Source of the DNA: Nereocystis luetkeana
Taxonomy: Eukaryota > Sar > Phaeophyceae > Laminariales > Laminariaceae
Length of the DNA stretch: 64,000 bases
Assembly (NCBI GenBank): GCA_031213475.1
Contig: JARUPZ010000003.1
Coordinates: forward strand, 14,316,869 to 14,380,868
Direction of reading: 5' to 3'
Shown here: positions 1 to 64,000 of the stretch, piece after piece
Numbering within the stretch: position 1 is the stretch's first letter
Layout: each line of letters begins with the position of its first letter
Notes under the pieces: model-generated
Told to the model about the DNA's origin: nothing
Database searches by the model: none
The model's input: the letters and a program-made list of their open reading frames with translations, nothing else
Translations under genes and position numbers: made by a program

Positions 1-108
1 AGAAACGGGAAACTGTTTCAGAAAGCTCTCGGAAAACTCCGGGGAGCATCCTGAGAAGTCTACCGACGTTTTTGACCGGTCCCGCCGAGTATAACGCGTA
101 TAGGCGGC

Positions 109-723
109 CTAAAAACCCAGTTCCTGGAGCCCGGAAGTAATTTCCCGGAATAGTTGGTCCGAAGACATCGATATGAAGACCAAACGGTCCTTATGTAGGG
201 GTGGTGAGAGAGGAGTTGGTGTATCATGGGAGGGGTTATGCCTTGACCATTCCACACGCCGGACAGATCCATCTGTCATTGCCACTTGAAGATCATCTAG
301 ATCATTCTGAGCAGATAGGTAGACATATAGATCCCTGACATGAGCATGGTCTACTGTGGCTCGGTCTCGCGGAGTGGGAACCGTATAATCTACACGAGCT
401 ATCATTTGGGCGTAAAAACCCTTCCACAGGTCTCTCGATAAAACACATGTATTCCCGAAATTCAGGACCTGTATAGAGATATTTCGGGGCGGGTACTCGC
501 GCTGGTGTGTGATATCTACTGTAGCGGCCAAAGTTATGATAAGTTCAGTGTTTTTAACCGCTGTCCTTGGGTTGGACCATGTTGCGCCCAAAAATACGAG
601 CAAGACCATGTCGTGCCCAAAAATACGAGCAGGACCATGTCGTGCCCATGCCGTTCGACTCCCTTGCATGTGGCCATGATATTTCGGACCCCAATTTTTG
701 TTTTCACGCCATCGATCATGCAT
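109..723 (-). CDS. Unrecognised 204-codon ORF
   Basis: An uninterrupted minus-strand reading frame of 204 codons ending in TAG. The C-terminal three quarters has mixed, protein-like composition (for example LSRDLWKGFYAQM and RDLYVYLSAQNDLDDL) with no low-complexity run. The first 50 codons overlap a 29-bp tandem repeat and are probably not coding. No domain is recognised. It could be an exon, a fragment of a captured or transposon gene, or chance; a frame this long is unusual here outside the LINEs. It lies 1.2 kb upstream of the first CHD-like exon on the opposite strand, so it is not part of that gene. No splice sites were assigned. Confidence 0.3.
   Translation of the reverse strand: MHDRWRENKNWGPKYHGHMQGSRTAWARHGPARIFGHDMVLLVFLGATWSNPRTAVKNTELIITLAATVDITHQREYPPRNISIQVLNFGNTCVLSRDLWKGFYAQMIARVDYTVPTPRDRATVDHAHVRDLYVYLSAQNDLDDLQVAMTDGSVRRVEWSRHNPSHDTPTPLSPPLHKDRLVFISMSSDQLFREITSGLQELGF
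575..650. repeat. 29-bp tandem repeat
   Basis: Two full units and part of a third, each carrying CCCAAAAATACGAGC followed by a GACCATGTCGTG-like stretch. The period of 29 bp was measured between the two CCCAAAAATAC motifs. Confidence 0.8.
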
Positions 724-839
724 TTGCTGTCGCTGGCAAGCGTCGACTCGTTTTCCCGAAGGGGGTTAGCGTTGCTACAGTATAGGGGTGCATGTTCTCG
801 TACAGTAGGACGTGGTGGTTCCTGGCTTGGATGATCTGT

Positions 840-925
840 GCCGTACAGTTCCTGCACAAGATGTTAGTATCTACTGTAGGTGGATGATCTATCTGTAGAT
901 TATCTATCTGTAGATGGTGTATCCG
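840..925. repeat. GATC/TAGAT-rich simple repeat
   Basis: Short overlapping motifs such as TCTACTGTAGGTGGATGATC and ATCTGTAGAT recur. The same vocabulary returns at 55630-55870 and 60770-61080, so this is a dispersed low-complexity family rather than a unique site. Confidence 0.6.
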
Positions 926-1144
926 ACAAGTGCAGTATTTTCAGGCATTTGGGAAGAACACGCAGCAACAAGAGCAGTGCATGTATTTCCTCCTCCCTTA
1001 TGATTATCTTCGGACAGATACCCTCCCCCGCAATATAGGCAAAATTTCCCGGGCAGCTTCGTGGGGTCGATGGTAAAATCGCCACTTTCGGTTTCGACGT
1101 TTTTTTTCAAGTCTCAAAATGGGGTTGCCCGCAATAATCGGAGT

Positions 1145-1240
1145 AAACGCCCCCCCCCCCGCCACCCCCCCCCCCCCCTACCCGTGGTCAAATGACTAAG
1201 GCAAGCAACAAATGGGTACCCCCCCCCCCCCCCCCCCTCG
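1145..1240 (+). repeat. Element B copy flanked by poly-C tracts
   Basis: Poly-C runs lie on both sides of a short block (GGTCAAATGACTAAGGCAAG, then CAACAAATGGGTAC) that ends directly in a C tract of about 17. The block is shared with 6860-6943, 7247-7325 and, inverted, 52828-52889. The related element A also ends in GAGTAC followed by C, so the C tract behaves as the element tail. Confidence 0.7.
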
Positions 1241-1261
1241 CTCTCGCCGTTTTTTTTCCCC

Positions 1262-1691
1262 CTCTTTTTTCTTGGCGGTCGCCCACAGATGGTCGTCGAG
1301 TTAGATAATTTGTGCCCGGTGAACATTTACTCCGCACAAGGGAATTGACATTATCACGTAGTGTTCATGGTAAGGCACCCAAGAGGCAGTTAATAGAGTA
1401 CTCCCATTGCTGTCTCTAGAAGTGGCTACACCGGAAATCAAATTGAATCATTAAAGCTGTCATTCATATGCAAGTTCGCCTCACAAGCGGTTCTTGGTAG
1501 GATGCAGCTCACCCTTCATGCGACTCGCCGGACACCTCACGGGCCTTCGCGCTTGGTGCAAGCAATGTCTGCCTGGTCGGTGAAAACCCGACATGCTCCG
1601 TCCCGGCATTGTAGGGATGCGAGGGTCCATGGTCATACGACTACGGCCATGCATGAAATCGAGTACATCTCTCGTATCGAGTACACCCTTC
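1262..1691 (+). repeat. Dispersed element A, longest intact copy
   Basis: A repeat of about 430 bp. The 5' part starts with GGCGGTCGCCCAC and contains CACAAGGGAATTGA and CACGTAGTGTTCATGG. The middle carries GTCCGCCTCACAAGCGG-like sequence and GATGCAGCTCACCC. The 3' part holds TCCGTCCCGGCATTGTAGGG and CGACTACGGCCATGCATGA and ends in GAGTACACCC. Other long copies are 45803-46290 (-) and 13437-14205 (+, split by a SINE). No coding frame or clear terminal repeat is seen, and the class is unknown. Confidence 0.8.
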
Positions 1692-1810
1692 CCCTACCCC
1701 CAACCTCCTCTCTCAATTCCTCTTGCCTTCCGGCCACTACAAACATGTTTCGCATTCGCGGTTACTAGCTATAGTAGTGTGTAGCCATTGTTTTAGCTTC
1801 GTTCGCTTAC

Positions 1811-1812
1811 CC

Positions 1813-1850
<38 letters not shown>

Positions 1851-1858
1851 CCCCCCTC
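1811..1858. repeat. Poly-C tract of about 45 bases
   Basis: Almost pure C, one of the longest homopolymers in the window. It lies about 75 bp before the first CHD-like exon and forms part of that intron. Confidence 0.95.
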
Positions 1859-1929
1859 CGGTCCCCGTTTCCTCACGCCTTCCGGTCAATACAAAACTGT
1901 TCTCTTGTGCGACGGTAATGGTGACACAG

Positions 1930-2034
1930 CAAGCGTTGGCGTGCTCCCCCTCGACGTGGACGTTCTGGGAGAGGAAAATGCTCTGCGCGGCGCTGCTGGC
2001 GCAAGGAGCCCCGAGCTCGAACAACGACGACACG
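1930..2034 (+). CDS. CHD-like exon (SANT-like tryptophan helix)
   Basis: Acceptor GACACAG and donor ACG/GTGGGT. It holds 35 codons, phase 0 in and out. TWTFWERKMLCAALLAQG reads as the first helices of a SANT/Myb-like fold. It could continue upstream because the frame is open beyond the chosen acceptor. Confidence 0.5.
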
Positions 2035-5000
2035 GTGGGTTCAAAACGTATTCTGGTTGGAGCAAGGGATGCCCCTTGAGGGGTGGCAGCTTACTATTTT
2101 CGTTGAGGTTTTCACATGAAGAAGTTTGTTCCCATAAGCAACCCGACCAAGGTTTCTGTGCGCTGCTATTTATACTACTGTAGGTACTACTGTATGTAGT
2201 ACGTGAAATTGCCTGGGGTATTTATACCTACTTGGTAGTCGTGTTTCTACTTTTTGTTGGTGGACTCTGATGATCTTGAAGAGAGCCTCGGAGCGCACCT
2301 TTGAAACGGTGTGCCGGTGTGCGCATTCATGTTACGCAATCGTTGAGCATGACTCAGTCGATCGATTTTTGCAAATCAATCAACCGCAGAGTGGGTCCCT
2401 CTTCAGGCGGTCTGAGTAAAGGCGGTACCCCGTTATAAGGCGGCCGAAACCGCTATTACGGGGGACCATAGTTAACAGGACCAAATACTGTTATTACGGG
2501 GGGCCATAGTTAACAGGACCAAATATTGTTACCAAAAATGGTCAAATATATAGGTTTTTATGTACACCATAGGTCTGTTAACTAGGGTCCCCCGTAGGAG
2601 TAAAATGGTTAAATATAAAGGTTTTTTATGTATACCATAGGTCCTACCAGGTATTAACTATGGTCTCCCGTAGTAGGCGCGACTGGAGCATTGCCCTCAC
2701 CTATAACCTGTAACAAATAAGGCGGCTTCCCCCCATTCAAGGCAGTCATAGTGCTCTGGCACACCCCCTACTATTAACATTACGGGGGGCGATAGTAAAT
2801 AGGACCAAATAGTGCTCGTAAAAATAGCGAAATATACGGGTGTTTGTGTGTACCGTAGGTCCTGTTTAAATAGGGTCCCCCGTAACAGGGAGTAGGCACA
2901 CACAATGAAGATGGTTGCGTTGGGAAATGTGTAGCATCGAGGTGTATTTCCGTAGACACATCGCTCGTCGTGTTCAGTACGCCCTCCCGGTTGTCGGGGA
3001 ACCCGGCTTGGGTATTCTGTCCGAGGGGGCGTGTTATGTTATCACCCTGGGTGATACGGCATCCATCGCCAGTCATGGAACATCAGTGAGCCACCTTCAA
3101 TCGTCGGTAGTAGTGGCTCTTCAATCAGTCGTTGATATTTACAGCATCGGTCGTAGGGCGGGGGGTACTGGGTGACTCGGTCAGTATCGATTATACTGTC
3201 GTCAAAATCAACTCAGTATATGCTGGATTGTAGCAGTTACTGTCTCTCCTCTCCTCCCTCCTCCCGAAACGCATCTAGTGGGTTTTCGTACTACCATATG
3301 GCGTGTTTCTTGGGCGTGCGTACTATCAAACTACTGGCGAATAAAGCGCCCAGGTCAATCGGTAGATTACTACTGCCACATACTGTGCCAGTACCCAGCG
3401 CTCATCAATCAGCAAACAACCATCGTCGATCACCAATACCCAGGAAATGAATCGCCAATCAGCCCCCAGTGTTCAAAACCAGGTATCAATCACTAGCCAC
3501 CCACCCCTCACCAGTGTTCAAATTATCAATCATTAACCATAATCGATCACCACGCGAGCGGAATGGAATGCAGGTGTCGGATGATGGCGCTGAAAATCGG
3601 ACGTTTTCACATGAATGGGCGCCCGCCTTTTTTTCCCGTTTCCGATTTCGTGTGGATTCGGATCGGATCGGATCGAATCGAATCGGATCGGATGGGATCG
3701 AATCGGGCCACTTCTTTTCTTAAGACTCTTAGCTGGGCTTCAGTTTTTTTTCAATCGATTGCGTTTGTTTTTCTACTGGTGGTCGTTTCGTTGCGGTGCG
3801 TTTGTTCCCGTTTCGTTTGGTTCCGTTCCGTTTTATTTCATTTCGATTCGGATTGAATTAGATCCGGGATCGGACGCGGGGTCGGATCGGATCGGATCAA
3901 TAGGATCGGATCGGTTATTTTTTTTTGCGATTTAGTTCATTTCGATTCGTTGCAATTCGTATCGGTGTGTTTCCTACCGTCTATCGTTCATGGTTCACTC
4001 GTACAGCATTAATATAATATTAGTTTCCTTTGGCTTTGGTCTCCCTTGCGGTTGCTCACTTTTATTTTATTTTCGTTCCTTTGCTTCCTTCGATCTCCTT
4101 CGCTCTTTCCCCCTGTTTTTGCTAACAATATTTGGTCCTATTAACTATGGTCCCCCGTAATATAATAGTTTCGTTTGGCTTTGGTCTCCCTTGCTGTCGC
4201 TCGCTTTTATTTTATCTTCGTTCCTTTGTTTTCTTCGCTCTCTTTTTTTTTTTTCGCGGCAGATTCACCCCGGCATTGTCCGGCTGATGCAAGGGCGTGA
4301 GCCTTTCGACACCTCCATGGACGGCATGGACATGGAGGTCATGAAGGGATTCACGTGGGAGTCCATCATCGCCAGGTACAGTATGACATGACCGCATATG
4401 ATGACATGTCACGCTTGACGTCGAACATGGTAATTAATACGTAGGAAACCGGTCGACGCAAGCCGCATACGTCATACGATGACATGTCACGCTTGACGTC
4501 GAACATGGTAATTAACTTAATACGTAGGGGACCGGTAGACGCAAGCCGCATACTTCGTACGATGGCATGTCACGTTTGACGTCGAACATGGTAATTAACT
4601 TAATACGTAGGAGACCGGTCGACGCAAGCCTTGGCTGACCGTCCGTGACCGCCCCATACACCAAAACTAGTGTATGAAGGCCGCACGAGAGGTGTTGACG
4701 CGCTCCGAGGTCTCCTGATGTGACGTCAAAGGCGGTGTTTTACATGGGAGACCGGTCTTTTGGGGCGCCTCAAGACCTATATTACCCCTGAGTATACTAT
4801 TTCGGGGGGCCATAGTTAATAGGACCTATGGTATACATCAAAACCTATATATTTAACAATTTTTACTAACAATATTTGGTCCTAATAACTATGGCCCCCC
4901 GTAATAAGTCTAGTATTACGAGGAAACACATTACAGTCATCAAAACCATTTGGGGATGCCTAGGGTGGGGCACTGGGTGGCTCAGTCAGTAGCGATTAAG

Positions 5001-8000
5001 CTGTCGTCGCAATCAGCCAGCATATACTGGATTGCAGCAGTATACTGTCTCTCGTCTCTACTCTCTCCTCTCGGAGCGCGTTTTGTGGTTTGCCGTACTA
5101 AAACATGGCGTGTTTTTTGGGGGTACGTCAGATAAAAACTACTGGCGAATGTGCTGGCCAGGTCGATCAGACTACTACTGCCAGTGCCCAGCCCAGCTCA
5201 GTTCAGGGGTCCATCGGGGGTTCTGGTTACTATGCACCCCTGTATTATTACGGGACAATAGTAAATGGGACCTATCGTAAACACAAAAACTCATATATTT
5301 ACCTATTTTTACAAAAATATTTGGTCCTATTTACTAGGGTCCCCCGTAATAGTTGTAGTGTACGGAGCGGTCAGGGGCGGTCAGTCAAGGCCTACGTTGA
5401 CCTTTCAATACTATTTTTAGTGTAGAGGACGGTCAGGGTGGTCAGTCAAGGCCCACGTTGACCTTTGAATACTAATTTTAGGGTAGAAGACGGCCAGGGC
5501 GGTAATTCAAGCCAAGGCCTCTGTCGGCCTTAGTTTATTAGTCTTAGTGTATGGGCGGTCAGTCAAGTCAAAGCGTCTATTNNNNNNNNNNNNNNNNNNN
5601 NNNNNNNNNNNNNNNNNNNNNNNNNNNNNNNNNNNNNNNNNNNNNNNNNNNNNNNNNNNNNNNNNNNNNNNNNNNNNNNNNCTACAATGCCGGGGCGGAG
5701 CACGTCCTTTTTTCACCGACCAGGCAGACATTGTTTGCGCCAAGCGCGAAGCGCCGTGAGGTGTCGGGCGAGTCGCGTGAAGGGTGAGCTGCATCCTAGT
5801 AAGAACCGCTTGTAAGGCGGGCTTGCATATGGATTGGGAGGGGGGGGCATGAGAGGGGGAGAGGGGTGGGAGAGGGGATGGGTATCGTTGGTGTTCACTT
5901 GTGAATCGTGATAATTAATCGACAGTGAGCTGTTGACAAGCCTCCCGTGTGTGCCAGAAATCGAATGGTTTTGTGTGCCAAGATAAAAATTTTGTGAGGG
6001 GCTTGGAGGGTGGGAGATAAGGGATGGAGGAGCGAGGGCGTGGGTGGGGTTGTACTCGTGGCTGTTGTCTGACTTTGTGGGTCGCGAGAACAACCGAGGG
6101 TGAGTTTGCTGGCGATTATCTCGCGTGTGAGACTCGCAGGTTTGCTGGAGACAATATGCATGTCTACGCGAGAAGGGCGGGCCGGCCGGCGGTAGAGCGG
6201 TGGTCACAGCGCGGCCGCAAATATGGCGTGCTTTGCGCTCTATTACGGGGGACCATAGTTAATAGGACCAAATATTGTTACTAGAAACGGTTAAATGTAC
6301 AGGTTTTTATGTACACCACAGGTCCTATTAACTATGGTCCCCCGTAATAGTAGTTGGGAAATACTTGGCACCGCGCACCCCCCTCCCGTCAGGAGTCGGC
6401 TGGCTACCCGCTTTTATCTCGTCGCTGGCGGTGGTGGTGGTGACGTTGGTGGTGGTCATGCCTGGTATTTGGTTTCTGCGGCTGCTGTTTTGCTTGTTGT
6501 TGTCCTTTTTTTTTCGTGTTTGTTGTTTCTGCCGCTGCTGCCGCTGCTGTTGCTGCTGCTGTTGGTGGTTTTGCTGCCGCCGCTTCTGATTTTTGGCGTA
6601 TCATTTCTGATGCCGATACTGTTTTTTGTGCCCTGTGTGTGCTACACGCCCCCCCGCCTCCCCCTCCCCCGGTGATCAACCAGCTTCTGCGAACGATGCG
6701 GTTCTTCCTGTACAAGCGGAAGGACGCCGTGGCGCAGTGGTCCCGCAACCAGCAGTCGGCGCAAATCAATCACGAGAAGGAGGTGAGGGGGGTTGGTGTT
6801 GGTGGTTTTATTGCCGATGTAGTGGCGTCCCCGGGTCTACTATGCTCTCCCGGATTTTGTGCTCCGTCTCGAAAGGGATGCGGGGTCAATGGTCAAATGA
6901 CTAAGGCAAGCAACAAATGAGTACCCCCCCCCCCCCCCCCCCCTCCTCACTCCCGCTCTCCTCCCCCCGCCTCTCATAACGCCTCTTTTTTGTGTAGTTG
7001 ACGGTTTCAGGGATTTCGCCAATGTGGTGGTGAGTGTCCCTGGATCCAAGGTACACTACTGGGTTCGGTACACTAGATAGCAGCGAGAAAACGATCGCTG
7101 TCCTAGGGGAGAGATGGTGGCCACAGGCGGCGAAACAGGAAGGGGATAAGAGTAGCTAAAAGTTTATACTGTACTGTGTGTAACATATGGAAACAACGTA
7201 ATGAGCGCCCAACTGTTGGAGCTGTCTCTGTTTGGAGTAGGAACGGTACTCCGTCTCGAAATGGATGTGTGGTCAATGGTCAAACAACTAAGGCAGGCAC
7301 CAAATGAGTACCCCCCCCCCCCCACCCCCTCTTTTCACCCCCGCCCTCTTCTCCCACCCCCCTCCCCCCCTTTCAAAACGCCTTTTGGTGGTGTAATTAA
7401 GGGTTCCAAAGATTGCCAATGAGGTGGTGTCCCTGGATCCACGATACACTACTGGACTTTGACCCCCCCCCCTCCCCCCCTCCTATAACGCCTTTTGGTG
7501 TTGTATTTTACGGTTTCAGGGATTGCCGATGTGGTGGTGTCCCTGGATCCACGACTTGGGTCTGATGGCGGGCTGCGTCCGTCACGGGTTCATGAACATC
7601 AACGCCATGCGGAGCGACACCACCCTGCCTCTGCACCCTTCTTCCGTCCAGGACCACATCACGCGCGCCCTCATCGTCGGCGTCGAAGACCCCATGTCTC
7701 ACATGGACGAAGGCTTTCCCACGGCGGGAGTGGCGCCTCCGGTGCCGCCGCCGGCGCCGGCTAGCCCACCCCCCCTGCCCCTGGACGGGACCAAAGGTCT
7801 CGTGGCCGGTGGGGAGGGTGGAGAGGGTGTTGGTGGCGTGGTCGGGGGAGCTGGGGGTGCGGGGGGTGGGGCTTATTCGTTGGCGTCGGCGGTGGCGGTG
7901 GCGGCGGCGGCCGTGAGGGCGGGGAAGGGTTTCGATGGCACCGACGAGGCCGTGCAGGCGTGGGCCGAGGAGAGCTCCTCGGAGTTCCCCACGCGGCGGT

Positions 8001-8101
8001 CGGCGGAGGAGAGGGTCTTCCGGATCTGCGTGGCGCTGACGAAGTTGATGCCACTCTCCAACCCGCTCCGCGTACGGTGTTACAACGAGCGCTGGCCGTG
8101 A
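1930..8101 (+). CDS. CHD6-9/Kismet-type chromatin remodeller, C-terminal exons (partial gene)
   Basis: Four GT-AG-bounded exons (1930-2034, 4263-4375, 6684-6782, 7520-8101) match in order the region after the helicase core of CHD6-9 proteins. First comes a tryptophan-led helix (TWTFWERKML), as in the family motif that starts WTRREE. Next is FTWESIIAR, then LLRTMRFFLYKRK. Last is WWCPWIHDLGLMAGCVRHGF, which aligns with the family segment of paired Trp, Asp, Leu, Gly and His-Gly. A final basic stretch (FPTRRSAEERVFRICVAL) precedes the stop, as the family's WP-led segment does. These proteins are nuclear ATP-dependent nucleosome remodellers. The ATPase domain would lie left of this window. Phases 0/0 join exons 1 and 2 and exons 3 and 4. 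Exon 2 ends in phase 2 and exon 3 starts in phase 0, so an exon of about 50 residues is missing; the N gap lies in that intron. The introns hold repeats and poly-C tracts. Confidence 0.62.
2395..2766 (+). repeat. Dispersed repeat F, split by M1 hairpins
   Basis: The flanks 2395-2453 (GGCGGTCTGAGTAAAGGCGG) and 2675-2766 (GGCGCGACTGG, GCTCTGGCACACC) match one continuous stretch at 51797-51930. The second locus is an empty-site paralogue showing that the M1 hairpin block between them is an insertion. Confidence 0.7.
2454..2674 (+). mobile_element. M1 hairpin MITE with a second M1 nested inside
   Basis: The outer copy starts TATTACGGGGGACC, breaks after AAATACTGT, resumes at AGTAAAATGG and ends CTCCCGTAGTA. 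The inner copy (2492-2598) has its own TIRs and sits at a TA. The right arm of the outer copy carries the 7-bp insertion ACCAGGT inside GGTCCT/ATTAAC. M1 consensus: about 108 bp, 29-bp TIRs beginning TATTACGGGGGACCATAGTT, a loop core TAAAAATGGTTAAATAT (type a) or TAAAAATAGCGAAATAT (type b), and a likely TA target duplication. Confidence 0.9.
2778..2886 (+). mobile_element. M1 hairpin MITE (type b)
   Basis: Both TIRs are present (ATTACGGGGGGCG to GTCCCCCGTAAC). The core reads AAAATAGCGAAATAT, and the arms carry AGTAAATAGG in place of type a's AGTTAATAGG. Confidence 0.88.
3163..3430 (+). repeat. Dispersed repeat D, copy 1
   Basis: About 260 bp similar to 4963-5218. Shared blocks are ACTGGGTG, CTCGGTCAGTA, ATATGCTGGATTG, ATGGCGTGTTTCTTGGG and CTACTGGCGAATAA. 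TGACTCGGTCAG resembles a pol III A box, so a tRNA-derived SINE head is possible, but no B box was found. Confidence 0.7.
3650..3930. repeat. GGATC/GAATC microsatellite blocks
   Basis: Two clusters of GGATCGGATCGGATC-like pentamers at 3655-3705 and 3855-3917, separated by T-rich sequence. They lie in the CHD intron. Confidence 0.85.
4010..4260 (+). repeat. Direct duplication of the 3' end of a CHD intron
   Basis: TTGGCTTTGGTCTCCCTTGC and the T-rich tail after it occur at 4030-4128 and again at 4172-4255, just before the exon acceptor. A solo right arm of M1 lies between the two copies. Confidence 0.75.
4127..4162 (-). mobile_element. M1 right arm only
   Basis: GCTAACAATATTTGGTCC followed by TATTAACTATGGTCCCCCG. 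The other arm and the loop are gone. Confidence 0.75.
4263..4375 (+). CDS. CHD-like exon (FTWESIIAR)
   Basis: Pyrimidine tract and CGCGGCAG acceptor, donor GCCAG/GTACAGT. It has 37 codons plus 2 bases. IHPGIVRLMQGREPFD and FTWESIIAR appear; the latter matches in position the family's DW-led segment before the acidic lysine-rich helix. Codon use and both splice sites are clean. Confidence 0.6.
4391..4632 (+). repeat. Tandem repeat, about 80 bp x 3
   Basis: Three units each hold GACATGTCACGCTTGACGTC, GAACATGGTAATTAA, TACGTAGG and ACCGGTCGACGCAAGCC-like blocks. Measured spacings are 78 and 83 bp. The array begins about 15 bp after the exon 2 donor. Confidence 0.9.
4798..4906 (-). mobile_element. 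M1 hairpin MITE (type a)
   Basis: TATTTCGGGGGGCCATAG to CCCCCCGTAATA with the core in reverse orientation (CCTATATATTTAAC). Confidence 0.88.
4963..5218 (+). repeat. Dispersed repeat D, copy 2
   Basis: Partner of 3163-3430. GGTGGCTCAGTCAGTAGCGA near its start is the best pol III A-box-like stretch of the pair. Confidence 0.7.
5246..5351 (-). mobile_element. M1 hairpin MITE (type b, diverged)
   Basis: TATTACGGGACAATAGTAAA to GGGTCCCCCGTAATA. The left arm has lost two G. Confidence 0.85.
5357..5580 (+). repeat. Degenerate tandem repeat, about 65 bp
   Basis: Three to four units with GGTCAG..GGTCAGTCAAGGCC and TTGACCTTTCAATACTA, each followed by a TTTTAGTGTAG-like spacer. It abuts the N gap. 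The GTCAAG/TGACCG vocabulary recurs at 4630-4770, 9245-9480, 19340-19450 and 52200-52400. Confidence 0.75.
5582..5681. other. Assembly gap (100 N)
   Basis: Exactly 100 N, the usual arbitrary scaffold spacer, so the true length is unknown. It sits in the CHD intron from which one exon is missing and cuts an element A copy. Confidence 0.99.
5682..5832 (-). repeat. Element A, truncated by the gap
   Basis: Starts at CTACAATGCCGGGGCGGAGC and runs to AACCGCTTGTAAGGCGGG, the inverted middle part of element A. Confidence 0.85.
6241..6349 (+). mobile_element. M1 hairpin MITE (type a)
   Basis: Near-consensus copy with full TIRs, TATTACGGGGGACC to GGTCCCCCGTAATA. A good reference for the uninterrupted GGTCCTATTAAC arm. 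Confidence 0.92.
6684..6782 (+). CDS. CHD-like exon (LLRTMRFFLYKRK)
   Basis: Acceptor GATCAACCAG after a C-rich tract; donor GAG/GTGAGG. 33 codons, phase 0 to 0. The basic LLRTMRFFLYKRKD helix leading into the next exon's Trp-Trp segment matches the CHD7 order of LLRKIRE-type helix then WW. Confidence 0.6.
6809..6943 (+). repeat. Decayed exon-start copy plus element B and C tract
   Basis: ATTGCCGATGTAGTGGCGTC resembles the start of the exon at 7520 (ATTGCCGATGTGGTGGTGTC). Element B (TCCGTCTCGAAAGGGATGCG, then GGTCAAATGACTAAGG) follows at 6860 and runs into a poly-C tail. Confidence 0.7.
6982..7060 (+). repeat. Decayed copy of the CHD last-exon start
   Basis: ACGGTTTCAGGGATTTCGCC, then AATGTGGTGGTGAGTGTCCC and TGGATCCAAGG, a mutated copy of the acceptor and first 40 bases of the exon at 7520. 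The extra GAGT breaks the frame. Confidence 0.8.
7247..7325 (+). repeat. Element B with C tail
   Basis: TCCGTCTCGAAATGGATGTG, then GGTCAATGGTCAAACAACTA and AAATGAGTAC, running into C. Partner of the block at 6860. Confidence 0.8.
7377..7458 (+). repeat. Second decayed copy of the CHD last-exon start
   Basis: ACGCCTTTTGGTGGTGTAAT, GATTGCCAATGAGGTGGTGT and CCCTGGATCCACGATACACT. An in-frame TGA replaces TGTGG, and the acceptor CAG is lost. Confidence 0.8.
7520..8101 (+). CDS. CHD-like last exon with WW/RHG segment and stop
   Basis: Acceptor CGGTTTCAG; 193 codons then TGA. Residues 1-45 (LPMWWCPWIHDLGLM, AGCVRHGFMNINAMRSD) match the second SANT-like unit of CHD6-9. Next is a Pro-rich linker (APPVPPPAPASPP) and a long Gly/Ala tract. 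It ends with an amphipathic segment (SEFPTRRSAEERVFRICVAL). The Gly-rich linker overlaps a GC-rich simple repeat and may be lineage-specific. An intron shortly before the stop cannot be excluded. Confidence 0.6.
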   Translation, partial: GLPMWWCPWIHDLGLMAGCVRHGFMNINAMRSDTTLPLHPSSVQDHITRALIVGVEDPMSHMDEGFPTAGVAPPVPPPAPASPPPLPLDGTKGLVAGGEGGEGVGGVVGGAGGAGGGAYSLASAVAVAAAAVRAGKGFDGTDEAVQAWAEESSSEFPTRRSAEERVFRICVALTKLMPLSNPLRVRCYNERWP

Positions 8102-8740
8102 CGAGGTCGGGTCTCGCTCGGTGTGTGGGGGTGTGCCGTGTAGTGGTGGTGGTGGTGGGGGTGGTGGGTCCCGACAGGCTTGTTACAGCGCCCTGAGGCG
8201 CGCAGAAGCTCCTTGGGGGCGCCTAGCGGCGCGTAGCCGCGGGATTTGCTTGGGCCTGGAGGCCTTGCCACCCTTGCCTTGCGCGATTGATTGCTGTTTC
8301 GTTTTAGGCGCGTACGAGTGATGTGGATAACGTTTCTTTGGAGGGTATGGCGCTTTTTCGATCGGGGTGTACTCCTTATCCTCCCCCCTTTCCCCCTCCT
8401 AGCTCCCCCCCCCCCCCACCGTAGTCGTATTGCGTTTGTGTAGTAATTCGCGCTTCGGGTTGCGCGGGGCTTTGCATGCATGCGTGTGTGTAAGGAGGTG
8501 TAAGGCCTGCCGATCGTCTGACATGGGGGGGGGGGGGGGGGGGGGCAGGAGTCCATCGCCGTTTTCAAGCGATGCGCTTTCGGTTGGTTTGCCGTTTCGC
8601 CCGCTCGGCTGCGGTGAGGCTCACCAAAAGGAGGGGAGCGTTGTCGCGGCGGTTTCATGTGTGCCTCGTGCTATTTATTCATAGTATCAATAGTGAGTAG
8701 GGTTTTCTGGAAACTGGGAGGGGGGGAGCATGGGAGGGGG
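8102..8740. other. GC-rich sequence after the CHD stop
   Basis: Contains (GGT)n-like sequence, C and G tracts (8407-8418, 8525-8546) and no supported gene. A polyadenylation site was not identified. Confidence 0.5.
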
Positions 8741-8747
8741 GGGGGGT

Positions 8748-8952
8748 GTACTCGATAGGATTGATGTACTCGATCTCATGCATGGCCGTAGTCGTATGAC
8801 CATAGACCCTCGCATCCCTACGATGCCGGGACGGAGCATGTCGGGTTTTCACTGACCAGGCAGACATTGCTTGCACCAAGCGCGAAGCGCCGTGAGGTGT
8901 CCGGCGAGTCGCACGAAGGGTGAGCTGCATCCTAGTAAGAACCGCCTGTGAG
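8748..8952 (-). repeat. Element A copy
   Basis: GTGTACTCGATAGG to AACCGCCTGTGAGG, preceded on the plus strand by a G tract, which is the inverted C tail. Confidence 0.88.
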
Positions 8953-9097
8953 GGGGGGGGGGGGGGTGATATTTATTTGTCGTTTTTCACCGGCTGTCTC
9001 TCGTCTGTGCCGCAGAGGGTTTGGGGGCTTGAGGATATTTGACGGTTCAACGGATTTCTCTCGTATATACGCGGGTTTGTCGGCTGGGGGCGGCGTG

Positions 9098-9127
<30 letters not shown>
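9098..9127. repeat. Poly-G tract
   Basis: About 28 consecutive G after GGCGTGT. Confidence 0.95.
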
Positions 9128-9130
<3 letters not shown>

Positions 9131-9244
9131 CACTGTCTGTTGTGAATAATGACGGCGCTGCGCAGTCGTTGAGTCGACGTTTTGGTGCTACGAGTGTGAA
9201 TGATTCTGCGGGCTTGCGCGCGCGATTTTGTCCCGCACCTGGAA

Positions 9245-9480
9245 GGCCTAAGATGTCCGTTGACGGTCTAGTTTTGACCCGTCAAGATTTCTCTTTATTT
9301 TGGTTAATATACTAGTTTTAGTGTGGGATTTCCTTGACGGCGCCGTCAAGGGGCAAGAGTGCGGTCAACCGAAGTGTTTTCTATGCTACTATAGTGTTAG
9401 TGTGGGGGATACCTTGACAGCTGTCCGTCAAGATACATTGAGGGCTGTCCGTCAAGCGGCAAAAGTAAGGTCAACCGTCA
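9245..9480. repeat. TGACGG/CCGTCAAG degenerate repeat
   Basis: Repeated CCGTCAAG, TTGACGG and TAGTTTTAGTGTGGG blocks spaced 60-110 bp, related to 5357-5580, 19340-19450 and 52200-52400. Confidence 0.6.
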
Positions 9481-10505
9481 AATGTGCCGGGAAGAGATGT
9501 AGGGGGCGGGCGGGCTGCCGCCTGGACATCCTGTTTGCGTCGACTGGGGTGTCTGGGCGGCGGGCAGTATTACGTACGGTGTGCAGCGACGAAGTGTTCG
9601 GTGGCGTCTTTGCCTTTTTTCTTGTGGATTCCTCTCTGCTGTTGTAGCAATATTTAGGAGCTGGGCGGCCATCGCACCGAGAGTCTTCCTACGTTTCTGT
9701 CCTGCTGATGATGCTGCTGTGGCTGCCTTTTTTTTTTCTTAATTATAGTAGTCCTAAATTTTACTAACGTTCTCTCGAACCCAAGCACGCATTTCGTCGC
9801 TGTGCAGCAAAAAATTTCCGGTTCATTCGCACACTCTGCGACCGTATACCGCCATCGCCTCTCTTTTATACTTTGTCGTGGGATCACGCGGTGGTATAGT
9901 ACTGATAAAAAACCAGCCCCCCACTACAGCAGTAGTGTATGGCAGTACGCCACACGACGTTCTACATTTTTAGCTCTTTTTTGGGGGCCAGATGCTCATT
10001 TTTTTTGGTGTCGGAGGCGGGGGGGTGTCTCACACCTCATTTTCCAAAAATGAAGTGCAGCATATTAATAGTGGTTTTCTTTCGTGTCTCGTGCATGTTT
10101 GGGCTCCTCACCTAGAAATTCCTTGTAGTTCCGTGATGGCACCTCATTGTGCGAAGGTGACTACCGAGGAGTACGTGGGTGGACGAACGGCAGGGTAACG
10201 CCGACTGCTATTGTTGGCGCTGCTCTACTCCTACGAAGAGTTGTTCAGCATAAAGATGGCTCTTATTCATGTGTTTTATGTCTCGCGCAGAAGTCGAGCA
10301 ACACTCTTCTCTCAATGTTTGCTGTGTATACTGTTGTGCTGGCGGAGCATCTTCCTTTATGAGTATTGTAAAAAAAACAGCTGTCTGTGAGATCGCGGAT
10401 TTGGTCGAAACTCATCTTTGTAAGCTGTGTGTGTGATGCTCCGATCGCGCGTAGCTCGGGTTTTATATGGTCTCAGGCAGGAAGTACAGTCCATAGTGTT
10501 GTTGT
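9480..10505. other. No gene recognised
   Basis: Mixed sequence with poly-T and poly-A runs. Only short frames are open and none has a recognisable motif. Confidence 0.5.
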
Positions 10506-10615
10506 TGTCTTCACATTAAACCGTCCTTTCTAGACCCAGCTTCATCAGTACACCAAGTGTCCGTCCTGATTCCCTAGCCTAAAGAGAAACTGATTCTGTG
10601 GTCACAAGACTATGA
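10505..10615 (-). mobile_element. LINE 3'-end fragment (old)
   Basis: CTTCACATTAAACCGTCC, then AGTGTCCG and ATTCTGTGGTCACAAGAC, a diverged match to the LINE 3' terminus at 22076. Confidence 0.7.
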
Positions 10616-10619
10616 GACA

Positions 10620-11320
10620 GAGGAAGACCAAAAATAAAGACTAAATCGCAAATTCAAGTGTCAAGCAAGTGAAGTGTCAGCGTACCGGGTACGAGAACAC
10701 AACACACAACACAAGCAAGACCGTAAAAAGAAGAGCAAAAAGGCAATAAAATGGGGGGAAAAAACTGAAATGAAAAAAAAACAAAAAACAGATTACAAAC
10801 GACGCAAGGACTTCAGAAAGGCTGCTATTATAGACGAAAATCATACGTACTCAGGAAGGGCAGGTATCTGCAGGTATCGGCTGCGCGGACGAAGCAACAC
10901 GAAAGAGAGGGAGATGCAGGCTAAAGTCTGTAAGAGCTAGAAGAACCGATACCTAGCCACCCGATCTATCATTTCGTTTCTGCGTTCGTCAACAGCTGTA
11001 TCAGAACAGCTGCCCCTCCCCCCCTCCCCTTGTCGCCGTTATTGGCGTCCTCCGCTGTATGAGGAAGAAAAATCTGAGTGTGGGCGTGTTCATTTTTTCT
11101 TTCGTCTCTCGAGGCGTTGTACGATGATAGACAGAGGTGCACCCTTGATTTTTCTAGGCTCCCATGTCCGGCCAAGGTATAATAATAACATAATGCGGAA
11201 GTCAACGGGGTCAAATATCTACTATATGAATACGACTGATAATGCTTGAGATAGATGTATGTGTGGGGCGCGCACCTTCAGCAATTATTTCAGACATCCC
11301 CATGATAATCTGTACCCCCT
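10620..11320. other. No gene recognised
   Basis: A-rich to mixed sequence without a supported ORF, repeat or RNA. Confidence 0.45.
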
Positions 11321-11325
11321 TCGAC

Positions 11326-11434
11326 TATTCCGGGGGACCATAGTTAATATGACCTATGGTGTACATAAAAACCTATATATTTAACCGTTTTTACCAACAA
11401 TATTTGGTCCTATTAACTATGCCCCCCCGTAATA
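11326..11434 (-). mobile_element. M1 hairpin MITE (type a)
   Basis: TATTCCGGGGGACC to CCCCCCCGTAATA; directly followed by a second M1 with one base between. Confidence 0.9.
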
Positions 11435-11435
11435 A

Positions 11436-11556
11436 TATGACGGGGGACCATGTTAAATAGGACCAGACCTACGGTAGACACTAAAACCTGTATATTTCCC
11501 TATTTTTACTATCAATGTCTGGTCCTATTTACTACCAGGTATGCCCCCCCGTAATA
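11436..11556 (-). mobile_element. M1 hairpin MITE (type b) with TA micro-insertion
   Basis: TATGACGGGGGACC to CCCCCCCGTAATA. The right arm reads TTTACTACCAGGTATGCCCC where other copies have TTTACTATGG, a TACCAGGTA insertion. Confidence 0.9.
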
Positions 11557-11724
11557 TTAGTAACAATAATAAGTGCCTGGTAAGGATGGAGTGGCGGCTC
11601 ATATTTTTTCTCCCCCAAATAGTCATGTGATACCTCTATCATCGCCGTCGAACGCCTCTCACCCTCCTGCATACTCGTACCTCAAATCATCCGCGGTCAC
11701 GAAGCGACAAATCCTCCGACCCCA

Positions 11725-11825
11725 CCCCTCTGCCTTCGTACGGTGTGTGCCTTGCGTTTTTATCGCGACAAAAATACTTCAGTCCCTGTTTCTTCCCCCC
11801 CCGTCGACTGGCGTCTAAATTTTAA
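11725..11825 (-). mobile_element. SINE core fragment
   Basis: TACGGTGTGTGCCTTGCG, TTTTTATCGCGACAAAAAT and CGTCGACTGGCGTC match in order the inverted core of the S1/S3 SINEs. Confidence 0.55.
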
Positions 11826-11922
11826 ATCTATTTTCAGCCGGTTGGGTGAACAAGTATGCTTATTTTCGCGCTTGCCACATCCGACAATGTGGCACGGACA
11901 GCATGGTGGCCTTTGAAGCCTA

Positions 11923-12034
11923 TATTACGGGGGACCTATAGTAAATATATGGCCTGGTATTGTTAGTAAAAATAGCGAGATATATAGCTTTTGGTGTGTA
12001 CGGTAGGTCCTGGTTAATATGGTCCCCCGTAATA
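11923..12034 (+). mobile_element. M1 hairpin MITE (type b)
   Basis: TATTACGGGGGACC to GGTCCCCCGTAATA, core AAAATAGCGAGATATATAG. The left arm has extra bases (AGTAAATATATGGCCTGG). Confidence 0.88.
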
Positions 12035-12090
12035 GGACTGCAGTCCCGTTTTGGGGGCAATTGGGGATACATTACTTGGAACTAGAGACA
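12035..12090. mobile_element. M3 hairpin fragment
   Basis: GGACTGCAGTCCCGTTTTGG followed by GGCAATTGGGGA, an arm of the M3 family (see 22273) next to an M1 end. Confidence 0.6.
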
Positions 12091-12179
12091 GACACAGATA
12101 CATGTTTGTTTGTGGGCAATCAGTACCAAAAGGCTTCAGTTAATTTGATCAATCATCATATAAGGCTCATTTTCGTAGA

Positions 12180-12660
12180 GCGTTTTTTCTATAATTAATT
12201 TCCAAAGTTTGGAAATAATTGGAGATAAGTATCAATATACGGAGGAGGCGTTCTTTCATTATTCGTGAAATTCTCCAGGAGCAAAAAAATCGAGTTCGTT
12301 ACACTTCACACATTTGGGGGAAAAAATCAGGAAAATATGGAAGAAGATTGAAAAATTGCGCGAAAAAAATGTCGAAATATTGGGGGAAAACTCTCCCATA
12401 AGAATGACCCTAAACCTTAAATTTCGCCGAAAGGAAAATAAAAATAAAACCAACGGGAACAAACAGAAGGAAGGTTATTTGTTTTTCTTCAGTGTTCGAG
12501 ACCAACCAGTCTTTTTGGGCACGTCAAGCCCCCCCTCCCCCCCCGTGCACGCCATTCATCGTGAGGTATATTTTGACCTTGTCGTACTGGTTTTAGTGTG
12601 TGTGGGGTGTCAGTCAAGGGTTAAAACCGTGGTCTCCTACTATTAATAACACGTACCTGA
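12180..12660. other. A-rich stretch, no gene
   Basis: Purine-rich with many GAAAAAT runs. The open frames are lysine- and asparagine-rich composition artefacts. GGGGGAAAACTCTCCC at 12390 resembles a block near 55560. Confidence 0.45.
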
Positions 12661-13012
12661 TAATGTCCTATGAAAATGTTTGCATGCTACATACTACATG
12701 TATCAATATGGGTACATACTCGTACCAAGTACATGCTACCAGTACGTATCGCAACCGGTAATATTTACCAGGCAATAATTGAGTATATTTGCGCTGTGCG
12801 GGCATTAATCACAGTAGTAGTTCGCGTCACCCTCCAGGACAAGAGTATTATTGTGCTCCAGGTGTTCCCCACTTCTACAGTACAACCACACCCCCCCCTA
12901 CAATGTGGCGCTGTCTCGCAATAATATGTAAACAAACGTACACCGCTTTGTTCATATATATGTATCCATCTTCACGTTAACTATATGGTTATTCTCTTTT
13001 TTTTCTTTTTTC

Positions 13013-13200
13013 TTTTTTTTTGCTCATCCCATCTATTATCTTCGCCCATCTTCTTCTCTCTCTCCTTCCGACTCGTAACTCAGATCCGGGGTCACATAGC
13101 AGGCTCTTCTCCCCCCTTCCCGCTACGGTACGTGCCTTCATTTTTATCGCGAGAAGATTTCAGCCTTTTCTTCCCTCGTCGACTCGCATCGAATTCTATA
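13013..13200 (-). mobile_element. SINE S1, 5'-truncated
   Basis: GCTCATCCCATCTATTATC to GACTCGCATCGAATT, the inverted 3' two thirds of S1 (full copy 13674-14043). The tRNA-like head is missing. Confidence 0.9.
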
Positions 13201-13299
13201 CGACGTCGGGGGGGGGCTACTCCACTGGTGGCATGGTACGAGAGCCGCGACACCGGCCGCTACTTCTCGTCCCCTATCGTACTGCAAGTACCCGAGAGA

Positions 13300-13321
13300 G
13301 ACCCCCCCCCCCCCCCCCCCC
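13300..13321. repeat. Poly-C tract
   Basis: About 20 C before ATTATATATAGG. Confidence 0.95.
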
Positions 13322-13436
13322 CATTATATATAGGTTGGGTTGGCGTCGGTTGGCGACGACACATGACACTGTAAAACATGGCACTCACTATAATACGTGA
13401 GCTAGACGACCACAGACAGGGTGTTTTTTGTTTTGT

Positions 13437-14000
13437 TTTGTTTTTTGGCGGTCGCCCACCGCTGTGGTCGTCGGAATTTGTGCGAGGTAAAAGGAGTATT
13501 TTCCTCCGCACAAGGGAATTGATCGTATCACGTAGTGTTCATGGTAAGACACCCAAGAGGCAGTTACATATAGTACTCCCATTATTAGTAATTGCTGTCT
13601 CTGGAAGAAGTGGCTACAACACCGGAAATTGAAGAAGCTGTCATCCATATATATATATATAGATCATACTGCCGGTCGCCCCGGTGGTTCAAGTGGTTAA
13701 CCTCGAATTCTACTTGTTTGAGTCCTGGGTTCGAGCCCCAGGAGGGTCGGACTTTGACTTTATTTGCAAAAATAAAAAAAAGGGATTCAATTGTTGAGAG
13801 CGCCTTGCAGCGTGGGTAGGCACAATTCGATGCGAGTCGACGAGGGAAGAAAAGGCTGAAATCTTCTCGCGATAAAAAATGAAGGCACGTACCGTAGCGG
13901 GAAGGGGGGAGAAGAGCCTGCTATGTGACCCCGGATCTGAGTTACGAGTTGGAAGGAGAGAGACAAGAAGATGTGCGAAGATAATGAATGGGATGAAAAA

Positions 14001-14039
<39 letters not shown>

Positions 14040-14205
14040 ATATGTATTATGCAAGTCCGCCTCACAAGTGGTTATTTTTTAGTAGGATGCAGCTCACCCT
14101 TCATGTGCGACTCGCCGGACACCTCGCGGTGCTTCGCGCTTGGTTCGAGTAATAATGTATGCCTGGTGGGTGAAAACCCGACATGCTCCGCCCCGGCACA
14201 TTGTC
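13437..14205 (+). repeat. Element A copy split by SINE S1
   Basis: The 5' part at 13437-13672 (GGCGGTCGCCCACC, CACAAGGGAATTGA, CACGTAGTGTTCATGG) and the 3' part at 14044-14205 (GCAAGTCCGCCTCACAAG, GATGCAGCTCACCC) are one element A interrupted by the SINE. ATTAGTAATT is an extra internal block relative to 1262-1691. Confidence 0.85.
13674..14043 (+). mobile_element. SINE S1, full length, tRNA-derived
   Basis: The head has tRNA-like boxes: GTGGTTCAAGTGG fits a pol III A box and GGGTTCGAGCCCC a B box, about 50 bp apart. A unique core follows (TTGCAGCGTGGGTAGGCAC, CGACGAGGGAAGAAAAGG, GATAAAAAATGAAGGCACG, GACCCCGGATCTGAG). The 3' tail is (AAAT)n, about 38 bp. It has no coding capacity and would move with LINE enzymes. 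Other copies: 13013, 23950, 25010 and 48479. Confidence 0.92.
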
Positions 14206-15975
14206 ACGCGATTTGTAAAAATGAGTATCGACCGATCGATCGGTTGAACTCACAGCTATAGCTGTGACTGACCTGCTTTTTTTTCTTATTTTTTTCTTCA
14301 AAAAAAAAAAAAAAATGGTTGGCAGTTTTTGGCACCAAGGTTTTCGACATTTTCTAGTCGCCTGTTTTGACCGGGGGTCTACTTGTTGTGTCGAAAATCG
14401 AAAAAAAACGCACCGTGCGCGGCGCATCATACCACCACTGCCCGCTGTCCCTCCTCTCCTGGTTGGTGCTGGTGCTGCTACTTTGACTGATTGACGTCTG
14501 GCGAAGCACCAGACCCGCAGAAGAGAGGATCCCCTTTGGTGATTCGCGAGGGTTTGAGCCACGCCGACACCTCTCCTTTTGGTTTTTCCTCCTGTCTCCT
14601 GGGCCTGGTACGTCCTCCTCCTCTCTTCTCCCTGGTACTACACGACCACACCACCACTGCTACGATCGGTGAGAGATAGGCTGCATCTGCGCTGATGATG
14701 ATATGATACCAGGTATAATACGCTCTGACTTTCCCCACCTCTCTGCTGCTGTGCCCTCAACAATGCGGCTATTTTCTTCATACATCTACGTCACGCACAC
14801 GGGGACAGCAGCAGTCATGAGGGGATGAGGAGATGATACGTACAGGGTTGACATTAAATATTTGAAGTTACCACCTATTACCAGGTATACTTCCGTTCCC
14901 CTCGCTGCCTCGGCAAGGAATGCTGCGAGGCATGCCCTATCAGGCTATTAGCGAGTGGGGTAGGTCTTTCTGGCGGGTGTAAGGCCGGACTCACCCTCAA
15001 GGAGTGATACCTTCTTGCTGCTGCCTGTGGCCGCGAGGCTCAGGCGGCAGTAGAGTTGGGTCGTACGTGGTGCGTCAGGCACGGAGACCTACGATTCGCG
15101 CGTCTTTTTAGGCAGCTGCGGCAGAGCAGCAATGCTCAATCGGGGTGTCCATGCGCGGAGGCAGGCGCCACCACAGGCCACACTACGGCACAGTCTATTG
15201 CGCCGGTAGGAGGCTGGATTCGACGACGAGGGAGGAGGGAGACTGAGCGTCGACGTGCGGGGAAGAGACGGATTGACCTCCCCCTGCGCGAGAATTTTTA
15301 TTTCCCAGATCAGAACCGCAAGTGCGAGGAGCATTTTGTTTTTCAGGATGACGGAGAAAGGGAATCGACTGGAAGGGAATGGCAACGAGTGCACGCGCAA
15401 AGGAGCGGGTGGATTGGGCCAAGGCGATGATGCGGCCATGAAGAGCGGCAGGAAGACGGTGCATGGAGACCCATGATTTGCGCGCACACTATCATCACGA
15501 GAGAAGCAGCCATAGTTTGTTTTTTCCTGGTTTTGTTTTTCACGAGGCAGAATAGTATCTACCGGTACTCGTCACTGGTTTTTGTAGTTTAACGAGTTGT
15601 ATACCCTTCATGGGGAATAACCTACGCAACTATCAGGGACGTGGTATCATAACTGTGCTGCACCTTTTTGTGTCAGACAGTCCAGGAAGAGATGGCGATC
15701 GTTGATATTCGTGTGGCAGTAAGGTTCGATTGCTCCTTTTTTCACTGCATATCCGCGAGTCTTCACTCTGACAGCACTCCAGATAGCAGGCAGGTGTGTT
15801 CCTCTTTCGTTTTCACGACTACCGTGCGTTTCGTACGGTGCAGGCAGCACTTCAGACAGCATCCGCTGTAGTCAGCAGCCACGAGTTGGTTAGTGGTGGG
15901 AACGGGGGTACTCTTCTATCTATGTTATAGTTGAGAGGATATACCCGCGGCCATGTTAGTTCAGTTTTGCACATA
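14205..15975. other. No supported gene
   Basis: T-rich and A-rich runs near 14275-14315. A frame around 15345-15475 (MTEKGNRLEGNGNECTR) follows a TTTTTCAG acceptor-like site and ends in TGA, but no homologue or partner exon is recognised. Confidence 0.35.
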
Positions 15976-15980
15976 GGTTT

Positions 15981-16370
15981 TATCTTGTGTGCGCTTTTTC
16001 CGTCTCGTGTATTTTGAGGCAGCCGAATTTTCGTTTTTTTTTGTTTTTCGGATTTTCCTAGGGCTCCAGCACCTTTGTGTGACCACGGACTCCTTCGTCA
16101 GAGAGTTAATGTGAGAACAACAACAACAACAACAACAACAACAGCAGTAATAACTATTAACATCAAATGACGAATTATCTTGTGTGCGCTTTTTCCGTCT
16201 CGTGTATTTTGAGGCAGCCGAATTTTCGTTTTTTTTTGTTTTTCGGATTTTCCTAGGGCTCCAGCACCTTTGTGTGACCACGGACTCCTTCGTCAGAGAG
16301 TTAATGTGAGAACAACAACAACAACAACAACAACAACAGCAGTAATAACTATTAACATCAAATGACGAAT
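15981..16370 (+). repeat. Perfect 195-bp tandem duplication with (CAA)n
   Basis: 15981-16175 and 16176-16370 are indistinguishable by eye. Each starts TATCTTGTGTGCGC, holds CACGGACTCCTTCGTCAGAG, then GAGTTAATGTGAG and (AAC)n. 195 is a multiple of three, which creates a spurious repetitive minus-strand ORF. The 3' portion is the end of repeat R2. Confidence 0.95.
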
Positions 16371-16397
16371 ACGTACCTGGCACCAGGCAACAATGGA

Positions 16398-16712
16398 GGA
16401 CCTTTAACAATCTGGGAGAAGGGATATATCTTTAGGTTGGTAGGCTGTTCGGATGTTTTGGTTCCTGTTGGGAACAAGGCACGGGCGAAGACCCAACCCA
16501 ACCCCTGACTCTAACCCTAACCCTAACCCTAACCCTGACCCCAAACCGCAGCCGAAACGGGCCAAAACTCGCCATAAACGAGGCTACGCCGAGTTTGCAT
16601 CGAACCAGGAAAATTCTCAGATGCGGAGAACGATTCCGAAGTGCAGACCACGCTATACATTTTTCGAGTAAAAAACATCCCTAAAGATCCCTTCTCCCAG
16701 ACTGCTAAACCT
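16398..16712 (+). mobile_element. M2 element with telomere-like core, copy 1
   Basis: A 313-bp class element bounded by inverted CTGGGAGAAGGGATCTTTAG ends (here with an extra ATAT). Inside are CCCTAA repeats (16510-16537) and CAAAACTCGCCATAAACG. The second copy is at 26779-27091. A non-autonomous DNA transposon is likely. Confidence 0.85.
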
Positions 16713-16801
16713 ACTCCAACAATGATGCGATGCACGAGGTACTTTTTTTTGTTCATTACCTGGTACCAGGTACCTGGTATGTATCAACACAGAGCATGAG
16801 T

Positions 16802-16985
16802 TAGCTACGTTCGATGAAAATCGACGAGCAGCGTGGGAATGCTGGACCCTATCTATGCGCGACAAAAAAATAAAGGCACGTACCGGGGGGGAGAAGGGAT
16901 GACACCTGTGACCACGGCTTGTCCAGAAGCTCGTTGAGGGTAAAAAACCTCCCACGAGGAAGGCTGGAAAGTAAAAGTGATGTTG
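16802..16985 (+). mobile_element. SINE S2 core fragment
   Basis: TTCGATGAAAATCGACGAGC, AAAAAATAAAGGCACGTACC and CACGGCTTGTCCAGAAGC match the S2 body at 24600-24771. Confidence 0.85.
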
Positions 16986-16999
16986 GAAACCCCCCCCCC

Positions 17000-17690
17000 C
17001 AAAAAAAACAGAGATCAGACAGGAGGATGGTTCGTATACTGCCTGTATAATAGTATGATATGTACGTACCTGGTACGTACCATCATACGTACTGGTGCCT
17101 GCTGAGATATACAAGTCGTGCCGCATTCGTACCAGCGGCGCAGTGTAATGAGGAGGAGTGTGGGCGCCCAGTGCCCGGGAGTGTCGGGTCGTCGGGTCTT
17201 GGATCGCCATACTATAAATATAGTGCGAAGGCTCCCTTGCTTGTTGTAGCCGGCAATATAATGACAATTTGAGCTCTGATGTTAGAACTGAACGGGGATA
17301 CTATTCCAGGCCACAGCGTGGTTACACCACAGGTATATAGGAGGGGGGGGAGGCGGTCTGCCCAACAGACTGAAGCCTGGTTATGGCCATCATCGTCATG
17401 ATGCACTCCCTTCTTTGGGACCCAAGTAACTAGCATGGTGCTATCTGGGCAACGTTGCGTGTCTGTATGCTCCAGTGCCTGCCTTTCGTCTTTTCTTTCC
17501 CCCCCGCCCGTGATTATCGATTCTTTGTCCCTTCTTTTTTTTCTTTTTTTTTTTCTTTTTTTTTCTTCTTTTTTTTCATTTTTCATTAATTCCCGTTTGT
17601 ACCTCTTTGTGTCTTTGTTAGTATGGTCCGTTTTGCCTTTTTTTGCGTTTTGCTATCTCAGATTCTGCTTCTGTTTTTGTTTTGTTTTGT
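17000..17690. other. T-rich, no gene
   Basis: Holds a pyrimidine tract at 17527-17590. The frames here are Phe/Ser/Leu artefacts of T-rich sequence. Confidence 0.5.
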
Positions 17691-17691
17691 A

Positions 17692-17785
17692 TTTTTCGCT
17701 TCGCTTCATCTTCTTTTTCAGGTTTTTGTATGTTATTATTTGTTTTGTTTTTTTCGCTTCGCTTCATCTTCTTTTTCAGGTTTTG
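17692..17785 (+). repeat. Short tandem duplication
   Basis: TTTCGCTTCGCTTCATCTTC followed by TTTTTCAGG occurs at about 17693 and 17752. Confidence 0.85.
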
Positions 17786-17849
17786 CTCCTTTTTGCTTCC
17801 CTGGTGTCCGCAGTGGTGGAGTGCGTATGCTTGTTTTTGTGTGTTGCCT

Positions 17850-18035
17850 CTGTTGTACTTGAGGTATTTCTTCCACTCCAGATATTGGAGCCTGTCCTGC
17901 GACCACGGACTGCATTGTATTGTGAGTTAACGAGAACAACAACAAACAACAACAGCACTACAGCAGTAGTGCCTACTGCAGCTACTGCTGTAGCTACTGT
18001 AGTGCTTACTGTAGGTACTGTAGTGCCAGGTGCCA
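17850..18035 (+). mobile_element. R2 retroelement 3' end with (AAC)n tail and TAC-rich block
   Basis: CTCCAGATATTGGAGCCTGT, GCGACCACGGACTGCATTG and GTGAGTTAACGAGAACAACA match 23812-23910 (inverted) and, more distantly, 16060-16140 and 28320-28400. It is followed by TACTGCAGCTACTGCTGTAG-type TA-spaced palindromes to 18035. Confidence 0.7.
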
Positions 18036-18171
18036 GGTGCGCGTGAATGTGTGAGTGCTCGTTGTGCGACATCGTGGCATCACATTTTTCATGAAACGGA
18101 CTGTAGTAACTGCTTCAAGTACTCGTACCCTCTGATTCGGTACGGCTTTACGGAGAGGTGAAGTGTGCTAG

Positions 18172-18335
18172 ATGTGTGGGTGTGTGCTCTTCACATTAAA
18201 CCTGTGTATGTGTTTGTTTTCCTTCTACCCGTCGACATCCAGCACAACCAGTGTCCGTTCCGATTCCTATAAGCCCCAGAGAGGCATCAGATACAAGCTC
18301 TGCGGTCGTCACGAAACTACGCCACAGCAGAGATA
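18172..18335 (-). mobile_element. LINE 3'-end fragment
   Basis: CTCTTCACATTAAACCTG, ACCCGTCGACATCCAGCAC and ACAACCAGTGTCCG; diverged internally. Confidence 0.82.
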
Positions 18336-18389
18336 CTTCTTTGTTACGTGCAGTAAACACAACGAACGGCGGTACAGACAATACCCTGG

Positions 18390-18498
18390 TATTACGGCGG
18401 ACCATAGTTAATAGGACCTATGGTACACATAAAAACCTATATATTTGACCATTTTTACTAACGATATTTGGTCCTATTAACTATGGCCCCCCGTAATA
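18390..18498 (-). mobile_element. M1 hairpin MITE (type a)
   Basis: TATTACGGCGGACC to GCCCCCCGTAATA. Confidence 0.9.
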
Positions 18499-18542
18499 GT
18501 AGATTTGTAGACAAAATACAACAATGGCATGTCATCACATTT

Positions 18543-18888
18543 TTTTCTCCTTCTCTTTCGATTTGTCTACTTTGTTTTTGTTTGATTGCTTCCATTTCGT
18601 TTCTTTATTTCGTAGAATGTGTATGTCGTGCCTGCCGTACCTAGTACTGTGACATGGCATTTCATTGCCCACTGCTGCTGTGCTTACTGCATACATGCTG
18701 CATACATGCATACCTGGAATGTGGCAACAACGTACCGGTAGTATCTCTGTGGCGTAGCTTTGTGACCACAACCACAGAACTTGTATCTCTTCTATTAATA
18801 GGATTGAAAAATCGGCACGGACACTGGTTGTGCTGGATGTCGACGAGTAGAAAGAACGGTTTAATGTGAAGAACACACGCACATACTG
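18543..18888 (+). mobile_element. LINE 3'-end copy with TA micro-insertions
   Basis: Ends AACGGTTTAATGTGAAGAAC plus a CA-rich tail. Relative to 21740-22076 it carries TATTAATA for TA at 18791, TACCGGTA for TA at 18734, and a TATGCATGTATGCA-like block near 18690-18712. Confidence 0.88.
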
Positions 18889-19339
18889 GATACGACAGGC
18901 AGGACATGCACATTCTATAAAAGAGAGAAAAGTAAAGGTACAAAAACAACAACAAAAACGATGTCGACGGGTAAACACACCAAATATCAGGCAGGAGACA
19001 CTCAGTGTCAAGCTGTATGTCTGTCAAGGCTGTCAACGCAAATCTATTTGTCTATAGACATAATGTCCCCTACCCCGCCTGGCAGAAAAAGCATCATTAC
19101 ATGTGTGGAAACCCCTATTATTATTATTTTTTATTTTTTAGCTCCAGCTGTTTCACTCATTACCTGGTATTATATGTGGAGCTTTCTTCACAATAATATC
19201 GAGATTCTGCGTTTCAATTGGTATTTTTCTGTAGATCGGACTCGGAAATTTATCAAAATGCCGAAAAAAGATGACAGGAGAACTCACTGATTTTCGTCAA
19301 TATGATATTTATAGGCGTTTCCGGAAGAACGGGGGGGTT

Positions 19340-19450
19340 TCTTAGCGCCCGGTTTTCGGCTGTCAAGGCTGTCTGTCAAGACATTTATTTGCCTTGACGG
19401 TGTCTGTCAAGGGCAATAGGGCTGTCTCCACCAAGGGTACCCGTAGCGTG
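19340..19450. repeat. TGTCAAG/CTTGACGG repeat
   Basis: GGCTGTCAAGGCTGTCTGTC, CTTGACGGTGTCTGTCAAGG; same family as 9245-9480. Confidence 0.6.
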
Positions 19451-19559
19451 ACAGGAACGGACAAGGTGAGTCAATGGTTGAGAATCAACATTTCCAGGTG
19501 AAATCTCGAGAAAGAAAAGAAACGGGAGGGCGTGTTTGGTTTCGCCGTAGGTGCATAGA

Positions 19560-22076
19560 TAGTGTTGTTGAAAATCGTCGCGTCCCGCCTCAGCAACTAC
19601 TGCGAGACCGAGGAACTACTCCCCGAGGAACAGTGCGGCTTCCGCCCCGCACGATCAACGATTGATATGTTGTTCGTCGTGCGCCGGCTGCAAGAGCTCG
19701 GACGACAGAGGAAAATCCCCTTATACGTGTGCTTCATCGATCTGCAGAAAGCGTACGACTCTGTCGACCGAGAGCTGTTATGGAAGGTACTCACACGCTT
19801 TGGCGTACCAACCAAGATGCTGAGAATTATCCGTAATTTCCGCGATGGCATGCGGGCTCGCGTGCGTACTGATGACGGCGAGCTCTCGGAATGGTTTGAT
19901 GTCACGCAGGGGCTGCGGCAAGGCTGTGTACTATCACCGTTACTGTTCAACGTGTTCTTCGCTGCTGCGTTACACGTCGTACTAGTACGCTTCAGCCAAG
20001 ACGAAGCCATTGTAAGGGATTTGGTCCAACTCTGTGAAGCTGGAGTAGTTCGAACAGGGAAGGAGGAGCCATTGGCGTGCGTGCGAAGGTCTGTATGGGG
20101 CATGTTGTACGCCGACGATGCAGGTAGGAATTGTCTCGAAGTCGGCTGAAGGGCTCGCAAGAATGATGACAGTCATCGTGACTGTCTTCGAAGCAGCAGG
20201 CCTCACGGTGTCGGAAAAGAAGACTGAGACAATGGTCCTACAAACACCAGACCGGACAACCCTCGCACCACCGCTCGTCATCGAAGCGGCAGGTCAGAGG
20301 TATAAGTAGACGACCCAGTTCTTATACCTAGGCGGCGTTATCCACGAAAACGCTGACCTCTCGCTCGAAATCGACCGACGGATCCGCCTCATGCGAGCAT
20401 GCCTCAAACGGTTCGGCCCGGAGTTGTATGATAGGACGACCGCCCCCCTTAGCCTTAAAGTCCGAATGCTGAAGGCCGAGGTGATTGAGACCCTGCTGTA
20501 CGGGTGTGTGACGTGGACCCTCAGAGCGGAACACTTTGCCAAGCTTCGAACGGCTCACCACCAAGTCCTGTTGCGAGTCATTGGCTTCCAGCGCCGACTT
20601 CATACTGACCATGCCACCCTCTCGTACGCGAAGGCCCTCAAGATGACACGTTGCGAGAGCATCGAAACGACCATTCGTAAACGGCGGCTCTTCTTTGCGG
20701 GGGGCGTGGCACGGCAAAGCAAGGAGCGATTACCCAATCGGGTAATGCTCGGAACGATAGCTGGTGGGGAGAAGCCGAGACCAGGCGGACAGTGTAAGAC
20801 TTGGCATAGATGCATAGTCGAAGACCTTAGGGAGTTCCGAGCCACCGAAGGGTCAACGGAAGTTGCCCCCTTGGTGTTTGGAGTTGAGACCGCGTTGTGG
20901 TCCACTGCAGCCAAAAAGGTGGGGAAGTGGTACCGGGGGATCCTTGAAGCAGCCGAACGGTTCATGGTGAGGTGGCACGAGGCTGAGGCTGAGATGAGTA
21001 GACAGCGCCGCGCATCCGCCGTGGATGGTGCCCAAAGGAACGGGGGGGGAGGGGGCAACAGGAGAAGTGGCATAAAGCCCGACCGAGGGAATGCGGAGAG
21101 GGGGGGGAACAGGAGGGGTAGAAGGGAAACGGCGGTAGACGAAAGTAGGAAGGAGATGGCAGACAGGGTAGCAAGGCACCAAGTCGACTAGGAAGTAGAA
21201 TATGACCATACTACTAGTGCTACCAACCGGTGCAGCTGGCTCGAACGTGGTCTTCCCTTGTCTTCTCTTTTAGTTTTGTTTTTTTTCTTTCTTGCGCTGA
21301 CTCTCCGTGATTTTCATTTCATTTTTTCTGTTCCTCTTCCTTTTCTGATTGATAAGCCGTACTCAAGGAGCCGTGTGGCGTTGTTGGAAGACGAACCTGC
21401 TCTGCTCGGCTCGTATTGTCTGACGCCAAGGGGCTGGGCATAGTTGACGAACGCAGGGCGGAGACGGCAGTCTGGGTAACAAGGTACCAGGCGGATTAGC
21501 AGGGAGAACCTGGCTATACTACTCGTACCACAAGCTGCTGCCGCCACCTGGAAGGTGCTTTGGGCTTTGGTCTGCCTGTTATTTCCCCTTTGTTATTTTC
21601 CCTTGTTGTTACTTTCTCCTTGGTTCTCTGTCTTACTCTGTTCACAAGCAGTGGTGTTTTTTATTTTTCTTCTTTTTTCCAGCTCGTTCTTTTTCAAGTG
21701 TTGGCCACCTCGCCTGCGGGGGGGGGGGCACGACAGATTGTTTCTCTTAGATTTTGCTTTCATTTTTCTTCTTTTTCTTTTTCGATTTGTCTATCTTGTT
21801 TTTGTTTTCTCTTTGATTGTTTCTTTTCGTTTCACTACTTCATAGATTGCGTATGTCGTGCCTGTCGTATCTAGTATGATGACATGGCTTTGCATTGCCC
21901 ACTGCAGTTCACACTGCACACGTGGCAACGTAGTATCTCTGTGGCGTAGCTTTGTGACCACAGAACTTATATCTCTTCTAGGATTGAAGAATCGGCACGG
22001 ACACTGGTTGTGCTGGATGTCGACGGGTAGAAAGAACGGTTTAATGTGAAGAACACACACACACACACACACACAG
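19560..22076 (+). mobile_element. LINE copy 1, 5'-truncated
   Basis: Starts inside the reverse transcriptase ([13 protein letters not shown]) and runs through the 3' UTR to AACGGTTTAATGTGAAGAAC and a (CA)n tail of about 24 bp. The endonuclease part is absent. The 3' UTR includes TCGTATTGTCTGACGCCAAG and a poly-G run at 21719. The minus-strand copy at 31577-33183 is almost identical over 1.6 kb. The microsatellite tail rather than poly-A is the mark used to recognise solo ends elsewhere in the window. Confidence 0.93.
19562..21191 (+). pseudogene. Non-LTR retrotransposon reverse transcriptase (broken)
   Basis: RNA-templated DNA synthesis in retrotransposition. Visible motifs: [32 protein letters not shown] (RT block with catalytic Asp), [14 protein letters not shown], the catalytic GMLYADDAG, then the thumb region FLYLGGVI and LYGCVTWTL. 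The frame is lost at about 20120, where GCAGGTAGGAATTGTC has 4 extra bases relative to GCAGGAATTGTC. A TAG stop at 20307 follows RYK. The frame from 20391 to 21191 is open (266 codons), ending in a Gly/Arg-rich tail. The family style is common in brown-algal genomes as recalled. Not functional as it stands. Confidence 0.92.
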
Positions 22077-22272
22077 ATAGGTATTATAATACCCAGCAGT
22101 CGGACAACTACGTACCGGTAGCAAATATGGCGGGCTAATTAATGTAGAGGATAGATGTATTAAATATCCTATTATTGTTTGGGCCGTTCCCAAAACGATT
22201 AAAAAAAACACCATTCGTGACTTTTTGGTACATGGTACAAGAAATCACCATCCTTGACATTTCAGTTCTGAC

Positions 22273-22369
22273 TTAACCCCTTTAGAACCGCAGTCCCATT
22301 TGGGGACAAAACTACTTGAAATTTGACTGGTTTGTCCCCAAAACGGGACTGCGGTTCTAAAAGGGTTAA
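22273..22369. mobile_element. M3 hairpin element (reference copy)
   Basis: An imperfect palindrome of about 97 bp: TTAACCCCTTTAGAACCGCA, GTCCCATTTGGGGACAAA, a short AT-rich loop, then TTTGTCCCCAAAACGGGACT and GCGGTTCTAAAAGGGTTAA. At least ten full or partial copies lie in the window. Confidence 0.85.
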
Positions 22370-22540
22370 CCCCGCGACCCAATCCAAGGAACCACAATCT
22401 TTGGTACAACGGTATGAATCAAGGAGGATTCGTTGTATTTGCTCAGAGTTATAGAATGCACGAAGCGATCAGTCTGTCGAAGCCTTCGTAGCCTACCCTG
22501 CGAGCACAGGGTAGGCAAAGGAAACATGCAGAGCATGTAT

Positions 22541-22798
22541 ACCAGGCCTCGCCCATCACCTATTACTCGTAATAGCAGCGCCCTGGCGCTGGCCGGGTAG
22601 GAGGCCACATCCAATCCAATACGTACGTACATTGTATGATAGTTGGCAGCGTGAAATAATATTGCATATACCAGGCCTCGCCCATCACCTATTACTCGTA
22701 ATAGCAGCGCCCTGGCGCTGGCCGGGTAGGAGGCCACATCCAATCCAATACGTACGTACATTGTATGATAGTTGGCAGCGTGAAATAATATTGCATAT
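22541..22798 (+). repeat. 129-bp perfect tandem duplication
   Basis: Units begin ACCAGGCCTCGCCCATCACC and end ATAATATTGCATAT; no difference seen. Period 129. Confidence 0.95.
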
Positions 22799-23002
22799 TA
22801 CTAACTGTTAGAAAAAGCTAAAAAAACGTCACGTTTCGTTATATTTTTAAAATACTGGTAAACATCCCGAGATGCTCGTGTTAATACTGCTGTATTACTA
22901 TACTATTCTGATCACAGGAGACCTCATAGCCAACCGCTGGTTTAAAACATACCGGGGTATGAATATTTAACACCTGGTACCACGTACTACCGCATCAACA
23001 TG

Positions 23003-23082
23003 AAGGATTGCAGTCCGCGTGTGGGCACAAACTCCTTAGAATTTGACTAGGTTCTCCCCAAAACGGGACTGTGCAGTCCTAA
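23003..23082. mobile_element. M3 hairpin, diverged
   Basis: GGATTGCAGTCCGCGTGTGG to AACGGGACTGTGCAGTCC. Confidence 0.7.
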
Positions 23083-23144
23083 AAAAAGCCGAAATAGACC
23101 TTGACCCCTTTCCGTACCCAAAATGACGGTAAAATTAAAAAGAA

Positions 23145-23190
23145 GAATTGTTGCTGTTGTTGTTGTTGTTGTTGTTGTTGTTGCTGTTCC
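23145..23190. repeat. (GTT)n microsatellite
   Basis: GTTGTTGTTGTT tract, about 12 units, next to GTTTTCACTGCCGTGTGAG; possibly an inverted R2 tail. Confidence 0.9.
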
Positions 23191-23282
23191 CACGTTTTCA
23201 CTGCCGTGTGAGATTGTATCTCGGCCGTTCTCCCCCGCTCGCTGTGTGATTCATCTTGCTTTTTCTTCCCCTCTTGCCCTAG

Positions 23283-23435
23283 ATGTGTGTGTGTGTGTGT
23301 GTTCTTCACATTAAACCGTTCTTTCTACCCGTCGACATCCAGCACAACCAGTGTCCGTGCCGATTCTTCAATCCTAGAAGAGATACAAGTTCTGTGGTCA
23401 CAAAGCTACGCCACAGAGATACTACGTTGCGATGG
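23283..23435 (-). mobile_element. LINE 3'-end fragment
   Basis: (GT)n, then GTTCTTCACATTAAACCG to CCACAGAGATACTACGTTGC; close to LINE copy 1. Confidence 0.92.
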
Positions 23436-23458
23436 ATAAAGCAGTGGGTGCCATTTCG

Positions 23459-23670
23459 TATGGCAATCAGGAAAAATAGGCTCAGATCGGCAAGAACAAT
23501 AAGAAAATTGGGTGAAAAGAGACACGGCAGATCAACAGCAGTGGGACCGAGTAATAATCCTGTGCAATCATCAATGGGGTTAGATCAAGGTCGGAAGAAA
23601 GGCATTGAGCCTGGACACCAATTAATTGGACGTTTCTGGACACGGGGCGGCCACTGCTGTTTGTATTATG
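23459..23670 (+). repeat. Dispersed repeat G, empty-site paralogue
   Basis: GGCTCAGATCGGC, GTAGATCAAGGTCGG-like and GAGCCTGGACACCAA match the two flanks of LINE copy 2 (31487-31576 and 33184-33280). Here they are continuous, without a LINE. Confidence 0.75.
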
Positions 23671-23811
23671 TACCAGGTAGTAGGCTATCACCGCTGTTTA
23701 CAGCAGCAATACTATAATACCTCTCTCTGTAGTCTGTATCATTAATTTAATATTACAACAGCAGCAGTATTAATAAGTACCGCAATAAAATACCGGGTAC
23801 GTACGATGTTG

Positions 23812-23910
23812 TTGTTGTTGTTCTCACATTAACTCACAATTCAATGCAGTCCGTGGTCGCAGGACAGGCTCCAATAACTCTGGAGTGGAAGAAATACCTC
23901 AAGTAAAAAC
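23812..23910 (-). mobile_element. R2 retroelement 3' end
   Basis: (GTT)n, CTCACATTAACTCACAATTC, CAGTCCGTGGTCGCAGGAC; inverted match to 17850-17957. Confidence 0.75.
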
Positions 23911-23949
23911 ATACCAGGTACCAGGTAGGTATATATATATATATATATA

Positions 23950-24140
23950 TTTTTTTTTTTCTCATCCCATTTATTATCTTCGCCCGTCTTCTTCTCTCTC
24001 TCCTTCCAACTCGTAACTCAGATCCGGGGTCACATAGCAGGCTCTTCTCCCCCCTTCCTGCTACGGTACGTGCCTTCATTTTTATCGCGAGAAGATTTCA
24101 GCCTTTGCTTCCCTCGTCGACTCGCATCGAATTGTGCCTA
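23950..24140 (-). mobile_element. SINE S1, 5'-truncated
   Basis: CTCATCCCATTTATTATC to CGCATCGAATTGTGCCTA, preceded by an (AT)n run. Confidence 0.9.
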
Positions 24141-24453
24141 TATACTACGCGGTAAATAACTACCAGGTATTAGTATGTAGTGCGCTCTTTTTTGTTGAAG
24201 ATATACCGACCCAAAACAATGGTTGGTGACTCCGGTGTGATCAACCATCTACGACCAGTAACACAGCAGCACGGGTGGGATCATATTTCGCGCGTGCCGT
24301 ATATACACAGCATGCTGCAGTAGTATTAGTATTAATACGACTCCTTGCATCCTAATCACGTAGTTAGTGACCGTTTTGCTGTAATCAATGTTGTATCCTC
24401 AATTATTCCCCCCCCTGAAGTCCGGAGAGGGTTAATAAATAATAAGACGCAGA

Positions 24454-24775
24454 CGTCCCCGGTGGCTTGGTAGGTGGTCCGCGTGCCTATCAAGATCAAT
24501 TTCGTGGGTTCAAGTCTCACCGAGTGCATGCTCGTGGCTTTTTCTTGCAAAAAAGAAATTGATTAGCGGAAAGCGCGAGAGCGTGACTTTTAGCTATACA
24601 TTCGATGAAAGTCAACGAGCAGTGGGAATGCTGAACCCAACCCTATATGGGCGACAAAAAATAAAGGCACGTACCGGGGGGGAGAAGGGTGGACACCTGT
24701 GACCACGGCTTGTCCAGAAGCTCGTTGAGGGTAAAACCTCCCACGAGTATGGCTGGGAAGTAAAAGTGCCCGTTC
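24454..24775 (+). mobile_element. SINE S2, near full length
   Basis: The tRNA-like head GGTGGCTTGGTAGGTGG (A-box region) and GGGTTCAAGTCTCACC (B box) are followed by a core that shares AAATAAAGGCACGTACCG and GGAGAAGGG with S1. Distinct 3' part: GCTTGTCCAGAAGCTCGTTG. Confidence 0.85.
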
Positions 24776-24975
24776 CTTACCCGAGGGTATGTGGTACAGC
24801 AGTTGTGGCATATATCCATGTTTTTTACGCTAGGTATTTACATACGTACGTGCCGTATAATATTACAGCAGTCAGCACACAAAAACTAAAATCCATACAC
24901 CAAGAAGGTTGAAGAGATGGTCACATAAGCAGTAGTCAGTAATAACAGCACAAGCAGCAAGCAGTAAAAAAAGCA

Positions 24976-25490
24976 GTGTGTGTGTGTTCTTCGCTTTTTT
25001 CTTGTTTTATTTTTTATTTTTTTTGCTCACCCCATTTATTGTATTCGCACATCTTCTTCTCTCTCTTCTTCCAACTCGTAACTCAGATCCGGGGTCACAT
25101 AGCAGGCTCTTCTACCCGCTACGGTACGTGCCTTCATTTTTATCGCGAGAAGATTTCAGCCTTTTCTTCCCTCGTCGACTCGCATCGAATTGTGCCTACC
25201 CACGCTGCAAGGCGCTACGGTACGTGCCTTCATTTTTATCGCGAGAAGATTTCAGCCTTTTCTTCCCTCGTCGACTCGCATCGAATTGTGCCTATGTGCC
25301 TACCCACGCTGCAAGGCGCTCTCAACAATTGAATCCTTTTTTATTTTCATTTTTGCAAATAAAGTCAAATGTCCGACCCACCTGGGGCTCGAACCCAGGA
25401 CTCAAACACAAGTAGAATTCGAGGTTAACTTGAACCACCGGGGCGACCGGCCTTTCTACCCGTCGACATCCAGCACAACCAGTGTCCGGC
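24976..25490 (-). mobile_element. LINE 3' end interrupted by SINE S1
   Basis: GTGTGTGTTCTTC at 24976-24992 and CTTTCTACCCGTCGACATCC at 25452 onward are the two sides of one LINE tail. The SINE at 25010-25450 lies between them. Confidence 0.8.
25010..25450 (-). mobile_element. SINE S1, full length with internal 96-bp duplication
   Basis: The head is intact at the right end (GAACCACCGGGGCGACC). The segment GCTACGGTACGTGCC to GAATTGTGCCTACCCACGCT is present twice (25118 and 25214). Confidence 0.92.
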
Positions 25491-25815
25491 GAGAAGATAG
25501 AAACAACCAATTCCGCAGCAACTTTCCAAGAATTATACCAAACCAGGTAGCATCTATTTGGAGCGAATTTGCCGCTGGCTGTTGTGGCGCCCCTAATAAA
25601 AACGCATGTGTATGTATACAACAGATATACAATAGATATGCAGTAGTCAGTATTATTAATATTATTAGTATACGGCCATCCCGTGTTGAGCACTGCCTGC
25701 GGACGGCTAAATAGGTTTAGTTTTTTGGAGGGCTCAGGTCAGGGCGCCAAGCGCTGTAAAATATATTACTGATACTACAGCAGCATATTTTACGTAATGA
25801 ATACTCTACTACTAT

Positions 25816-25938
25816 TATTACGAGGGACCATATTAAATAGGACCTGCGGCGGTACATACAAACACCTATATACTTGGCTATTTTTACCAACAGTATTTGG
25901 TTCTACGAGTATTAACTATGATGGTCTCCCCCGTAGTA
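25816..25938 (-). mobile_element. M1 hairpin MITE (type b) with TACGAGTA
   Basis: TATTACGAGGGACC to CTCCCCCGTAGTA. The arm reads GGTTCTACGAGTATTAAC where others have GGTCCTATTAAC. Confidence 0.85.
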
Positions 25939-26099
25939 CAATTAATAACTACCCTGGTATACATTTTACTATTATTCCTCTTGCCATCTGACAATGTGCA
26001 GCATGATCTTCAACATGGATCACTCATAACTTTCCCGAAAGAAGAAAACCTCGGAAACAAAAAGAAACCCATGCACCAAGTCTATTGATACGGTAGTGA

Positions 26100-26270
26100 C
26101 TGTGTGTGTTCACAATAAACCCGTTCTTTTACCCGGGTCGACATCCACAGCACAACCAGTGTCCGTGCCGATCCTTCAATCATTCCCATCAATAGAGAGA
26201 TACTCGTACCTCATACAGGTTCTGCGGTCACAAAACTATACCAGGTACCAGGTAAGCTTCAGAGATATTA
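26100..26270 (-). mobile_element. LINE 3'-end fragment with micro-insertions
   Basis: GTGTGTTCACAATAAACCCG to CAGAGATATT. Carries TACTCGTACC after GAGA, and TACCAGGTACCAGGTA near 26240, both absent from the LINE copies. Confidence 0.85.
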
Positions 26271-26299
26271 CAATAAACACCTGGCACGTATGATATTAT

Positions 26300-26770
26300 G
26301 CAGTAAGCACAGCAGCAGTAAACAATGCATACGCAACATTGACACTGCCCTCGGGGCTCGTTTTGCTGTCCAGGTTGTTCGGGCCAAAGAAAGCTAGAAA
26401 AAAAGCTTGACTTATTAGTCAGTCAGCTGTTGCCCCACTTCCCGTTTCGCAGCCACCGCAAGCACCCACCCGCCAGAGTGGCACACTATACTAACACACT
26501 GCTAAATAATTGATATTACAGCGGTACAGCACGCAGTTATTATACTATATGTATAAAAAACAATAGTACTAATTACTGTGCTACCGACACAGTAGTACGA
26601 GTATTATAATGTACTTTTTGGGGCGACATCATCACTGCTCGTGCACGATGTGTGCACACGATGCGTTATTGTTTGGCTCTTTCTTGCCTGCACATGTTGC
26701 CGCTCCTTGTGGCACTACGCACAGGGATACTATTAGTAAGTAGTACGATTATTTCGCGGTAATGGCACCT
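26300..26770. other. No gene recognised
   Basis: Mixed AT-rich sequence; no motif, repeat or ORF could be supported. Confidence 0.45.
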
Positions 26771-26778
26771 TTTTTTTT

Positions 26779-27091
26779 GGACCTTTAACAATCTGGGAGA
26801 AGGGATCTTTAGGTTGGTAGGCTGTTCGGATGTTTTGGTTCCTGTTGGGATCAAGGTACGGGCGAAAACCCAACCCAACCCCTGACTCTAACCCTAACCC
26901 TAACCCTGACCCCAAACCGCAGCCGGAACCGGCCAAAACTCGCCATAAACGCGGCTACGCCGAGTTTGCATCGAACCAGGAAATTTCTCAGATAGATGCG
27001 GACGACGATTCCGGAGTGCAGACCACGCTACACATTTTTCAAATAAAAAACATCCCTAAAGATCCCTTCTCCCAGACTGATAAACCTACTC
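26779..27091 (+). mobile_element. M2 element with telomere-like core, copy 2
   Basis: Ends CTGGGAGAAGGGATCTTTAG and its inverted partner AAAGATCCCTTCTCCCAG. The CCCTAA block is one repeat shorter than in copy 1. Confidence 0.85.
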
Positions 27092-27097
27092 TTCTTT

Positions 27098-27607
27098 TTA
27101 ATGTAGTGACGGCGGTTCGTACGTAGGTGGGATTTTAATAATTTTGGGAACTTTAGAGCTGGTTCGGCCGTACGGCTGAACTTCACACTTCGGAGGGCCG
27201 TTTTCAACAACAACATGTATGTAAGTGAAGCCTTGCGATATTTTCAAGTCTTTTACACTCACTCGTGGTAAAATCTGTTGCCAAATTAAATGTTTGTGAC
27301 CATTTCCCACGAACCTGCTATAACGAAGAAGGGTCGGGGCAATATCCCCCCCCAAAAAATGCCGAAAGCTTGCCAAATTGGGCAATCCAAATTCATTTCC
27401 ACAAACTCTCGCCAGTTTGGCTATGTTAAAAACGACCCTTAGCCGACGTTTTTGAACCCGTCTGGAAATGTTAGGACTCAACAGCAGCAGCCGCAGCAGC
27501 AGGCAGCCATTATATTGTAGTAGTGGCTGTGCTCCTAGGGTGTTCTGCTTATTATCTGTCAGCGTTCTAACTATTATTGGATCCGAGTTTTTTTCGTCCA
27601 TTGGCAT
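27098..27607 (-). CDS. Unrecognised 169-codon ORF
   Basis: An open minus-strand frame from ATG to a stop next to the M2 element. Composition is protein-like (VCGNEFGLPNLASFRHF, VGNGHKHLIWQQILP), with a hydrophobic Leu run near residue 35. No family recognised. No GT-AG partner exon found. It could be a fragment captured by a transposon or chance. Confidence 0.22.
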   Translation of the reverse strand: MPMDEKNSDPIIVRTLTDNKQNTLGAQPLLQYNGCLLLRLLLLSPNISRRVQKRRLRVVFNIAKLARVCGNEFGLPNLASFRHFLGGDIAPTLLRYSRFVGNGHKHLIWQQILPRVSVKDLKISQGFTYIHVVVENGPPKCEVQPYGRTSSKVPKIIKIPPTYEPPSLH

Positions 27608-27672
27608 GTAGATTGAATTTCGTCACGTACCGAGATTTGTCGACACTAGAATCGGTACGAAAGGCCGAAATA

Positions 27673-27854
27673 TATGTTACGGGGGACCAGAGTAAATAGG
27701 GCTTATGGTACACAGACTAGAACCTATATATTTTTACCTTTTTTTACTATTATAATAGACAGGATATACCTGGTATGTTTTTACCTTTTTTTACTATAAT
27801 AGACAGGAACAAGATTTATTTGGTCATATTTACTATGTATGGCCCCCCGCAATA
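27673..27854 (-). mobile_element. M1 hairpin MITE, internally duplicated
   Basis: TATGTTACGGGGGACC to GGCCCCCCGCAATA. The loop segment TTTTTACC..ACTAT..AATAGACAGG is doubled, with TACCTGGTA at the junction. Confidence 0.82.
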
Positions 27855-27859
27855 GTATA

Positions 27860-28310
27860 CTACTGCGGATGGATGTCGCTGATACGTGATGTACTGCTGC
27901 TGTAGCATTGTTGTAGCCTGTAGCATTGATTGGGCATGACACAATGATCGCGACATCTTCACGAACGAGCGCCTGAGATTTTTTCTGCCATAATATTGAA
28001 TGCGACAGGTGTAAGATCCCAGTTTACCGTCTCGATTAAATTTCGCAGCGCCATGGTTCAAATTTTTCAAAAAATTGGACTGGAGCATCGAACAATTGAC
28101 ACAGACGTGGTTCGCAGCGCTTTTGCCGGGCCATCCCTGCGTAGAGGACCAAAAACAAGAATTTCGCCGTATTCTGGCTCGTTAGTGAGGTGGCTATTTT
28201 GTGAAACGGCCACAACTATATAACTTTCATGCCCTCGCCAGTTTTTTTCTTTCTGGTCCGCGAGAAGGAAGTCCACAATGATGGGGATTTTTTGCCCATC
28301 GAGATTCTCT
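27860..28310. other. No supported gene
   Basis: Short frames only. A minus-strand frame (SQNSHLTNEPEYGEILVFGP, 28067-28276) looks protein-like but has no partner. Confidence 0.35.
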
Positions 28311-28319
28311 TTTTTGTCA

Positions 28320-28400
28320 CAGCCTGTTTTGTGACCGCAGGCAGGGTTTCAGGGAACTGAGAGCTAATGTGGACACATCATCATCAACATCATCATCACC
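28320..28400 (+). mobile_element. R2-like 3' end with (ATC)n tail
   Basis: GCCTGTTTTGTGACCGCAGG, GAGAGCTAATGTG, then CATCATCATCAAC. Confidence 0.5.
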
Positions 28401-28404
28401 ATCA

Positions 28405-29480
28405 TCACCGTGCCAGACCAGGTTTCGTGCATTTTTTTTCAGCTCGATATTCACAAAAAAAAAACTGCGAAAATGTACTCTTCAGCTTATCCATCCCGCT
28501 GTTTGATACCTGGCAGGCTCTATTATTCATATTAATAAACCTGACTCGTATTAATACATAAATTTGAAGCGGCAACGCTTTTGCCAGCACCACCACCACC
28601 ACCACCGCCTATATCTCGTGGGCGGTACGAAACTGCATTATATAAAGTAAAAAGTGCCATTGGTACCGTGTCAATAGTAGGAGAGGTGTAACCGTCGTAG
28701 TACTGCCGCAGTAGTACCAACAGTAGATTGCAAGCGCCCTCCCAGCTTTCTCGGTGGGTCCTTGGACTATCTACATCATCATACCAAAACGTCGGAGGGA
28801 CTGGACTCTCGGGCTTGTGGTTACCGTCGCGCCCGGGCGATGTCGAGACACAGGAGGATAGCTCCGGCCAGCAGCGAGGAGGCGCTTTCAGACTCCAGCA
28901 GCAACAGCAGAAGAAGAGGCAGTGGCAAGTGACAGCGTCGGTTAGCGTTGAACACACATGCCTGTGGTACCAGGTACATGATATAAAGCAATCATTAGCG
29001 AATGTTAAGTTGAATGGGGTTAAATAAAATGCCCGCTAAAATGTTCGTAAATATACCGATAGAAGGAAAAGCAGGGAGCATTTGGTATTCACAGTTTTTG
29101 TACTCCAACAAGAGTGCTTACATTTCCGTCCCGAGGGCATAAGGTACACTGGTTGCTGCATCTGGTTATTTACCTGGTATATACTGGTATGTATTTGTGT
29201 GTTTGTCGTGCGTATATATAGCGTGATCAACCTGGTACACACGACAGCGAAGCAAGCAGCAGCAGCAGCTGGCACCAGATGATAGACGAGCGTGCTGAAA
29301 AGGTTCGTCTTCTGAGTTCTTCGATAGACATTTATTTGTTACCAGTACCAGGTATTATTTATAGTGAGGACTGCTGCTTGTTTGTTCCGGTTTCTAAAAA
29401 TAGACGCAGGCGCAAGCAGACCGCCCGCATTCTGCCTCGGCCTTTTTTTTGGGACCGCACCGCTCATAAGCAAACATGTG
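28405..29480. other. No supported gene
   Basis: Holds (CAC)n at 28589-28606 and a CAG/AAG-rich stretch near 28895. No domain recognised. Confidence 0.4.
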
Positions 29481-29487
29481 TCGAACT

Positions 29488-29552
29488 CTGATTCCAAGTA
29501 ATTTTGTCCCCAATTGTCCGCAAGACGGGAGTGCGGCCCTAAATGGGGTTAA
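29488..29552. mobile_element. M3 hairpin, right half
   Basis: ATTCCAAGTAATTTTGTCCC to GGAGTGCGGCCCTAAA. Confidence 0.6.
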
Positions 29553-29640
29553 TTAACTATCTATGTACCATGGTATTAGGGACTTGATGCGGCAGGGGAG
29601 AATTTATGATGAAAGAAGTGACCATTACAGCAGCAACCAC

Positions 29641-29737
29641 CCTTTTAGGGCAAACTGCAGTCAGTACAAAACTACTTAGAATTAGAGTTGTTTGTCCCCA
29701 ACATGGGACTGACTGCAGTTTGCCCTCGAAGGGTTAA
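29641..29737. mobile_element. M3 hairpin variant
   Basis: CCTTTTAGGGCAAACTGCAG to CTGCAGTTTGCCCTCGAAGG; long arms around TTTGTCCCCAACATGGGACT. Confidence 0.78.
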
Positions 29738-29920
29738 TTAAATAAACGTCTGCGTCATTTGGGGGGGATTGTTATGCATGTATGAGATACAAGTTGTTTG
29801 GTGTCTGAGTTCCAGCAGCAGTGCAAGGCGTCGCTCGGCCCGGACGCTACATGATCCTTCTGTACATATTGTTATATCCGTGTACTACAGCAGTAGTAGT
29901 AGTAGTAGTAGGTGTATTGC

Positions 29921-30107
29921 GCTGGCTTTCGTTGACGATTTATTCCGGTGGGCCTTCCTTTCTTTCTTTCTTTTTTGGCGTACTTCGCCGGCTTCGTAAC
30001 CTTGCCGTTCAGAGGTGTGGGGGTGGGTTTTGAGGAGCCGCATCTTCGACCCATTTTATAGTTCGTGGAATCGAGGTTTCCATGAATTTCCCATAAAATT
30101 CTACATA
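29921..30107 (+). repeat. Dispersed repeat E, copy 1
   Basis: TTTCGTTGACGATTT, CTTGCCGTTCAGAGGTGTGG and GAGCCGCATCTTCGAC shared with 34177-34372. Confidence 0.85.
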
Positions 30108-30245
30108 TATATACGATATTATACGGAGTATATAATATATATATGATATTATATATGTAACATATATATATGATATTATATATGTAACATATATATATAT
30201 ATGATATTATATATGTAACATATATATATATATATATATATATAT
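30108..30245. repeat. AT satellite (TATATGATATTATATATGTA)
   Basis: About five units of GATATTATATATGTAACATA with (AT)n between; it can fold on itself. Confidence 0.9.
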
Positions 30246-30249
30246 ACAA

Positions 30250-31480
30250 GGCGCTTCGCTCCGCGGGCGGCCTACGCCGCCCGCTACGCTCGCTCAGGAA
30301 GGAAAAAAGTACATCAAATTATTATGCGAAGCGAACAGAGGTCCACGATTGAGTTTAGTGTTTTCAAGGATCGTAATTGCAAACCGGCGACTTCTTGATA
30401 ATGCCAAGAGTCCCGCCGCCATGCTTCAGGAAAAAACAGCTCCGACGTCAGCTTGGATGCCACATATACGCTTCGCGTCGCGGATGTCGTACGTACGTAC
30501 ATACGAAAATGAAACCGAAAACTCGGAAAGGAAAAAAAATCCCCGTCCCCTCTCGTGTAATATTTTTCTGCCTGATTGGAACACCTTACACCCGGTCGAA
30601 AAAAGAAAAGAAAAAAACGCACATAAGAGCTTCTCTCTCAGCCTCGTACGCCGCCCGCCCCTCTCGCGACCACCTCGCTACCGATTCGGTCCGGGTAAAG
30701 CTTTTATCACTCTCTGCCACAATCAGCCCCGTCGCCCGCCCCGCGTGAAGCCCGGTGCTCACCGTGGCCTTCGTTCGCCAGCTCGATAACGTTGGTGTTC
30801 AAACTGCACACCTCCCTCTTTCAACTTCAGCGTGGTCGCAAAAATTAGCACCGCTTGTATATCATCTTGCCCTCCCGAACGACCTTTATAAACTCGTACA
30901 TACTCTATCAACAATCATAAATCGAAGCCAGACAAAGCCCGTTCATGCATCCCTCGGGTCTCGAGGCACACGCGACGCCTAGGCACGAAAGCGGCGACCG
31001 CGCTCCTTGCAACCCCCCCTCTACCCGCCAGCACTCGCTGGCACCCGCGACGGTGCCGGGTCCTCCCGTGATGCCGTGCTCGGAGAACACGCACGCACAC
31101 GAAACGAAAGAAGAAAAAAGGAAGGAATAACCGAGAAAACAAAGAACTGCTGGAAAGGTCCGGCAAGTAATGAAAGGAGGCGGCTTGGAAGTGGGAGCTC
31201 TGAGAGGCCAGGGACGCACCAACCGAGCACGCTCAGGGGTTGTGATCTAAGTATGTAGTTCTATACGGCGATTGATAGCATCGCAAGTTATCGTTGTTTT
31301 GTGTTTATTTTGTCGCTTCGTCGCTGCCTCTAAGAAGGGGTGAACCAGAAACCATTTTGGGACTCCCACCGTCGAAAACAAGTGTCGAAGCGAAAATGAC
31401 GATTGATTACAGCATCGGTGCCACTTATGTATACAACAGGAGCAGTGGGCGCCCGCCGTGAAGAAACTTTATGTTCATAA
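30250..31480. other. No supported gene
   Basis: GC-rich blocks between 30600 and 31200 leave overlapping frames in both strands (up to 146 codons from 30349) without recognisable motifs. Confidence 0.35.
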
Positions 31481-31576
31481 CTAAAGATGGGCTCAGATCG
31501 GCTCCAAAAATGGTAAGAAAATTGAAAATTGGGTTTAAAAACACAGCTCAACAAGTGGAACCTACTCTAAATCTTA

Positions 31577-33183
31577 CACAATGTGTGTGTGTGTTCTTCA
31601 CATTAAACCGTTCTTTCTACCCGTCGACATCCAGCACAACCAGTGTCCGTGCCGATTCTTCCATCCTAGAAGAGATACAAGTTCTGTGGTCACAAAGCTA
31701 CGCCACAGAGATACTACGTTGCCACGTGTGCAGTGTGAACTGCAGTGGGCAATGCAAAGCCATGTCATCATACTAGATACGACAGGCACGACATACGCAA
31801 TCTATGAAGTAGTGAAACGAAAAGAAACAATCAAAGAGAAAACAAAAACAAGGTAGACAAGTCGAAAAAGAAAAAGAAGAAAAATGAAAGCAAAATCTAA
31901 GAGAAACAATCTGTCGTGCCCCCCCCCCCGCAGGCGAGGTGGCCTACACTTGAAAAAGAACGAGCTGGAAAAAAGAAGAAATAACAAAAAAACACCACTG
32001 CTTGTGAACAGAGTAAGACAAAGAACCAAGGAGAAAGTAACAAGGAAAAATAACAAAGGGGAAATAACAGGCAGACCAAAGCCCAAAGCACCTTCTAGGT
32101 GGCGGCAGCAGCTTGTGGTACGAGTAGTATAGCCAGGTTCTCCCTGCTAATCCGCCTGGTACCTTGCTACCCAGACTGCCGTCTCCGCCCTGCGTTCGTC
32201 AACTATGCCCAGCCCCTTGGCGTCAGACAATACGAGCCGAGCAGAGCAGGTTCGTCTTCCAACCACGCCACACGGCTCCTTGAGTACGGCTTATCAATCA
32301 GAAAAGGAAGAGGAAGAGAAAAAAATGAAATGAAAATCACGGAGAGTCAGCGCAAGAAAGAAAAAAAAACAAAACTAAAAGAGAAGACAAGGGAAGACCA
32401 CGTTCGAGCCAGCTGCACCAGTTGGTAGCACTAGTAGTATGGTCATATTCTACTTCCTAGTCGACTTGGTGCCTTGCTACCCTGTCTGCCATCTCCTTCC
32501 TACTTTCGTCTACCGCCGTTTCCCTTCTACCCCTCCTGTTCCCCCCCCTCTCCGCATTCACTCGGTCGGGCTTTATGCCACTTCTCCTGTTGCCCCCTCC
32601 CCCCCCGTTCCTTTGGGCACCATCCACGGCGGATGCGCGGCGCTGTCTACTCATCTCAGCCTCAGCCTCGTGCCACCTCACCATGAACCGTTCGGCTGCT
32701 TCAAGGATCCCCCGGTACCACTTCCCCACCTTTTTGGCTGCAGTGGACCACAACGCGGTCTCAACTCCAAACACCAAGGGGGCAACTTCCGTTGACCCTT
32801 CGGTGGCTCGGAACTCCCTAAGGTCTTCGACTATGCATCTATGCCAAGTCTTACACTGTCCGCCTGGTCTCGGCTTCTCCCCACCAGCTATCGTCCCGAG
32901 CATTACCCGATTGGGTAATCGCTCCTTGCTTTGCCGTGCCACGCCCCCCGCAAAGAAGAGCCGCCGTTTGCGAATGGTCGTTTCGATGCTCTCGCAACGT
33001 GTCATCTTGAGGGCCTTCGCGTACGAGAGGGTGGCATGGTCAGTACGAAGTCGGCGCTGGAAGCCAATGACTCGCAACAGGACTTGGTGGTGAGCCGTTC
33101 GAAGCTTGGCAAAGTGTTCCGCTCTGAGGGTCCACGTCACACACCCGTACAGCAGGGTCTCAATCACCTCGGCCTTCAGCATT
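31577..33183 (-). mobile_element. LINE copy 2, 5'-truncated
   Basis: The (GT)n tail, then GTTCTTCACATTAAACCG, to GACCCTGCTGTACGGGTGTG-equivalent sequence on the minus strand. It is nearly identical to 20466-22076, so it is a recent copy of the same family. Confidence 0.93.
32457..33182 (-). pseudogene. LINE reverse transcriptase C-terminal fragment
   Basis: 241 codons, open, starting MLKAEVIETLLYGCVTW and ending in VARHQVD. The catalytic YADD part is lost by 5' truncation. Differs from copy 1 by few residues (for example LRTDH against LHTDH). Confidence 0.92.
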
Positions 33184-33419
33184 GGAGGTAGATCAAGGTC
33201 GGGAAAAAAATAAGACAGTAGTGAGCCTGGACACCAAATTGACGTTTCCTAACACCGAGCGCCCACTGCTGTACTATTACAGTAGCTGTATAGTGCTTGG
33301 ATAGAGTTTCGAAGGTTTCGACATAATGTGGAAAGAGTGAGGATGTTTTGCCCTCCATCCCCTCCTGGCGCCCTCGTACTTTTTTCTTTGTGTGCCGACA
33401 ACTCGATACAACCGAAGGG

Positions 33420-33640
33420 TTCGATATTTCATACTGTAAGCATCGAAATTGTATCGATTACGATGATAGTTTCTGTTTTTTTATGGTTATCGTATGGATT
33501 GAAATATCGATAGAGTCTGTGGTGTATCGTATCGATCACGATGATAGTTTCTATGGTTTGTCGTTATCGTATCGTTTCATTTTTTTCGGTGTATCGTTAT
33601 CGCATCGATTACGATAGCTTCTGTGGGTATATCGTATCCA
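33420..33640. repeat. Degenerate ATCGATTACGATGATAG repeat
   Basis: Repeats of CGTATCGAT, ACGATGATAGTTTCT and GTTATCGTATCG, about 50-60 bp apart. Confidence 0.75.
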
Positions 33641-33916
33641 TTACGGAGGAAACTTCCTATGTAATGAGACTGAAATGCCAATTGTAACTCCGGCAAGTAT
33701 GCGTCGAAACCGACGGGATGTAGCTCGATTTGATCGCTCAGACATAACGGTTACAATGCCAACATAAAAAGTACCAGGTATCCTGTACCAGGAAAGAAAC
33801 TTCCTATGAAAGCATTTTTTTTTCTTGACGTTTTCCTGGGCTTTGGGGGATGGTTTTTCAACTTACTGGCGTTTTCCGAGATCTCGGGTCGGGGTTTTTC
33901 TGACAATTGTGCTCCT

Positions 33917-33957
33917 GGGTTGTTTGTTTGTTTGTTTGTTTGTTTGTTTGTTTGTTT
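33917..33957. repeat. (GTTT)n microsatellite
   Basis: About ten units. Confidence 0.95.
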
Positions 33958-34176
33958 CGGCGTATTTTGTCCTGCCTACCCCCCCCCCGCTCGGTGTCGG
34001 GGGTGGTCTGGGTAATCGGACTACTCATTTGTGGCACAGGATACGTTTCCAGAGTTGTGGGCGGGGTTTTCGGTGTGGTTCTTTGACGTCTTCCGTGTTT
34101 TTTTTCTTCTCGTTTTTGATATTCACTTCTCGCTTTTCCATGCATCTTCCTCGCCCCCCCCCCCGTCGCGGGTGAC

Positions 34177-34372
34177 ATGGCGGTGATTTTCGTTGACGAT
34201 TTCTTCCTGCCCCGTAAGGCTGGGTCTTCCTTTCATTTATGTTGTACGTACTTTACCGGCTTCGTTGCCTTGCCGTTCAGAGGTGTGGGAGTGGGTTTTG
34301 GGGAGCCGCATCTTCGACTCATGTTCTAGTTCGTGGAATCGGATTTTCCATTAACTTCCCATAGTTCTGCAT
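34177..34372 (+). repeat. Dispersed repeat E, copy 2
   Basis: Partner of 29921-30107; preceded by a C tract at 34156. Confidence 0.85.
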
Positions 34373-34784
34373 ATACGGCTCATCAGAGTGGGCTATTTTT
34401 TAATAGTGTTATGATCCTGCTTTGTATGAGGTTGAAAGCCCCCGGTAATCACCTGGGTCCCGGCACTGGGATCGTATTTGTAGTACTTGGAAGGCGTATC
34501 TTAGGTGGAAAACCAGGGGTTTCCCAGAGAGGCACGAGCGTGGTCTCAGTCTCCGTCGTGCACGAAAGGAATAAAGCTGCTCTTCTATATCTCTAAGCAA
34601 ACAATAGCGTGAGTACCATCGCGTACCGACTTGATAAGCAGACCTGTCCAGGGATACAAAGTCTCCCGCATGTCCTGATCTTAACAACGCATCAAACCAA
34701 GAACTCGTTGTTCACTTTTTTTTTTCTCTATTTTTCACGTCGACTGAGTCGATTGCCATTGTGTCTCGATCGCGGGCCGGGGGG

Positions 34785-34835
34785 GGTGTACTCATTATCA
34801 TGCATGGCCATAGTCGGGGGGGGGGGGGGGGGGGC
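34785..34835 (-). repeat. Element A end fragment with G tract
   Basis: GTGTACTCATTATCATGCAT then CGG and about 17 G. Confidence 0.75.
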
Positions 34836-34908
34836 GTTGTGTGGCAGTGTTTTTACCGGTTTACCTGGTATTATTTTTCCCACCCGTAACCCGTTATTAA
34901 TAGCAACT

Positions 34909-34992
34909 AACTGCAGTGAGGGCCGTGTTGGGGACAAAGACCTCAAATTCCAAGTAATTTGTCCCCTAAACCGGACTGCGGTCTTGAAAAGG
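34909..34992. mobile_element. M3 hairpin
   Basis: AACTGCAGTGAGGGCCGTGT to CCGGACTGCGGTCTTG. Confidence 0.7.
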
Positions 34993-35220
34993 CTAGTGGT
35001 AGTCAGCGCGCAAAACAATCAACAGCTGTGTTCGAGCTGATGCTTTGTCGCCCTACAAGGTGTACTGCTATACTATTAATAGTAGTAGGGAGGTACCACT
35101 TCCTTTGACAGGCTGCGGCCACAAGCAGTGGATGGATGCCTGTGTTGCATGTAGCGAATAATTTTAAAAACTACAGCAGTAAGGCTCCTTCTTTTTGTAT
35201 ATTACCGTAGACTTTATTAT

Positions 35221-35310
35221 CCCCTTAGAACCGCAGTCCCGGTCTTGGGGACAAACCATTCAAATTCCAAGTACTTTGTCCCCAAAACGGGACTGCGGTC
35301 CTAAAAGGGT
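35221..35310. mobile_element. M3 hairpin, near consensus
   Basis: CCCCTTAGAACCGCAGTCCC to GGGACTGCGGTCCTAAAAGG. Confidence 0.85.
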
Positions 35311-35835
35311 CAAGTCACCGGGCGTTTCCCGCCCAAGCCTGGCGCGAATGAACCACGAATGAATTTCGTGCTGCAGCTTTTTTTGTTCTTTTTTTTTTGT
35401 ACGAAGTATATACTTTATACGTATCGCCAGGCACCAGGCACTAAATACCGAGGGAACACCTATAACGGACGAAACGCAGAGAACACAATAATGTTTAGTA
35501 CGAGCTCAGCAACACCAGCAGCTCGTATGCCAGGGCCGCAGTCGGGGTTCTCGCGTCAGCAAAAAACGACTATTAATACAACAGACAGTATGTTCCTGTG
35601 TTGTACTACTACTGCTGTATGATACTGACGCAGCAGTGCATCGTAACTCAAACACGATACTATAAATGGAATACATATTATTATTAAATAGTACCAGGTA
35701 TGATTATAAACGAACAAACGTGTTATTGCGGAGTTGGCAAAGTTTGAGTATCAACCATTCAGTCGGTCAAACTCTCATCTACAATATAATATTAATAGTA
35801 ACTTTTATGTGTACCGTACTTGTACTTGTATATAG

Positions 35836-35955
35836 GACCAGTGTGTGTTCTTCACATTAAACCGTTCTTTCTACCCGTCGACATCCAGCACAACCAGTGT
35901 CCGTGCCGATTCTTCAATCCTAGAAGAGATACAAGTTCTGTGGTCACAAAGCTAC
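35836..35955 (-). mobile_element. LINE 3'-end fragment
   Basis: GTGTGTTCTTCACATTAAAC to GTGGTCACAAAGCTAC, then TATTAATATA where the LINE continues CGCCACAG. Confidence 0.9.
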
Positions 35956-35990
35956 TATTAATATATGGGTACAGCAGTCACACCTGGAAG

Positions 35991-36097
35991 TATTACGGGG
36001 GACCGTAGTAAATAGGACCAAATATTGTTTGTAAAAATAGCGAAACATATAGGTTTTTGTCTGTACCGTAGGTCCTATTTAATATGGCCCCCCGTAA
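35991..36097 (+). mobile_element. M1 hairpin MITE (type b)
   Basis: TATTACGGGGGACC to GGCCCCCCGTAA; core AAAATAGCGAAACATATAGG. Confidence 0.9.
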
Positions 36098-36105
36098 GCA
36101 GAGTC

Positions 36106-36245
36106 AAATTTAGGCACTGCAGTACTAAAAGGGTTAAGACAACACACCTTCCTGGGACGATTTTTCCGGGGGCGAAATCTCCGAAACATGCATTCACCCC
36201 TTTAGAGCTGCAGTCAAGTTTATGGGGGCAAACCACGCAAAACAT
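36106..36245. mobile_element. Two M3 half-elements
   Basis: Right half at 36106-36137 (CACTGCAGTACTAAAAGGG) and left half at 36197-36245 (CACCCCTTTAGAGCTGCAGT). Confidence 0.6.
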
Positions 36246-36254
36246 GAGTATTAA

Positions 36255-36368
36255 GATTACAGGGGACCATACGTAGTTAATAGAACCAAATACTGTTGGT
36301 AAAAATAGCGAAGTGTATAGGTGTTTGTATGTACCGTAGGTCCTATTTTATATGGTCCCTCGTCTTAG
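36255..36368 (+). mobile_element. M1 hairpin MITE (type b) with TACGTA
   Basis: ATTACAGGGGACCATACGTAGTTAAT has CGTA inserted after CCATA. The right end is mutated (CTCGTCTTA). Confidence 0.82.
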
Positions 36369-36464
36369 TAGAGTAGTCATTAGAACCCACGATGAGCCCT
36401 ATGTTTGTCTGTGATACCATTTTTTTGTTTTGAGTGCTGTTTTGTGTCCCCTGTAATACTGCTG

Positions 36465-36825
36465 TAGTGTGTGTGTTCTTCACATTAAACCGTTCTTTCT
36501 ACCCGTCAACATCCGGCACAACCAGTGTCCGTGCCGATTCTTCAATCCTAGAAGAGATACAAGTTCTGTGGTCACAAAGCTACGCCACAGAGATACTACG
36601 TTGCCACGTACCTGGTACCTGGTAGGCAGTAAGCACAGCAGCAGTGGGCAATGCGATACCATGTCAGCATACTATTAATATTAATAGATACGACAGGCAC
36701 GACATACACATTCTATAAAATAGAGAAACGAAAGGAAACAAACAATCAAAGAGAAAACGAAAACAAAGAAGACAAATCGAAAGAGAAAAAAAGAAGAAAA
36801 AAAATTGAAAGCAAAGTGCTGCGAC
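36465..36825 (-). mobile_element. LINE 3' end with micro-insertions
   Basis: Against 31577-31910 it carries TACCTGGTACCTGGTA at 36606 and TATTAATATTAATA for TA at 36671. It also shares GCAGTAAGCACAGCAGCAG with the copy at 18543. Confidence 0.88.
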
Positions 36826-36831
36826 CGGGTA

Positions 36832-36861
36832 TTATCATTATTATTATTATTATTATTATTC
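36832..36861. repeat. (ATT)n microsatellite
   Basis: TATCATTATTATTATTATT, nine units. Confidence 0.9.
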
Positions 36862-37235
36862 GTTGCGCCATCTGCCAATCAATGTTGAAGCGCTTGTTCC
36901 AGTCATACCATCCACAATCCTCATGCATAGATGTCAGGAGACAGCACTTACTTTCACCCCTTGACAGACAGCAACTTTGCCATGACATGCCTTGACTGAC
37001 CCCGGATTACTAGGTTTTAATGTGGAACAACCGGCCCTGCACCCTTGACAGCGCATGTTTTGCCTTGCTTGACACGTCTCCTGACATATTTGTCCACATG
37101 TGAAGGGTAATCCAGAACCCAATTACCTACTCTTTGTGCAGCAGTAGTTCAGATGGTGTTGCCAATCAGGCCTGAATACCCGACGAAAACAGAACAATAA
37201 CGACGCACCCCTCCTGCATAGTATTAAAAGTGTAC

Positions 37236-37344
37236 TATTACGGGGGACCACAGTTAGTGGGACCTGTGGTATATATAAAAACCTATATATTTGACCATTT
37301 TTATAAACAATATTTGGTACTATTAACTATGGCCCCCCGTAACA
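37236..37344 (-). mobile_element. M1 hairpin MITE (type a)
   Basis: TATTACGGGGGACC to GGCCCCCCGTAAC. Confidence 0.9.
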
Positions 37345-38205
37345 CTGCTATGAGTGTATTGGATGCTGAACATGTTGTTGTGGTTGATGGTGTGACTCTT
37401 TCTCCTACCTACCGCCGTCCTCGCGAGCTACAAAAAATACCTGGCGATACACGCATGAGAGGCAGAGACGCTAAAGACATAAACACATTAGAGGAAGGCC
37501 TTTCTCTGGCGGCTGGCTGCCCCTTGAAGAAGCTCTACTCCTGACGGCGGGCAGTGCCTCGACGTCGTCCTGCCGCTGCAAATAGCAGGCGCGTAACAGC
37601 GTGAGTGCCTCGACGTCGTGACTTGAAAGGCTCCTCAATGATTATTTTGTGTATACCCTCGATGCCCAACGAGGCAGTACATATTTATTTTAGAATGTGT
37701 GAGGCGTCAGGACGCCCCTTCCCCCCTCATTTGAGACTTGACTATTAATAACTTGATTATAGCATAGAGGACGAAAAAATGCCGAGCGTAAAGAACGATT
37801 ACGGTAACAGCATCGATGGCATGGCACGGGACAAGCAGCCCGGGCTATTCCTGGGGTACGCACGGGATGTCTGCGAATGGCAAGGTAAGGCCAAGACGTA
37901 CTAACACACACGCGCGGCCAAGATGATACAGGGTATATAGCGCCGGTCCCCTCTCTAAATATGGTGCCGGTATGTATCCGCCAGTCAGCTATACCGGCGT
38001 TATAGGGGCAACCGGCTCCATACACTCCGAACACTGCCACGCTGGTTATCCCCATCTGTAGCAGGGACCACTGCTGTACTTACTTGCGCTGCCGCCCACT
38101 CCTACAACACCTACGGCCGTTCGTTCTATTGACAAGACCGCACGTGACTTTTCTCGTTTTCTCAGGTCGCTTCGTACTATAATACAATAATTCCAAGTAT
38201 TTTTT
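37345..38205. other. No supported gene; repeat H copy at 37945-38060
   Basis: A 65-codon frame (MSVLDAEHVVVVDGVTLSP) from 37349 is protein-like but isolated. 37945-38060 (GCCGGTATGTATCCGCCAG, GGGGCAACCGGCTC, GAACACTGCCACGCTGG) matches 58800-58920. Confidence 0.4.
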
Positions 38206-38206
38206 T

Positions 38207-38314
38207 AAAACCCTTTTAGGACTGCCTTGTCGTGTTGGGGACAATAGGGGACAATTTACCTGGAATTTGAGTGGATTGTCCCAAAAACGGGACTGAAGTT
38301 CTAAGGGGGGTTAA
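38207..38314. mobile_element. M3 hairpin
   Basis: CCCTTTTAGGACTGCC to AACGGGACTGAAGTTCTAAG. A poorer copy follows at 38338-38400. Confidence 0.7.
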
Positions 38315-38543
38315 GGTCCCACGAAGGTTTCGTAATGCAACCCCTTCACACTAATTCCAAGTAGTGTATCGCCAAAGAACGTGTGTGCGGCTCTTAAATG
38401 TGAGGCGCCACCCCCGTACGGCAGATTTACCCCCATAATGATCGCACGTAATGTTCCCAAAAAATCGTGCGACCAATTCTCGAGGTGTTTTTTACGGTGG
38501 TGCTAAAATGGGTTTTGAAGTGTTTCTGGCTCTGTAGTCTGCT

Positions 38544-38664
38544 TTTGCGGGGGACCATAGTAACTATTAATAGAACCAAATATTGTTAGTAAAAATAGGT
38601 AAATATATACCTGGTAGGTTTTTGTGTGTACCATAGGTCCTATCAACTATGGTCCCCCGTAATA
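38544..38664 (+). mobile_element. M1 hairpin MITE with two TA micro-insertions
   Basis: AGTAACTATTAATAGAACC stands in place of AGTTAATAGGACC. ACCTGGT lies between AAATATAT and AGGTTTTT. Confidence 0.88.
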
Positions 38665-38715
38665 CGACCATCATTTTATTGAGATGTATTGACATGAATA
38701 GTCAATTGGTCGGTG

Positions 38716-38800
38716 CTGACCAAATGTTGTTAGTAATAATAGCGATTTATATGGGTTTTTGTGTGCACCCTAGGTCCTGTTTAATATGGTGCCCCGTCAT
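38716..38800 (+). mobile_element. M1 fragment (type b)
   Basis: TGACCAAATGTTGTTAGTAA to GGTGCCCCGTCATA; the left TIR is lost. Confidence 0.75.
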
Positions 38801-38896
38801 ATTAATACCAGGCACTGTTGTTTTTTGGTGGTGAATTGTGAGGGGCTGGGTGGGCTGCTGGTGCGGCTCTTGCTGCTGCTGCGCACATACCGGGAT

Positions 38897-39025
<129 letters not shown>

Positions 39026-39491
39026 CCTCTCTTGGTTTTGTTTGGGTGTTTTTCCTCCCTGCTGATCTCGTAAGGTATTGTATGAGGGATCGACTCTACC
39101 CTTGAGGGCATCATTTTATTATTTTCAATATTCAACTGCAACTGCAGCCGTGGTGATGTCAGCGGCTAACAATAGCGATCGGCAGACGGAGTGGAGTCGA
39201 GTCACCGCGGCTGGTTCTTTGGCGCCCCAACTCCCGCCCGCACCCCCATTCCCCACTCACCACTTACCCGCTCTTTTCGCTCTGCCCATTCGCTCCTGTA
39301 CAACAAAGTTTTCACGCTCCCACCCCCCCGTCCCACCCCGTCCCACCCCTCCCCCCGACCCGCCCCCACCCCATCTTCTACTCTCTGCTCGCGCGCGTGC
39401 CGCAAACGAATTGTGAAACGGCATTCCCAAAAACGACCTTTTTTTTCTCGTCTCGTATGAAAAAAATAAAAAACACCGATCTTCGTTCCAG

Positions 39492-39778
39492 GAAATTTGA
39501 TGGCGGCCGTTTTCGGCGAGCACGGGCCGAAGGGCGTCGAGGCTCTGGAATACCCGACTCGCCAAAGGGGGGCGGGGGTGGCGGTGACGACGCCCCTCCC
39601 GCATGGTGCATCCATCAGCAGCGATGAGGGCTCTTTTGATGAGGGCGAGGATAGGTTTGGTAGCGAACGGGGTGAGGGTGGTGCTGGTGCTGGTGCTGGT
39701 GCTGGTGGCCGTTTTGGCGGTGGCGGTAGCCTGAGGGCGAGGACCGGGCAGCTGATGAAGCTCCCGAAGAATGGTTCG
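39492..39778 (+). CDS. Candidate exon (MAAVFGEHGPKGVEALEYP)
   Basis: Acceptor TCGTTCCAG, donor TCG/GTGAGG, 95 codons. Ordered start (LMAAVFGEHGPKGVEAL), acidic Ser/Asp/Glu stretch (SSDEGSFDEGEDRFGSE), Gly/Ala repeat, then RARTGQLMKLPKNGS. Joins the next exon in phase 0. Confidence 0.45.
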
Positions 39779-41646
39779 GTGAGGAATACCATGGTATATA
39801 TATTTTTTTAAACCCGATGCTATTCGAGAAATGTCGAGAAATTTCGATAATTTTTGGGAAAAAGGGATGATACTATTGAATATGAATATCTGTTTTTTAC
39901 AGAATGTTTTAGAATATCTGCTAACTTCTGCTTTAGTGATTATTGCTCCTTTTTTTTCTCATCTCTTTTTATCCCGACGACCCCGGCCTTTTGCGATCGG
40001 GGCGAGAAGGCGCTGCGACGGTGGATGCTTTAGTAGTTCTTGATTTTTTATTCTTCCCGCTCCTTGATCCCTGTGCTCTTATGGCTTGTTTAGCCCCACA
40101 CCGACTTGCTATCGAGGCGCAACGGTGTCATCTTCTTGTTCCCTTTGTCTTTTGGCTCGTTTCCTCGTTTCTTATTTCGCTGTCTCCTGTTCCCTGTACC
40201 TCGTTCCCTGTTATTTATTATTTATTCAGCGTTTCTTATTGTTTTACATCAAGTTCTTGTTTCTCTCTATTTTTTCCTGGTACTTGATGTTTCTGTTTTT
40301 TTTTCCCGAAACCGACTTTTGGTGCCCAGGCGAAGGTGGCGCAACGATGGATGTCGCAGAAGATGTCCTCCCGCAAAGGCAGTTCGGCCGTGACCACCTC
40401 CCAGCGGTTCGCGCAACCCTTGGCCAGCGAGGGGAAGGGGAGCGTTTTCTCGGTCGATCTGCCCCTGAGCAAAAGGCCAGTACTACTCGTACAGCAGCTC
40501 GTATGCCCCTGTACATATCGCCCACGAAAAGGAAGAAGTGCCGATTAGGGCGGGGATATTCGGTCCGTTTATACACAGATAGTAAAACCAAGCGGTTCTT
40601 TGTATTTACGGCCGGGGTGGTGACCAAATAAGAACCTCGAGGCGCACTTTTTGGGACGGACGCCACTGTAAGAAACTCGACTCAGGGGCGAACGGTACGC
40701 TGAATCCCACCTGGTATGGAATAGGTTTATGCTCGATAAGGTTTTCTGCCTTTTAAGGCAAACTGCTGCCAGTTCCGTTTTGGGGACAAACCAGTCAAAT
40801 TCTACGTAGTTTTGTCCCCAACATGGGACAGCGGTCTTGCTTTCTGAAACTGCTCTGTAGGTGCTCGTTCTTGGCAGGCCCATACTGCAATCAAGTAATA
40901 GCGTGTAGGGGTCGGGGTGGCTGGCGGTGGTGGGGGTGGGGGTGGGGGGGGGTTGTTCATCTTCGCGGTTTTGTCGTGCCCTCTACGGGTTGCGCCTTGC
41001 AGCCCTTTTTGTCTCCCCTTATCGACTGGCGTGGAATTGTGCCTACCCACGGTTCAGTTTTTTTTTTTTTTTTTTGCAAATACCGTAAAAAAAAACCTCA
41101 CCGCCACGGTGAGATTCGAACTCGGGTAGCAATGCCAGTAGCATTCGAGGCAAACCACGACTGAAAAGAGAAAATGACAACAACAACAAAAACGGCATTA
41201 GGTACAGGGAGGGGGGGGGGGGAGAGGGGTGTACTCGATAGGAGAGATGTGCTCGATCTCATGCATGGCCGTAGTCGTATGACCACAGCTTTTAGAGAGC
41301 TCGATTTTAGAGAAAAGTCGAGAGAGGTCGAAAAGCACGGACATACCATACGCTGCCGGTGTAGAGGAGGTGTACTGCTGTGATAGACCTCAACGCGCCC
41401 CCTTCTGTCCATGTGTCTCCCGCTAGCCGCAATATCTCTATATACCTGTGCGATGCAACTCCAATCTGTGAAAGACGTCTACACATACGACGTGTGGAAA
41501 TGTATAAATAGACCCAAAGGTATATCGCTGTTCGTCCAACTGATACTCGTACCCCCAAGGTATTTCGCCTGACCACGTCTGCATTTTTTTAATCGTTTTT
41601 TGGAAACCTGTTTGTGGGTGGTGCCTTCTCTCTCTCTCCTGTTCTT

Positions 41647-41679
<33 letters not shown>

Positions 41680-44600
41680 ATCTCTTTCTATTTTTTTCTG
41701 TTTTTCGCGGCTTGGATGTACCAGGCGAGGCTTCGAGGTCGAAATCCTCCAGAGATTTGACCGGTGAGATGAGTGCGATGAGTTGAGATGGCATACGTAG
41801 CAGAACGTCGACCGCGACGAACTCGGGACGGCTTGCACCAAGTCCTCTTGTTGCCGTTATTTCACCCTGATGCCTCATGTGATTTTGCCAGGTACCAGGC
41901 ATCAGGTATCGGTACCTGGTGCGAGGTAGTTTTCACTCCCTGCCTGGAAATGGATGTGGTCGCTTGTTGTGTGCCCGGTACTGCACCTCTTTCTTAGCTC
42001 GAAGGACTTGATAACGGCATCCTCCCACCGCACCCTACAATATTCTCAGAAAAAAATACTCTCTTTGACTGTTTCGGAGGCGAAGGGTTTATTTTTTGCG
42101 TTTTTTTTTCTATACCGGATTAATTTACTTCGTGTCTTAGCGCCTTGGTCAAGAGTATATATATGTATATAACGTCATGACACGAATTTACGTATACGAG
42201 TTGATACTGCTATAGACTTCTATTACGGGGGGCCATGGTTGATAGGAACAAACATTGTTAGTAAAAATGGGTAAATATATACCAGGTAGGTTTTTATGTA
42301 TACCATAGGCCCTATTATAACTATGGTCCCCCGTAATAGGTACAGCGAAAGCGTCTTTCAAGTTTTGCGGTCTTGTTTGTCAGTTTTTTCATTTTTATTT
42401 TCTTTCTGTTTTGTCTTAATTGTCCGGTCACTTTTGTTGTTGTTGTCGTTGCCGTTGTTGTTGGGTTTGTTTGGGGGGCGGGGGGGGGGGGGTCGCAGAT
42501 TGGAAATCAACAGCCATGTGGGAGAATTCTGGTTCTTGATCGACTCGACCTGGATATCGAACTGGATCGACTTCGTGATGGGAAAGACCGCCCCCCCGGG
42601 ACCTATTTCCAACCTCAACCTGTTTGACCGTCAGATCTCCAAGTCGCCTGCTCGCCGAGAATGTGAGTCAGCAATGTTTTTTGTTTTGCCCCCTTTTGTG
42701 ACCCTCTCCCTTTCTTCTCCTCCTCCCCATGATGGTCGTAGTAGGAGGAAATTTCTTCCCCCCCCCCCTCTCCCCCCCATCTATGGTCATACGACTACGG
42801 CCATGCATGAGATCGAGTACGTATCTCCTATCGAGTATACCACCGCCTCCCCTCTATGGTACTGCGTGGCTTGAATTTTCATCGTGAGAACACTTTTAGC
42901 CCTTGCTTCCTTGGTTACTCGCGTCTAAGGGTTCTTTTGCTTAGACCATCAGGTCTAGGCACATTCGTGGTGATGGTGGTGGGAGGCGTGGTGGGGGTGG
43001 TGGTGGTGGTGGGGGGGGGGGTGGTGACGGCGGCGGTTGTGGGGGTGGTGGTGAAGATGGTGGTGTTGGCATTTAGCGTTGGGGCTGCCTCCCCTGCCCC
43101 TTGTAGTTTCACACGCGTAAATATTCTGAAGTTTGTTTTATTTATATTTTTGTTTTCATTTCGCGGCTCAAAATGGAAACCCCCCGTCGCGCTCTTATCC
43201 GTCGTTTGTGGTTGCCCTTGTCCTCGCCTACCTTCCCACTTGCTCATACACCCACCCACTCCGCCCACTCCGCCCACGCACGCACTCACCAACCCAACCC
43301 AACCCTACCAAAACCGCCACCCTAACGGTTGTTGGCAGCAATGCTCTTGAAGCACGCGGCGAACGCCAGCGCTCGCAACGGCGTGATGGCGGCCCGCCCT
43401 GACCTGAAGCTCAAGCCGAGGCTCCAGAAGCTAAGGGACTACCGCGCCGTGCACCGTGAGTAAACGGTTTTCGCAGGAGATGGAAGGGGGGGGAAGGGGG
43501 ATGGGGGGATGGGGGGAGGGGATGGGGTTGAGATGACATTTACGGTTTTACATGGAAGTCTGTGTCATGTTTTTTGGGGCTGACGTGATTTTTGCGTGAT
43601 TCCATGCACGGGGGTTTATATTATGTTCTACGTGTAGTATTACGGGGTATTTCGCTGTTTTTACTAGTAATATTTGGTCCTATTTACTATGTTCCCCCGT
43701 AACAGTTGCTGACGAAGCCAGTATATATGTACTGGTGGAGGCTGCCAGTCCCCATCCCTGGGAGAGGTTTGTGCAACGCTTATGTTGGGGTTGACGTTGG
43801 CGGAAAACTTTGTTTTGTGGGCTGGCTTGAGGTTATATCCGTTTTAGTCCTGCAGTTCCGTTGTAGGGGCAAAGCGCACAATTTTTTATGCAGTTGGTCC
43901 CAAAACGGGACTGCAGTCTTCACAGTCCTGAGATACTCATAGGGGTAAATGAAAAAAAAAGGAGACGAAGCCCCAGTTGCCACCATGTCGCGATTGAAAA
44001 CAACCTACGTAGCGGTTTTAGAGTTCTTGTGAGGCTTACACACCCGTACGATCCCTTTAAAAACCCTAAAAGGTACAGGCGGGTTCATGCGTTATCATCC
44101 CAAATTTTGTCAGGCACGAATGCCGATCGCAACATCCACTGGAGTGCATATGGGTGGCATCATACTGAATGCCGTGAGAAGCGGAAGAGGGTCGCTAACG
44201 AAGTCAGTTTTTTAATGGAGGCCCTAGAGCTGGCGCTATCTTACCAGTCACGGGCTTGAAAAAAATGACCAGAAACCGTAGGCATTTCCGCAGGAAGGAC
44301 CGACTATATAGGACCAATTTCAAGTCGTACTTGATCTCCAAAACTTTGTCCCGCACTGATCCTAGGTAATGACGAAGCTACACCTTTTTTTTGCACTTTT
44401 ACCGCACAAAAGTCCAAATGTTCGCGCCGTTTTTGTTCCGAGATACACCCTGAAATTTGGCACACGTGTTCGATGAGCCCCTATCACGGGGGGCCATAGT
44501 AAATAGGACCTACGGTACAGCCAAAAACCTATATATTTCCCTATTTTTACTGGCAATATTTCGTCCTATTTACTATGGTCCCCCGTAATAGCAAGCCTTT

Positions 44601-47540
44601 GACGAGTGAGTTTTGTTTTTGTTGTTTTTTTCACCGGAAGTTTTTTGTTTTGTCTTCGAGACCCCCAGAAAAAACAAAAACAAGTATGTGGCGAAAACGG
44701 GAACTAACAAAAACACCCGACTCATCTTTGGCCTAGGGGGGGGCTCATAGAATTCATAGAACACGGATGCCAAATTTTAGGGTCCAACTCCGAAAAACGG
44801 CTATTACGGGGGACCATAGTTAATACCTGGTAGGACCAAATATTGTCAGTAAAAATGGTTAAATATTTAGGTTTTTATTCATACCATAGGTCCTATTAAC
44901 TATGGCCCCCCGTGATAGAAGAGTGGACTCTGAAGGAAGTTGGTGCGATAGGCTTGAACCCGCTCGTAACAGGTAAATAATGATCACCAGGTATTTAGGA
45001 TTAGCAGAAGGAAGTTGATGCGATAGGCTTGAACCCGCTCGTAACAGGTAAATAATGATCACCAGGTATTTAGGATTAGCAGAAGGAAGTTGATGCGATA
45101 GGCTTGAACCCGCTCGTAACAGGTAAATAATGTTTACCAGGTATTTAGGATTAGCAGAGGTATCTGGTTCCTGTAGTTTTGGCAACCCTTCGCGCTTTTT
45201 ACCCGCCTGTTTTACTGTAATTCTTTTTTGCTTCATTTCCCTCTCTAACTTTCCTCCCCACCCGCTCCCTCCCTTTTCTCCCCCTTTTTTATGCCCCCTC
45301 TCTCTCCCACTCCCTCCCCCACTCCTCTCTCTATCTTTTTCTACTGTTGATAACACCTCGTATGAACAGCGCTGGTTTGGTACATTTTCCGCGAAATATA
45401 CACTACCGACGAGTCTCCCGATATATGTAGGTGAGTCAAACGGTCGGTAGAATGGAAAACAGGGGGGGGGTGAGGAGGGGGCAGGGGGGGGGGGGTGGAC
45501 TCATGCCAGGCATGGCCGTAGGCGTACGACCGTAGACCCTCGCATCCCTACAATGCCGGGACGGAGAACGTCGGGTTTTCGCAGGCCAGGCGGCCATTGT
45601 TTGCACCAAGCGCCAAAGCTGGCTAAGGGTGACACCAATATGTGCTGAAGTGTGCACAGATTAATACCGGTATTTGGTACCTTGCATTTCAACCAGAATT
45701 TAGATTCTAGGGTTGCGTGTTTTTGTTTACAATATATTCGAAAGCTTACCATGTGTTGTGTTTTATTTTGTGAAATTGACGTTTAGCAAAGCGAGAGGGC
45801 GGGTGTACTCATTGTTAGGCATGGCCATAATCGTACGACCATAGACCCGCATATCCCTCCAAAGCCACGACGGTGGTTTTCACAGACCAGGCAGGCATTG
45901 CTTGCACCAAGCCCGAATCATCGTGAGGTGCTGGGCGAGTCGCATGAAGGATGGGCTGCGTCCTACAAATCATAAAATTTGGAAATGAAGTGAAAATGGG
46001 GTATAGACGAGACATATTACGCAGCTTGCAAAGTTGAGTATCAACTATATAATCAGTCGAACTCACAGCTGACGTATTTCCTAACTTTATAAAAAAATAA
46101 CCGCCTGTGAAGCGGACCCTTCTTGTACAAATGGATTAACGCTTCCCTGAGTTGATGGATTTATTTTCCGGTGTGGCCACTTCCAGAAACAGCAATAGGT
46201 GTACTATGTAAGTGCCCCATGGGCGCCTGACCATGTACGCACTACGTGATACGATTATTCCCCTTGCGCAGAGTTTAGATCCTTCCCCCCCTCCACAATA
46301 TCATCTACAGTAACTCGACCACACCATGGTGACCGACAAGAAAAAGGTGCCTGGCTGTCTAACTCACGCCGTGATTGGCGTGTTGGCGTGGTCTACCGCG
46401 TCGTTCCCAACCCACGCCAGCCCAACTTACATACCTGGTACCAGGTATATATTGAAGTAAATATATGTATATACACATACTTAAAGTTACCCTTTTCCTA
46501 AAATCACTTGATCATAACAAGCACCTGCCTCACGCTCAGCGAGTCTCCCACGGTTTTTTGTCGCTTCTACGATCCTTGCTTTCTTCGCGTTCTTTGCTTT
46601 CTTTGCGTGCTTGCTTCTCGCGCCACACTTTTTTGCCCGGAACAATAGAAAAAATAATAATATACCTGGTATATATATAATATATACCAGGTATATGTAT
46701 ACGTGGGGGAGGGGACCAATTTGTTTTGCGTTTCGCGGTCGTGACGTGCCCGTTCTGCATCTTTAATCACGCCGCACCCTTAATCACGCCGCACCCCTAT
46801 GTACGCTGTCCATTTGGTCACGCCGCACCCTAGAAATTTGTCACATCGTCACGCCACGCCCCTGATCGTGCCGCACGTTTTCCTACGCCGCAACCTCTAA
46901 TCACGACGCTCCGGAACCATGCCGCTCCCTGGAACCCTTCATCATTATCATTATTAATGTCGCACCTTTGTCGCGCCTCTCATCACGCCGCATTTTCATC
47001 ACGACACACTCTTCATTTTTAATCGCACCGCACCCTTAATCTATTTATGCCGCACCCTTATTCCTTAATCATGCCTCACCCTTGGTCCTTAATCCCTAAT
47101 CACACCGCACCCTTCATCCTTCGTCAGGCCGCACCCTTGATCCTTAATCACGCCGAACTTTAATCACGCCGCACCCTTAACCCCGCACACTTGATCCTTA
47201 ACCACGTCGCACGTTTAATCCTCAACCACGCCGCACGTTTAATCCTTAACCACGCCGCACGTTTAATCCTTAACCACGCCGTACATTTTATCATGCCGCA
47301 CTTTAATCTCGCCCCACCCTTAACCTGATCACGCCGCACCCTCAATCCTTAATCACGCCGCACCCTTGATCCTTAACCACGCCGCACGTTTATTTGCGCC
47401 GCAGATGGAGGGCCGACGTCTATTCCGACGACGTGAACGCGACGCGAAAATTCAAGCTCGAGCAAAAAATGCACGTGAAGGCAGTCTACGAGCTGCGCAG
47501 GTTTTGCGGCAAGATCAAGAATGCAGTGGGCGATTCATAA
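39492..47540 (+). CDS. DUSP-domain-like protein gene, candidate exons
   Basis: Plus-strand exons: 39492-39778, 40330-40548 (3' limit unsure), 42499-42662, 43339-43455 and 47405-47540. The firm part is the third and fourth exons, which join in phase: FWFLIDSTWISNWIDFVMGK, TAPPGPISNLNLFD, then KPRLQKLRDYRAVH. The pattern Trp-x6-Trp, PGPI(S/D)N and a later DYR.V is that of the DUSP domain of ubiquitin-specific proteases and related proteins. No protease core is visible. Phases do not join exon 2 to exon 3 or exon 4 to the last exon, so small exons are unseen, or the outer exons belong to other genes. Function beyond the DUSP fold cannot be assigned. Confidence 0.5.
40330..40548 (+). CDS. Candidate exon (AKVAQRWMSQKMSSRKGSS)
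   Basis: Acceptor GGTGCCCAG, phase 0. Reads AKVAQRWMSQKMSSRKGSS, TTSQRFAQPLASEGK and on to TAG at 40546. A donor before the stop is likely but not fixed. TACTCGTA lies inside at 40484. Confidence 0.4.
   Translation, partial: AKVAQRWMSQKMSSRKGSSAVTTSQRFAQPLASEGKGSVFSVDLPLSKRPVLLVQQLVCPCTYRPRKGRSAD
40749..40843. mobile_element. M3 hairpin
   Basis: CCTTTTAAGGCAAACTGCTG to AACATGGGACAGCGGTCTTG. Confidence 0.7.
40970..41170 (-). mobile_element. SINE S3, tRNA-derived
   Basis: On the minus strand, GAGTTCGAATCTCACCG is a B box and GTTTGCCTCGAATGCTAC is the anticodon-arm region. After an A-rich linker comes CCGTGGGTAGGCACAATTCC, the S1-type core. The head differs from S1 and S2. Confidence 0.75.
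41205..41285 (-). repeat. Element A end fragment
   Basis: G tract, GTGTACTCGATAGG, ATGCATGGCCGTAGTCGTAT. Confidence 0.82.
41290..42215. other. No gene; (CT)n at 41633-41690
   Basis: A TCTCTCTC tract and T-rich runs. No supported exon although it lies inside the DUSP-gene span. Confidence 0.5.
42221..42338 (+). mobile_element. M1 hairpin MITE (type a) with ACCAGGT
   Basis: TATTACGGGGGGCC to GGTCCCCCGTAATA, with AAATATATACCAGGTAGG in the loop and TATTATAAC for TATTAAC in the arm. Confidence 0.9.
42499..42662 (+). CDS. DUSP-like exon 1
   Basis: Acceptor GGTCGCAG after a G tract, donor GAGAAT/GTGAGT. 54 codons with one base on each side. Trp at FWFLIDSTWISNWIDF and PPGPISN are the hallmark residues. 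Clean codon use. Confidence 0.72.
42781..42842 (+). repeat. Element A end fragment
   Basis: TATGGTCATACGACTACGGC, CATGCATGAGATCGAGTAC. Confidence 0.82.
43339..43455 (+). CDS. DUSP-like exon 2
   Basis: Acceptor GTTGGCAG, donor GCACC/GTGAGT; two bases complete the split codon from exon 42499. MLLKHAANASARNGVMAARP, then LKPRLQKLRDYRAVH. Confidence 0.68.
43638..43703 (-). mobile_element. M1, internally deleted (type b)
   Basis: TATTACGGGG joins directly to TATTTCGCTGTTTTTAC; right arm intact to CCCCCGTAAC. Confidence 0.8.
43842..43920. mobile_element. M3 hairpin
   Basis: TAGTCCTGCAGTTCCGTTGT to AAAACGGGACTGCAGTC. Confidence 0.68.
43888..44259 (+). CDS. Unrecognised ORF
   Basis: The last 80 codons (HALSSQILSGTNADRNIHWS, AYGWHHTECREKRKRVANEV) look like folded-protein sequence; the first 20 overlap an M3 hairpin. 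Lies in the DUSP-gene span on the same strand, but no splice join was found. Unknown. Confidence 0.25.
   Translation: MQLVPKRDCSLHSPEILIGVNEKKRRRSPSCHHVAIENNLRSGFRVLVRLTHPYDPFKNPKRYRRVHALSSQILSGTNADRNIHWSAYGWHHTECREKRKRVANEVSFLMEALELALSYQSRA
44482..44590 (-). mobile_element. M1 hairpin MITE (type b)
   Basis: TATCACGGGGGGCC to GGTCCCCCGTAATA. Confidence 0.9.
44802..44917 (+). mobile_element. M1 hairpin MITE (type a) with ACCTGGT
   Basis: TATTACGGGGGACC to GGCCCCCCGTGATA. The left arm reads GTTAATACCTGGTAGGACC. Confidence 0.9.
44935..45159. repeat. 75-bp tandem repeat x 3
   Basis: Units GGAAGTTGATGCGATAGGCT to TATTTAGGATTAGCAGAA, period 75. Each holds ACCAGGTA, so that motif predates the amplification. 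Confidence 0.95.
45494..45634 (-). repeat. Element A copy
   Basis: GACTCATGCCAGGCATGGCC to CTAAGGGTGACAC, behind a G tract. Confidence 0.85.
45803..46290 (-). repeat. Element A, long copy with a 130-bp insertion
   Basis: GTGTACTCATTGTTAGGCAT to GTCCTAC, a foreign block at 45969-46099, then AACCGCCTGTGAAGCGGAC and the 5' part back to CCCCTTGCGCAGAG. Confidence 0.75.
46765..47400. repeat. Minisatellite TTAATCACGCCGCACCC
   Basis: About 35 degenerate units of 16-24 bp (TTAATCACGCCGCACCC, later TTAACCACGCCGCACG). The array ends at the acceptor of the exon at 47405, whose CGCCGCAG is itself the last unit. Confidence 0.92.
47405..47540 (+). CDS. Candidate terminal exon (WRADVYSDDVNATRKF)
   Basis: Acceptor GCGCCGCAG, then 44 codons to TAA: WRADVYSDDVNATRKFKLEQ, MHVKAVYELRRFCGKIKN. 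Charged and helical in character. Needs a phase-2 donor upstream, which the DUSP exon at 43455 (phase 1) does not give. Either a small exon lies between them or this is another gene. Confidence 0.5.
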
Positions 47541-48470
47541 TGTTGCACGAACTGCCTATCCCCCCTCCCCTGCTCCCCGCCTCGTGCCATTAAAAGAGTT
47601 TTTGCAAAAGCGTGGACGCCGGCGTGAACCGTTGGAGGATACGCCAGGCACCCTTGATGTGTGCCAAATATGTGGGTTGGGTCGACGGCACTCTTCCCCC
47701 CTTTTGATGGACAGCCGTTAGTGACATCCGTCAAGGGCATACAAGGGCATACGTCAAGGACATACGTCAAAAGCATATAGACCGTCGACCGGCCTGTTTT
47801 TTGGTGCACAATAGTCGGGCTCCGCTCGCACACTGCACCAGGTGTGTGTGGTAACTGGGGTACATGAGGCACTCTGAGCGGACTATTTATAAGGACCGTT
47901 CAGACACTAATGTGAAGACCAATCGGTCCTCCTATTTACGCCCAGAAATGTAGGCGGTAGTACAACACACAAGACAACCCCCCCCCCCCCCCGCCAATGG
48001 ACGGGGAGAGTTTACACGCGGAGCGACGCGTCTATGGAAAGACATCGACGAGATATTTCCGAGGCCGCCACGTTCGCTATGCGTATTCCCTCCGTACCCC
48101 TCTTAGTTTTGGAGAAAAAGTGACCCTGAGAACCATTCCAGGGGGGGGGTTATTGTCGTGCGTGTTGAACGGTATTCCTATGGCGGTATGCGCAAGGCTG
48201 AACAAGCGGTGCCGTGTTGCTAGTATCGCTTGAGTTAAAAAAACAAATTGCTCTTGTTTTTTTTTTTGTTCATCAAGTTCGAGTTTTGAGATCTCGCTGG
48301 TGTTTTGAGAGTTGGCTTTTTCTTTATCGGGTGGGCTTTTGGGGGGATTTTGTTGTCGTTTTGCCGGCGTTTTTTTTTTCCGACCCCCACGACCGAGCCT
48401 CGCCCCCATTCGCTTCGCTGCGCCCCGTGAGATATTGTGGTAAAATAATATTGGACTACAGGATAGCTGG
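47541..48470. other. No supported gene
   Basis: Contains GTCAAGG repeats near 47730-47770 and a C tract at 47980. Confidence 0.45.
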
Positions 48471-48478
48471 TCGCCCCG

Positions 48479-48908
48479 GTGGTTCAAGTGGTTAACCTCG
48501 AATTCTACATGTGTTTGAGTCCTGGGTTCGAGCCCTAGGTGGACCGGACATTTTATTTTATTTGCAAAAATGAAAATAAAAAGGCCTCGAATTTTTCTTG
48601 TGTTTGAGTCCTGGGTTCGAGCCCTAGGTGGGTCGGACATTTGACTTTATTTGCAAAAATAAAAATAAAAAAGGGTTTAATTGTTGAGAGCGCCTTGCAG
48701 CGTGGGTAGGCACAATTCGATGCGAGTCGACGAGGGAAGAAAAGGCTGAAATCTTACTCGCGATAAAAATAAAGGCACGTACCGTAGCGGGAAGGGGGTA
48801 GAAGAGCCTGCTATCTGACCCCGGATCTGAGTTATGAATTGGAAGGAGAGAGAGAAGAAGATGTGCGAAGATAGTAAATGGGATGAGCAAACAAAACACA
48901 AAAAAAAG
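48479..48908 (+). mobile_element. SINE S1 with duplicated head
   Basis: The B-box block GTCCTGGGTTCGAGCCCTAG occurs twice, at about 48519 and 48609, each followed by TTTGCAAAAAT. The body runs to GGGATGAGCAAACAAAAC. Confidence 0.92.
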
Positions 48909-48909
48909 T

Positions 48910-50055
48910 ATCGGCCCCACTTGTAGCAGTAGCCCGCAAAATATTATGGGGGCTTTGTTGACGCATTGTTAGCATTTTGCCGTCGCTAATGGGTTATATA
49001 CGGGGCGGGATGGCGCATCTAGTGCCGGAGTTACATTGCAAGGAGTTGTGTCACGCGCTCTTTACGAGATAGCACTCGTACTCTCGTGCTCTAGGCTGTA
49101 GGTGAGACCGCGGTTCTGTATGGTGCGATCGTTATGCCTGCGTCCTGCAAGGGCAACAAACGTAAAACCCTACCACTTCTGTCCCGAAAATGTAAGGGAG
49201 GTTTTGATCAAGTAGTATTAGCATACCAGGTACAAACGTTTGCTCAAGTTTGGAGACAGAGTGGTAAATAGGTAGGTGGGAGTTGTAGTATTTCGGTTGG
49301 CTGTACAAAAAAGGAGGTGGGGGTGGCTGTGACGCTACTATAACGTTGCCCAAGGTATCAATAGGACCACCCCTTAGGCTTGTAATCTGCCAGTGTCGGC
49401 ATATGTGTATATATTGGCTGAGATTTGGTCTTTGTCGTGCTGTCTGTTTTGCTTGTCTCGTAGATCGTTGGGTTCATACACGTCGTGTCGGTCTGTCCTG
49501 GAGGGAACATCGTTATGTGTTATCGAGCGGGGATTATCGTAGAGTGACGGGAGGTGCTCTACCCTGCAATTATTGCTCTGCAGTCGGGTAGGTATGGACG
49601 TCATAGTATTGCTCAGCCGTTGGTTGGCATTTAGACCGTGCTCGTGTTGTTGCGTTATATGGGAGGGACATCGTTGTAGTAGAAATAACACTTACTTGTA
49701 GGCATGTGTGTGCGCCGCCTTTTGTTTTGCATATGGGAGCGATACGTACACTGGATGAGTCTTGTTCGTTGTTGTGTTGTAGTTGTTATTGTTGTTTCTT
49801 TGGTGCTGTTAGCTTTGTAGTACATCGGGGAGGGCGTTCTGCGTTCTGGTTCTGGTATATACGTATGTGCCTCGTGTAGAGTACGCACATACCTGGTACT
49901 ACTGTAACAATACCTGGCACATTTGTAGCAGAGATTGGGCCTTAGCCTTTCCCTGCTGCTAAAAGCGTCCCGCACTAATTTCAAGGTAGTTGCCCCCGAT
50001 AATGTAGGCCGGGTTAATATTAATAGTATTGTAAGTACTGCGACGTCGACTTTCA
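48910..50055. other. No supported gene
   Basis: Only scattered short frames; TACCTGGTA motifs at about 49220 and 49892. Confidence 0.4.
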
Positions 50056-50058
50056 AAT

Positions 50059-50152
50059 CGACCGCAAAAATGACTAAAAGTGACTCTAAACTCGATCGTA
50101 AAAATCGACCGCAACAATGACTAAAAGTGGCTCTAAACTCGATCGTAAAAAT
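50059..50152. repeat. 47-bp tandem duplication
   Basis: CGACCGCAAAAATGACTAAA to AACTCGATCGTAAAAAT twice. Confidence 0.9.
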
Positions 50153-50529
50153 CGAGGGCAAAGTCGACTGTGAAGCCGGTGAGGTGAGAATGCCGGATGT
50201 AAGCAGAGCGGAGTTCGTCGGAGGTTCAACTACATCCTGAGAAAGGCAAAAAAAAACGTAAGAAGAGATGATCTTGTCTTGTGTAGTCCAGAGTCTAGAT
50301 TATTAATACTACGAAGTTCTCAGTTTGAAGCACTGAGTCTCTGTTTTGGTAAATGCAAACGTGTCTGTCTGTCTGTCTGTCTGTCCGCATGGCTTATATT
50401 TTCGAACACCTTCCAATGGTCGATATATAAGGTCGTTACGGATGATATTCGTACGACGTATTCGACCCTTACGGGCCTTATATACTGACACATATCATAC
50501 CACCAGGCAAATTTAGCCATATACTACAT

Positions 50530-50740
50530 CCACGACACTGTACCATGGTACCATACCGCAAACGTACCATACCATATGCTGTGTTTTTGCCGTACCATAC
50601 CGTCAACACATACCATACCACATGCGGTGTTTTTCCCATATACCATACCAACATATCCCATATTCCATACCACCGTGTTTGTTCCATACAATATTTCAAC
50701 CCATGTAGTACCATCATACCATGCACCAACTTACGATATC
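50530..50740. repeat. ACCATACC-rich low complexity
   Basis: TACCATACC-type repeats, similar to 60380-60570. Confidence 0.85.
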
Positions 50741-50924
50741 ACACTATTAATAAGTACACAAGAGCAAGCTATCTGAATTCAAGATGTTCTCCACTACAAC
50801 AAACAGCAGCAGAACGATCGACTGTATAGCGTCGTTGCTTCGCGACCAGCGGGCGACACATCTCTCCGTGGCCAGACCACAACAGCTGGCGCGGGTTTGG
50901 GCCTAGAGGCCAAGAGAAGCGCAC

Positions 50925-50965
<41 letters not shown>

Positions 50966-50985
50966 CAGCAGCAGTAGTAGTAGGT
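50925..50985. repeat. (AGT)n microsatellite
   Basis: About 19 units, a few AGC. Confidence 0.95.
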
Positions 50986-51480
50986 ATTGACAGTAGTGCT
51001 ATTTTCGTGTGCTTGCGCGTATAAACCGGCAAATTTACTGGGATTGGTACATATATTTCTCCCAGCGCCAGTCGGGGTCTCTAGTTGGGAAATTCGTTCC
51101 CTGTTCCTCTGTCCGTCTGTTCCACACCAAGTACATAAACCAAAACAAAGACCTCTCATGCTTCTGCTACCTTTCATTGTTGACAGCGAAAAAATCCCAG
51201 AAAAAAAACCCAAAGAAACTATCAGTACACCTTATAGAACCCCTTCGGAAAAACAAGAACAAAAAAAAGCGATGCCATGTCTGAGTACGGTACGTAGGTA
51301 TTGGGGATTTCACTTCATTCTAGTTTAGCCCAACCATTGTTCACTGGCGGAGCTTAAGTCTCAAACTATCCACCCATCGTACCTTTGCACTTCCGACAAG
51401 TGCGCACAGTAAAATATCATTTTGCAAGCCCCATTTCATGTGTGTATCGCGCTTACTGACTGTAGTAGCTTACAATATTT

Positions 51481-51730
51481 ATCGAAGTCGGTTGTTGGGT
51501 GGGTGGGTGGATGGCGTTAGAGGTCCTATTATATAATCAAGTGATGTGCAGAACGCGTCAGTCACCACGCACACCCGTCATTTTACGGTGAAGCACACTA
51601 TTAATATCGAAGTCGGTTGTTGGGTGGGTGGGTGGATGACGTTAGAGGTCCTATTATATAATCAAGTGATGTGCAGAACGCGTCAGTCACCACGCACACC
51701 CATCATTTTACGGTGAAGCACACTATTAAT
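51481..51730 (+). repeat. 125-bp tandem duplication
   Basis: ATCGAAGTCGGTTGTTGGGT to GAAGCACACTATTAAT twice, with about two differences. Confidence 0.95.
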
Positions 51731-51796
51731 ATTAGTAGCAGTCATGACAACCAAATACTGTAGGCAAAAATAAAATAGGGAGGTGCAGCAGTGGGC

Positions 51797-51930
51797 GTTC
51801 CCTCATCAGGCGTTCTGAGTAGGAAGGCGGTCATAGTCGTCGGCGCGACTGGGGAACTGCACTCATAGCCTGGAATGAGTACGGCCGCTTCCCCTCAATA
51901 AGACGGCCATATTGCTCTGGCACACCACGG
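51797..51930 (+). repeat. Dispersed repeat F without M1
   Basis: Empty-site partner of 2395-2766. Confidence 0.7.
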
Positions 51931-52199
51931 CCTTGTTAATAGTACTGGGAGGACCCCTACTACTCTATGCTGTACCTGGTATGATATTGGTACCCTTCGG
52001 AGGGTCTGATTGCCATCAGAGTAGTACACTTTTTGGAGACATACATACACACTGCTTTGAGTTATGTTACGTGAGTGATTAGTTGTTGCAGTAGCAGCAA
52101 GGCTTACTGGTCGGGAAGATAAGACGACCCCGTTTTGGTTTTCAAGTAAGTGTCCAAACGGGCACTATCCTCACGGTCAAGAGTGATACCCGGTAAATA

Positions 52200-52400
52200 T
52201 ATAGGAGACCGCGGTTTGATCGCATTGACTGACCGCCCTCTACAGTAAAAATAGTACATTGAGGCCACAAGATGTCTTGACGCGCCCAAAAAGACCGGTG
52301 TTCTACACTAAAACTGGTATATTACGGCCACGAGAGGTCTTGACGCGCCCAAAGAGACCGGTCTTCTTCACTAAAACTGGCATATTAAGGCCGAAATAGG
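52200..52400. repeat. Degenerate repeat (GAGGTCTTGACGCGCCC)
   Basis: Three units with CACTAAAACTGGTATATTA, GGCCACGAGAGG and TTGACGCGCCCAAA; related to 4650-4770. Confidence 0.7.
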
Positions 52401-52641
52401 TCTTTTGTCCCCCCCCCCCCCCTCCGAAACCCCCCTCCGACAAACGAAGCCTCCTACTCGTAGCATCTTTGGTCGTCAACGGTATCATCAACGGTATCGC
52501 CGTCGTCGTCACCACCGAAAAGGCACTTGTAACGCCTACCCGTGCCATCGTTCACTATACTCTCGCCGTGCCTGCATGTGACGATTTCGGCGGGGAGGGC
52601 AGGGAGGGGGGAGCGGGCAGTGGAGGAGAGGGGAGGAGGGG

Positions 52642-52889
52642 TTGTACTCATCTCATGCATGGCCATAGTCGGGTGACCATGGGCCCTCGCATCCCTACAA
52701 TGCCGGGACGGAGCGCACGTCGGGTTTTCATCGACCAGGCAGACATTGCTTGCACCAAGCTTCGCGAAGCGCCGCGAGGTGTTCGGCAAGCCGCACGAAG
52801 GATGAGTTGCATCGGGGGGGGGCGTACTCATTTGTTGCATGCCTTAGTACTTTGGCCATTGACCACGCATCCCTTTCGACACAGAACGG
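52642..52889 (-). repeat. Element A and element B, adjacent
   Basis: A at 52642-52814 and B at 52828-52889, separated by a G tract. Confidence 0.8.
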
Positions 52890-52925
52890 GTAAAAACAAA
52901 TATCAGGCAGGGGGGGGGGCGGGGG

Positions 52926-53033
52926 CACGCATGTTATACGTGACCGTAATCGCATGACCATAGACACCATGCATCCCTACAATGCCGGGATGGAGCACGT
53001 CGGCGTTTCACCGACCACGCATATAGTGCTTGA
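52926..53033 (-). repeat. Element A fragment
   Basis: GACCGTAATCGCATGACCAT, CTACAATGCCGGGATGGAGC. Confidence 0.78.
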
Positions 53034-53224
53034 GGGGGGGGGGGGGGATTAGGCCGAAATTAGCGAGGAACGCACCTGGTGCTCTTGGTGCAACAGCCAA
53101 TGAATGGCGCCTACCCGTACGCTTCAGGAAGAGCACATGCCGACCAAACCCAGTATAAGCAGTCGAAACAGGGTCCCGAAAATTGCTAGTACTACTACTG
53201 CTGCTACTAGCACACTACTAGTAC

Positions 53225-53266
53225 ACTAAAACTACTCATACATATTATAGCATTATACTACTACTG

Positions 53267-53299
<33 letters not shown>

Positions 53300-53330
53300 G
53301 TATCACTACTACTACTGCTGCTGCTACTAC
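53225..53330. repeat. (ACT)n microsatellite
   Basis: Interrupted ACT/GCT tract. Confidence 0.92.
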
Positions 53331-53489
53331 CGCGGCTACCACGTTGTCGCCATGTCTGTTATTAATAGTAGACAGCCAGCGTCTCGCAGGCACGGCCATG
53401 CATAACAATGGGTGTACCCCTCCCCTATGGTCACATGATATCGAGTATACCCCCAGCCTCGCTCTCCCTCACCCCCCCCCCCCCCCTCC

Positions 53490-54110
53490 TGTACAAGGCC
53501 TGAATACCTGACCAAGGTGAACTCCAAACACGCCTCACACACGACTCCCACTCCTCCCCTCTAAAACACGCCTGAACACCTGACTATGGTGAACCCCAAA
53601 CACCCGTCACACATGCCTCCCATTCCCTCACGGCCCACACACCCTCCTCTTAAAACGTCTGAATACCTGACTGGTGAACTCCACACTCTAGATGCCCCGT
53701 GTTCGTCCCCCCCCCCCCTCCCTGTGAAACACCTGAATACCTGACGATGATGAACCCCGAACTCTTGATGCCCCGTGTTCGGCACGCCTCCCCCCTCCCC
53801 CCCTGCTTGAAAACACCGGAATACCTGCCCATGATGAACTACACCCAATGTGCTCCGTCCCGGCATTGTGGGGATGCGAGGGCCTCTATCGTCATACGAC
53901 TACGGCCATGCATGATAATGAGTACACCCCCCTCCTCTAAAACGCCTGAAAATCTGACTATGGTGAACACCGAACTCTTGATGCCCCCCATGTTTGACAC
54001 GCCTGCCCCACCTCTATAAATGCCTGAATACATAAATATGGTGAATTTCTGACACATTTCAAAGACGCCCCCCCCCCACTCCCCCCCCTTTCATCTAAAG
54101 CGCCTGAATA
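53490..54110 (-). repeat. Array of decayed NAPE-PLD exon-end copies with poly-C spacers
   Basis: About seven copies of the segment that in exon 7 encodes [17 protein letters not shown]. On the plus strand each reads GCCTGAATACCTGACTATGG, TGAACTCC and CTCTTGATGCCCCGTGTTCG with changes, separated by C tracts. An element A fragment (53846-53930) sits inside. Most copies have frame breaks, so this is not coding. It directly follows the functional-looking exon end at 54112. Confidence 0.85.
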
Positions 54111-54111
54111 C

Positions 54112-54215
54112 CTGACTATGGTGAACTCCGAACTCTTGATGCCCCGTGTTCGACACGCCTCCACGAGCTCTCGCGGGGCGTCGGCATACCGGTCAGCTGC
54201 CAACGGAAAAGTACC
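54112..54215 (-). CDS. NAPEPLD: NAPE-PLD exon 7
   Basis: Acceptor [29 protein letters not shown], then [14 protein letters not shown]. The chosen donor is CATAGTCAG/GTATTC, phase 2; reading on gives [11 protein letters not shown] before G-tract sequence. Its 3' half is the source of the array at 53490-54110. Confidence 0.85.
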
Positions 54216-57200
54216 CTGCATTGTGTTTCATCAGTGATTCCCAGGAGCCCCGGAGAGGGGGGGGTGGCGGGGGGGGTCGGGAGGGGGGGGGGCACCCGGT
54301 ATCACTCGATATATCATGCATGGCCGTAGTCGTATGACCATGGACCCTCGCATCCCCACAATGTCGGGACGGAACACGTCGGGTTTTCACCGACCAGGCA
54401 GACATTACTCGCACCCAGCGCGGAGCGCCGTGAGGTGTTGGGCGAGTCGCATGACGGGTGAGCTGCATCCTACTAAAAACCGCTTGTGAGGCGGACTTGC
54501 ATAATAGTGGTGGTGGTGGGGGGGGGTACTCGAGATATTATGCATGGCCGTAGTCGTATGACCATAGACCCTCGCATCCCTACAATGCCGGGACGGAGCA
54601 CGTCGGGTTTTCACCGACCAGGCAGACATTGCTTGCACCAAGCGCGAAGCGCCGTGAGGTGTCCGGCTAGTCGCATGACGGGTGAGCTGCATCCTACTAA
54701 GAACCGCTCGTGAGGCGGACTTACATATGGATGACAGCTTCAATGAGTTAATTTAATTTCCGGGGGGGGGGGTAGTCAAGGGACTGGGAAAATGCTGCGA
54801 TGATATAAGGGGTTTCTATTGTCAGGAGCAAACAGGACACCGCGAAGGGGTTTGTGGGGGGCAGGTACCAGGGGGAAAGGCCGGCGTATACCTGGTATCG
54901 TGCCGCTGCTGTAGTAACACTTGCTCACGATGAGCTTGCAACCAAAGTGTGCGTATGGGCTGTCAAAAGCAGCAGTGCATGGCAGAAAATCCATTCCAGC
55001 ATGGTGGGGGGGCGCGGGACCCAACAGCCCCCCGTTAATCAGCCCACGGTCTGCAGGTAACGGAAACAGGCGGGTGATGATATACATACAACACACGGGT
55101 GACAATATGCGACACCCCGATAATAATATACTACACCCCGATGATAATATACCACACCCGGGTGATGATATACCACACCCCGGTGATAATATACCACACC
55201 GCTTCGGACGGCTTTCCAAGCGATGCGTCTAGGGAAAAAACTCTCGACGAGGAAAGCATCCAACGCCACACGCTTCTGGTCGTGTGGCAGGGGGGGGCGT
55301 GTGTAACGGTGTTCGTGTTTACTATTTAACGTGACTTCCATAAGTAGGCATGTTGTGGTCGGGCACTGGGCCCGTTGATATCGGAGAGTTCTACCATAAC
55401 TTCCAAAATTGGGAATTTGGGAAAAAATTATCAGGACACGGAGGCGTACTGTCACGATTCGTGTTTTTTCAACAGACAAGATTCCAATTTTTTTACGAAT
55501 TGTTTTTCGGGGAAATCTGCAAGAAAAAAACAAAACGCGCGAAAAAAGGCCAGGAAATTCTGGGGGGGAGAAACTCTCCTATCGTATTAGCTTCTACGCG
55601 TCGGAAAGAGGTCGCCGACTTCCACTTGATTATCTACAGTATCTACAGTAGATATAGATCTTTCAGTGCAGATAGATAGATCTACTCCTGATCTGTATGA
55701 TATGTATGATCTAGTTCACGTCTGCACGATTTACATTAGGATATGCTTGCTGCGTGGGATGTATGATATACAGATCCTGCACAACCTATCATAGGGTTGG
55801 ATTATCCATCTGAAGATGATATATCTGCAGAAAGAAATATAGATAGATAGATATATCATGATCTATTCGACGTGCGACAGCTTCTACAGCGAAAAAATAC
55901 GTCCGGCAATCCTCACACCAACGGTATGGTCGATATTATATACCAGGTATAGTATAACCCCAACGCGGTTGCTCGAGCGACTCACCCAGTGCACCGCGAA
56001 CGATCGCTTGGCGCCCAAATCCTGGTGGATCGTGACAGCCTCCTCGGGAGAGCAGTGCTGCTCCTTCATGAACCACGCGGGCTCGTGAGCTCCTACAGGG
56101 AGCGCGGCTGCACGAGAAAACAAAGCGCGAGAGAAAACATAGCACTCTTGTGTATTGGAGAAAAAAATAAACTGATACAAAAAACGTACCAGGGCAGACC
56201 ATAAAAGCGATACACGCCAGGCAAAAAGTACACAGCAGTGTACTCCATGAAAACGTTAAAACACAAAGGAAGACAAACGAAAAAAGAACAGAAATCAAAT
56301 CCAAAACACGGAAACATTACCAATTGCTCACCGGTATGATACAACAGCATAAACACATGAAACACGAACCATAAACACATACAAAAACATACAATACATA
56401 CAACAACAACAAAAAAACACCAAACACGAAAACAACAGCACACAAAAAACTTGGAAAAAAACAACAAAAATAACAAGAATATATATACGAATATATCTCC
56501 AGAGTCATCTCACCTAGGTCGAACGGCCCATACCGCTCCCCGATTTTCCCGAAAACGGAGCAGTAGGCCGTGTCGCCCGCGAAAAAAAAACGTTCGCGGC
56601 TTCCGGTAACGGCAAACCCGCACCACAAGCTGACCACGCCCAGTAAATGGCAGCGGTTTTGTAGTGGTGGTGGCGGTGGTGGTGGTGGTGGCGGCGGTGG
56701 TGGTAGTGATGGAGGCGGTGGTGATGGAAGTGGTGGTGGTGGTGGTAGTGGTGGTGGTGGTGGTGGTGACGTGAAATAGGAAAAGGACGACGCGATGAGA
56801 TGAGGTTAAATCATATGCGGGGAGATAGGTGCGGTTATATCACATGCGGGGAGATAGGTGTATGCGGCGATATGCGGTTCGACGAGAAGAGGAAGCGATG
56901 ACGAGCGACGAGACGATATGACAGGCGATGCGATGCGGTGAGATTCGGCAATCGATGCGGCTGGAGGCGATGCTATGATTTGCTCGGGCAAGAGGCCCAT
57001 CCAGATAAATCCAAGACGCAGTAAGAGTCTTGCCGGTCCGAATACCCCCCCCTCCCCTCCCGCCTCCACCGGCCGCATTCACGCTTCAAGCTCCGGGAAA
57101 ACTCCCTATGAATACGCTGCCCTCTCAATCTCGAGACCAGGAAAAAATGCACACAAGGGCGTTGCTCTCGCGATTATCCCCACAAGACGATCCCAAAAAC

Positions 57201-57631
57201 ACTCAACCCCCCTGCCCCCCCGGCCCCAGTGGCTTGGCGCAAGCAAACGCCTACGCCTGGTCGGTGAAAACCCGACGTGCTTCCTTCCGGCATTGTAGGG
57301 AGGCGAGGGTCTACGGTCATCCGACTACGGGCCGTCATGAGTACACCCCCCTCCCCGGTGGCAATGCACGCCTCCTTTCGCTCCAATGTTTCGTCACCTT
57401 GTATTTCGATCCCAGACGAGCCTGGTAGACCAGTGCTGCGCCGGCGTGCTAGCGAATCTCACGGCGCCCGCGAACCCCTCCACTTCCACCTCCTCCCACC
57501 ACGAAAGCTCGACGCAGTGTTTCACCCCCATCTTGCCCAGCACCCTGTCGCCCGGGCATCGGGCATCGGGCCGGTCGGTGGTCGAACCCAACCAACAACA
57601 AAAAAAAACAAAAAAACGGTCGCGATACAAT

Positions 57632-57663
<32 letters not shown>

Positions 57664-60600
57664 CCACAAAACGCACGCAGAGCAGGCAAGCACACAAAAC
57701 TGGCTTTTCCAAGAAATTGTGTCCCGACGGTTGTGTATTACACACACGTACGTACAGAAATGGAATTTCGGCGGGGCATTCTGCCAAACCAAATTTGAGA
57801 AGCGGCACCAGCCGAACCAAAACTGCGATACAGCGGTACAAGAGGAATCTTTTGGTGGGCACTAGACTAGACTCGGACGCGTTTTACGATACAGGCAGGT
57901 AGCGCATTTCCGCCCGAGATGTTTTCCGAATGACGGGACTCCTTAACCAAATCTTGTTTTCCTCGACAAATTTATTTCTTGCATACTTGGGGCTTACTAG
58001 TAGTATGGAGCTCCATGAGTGAGGAGCCTCAGAAAAAAATAAAATATGCACGTCTACTGTATATTACGGGGGGCCATAGTTAACAGGACCAACTATTGTT
58101 AGTAAAAATGGTTAAACATGTACCAGGTAGGTTTTTATGTGTACCCTAGGTCCTGTTAACTATGGTCCCCCGTGATAGCATGCGTCCTTACTGGTCACTT
58201 GTGCAGGGTGTGATTGAACAAGCGCTCTCACCCCTTGACTCCCGAAGGCACGAGCCAGAGAGGGTCGTTTCCCACGGCCTTCACCGATCCAGCGTCGAGG
58301 TGGTCGTAATGGTTGTGGCTAAGCAGCACCACGTCGATGGGGGGCAGCTCGGCCACGGACATGGCCGGCGGGGTGAACCGTTTCGGCCCGACCATCTGGT
58401 TAGCCGACGCCCTATCCGAGAACATGGGGTCTGTCAACACGTTCAACCCGTCCATCTGTTTTGTTTTTTGTTTTTCGTTTTTTGTTTTTTTTGTTCGTGC
58501 GTTTTATATATACATATTTTTTAGTAGTATTAGTATTATTATTATTTGTAGGTTTATATATCGTTTAGTTTATAATTTGTATATTTTACAAATTTGATAT
58601 TTTTTTTTCAACATTTTTTTTCATGTTTTCCATTTTTGTCATATTCGGTTGTTTATTTTTCGTACGTATTTTTGATATTATGTTTTCGATGTATCAGGTA
58701 TACATTGTGAAGCGATGAGGTCGACACGCACACACGCAAAGAACGAACGGGGGTAGGGTGGGGGTTGGGGTTCAGGTGGGGATTGGTTGGGTTGGGGTTG
58801 TACAGTAATGCCGGTCCCTCTATAGCGCCCGTATGTATGCGCCAGCCAACAATACTGGCCCTATAGCGGCAACCGGCACTAATTACTCCGCACGCTGCCA
58901 CACTGGTGTAATATCATCTGTGCCAAGCGGTTTCACTGGCACTATGGCGGGCAGCCGGCACTCCTCAACCGGCACTAATTACTCCGCACACTGCCACACT
59001 GGTTGAATGTCATCTGTGCCAAGCGGTTTCACTGGCACTATGGCGGGCAGCCGGCACTCCTCAACCGGCACTAATTACTCCGAACACTGCCACACTACCA
59101 CACTGTGCCAAGCGACTTCGCAGGCACTACAATAGCGGGCAATCGGCACTATAGAGGGATCACTAAAGCGACTATGGTTGAAGTTGGGGTTGAGGGCGGG
59201 GTTGTGGTCTGGGGTGGGGTATATAAACCCGCCCTCATACGTGACGCCTCCCTACTGCCGCCGGGAGGAGATGGGCCGATCGGCGTGGAGTGCAAGAGAG
59301 GCGTTCCCAACTCAACTCTCATCAGCATACGAAGTTAGTACCGTGACGTCATCGTGGACAGCGTGCGTCGCTTCCCGTTAAAAAGCTAGAAACCAGACCG
59401 TGGAACACAACGACCAGACGGTGTAGAATGAAACGAACAGCCCGTGATTCACAACGACCAAAAAGCGACGCTAACGACCTGTAATCTATTATCTGCAATA
59501 CATCAGTCCAATTCCGGAACGTGCAGGATACCCCGTCAATCGCATTCCTGTCAAGGGGCATCAGGCAAACAGGGCAGCCGGACCTGCTTAAACAACTTCG
59601 ATATTCAAGCCCCCCTCCGCGCAAGGAAGAGGGGAGGGTCCCCGGGCGAGGACTCGGGGAGTTCCTAGAGACACGAAGGCGCAACCAGCATCTAGAGGAT
59701 ACCGGTAAACCCTCCCGCCACATCACGCCACGCATCACCGCTCGCAACAAGCCCAGCCGAGCATCTTTAGCACCCCCCTTCCCGCGTGCACGGCCTCAAC
59801 ACCGCCGCTGCCCCCCCTCCCCCCTTCCCCCTTTACCGTTCTCACCCTCCCCCAGCCCCCCCCCTCCGCCCCCTCAATTATATTCCTACCAAAACGCCTC
59901 CTCAAGGAAATCAATTCCAATTTTTTACCACGTCACCCCTCCTCCCCCCTCCCCCAACCCCACCCCCCCCAACCGAAATTCCTCCTCAAGGATTTCAATC
60001 AATATATTCACCTGGATGAGCATGGTGGCGTGTCCTATCCATGTCACTCGCATTGGATCATCCTTTCCGTGTCTCGCGATCTCGTCCAGTTCCACCTGCT
60101 CGAGCGAGGGAGACCAAAACAGGGGAGTGACCAATCCACCACCGTGAATTGCTTGTTGCGACACCCAGAGCTTTCATGATCAAATGTAAACAGCCTGCAA
60201 ACCCACAATATACCCGGCATGTGCTAGAAACATTAGCACACCACCACCCCCATCCCCCACCACTATCACCGCATGCCCATTACTCACATCGCGGACATTC
60301 CTCAACACCAAATCACACCACACCACATCACACCACCACCCCCCCCACCCTCCTCCACCACACCACACCCTACCTTACTACACCATGCCAAACCACATCA
60401 TACAAAACCATACCTTAGTACACCATACAAAACCACATCATAACAAACCATACCATACCATACCATACCATACTAAACCATACCATAGCAAACCATGCCA
60501 TACCATACCATACCATACCACACCATACCATAACATACCATACCATACCATACCACACCATACCATCTCATCCCACCTCAGCTTTTGGGAGCGCTTCCTT

Positions 60601-60780
60601 CGCCTGTTCCTCCGTGGGCGACACGCCAAATCCCTCCTGAGATGTCATCACCTTAAACAGGTCCCCGATGCTCTTGTCAGTAGCGCCGGGAGCCCAAGGG
60701 TTGTCGTAGGTTACTCGATTTCCGAATAGACCTCGGGAATGGGTCTCGAGGGCCAGCAAGAGGAGGGAAAGGTTTAAAAA
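54112..60780 (-). CDS. NAPEPLD: N-acyl-phosphatidylethanolamine phospholipase D (NAPE-PLD)-like
   Basis: Seven minus-strand exons join in phase with GT-AG introns: 60780-60577 (start unsure), 60095-60012, 58455-58232, 57544-57398, 56629-56514, 56107-55986 and 54215-54112. The product is a metallo-beta-lactamase-fold hydrolase releasing N-acylethanolamines from membrane NAPE; relatives are membrane-bound and use two zinc ions. All family landmarks are visible: [23 protein letters not shown], the metal motif [16 protein letters not shown], the ligand His in AQHWSTR, the bridging Asp in [20 protein letters not shown], and the last His in FAVHW followed by [10 protein letters not shown]. Homologues continue for 10-30 residues past the last exon, so a short final exon is probably missing. 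The N-terminus is short. Introns carry M1, element A, (CCATA)n, (GGT)n and (AAC)n. Confidence 0.92.
54297..54503 (-). repeat. Element A copy
   Basis: ATATCATGCATGGCCGTAGT to CGCTTGTGAGGCGGACTTGC, just upstream of NAPE-PLD exon 7 in its intron. Confidence 0.88.
54526..54770 (-). repeat. Element A copy, longer
   Basis: Adjacent to the previous copy and about 95 % alike by eye. Extends through ATGGATGACAGCTTCAATGA into the 5' part of the element. Confidence 0.88.
54776..55640. other. NAPE-PLD intron sequence, no exon seen
   Basis: Includes a short array ATAATATACCACACCCCGAT-like at 55090-55200 (ACACCC + GATGATAATATACC, five units). No family motif in any frame. Confidence 0.5.
55630..55870. 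repeat. AGATAGAT/GATC-rich simple repeat
   Basis: ATCTACAGTATCTACAGTAG and AGATAGATAGATATATC; related to 840-925. Confidence 0.7.
55986..56107 (-). CDS. NAPEPLD: NAPE-PLD exon 6
   Basis: Acceptor TTCTCGTGCAG, donor CACTGG/GTGAGT. Encodes [38 protein letters not shown], including the C-terminal zinc-ligand His. Confidence 0.95.
56514..56629 (-). CDS. NAPEPLD: NAPE-PLD exon 5
   Basis: Acceptor GGCGTGGTCAG, donor [30 protein letters not shown] with the bridging Asp, then [17 protein letters not shown]. Confidence 0.95.
56660..56770. repeat. (GGT)n/(GGC)n microsatellite
   Basis: GGTGGTGGTGG-type tract in NAPE-PLD intron 4. Confidence 0.95.
57231..57350 (+). repeat. Element A fragment
   Basis: GGTCGGTGAAAACCCGACGT to CATGAGTACACCCCCC; lies just downstream (gene sense) of exon 4. 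Confidence 0.82.
57398..57544 (-). CDS. NAPEPLD: NAPE-PLD exon 4
   Basis: Acceptor CGGGCGACAG, donor [31 protein letters not shown] and [16 protein letters not shown], with the zinc-ligand His in QHW. Confidence 0.93.
57624..57665. repeat. (AAC)n microsatellite
   Basis: Fourteen CAA/AAC units in NAPE-PLD intron 3. Confidence 0.95.
58062..58177 (+). mobile_element. M1 hairpin MITE (type a) with ACCAGGT
   Basis: TATTACGGGGGGCC to GGTCCCCCGTGATA, with ATGTACCAGGTAGG in the loop; in NAPE-PLD intron 3. Confidence 0.9.
58232..58455 (-). CDS. NAPEPLD: NAPE-PLD exon 3
   Basis: Acceptor AAAACAG, donor [56 protein letters not shown] (metal motif), then WLVPSGVKG. Confidence 0.96.
58800..59140 (+). 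repeat. Repeat H with 96-bp tandem units
   Basis: Units CCGGCACTAATTACTCCGCA to GGCGGGCAGCCGGCACTCCT at 58873, 58969 and 59065, the third partial. The leading part matches 37945-38060; an inverted piece is at 62172-62310. In NAPE-PLD intron 2. Confidence 0.85.
59780..59970. repeat. C-rich tract
   Basis: Many runs of C separated by T or A in NAPE-PLD intron 2. Confidence 0.85.
60012..60095 (-). CDS. NAPEPLD: NAPE-PLD exon 2
   Basis: Acceptor CTCGAGCAG, donor ATCCAG/GTGAAT, exactly 28 codons. [17 protein letters not shown] and [11 protein letters not shown], the first strand of the fold. Confidence 0.94.
60380..60570. repeat. (CCATA)n microsatellite
   Basis: ACCATACCATACC tract with variants, in NAPE-PLD intron 1. 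Confidence 0.95.
60577..60780 (-). CDS. NAPEPLD: NAPE-PLD exon 1 (5' end uncertain)
   Basis: Frame open from 60780; donor [30 protein letters not shown] matches the family's G.F.NPWP start, followed by the helix [15 protein letters not shown]. No ATG lies in frame before the NPW motif, so an upstream exon or an acceptor within the first 45 bases is likely. Confidence 0.85.
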
Positions 60781-61080
60781 TCATAGAAATCAGATAGATC
60801 AGACAGATCAGATAGACCAGATAGATCAGATGCCCGGTTCATGGTCTAGGTAGCTCAGGGCAGATGAATTAATTATCTGTATGATCCAGGTATACTCATG
60901 AGCTGTACGATTCAGCTCACGTTGTCCGGGTGGGAGCCGAACGATCTGCATAATCTATCACAACATGATCTACCTCTAGTACCTCCCTCTGCTGGGTTGG
61001 ATCTGTACGACACAGATCCTGCACAGCATGTCATATATTAGGATCTATATGATCTACTGTAGACTATAGGTAACTAACAA
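60780..61080. repeat. AGATCAGATAGATC simple repeat
   Basis: Repeated GATAGATCAGA followed by ATCTGTATGATC-like motifs; same family as 55630-55870. Confidence 0.75.
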
Positions 61081-61299
61081 AGCAATAAAACATACACAAA
61101 AGGTAGTGCGACGCTATATTGGGCGAACCCTCAATGGAGTAACCCCGAAAAATAGGAAACCTTTCGGCATGCCTTGGGGGGGGGGGGGACTCACGATGAG
61201 CGGGGCAGGCAAGTCGGCATCTGCGGGGGGCGTGATGACCGTGGGAAGCACATGGCTAGCCGTTGCCATTGCCGTTGCTGTTGCTGCTACGGGTAAAAA

Positions 61300-61465
61300 G
61301 AGGAAACAGGAAGAGGAGGAGGAGGCGGAGGAGGAGGAGGCGGAGGAGGAGGGACGAGGAGGGAGGGAGGGGAAAGGCACGAGGAGGGGGGGGGGGGGGG
61401 AGGAGGAGGAGGAGGTGGAGGAGGGGGGGGGGGGGGTGAGGAGGGGAGGGGGGGGGGGGAGGGTG
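61300..61465. repeat. GGA/G-rich tract
   Basis: (GAG)n and G runs of 9-12, ending AGGGTGTACTCGATAGG, an element A end. Confidence 0.92.
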
Positions 61466-61482
61466 TACTCGATAGGAGATAT

Positions 61483-61515
61483 GCCAAAACGGGACCGCGG
61501 TTCTAAAAGGGTTAA
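61483..61515. mobile_element. M3 right arm
   Basis: CCAAAACGGGACCGCGGTTC then TAAAAGGGTTAA. Confidence 0.7.
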
Positions 61516-62057
61516 ATCCGGCACAAGTAGTGAACTTCGTATACGTCATGTGTTATAAAAGGGCGTCATATCATCATAAGGCGTCTATATCTAGGGTTTT
61601 TCAATATTCACGAGGCGTTTTTTCGAACACTTCTTGTGTAATGACATACCTGGTACATACCTGGTAGGGTATTCCAAGTGAAAACAGTTCCAGGACTTTT
61701 CGGGGAGTCCGAACCGAACCGAACCGCGATTCGGTCCTCTCTATATGTACCTGGTATATATACTATCACGGGCGAGCCTATTAATATATAGTACCACTCT
61801 GTCCCAGATTATAAAGACCTTGTTTACTTAACATTAGTGTACAAAAGTTCCTCATATTTGAGCACAGAGAGATGGAAAGCAGAACCGAATACGGTGTCTT
61901 CGGGTCCATCGTGGATTCGGATTACTGATACAGTCCGATTCGGTTCGGATCGCCCAACCATGACACACTTGACATCAAAAGTTTACCGGGTCCCGGATTT
62001 CTTGATTTCCCGTAAACCCCAGCATGGATTTTTTAGCGCCCCTTTTCCTACAGTAAC

Positions 62058-62172
62058 TATTACGGGGGACCGTAGTTAATACGACCAAATATTGTTAGTA
62101 AAAATGGTTAAATATATAGGTTTTTATGTATACCACAGGTCCTACCAGGTATTAACTATGCCCCCCGTAATA
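62058..62172 (+). mobile_element. M1 hairpin MITE (type a) with ACCAGGT
   Basis: TATTACGGGGGACC to GCCCCCCGTAATA, arm GGTCCTACCAGGTATTAAC. Confidence 0.92.
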
Positions 62173-62309
62173 GTCCCTCTATAGTGCCGGTAGCCCTCGA
62201 TATTGCCTGTGGAATCACTTGGCAAATATGGGATTAACCAGCGTTGCAGTGCAGTGTGCTACTAGTACTGCCGGTATTGTGGGCTGGCGCATATTGCCTC
62301 TATTATATT

Positions 62310-63085
62310 ATTCTATTTATATTTACGTATGCTCGTCACTTTTACTCTCCAGCTTAAAGTCGTTGGAGGTTTTAGTCACCCTCAGCTATCTTCTCCTGGA
62401 CAAGCCGTGGTCACAGGTGTCCGCCCCTTCGCCCTCCCCCCCCCCTCGGGTATATAGAGGCACCGACACCGTAATGGCACCCTCCCGTACCGCAGTGCGG
62501 AGAGGCCCCCCGTCCCTAGCAGACCCCGCTCATCAGGTATACCATTACACACATCTGACTGAAACAAACGGACACAGACCCTCTCAGCCCTCTCCGGGCT
62601 TCGGAGGCTTCGGAGGAGAAACTTGACCCCATACAATGGGACGACTTCAGAAACGGCCAGTTACGACGTTCTCGGAGGAAGACACAGAGTAGTGCTCGTA
62701 GGTGTCCGAGATACCATGGTTGAATACAATGAGTCGTGTGGACGGCACGGGGTGCAATATGGTCCCACCCGTACATGCAGTAACGCCGGGCTCTGACGCT
62801 GCCCGTAGATGGTTGATGGCACCAAAATTACCAACCGTTGTTTGTGGTGGCTAAATCTTCAACACCCCCCCAAAAAGGGGGTTAAGAAACGCGGATTATT
62901 GGGCAAAAAAAAAAAAGCACGTACAGCTGTACTGCTTATTCCTATAATATTTACTAGTTCCCCGCCCCCCCCCCCCCCCCTCCGAAAATGCATCGCGCGT
63001 ACTTTATTCCAACCTAAAATCAAACAATACCTCAGCAGCAGCAGCAGCAGCAGCAGCAGCCCCTCTCCTATCACTCTTGAACCAA
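62310..63085. other. No supported gene; (CAG)n at 63032-63060
   Basis: A C tract at 62966-62980 and about nine CAG units. No exon recognised. Confidence 0.45.
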
Positions 63086-63089
63086 CATG

Positions 63090-63198
63090 TATTACGGGGG
63101 GCCATAGTTAACAGGACCAAATATTGTCAGTAAAAATGGTTAAACATATAGGTTTTTATGTGTACCATAGGTCCTGTTAACTATGGCCCCCCGTAATA
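63090..63198 (+). mobile_element. M1 hairpin MITE (type a)
   Basis: TATTACGGGGGGCC to GGCCCCCCGTAATA. Confidence 0.92.
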
Positions 63199-63299
63199 GA
63201 TATCCCGTTTTCCCTTCTTAAGGGCTCCCTGCTTTCGTCTTCCTCCCTTTTGACAAACCCCCGCTTTTTTATTTTCCCTCCCTAGGTACGATGTTCACC

Positions 63300-63470
63300 C
63301 TCCTCAATAGTCCTAACTCAGATCATCCGGGGCCAGAAACCAGGCATTTTCCCCCCCATCCTTGCTGCTGCACGTGCCCTAGTTTCTTACAACGAGAAGG
63401 GTACAGGGCAAGCAGCGCTCTCTCCCTTCGTCGATTCGCGTTGAAATTTGCAAAAACACACACACGCCAG
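63300..63470 (-). mobile_element. Old SINE core fragment
   Basis: CCTAACTCAGATCATCCGGG, GCACGTGCCCTAG, CGTCGATTCGCGTTG follow the order of the inverted S1 core with many changes. Confidence 0.55.
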
Positions 63471-63599
63471 GCACTTTTCTGTAGATCCCCGCGAACCTCG
63501 GCGGGACTGTCCGTTACCACCCTGTCCCCAACTAGAAAGACGGGTTGTGGACTAATATTCAATCAAAGCGCTCCTTATAATAAAAGGACAGGTTGAACA

Positions 63600-63998
63600 C
63601 TATTAATAACATTCCATCAAAACGATCCTTCCAGTCCGGCGGTGTCTCCGGCCCCCCAGCACCCGCGATTTATGTCGTAGTAGGTTCCGTACCTCGACGT
63701 TGACCCCTTTCTGATGGGGCAAGGGCCAATCTGATCTGCCTTGTACGGGCTCTTCCCCAACGAGCGCCCACGCACCCACCCCTCCACCTCCTCCATCGCC
63801 TGTCCCGCCAGATGCACCTCCACCTGCACCCCCTCCTGCGCCTGACTTTGATCTCTTAGAAGGGGAACTGCGATATATGGACGTCATCGCTCGCTCGGGG
63901 CTTGGTTTGTGCTGTAGTGTGCGGGCGCTTCTGCGCTCGGTCAGAAAAGCTCCCGAGAGGACTTTCGCGGGCGATCGTCGAAGCCGCCAAATTTGCAA
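63600..63998 (-). other. Possible exon region, unassigned
   Basis: Minus-strand frames are open for over 100 codons. One reads SPYKADQIGPCPIRKGSTS, RYGTYYDINRGCW next to a Gly-rich stretch. No family recognised; it runs off the window edge. Confidence 0.25.
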
Positions 63999-64000
63999 GT

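What the first reader, a model, noticed from the sequence alone, without database searches (positions are those of the whole stretch)
2640..62150. TA-to-TACCWGGTA micro-insertions recorded in paralogous repeats
Aligned copies of M1 differ by 7 bp inserted at a TA: GGTCCT-ACCAGGT-ATTAAC at 2645 and 62143 (plain GGTCCTATTAAC in 6241-6349 and others), AAATATAT-ACCTGGT-AGG at 38604, the same site with ACCAGGT at 42279 and 58119, TTAAT-ACCTGGT-AGGACC at 44818, and ACTACCAGGTATG at 11533. Each event turns TA into TACCWGGTA, so the TA is duplicated around a 5-bp near-palindrome. I count over 40 exact 9-mers by eye; chance gives about 0.5 in 64 kb. Tandem forms (TACCAGGTACCAGGTA) occur at 23911, 26240, 36606 and 46436. 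Either orientation is used at the same host site. No such motif lies in a firm exon. A footprint left by a TA-targeting transposase, or a repair or integration process with a fixed 5-bp product, would explain this. I know of no described process with this product.
Basis: partly seen in the sequence, partly recalled or inferred. Interest (0 to 1): 0.92.

Follow-up and report, generated by a model that had tools for sequence, protein, structure and literature searches.

The report
Fossil transposon-excision scars, TACCWGGTA
A genome that is probably a brown alga's is littered with the same tiny seven-letter insertion at TA sites, best explained as scars left each time a mobile DNA element jumped out, although the element itself was not found.

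Summary
The window holds 42 TACCWGGTA (23 with A, 19 with T) against about 0.55 expected; the 465-Mb genome holds 182,395 against 1,744 for the reversed word. Alignments of a ~110-bp repeat (M1) confirm 7-bp insertions at TA: insertion lengths peak at 7 bp, either W occurs at the same site, and filled copies are not each other's nearest relatives. Three further results point to a Tc1/mariner- or pogo-type transposase. Collapsed sites prefer the symmetric target AYA|TA|TRT known for Tc1. Tandem scars of orders AA, TT and AT are about equally frequent genome-wide, so units are separate events. Singly substituted copies are in excess, as expected of decaying fossils. My best reading: excision footprints of a TA-target cut-and-paste element with ends CCA..TGG or CCWGG, whose overhangs anneal with a central mismatch. 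Five bases lies just outside the 2-4 bp usually quoted. No parent was convincingly found in 0.33 Mb of sequence, one pogo-like relic with TACCAGG-starting imperfect inverted ends being a weak candidate; the genome does carry open pogo-type transposase frames. Against a simple story, minor variants of the scar lack the target preference. A known kind, in a new size and on an exceptional scale.

The parts
2645..2653 (.). scar TACCAGGTA in an M1 copy
   Evidence: absent from other M1 copies
11533..11541 (.). scar TACCAGGTA in M1 copy 11435-11556 (M1 position 16)
14707..14715 (.). scar TACCAGGTA
14879..14887 (.). scar TACCAGGTA
16757..16779 (.). triple tandem scar (W = T, A, T)
17067..17075 (.). 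scar TACCTGGTA
19161..19169 (.). scar TACCTGGTA
23671..23679 (.). scar TACCAGGTA
23912..23927 (.). double tandem scar (A, A)
24161..24169 (.). scar TACCAGGTA
26239..26254 (.). double tandem scar (A, A)
27767..27775 (.). scar TACCTGGTA inside a degenerate M1 copy (27677-27855) next to a short duplicated stretch
28968..28976 (.). scar TACCAGGTA
29171..29179 (.). scar TACCTGGTA
29346..29354 (.). scar TACCAGGTA
33772..33780 (.). scar TACCAGGTA
34862..34870 (.). scar TACCTGGTA
35692..35700 (.). scar TACCAGGTA
36609..36624 (.). double tandem scar (T, T) in a dispersed repeat; copies at 22020-21835 and 31627-31812 lack the 14 bp (their site reads TG in place of TA)
38608..38616 (.). scar TACCTGGTA in M1 copy 38542-38664 (position 60)
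42280..42288 (.). scar TACCAGGTA in M1 copy 42220-42339 (position 60)
44824..44832 (.). scar TACCTGGTA in M1 copy 44801-44918 (position 23)
45135..45143 (.). scar TACCAGGTA at the end of a 75-bp tandem repeat whose other units read ATCACCAGGTA
46432..46447 (.). double tandem scar (T, A)
46663..46671 (.). scar TACCTGGTA
46685..46693 (.). scar TACCAGGTA
49224..49232 (.). scar TACCAGGTA
49890..49898 (.). scar TACCTGGTA
51973..51981 (.). scar TACCTGGTA
54889..54897 (.). scar TACCTGGTA
55941..55949 (.). scar TACCAGGTA
58121..58129 (.). scar TACCAGGTA in M1 copy 58062-58178 (position 59/60)
61647..61655 (.). scar TACCTGGTA
61658..61666 (.). scar TACCTGGTA, 2 bp after the previous one
61748..61756 (.). 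scar TACCTGGTA
62143..62151 (.). scar TACCAGGTA in M1 copy 62057-62173 (position 86)
6240..6350 (+). M1 MITE copy without scar (empty reference)
25811..25938 (-). M1 copy with a 6-bp insertion TACTCG at the TA (position 23) that carries CCWGG scars in other copies: a different footprint-like insert

Best explanation
TACCWGGTA is the excision footprint of a cut-and-paste DNA transposon of the Tc1/mariner-pogo kind. The element inserts at a TA and duplicates it. On leaving, the transposase cuts a few bases inside the non-transferred strand, so each flank keeps terminal bases of the element (CCA or CCWGG) as a 3' overhang. The two overhangs pair as C:G, C:G with one A:A mismatch in the middle, and end joining plus mismatch repair gives TA-CC(A or T)GG-TA. 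Re-insertion into a scar's own TA and renewed excision builds tandem scars. Scars then decay. SHOWN here: 7-bp insertions at TA, genome-wide excess, symmetric AYA|TA|TRT target preference, independence of the events tested, similar counts of three tandem orders, an excess of singly substituted scars. INFERRED: the staggered cut, overhang annealing, the parent's end sequence, and that the parent is now rare or extinct.
For: Excess. Insertions relative to paralogues with a length peak at 7 bp; a self-comparison of 267.6 kb gave 48 records of 7-bp insertions (some are one event at shifted positions), 8 of the CCWGGTA class, second to a G-rich low-complexity word with 9. Independence. Target preference: 130 distinct sites in 324,616 bp; half-site AYA|TA 53 of 260 vs 13.9 expected, full AYATATRT 7 of 130 vs 1.14; A at -6 0.51 vs 0.25; three control words show none (1 of 46, 5 of 102, 0 of 28 half-sites); CCWGG ranks first among TA-X-TA words that are neither AT repeats nor parts of M1. 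Published Tc1 consensus CAYATATRTG (PMC9635669 passages). Tandems: AA 4800, TT 4739, AT 4522 genome-wide (TA order unanswered), so slippage is not the main source. Decay: 156 one-substitution neighbours vs 67 expected beside 141 exact copies; the four largest excesses in the outer positions are transitions except one. Complete pogo-type element with TA duplication in the same genome: L043 4552-7163. Precedents for short footprints and for re-insertion at an old footprint.
Against: No parent with matching ends was convincingly found; no M1 copy seen is split by an insert above ~100 bp, against 9 CCWGG-type insertions in 39 copies. Five bp lies outside the 2-4 bp (Tc1/mariner) and 0-4 bp (Passer, pogo) quoted in papers. 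Near-variants that I had taken for imprecise or decayed scars do not show the target preference: TACCAGTA/TACTGGTA 3 of 60 half-sites (3.2 expected), TACCGGTA 3 of 40 (2.1), TACCAGGGTA 1 of 24 (1.3), TACCSGGTA 0 of 30 (1.6), TACCWGGCA 3 of 48 (2.6). A scar on a scar's own TA is ~10 times commoner than random re-insertion predicts (11 vs ~1.1, my arithmetic). DDE_3 was not found; PF01359 gave 0 with a silent control.
Confidence: 0.72

Rival explanations
1. A direct micro-insertion process: a TA-specific nuclease or transposase-derived enzyme plus repair adds CCWGGTA without any long inserted element (abortive transposition).
For: No convincing parent and no M1 copy split by a long insert; one dominant product whose near-variants lack the target preference; strong preference for a scar's own TA.
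Against: I know of no described process with a fixed non-templated 5-bp product; target preference and pseudo-palindrome are what transposon ends would leave.
Confidence: 0.14
2. Programmed DNA elimination: TA-bounded internal eliminated sequences are removed each generation and leave CCWGG scars in the sequenced nucleus.
For: Would explain 182,395 scars with hardly any element left.
Against: Singly substituted scars, also in the TA and CC/GG positions, are in excess, which scars re-made each generation from intact boundaries should not be, though the TACCWGGCA class lacks the target preference and may not all be decayed scars; in ciliates (recalled) a single TA is left; no nuclear dimorphism is known to me in brown algae (recalled).
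Confidence: 0.04
3. A few ancestral repeat sub-families carried the motif and spread it, or it is a selected binding site.
For: Some scars lie in repeats; the motif is near-palindromic; the five M1 copies filled at one site are slightly more alike than random.
Against: None of the five has a filled copy as nearest relative and W differs; 130 sites have distinct flanks after duplicates were removed; TA insertion in aligned copies.
Confidence: 0.04
4. Replication slippage or microsatellite-like growth of a 7-bp unit.
For: Tandem arrays exist; one 6-bp CTGGTA length polymorphism between two individuals could be a tandem duplication.
Against: Single scars dominate; AA, TT and AT tandems are about equally frequent, whereas slippage makes AA and TT only.
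Confidence: 0.03

Closest known systems
Excision footprints of Tc1/mariner elements and Stowaway MITEs
   Same: TA target and duplication; short terminal fragments left between the two TAs; symmetric AYATATRT target; re-insertion at an old footprint described (PMC1925063, PMC9635669, PMC7913693; passages only)
   Different: 5 bp instead of 2-4; one nearly uniform product; 182,395 scars in one genome; parent not found
pogo/Tigger elements (DDE_1 transposase), e.g. Passer
   Same: TA duplication; transposase frames with DDE_1 occur in this genome, three of three examined also matching HTH_Tnp_Tc5, one of them below its cut-off; footprints of 0-4 bp reported (PMC9976928 passage)
   Different: the one complete element seen here (L043) ends in CAG...CTG, not CCW...WGG
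Ciliate internal eliminated sequences
   Same: TA boundaries (recalled)
   Different: precise removal leaving one TA (recalled); here two TAs and 5 bp remain
Mariner-Tc1 families of the brown alga Ectocarpus
   Same: brown-algal TA transposons and MITEs, 17 families and 11,912 copies (PMC12477816 passages)
   Different: no footprint of this kind is mentioned in the passages seen; whole text not read

Membership tests
Tc1/mariner-type excision footprint | Insertion at TA with TA on both sides | tested here: met
Tc1/mariner-type excision footprint | Symmetric AT-rich target AYATATRT | tested here: met
   half-sites 53 of 260 vs 13.9; full 7 of 130 vs 1.14
Tc1/mariner-type excision footprint | Footprint of 2-4 bp | tested here: not met
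   5 bp between the TAs; 4- and 6-bp variants are over-represented but lack the target preference
Tc1/mariner-type excision footprint | Footprint equals the terminal bases of a resident element | tested here: inconclusive
   only L044 3063-9192 has TACCAGG at both ends of an imperfect inverted repeat (23 of 28) around a transposase gene; its ends matched exactly nowhere else
Tc1/mariner superfamily, classic members | Tc1/IS630 transposase domain PF13358 in the genome | tested here: not met
   0 matches in 30 candidates scored; control rang in 3 of 14 genomes
Tc1/mariner superfamily, classic members | Mariner transposase domain PF01359 in the genome | tested here: inconclusive
   0 matches but the control was silent too
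pogo group | DDE_1 transposase PF03184 in the genome | tested here: met
   28 matches, best E 3.4e-28; control silent in all 14
pogo group | The pogo element leaves CCWGG | not testable with these tools
   needs an excision assay; L043 ends are CAG...CTG
Internal eliminated sequences | Precise excision to a single TA, scars re-made each generation | tested here: not met
   two TAs plus 5 bp remain; singly substituted scars in excess

The most novel reading that the evidence does not exclude
The scars are made without a lasting insertion: a TA-specific transposase, perhaps a domesticated pogo-type enzyme of this alga, carries out abortive or extremely short-lived insertion-excision and writes a fixed 7-bp mark about every 2.5 kb of genome, each mark being itself a preferred site for the next.
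Probability: 0.15. Interest if true: 0.93.

Novelty: new variant of a known kind. Interest (0 to 1): 0.72.

Why it matters
If the reading holds, this genome keeps a countable record of past excisions (182,395 exact scars, 7 bp each, about 0.27% of its bases), so the history of a cut-and-paste element can be read from scars even if the element is rare or gone. Scars could serve as insertion-only markers for populations and sister species, the 5-bp size would extend what TA transposases are known to leave, and the missing parent is a concrete target. One-step insertions without a parent would mean an undescribed mutational process.

Tried and rejected
Parent search: TACCNGG...CCNGGTA pairs with inverted extensions up to 9 kb in 267.6 kb; TA-flanked inverted repeats in general in the same sequence; clustering of 147 half-sites in 328.3 kb; TACCW inverted pairs in the same 328.3 kb, 18 pairs with 13 or more of 20 bases equal against 8-91 for seven control prefixes. 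What came up: tandem scars, other MITEs and inverted copies of longer repeats (the one 20-of-20 TACCW pair, L043 2252-3589, looks like two inverted copies of another repeat), and the L044 relic. L044 first looked decisive; the genome-wide pattern search (301 matches with up to 2 mismatches, 100 listed) then matched exactly only L044's own two ends, and many listed places are tandem scars. Its transposase seems, by eye against L043, to lack two of the catalytic D residues, so I demoted it. M1 as parent: its ends read TA|TTACGG, not CCW. The idea that TACAGTA and TACTCGTA are sister footprint classes: both are over-represented, but neither shows the target preference; one TACTCG insertion in M1 is real. 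Viral collection: M1 word 0 hits, triple array 0, double array 9 contigs, not analysed. Literature: the word TACCAGGTA occurs in 119 papers, 20 listed, none on transposon scars by title; the listings of searches showed me no genome-wide scar of this kind; no paper was read whole. Also seen as passages without decisive use: PMC8525568, PMC3770610, PMC3660474. Haplotig comparison C384 vs C3: identical over 9,947 bases, an assembly duplicate. TACCTGGTACCAGGTA count: asked twice, never answered.
Full report
What is there. The window (64,000 bases, 100 N) is part of a 465,085,209-base assembly in 1,987 contigs, at C3:14316869-14380868. A LINE ORF is nearest to unnamed or bacterially filed metagenome proteins (76% for the first hit) and, among hits named after an alga, matches Ascophyllum at 47%. 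A pogo-type transposase of the same genome matches Ectocarpus sp. CCAP 1310/34 at 88% over 87% of the query. The host is therefore most likely a brown alga; the species was not identified. TACCAGGTA occurs 23 times and TACCTGGTA 19 times in the window, against 0.55 expected together. Genome-wide there are 182,395, against 1,744 for the word read backwards. Twenty 10-kb stretches hold 78 by my sum, so the window is denser than average.

Insertion, not chance wording. In 39 aligned copies of the ~110-bp MITE called M1 (window, 20 stretches, algal part of L001; 80-96% identical to their consensus), the commonest insertion length is 7 bp (10 cases, against 8, 4, 4, 1, 2 and 2 for 1 to 6 bp), and 9 of the 10 are CCWGGTA-type at a TA, one of them decayed. 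The scar at 2645 is a further case from another alignment. Five copies are filled at M1 position 59/60, three with A and two with T; in none of the five is the nearest relative another filled copy, though as a set they are slightly more alike than random sets of five (0.855 vs 0.824; 12% of random sets reach it). The 14-bp double scar at 36609 is missing from similar stretches at 22020-21835 and 31627-31812, where the site reads TG in place of TA. A self-comparison of 267.6 kb gave 48 records of 7-bp insertions, 8 of this class, second to a G-rich low-complexity word with 9.

Target. Collapsing scars to one TA gives 130 distinct sites in 324,616 bases (window, L011-L030, L035-L044; the last group was chosen for transposases, and by their coordinates L039 and L040 overlap by about 0.6 kb). 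They prefer A at -1 and -3, C or T at -2, A at -6, A or T at -7, symmetrically. The half-site AYA|TA occurs 53 times of 260 (13.9 expected), the full AYATATRT 7 of 130 (1.14 expected). TACAGTA (10 of 262), TACTCGTA (4 of 90), TACCSGGTA (0 of 30) and three control words lack this. Among TA-X-TA words with at least 6 occurrences and 4 such half-sites, CCWGG ranks first once AT repeats and parts of M1 are set aside. The Tc1 consensus is CAYATATRTG (PMC9635669, passages).

History. One-substitution relatives number 156 against 67 expected beside 141 exact copies (3.1 expected). The excess is largest for A>G and T>C in the TA (24 vs 6.0 and 22 vs 6.5), then W to C/G (15 vs 3.2) and C>T (17 vs 5.2), with smaller excesses for some transversions. 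I read this as neutral decay; a single burst would then be about 7% diverged (inference). A caution: the TACCWGGCA class, the largest, shows no target preference (3 of 48 half-sites, 2.6 expected), so part of it may not be decayed scars. Tandem scars occur 11 times in the sample (TA 3, AT 2, AA 3, TT 3) and genome-wide as AA 4,800, TT 4,739 and AT 4,522; the TA order did not complete. Similar counts for mixed and uniform orders exclude slippage as the main source. Random re-insertion would give about 1.1 in the sample (141 squared over 17,569 TAs, my arithmetic), so a scar's own TA seems to be a favoured target; I cannot explain this. A second individual is available by luck: L001 15-3640, the algal part of a chimeric MAG contig, matches C4:10948045-10951679 at 99%. 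In 3,634 aligned bases with 39 mismatches and 7 gaps, 3 of 3 scars are shared, and one of them differs by a 6-bp CTGGTA. This may be a shorter footprint on the scar's TA or a simple duplication; activity today is not shown.

Mechanism. A cut-and-paste transposase that targets TA and leaves terminal bases of the element would give TA-CC-W-GG-TA if the element's ends read CCA...TGG or CCWGG...CCWGG: the overhangs pair through the C:G steps on each side with an A:A mismatch, which repair resolves to A or T. That explains the near-palindrome, the fixed length and the near-even W (23:19). This step is inference from the chemistry of the superfamily as I recall it. Words one base shorter or longer are also over-represented (TACCGGTA 15 vs 3.5, TACCAGTA 27 vs 7.1, TACCAGGGTA 10 vs 0.48), but they lack the target preference (3 of 40, 3 of 60, 1 of 24 half-sites, all near expectation), so I do not count them as imprecise footprints. 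Papers seen as passages give footprints of 2-4 bp for Tc1/mariner (PMC7913693), 0-4 bp for the pogo-type Passer (PMC9976928) and 1-4 bp terminal fragments for Stowaway, with an element re-inserted at an older footprint's TA (PMC1925063). Five bases is just outside.

The missing parent. No DDE_3 transposase was found; PF01359 gave nothing with a silent control; DDE_1 gave 28 matches, some of them apparent assembly duplicates. L043 holds a complete 2,612-bp pogo-type element, TA duplicated, inverted ends CAGTGGGGGGCCCTATATAGTGCAGG, whose ends predict CAG scars, not CCWGG. L044 holds a DDE_1 gene between imperfect inverted ends that both start TACCAGG (23 of 28 identical, 6,130 bp), but genome-wide these ends were matched exactly only there. 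It may be a relic parent or two decayed tandem scars. Four searches for paired ends in 267.6-328.3 kb found nothing better, and no M1 copy seen is split by an insert above ~100 bp; one degenerate copy around the scar at 27767 has a short duplicated stretch. A low-copy element active for long would leave this picture, since scars accumulate and elements need not; but the absence also keeps abortive insertion alive, which is my novel case.

Verdict. Filed as a new variant of a known kind: TA-transposon excision footprints, 5 bp, at exceptional number, parent unknown.

Noticed in passing
window 6240-6350; 39 copies in all in window, L011-L030 and L001 1-3640: M1, a ~110-bp MITE with ~29-bp inverted ends and, in the few copies inspected, TA on both sides (TA|TTACGGGGG...); its own mobiliser is unknown.
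   Followed up: partly
L043 4552-7163 (G000:C1): Complete pogo-type element with TA duplication; by eye all three catalytic D residues are kept; subterminal GTGCAGGT repeats. A near-identical transposase stretch sits in L041.
   Followed up: partly
window and sample: TACTCGTA/TACGAGTA and TACAGTA/TACTGTA are about 3-7 times over-represented without the AYA target preference; one TACTCG insertion sits at a scar site in M1.
   Followed up: partly
L001 (JALZWD010000061.1): A contig filed as bacterial (Flavimaricola MAG) is chimeric: bases 15-3640 are 99% identical to this alga, the rest encodes bacterial-looking genes (by eye an ATP synthase beta subunit).
   Followed up: yes
G000 C384 vs C3:3733753 on: A small contig is an exact duplicate of a chromosome stretch over 9,947 bases; C809, C872, C1099 and C1378 carry the same DDE_1 match scores as C2 and may be duplicates too.
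   Followed up: partly
L016, L017, L001; L019, L044: A 77-bp element with inverted ends TAGAACCGCAGTCCCG, and another MITE-like repeat with ends AGGGTCATTCTTATCGGAG.
   Followed up: no
window 13076-13944: An 869-bp stretch bounded by inverted repeats identical over at least 40 bp.
   Followed up: no
genome sample: A scar's own TA carries a second scar about ten times more often than random re-insertion predicts; and TACCWGGCA is in excess without the scar's target preference. Both unexplained.
   Followed up: partly
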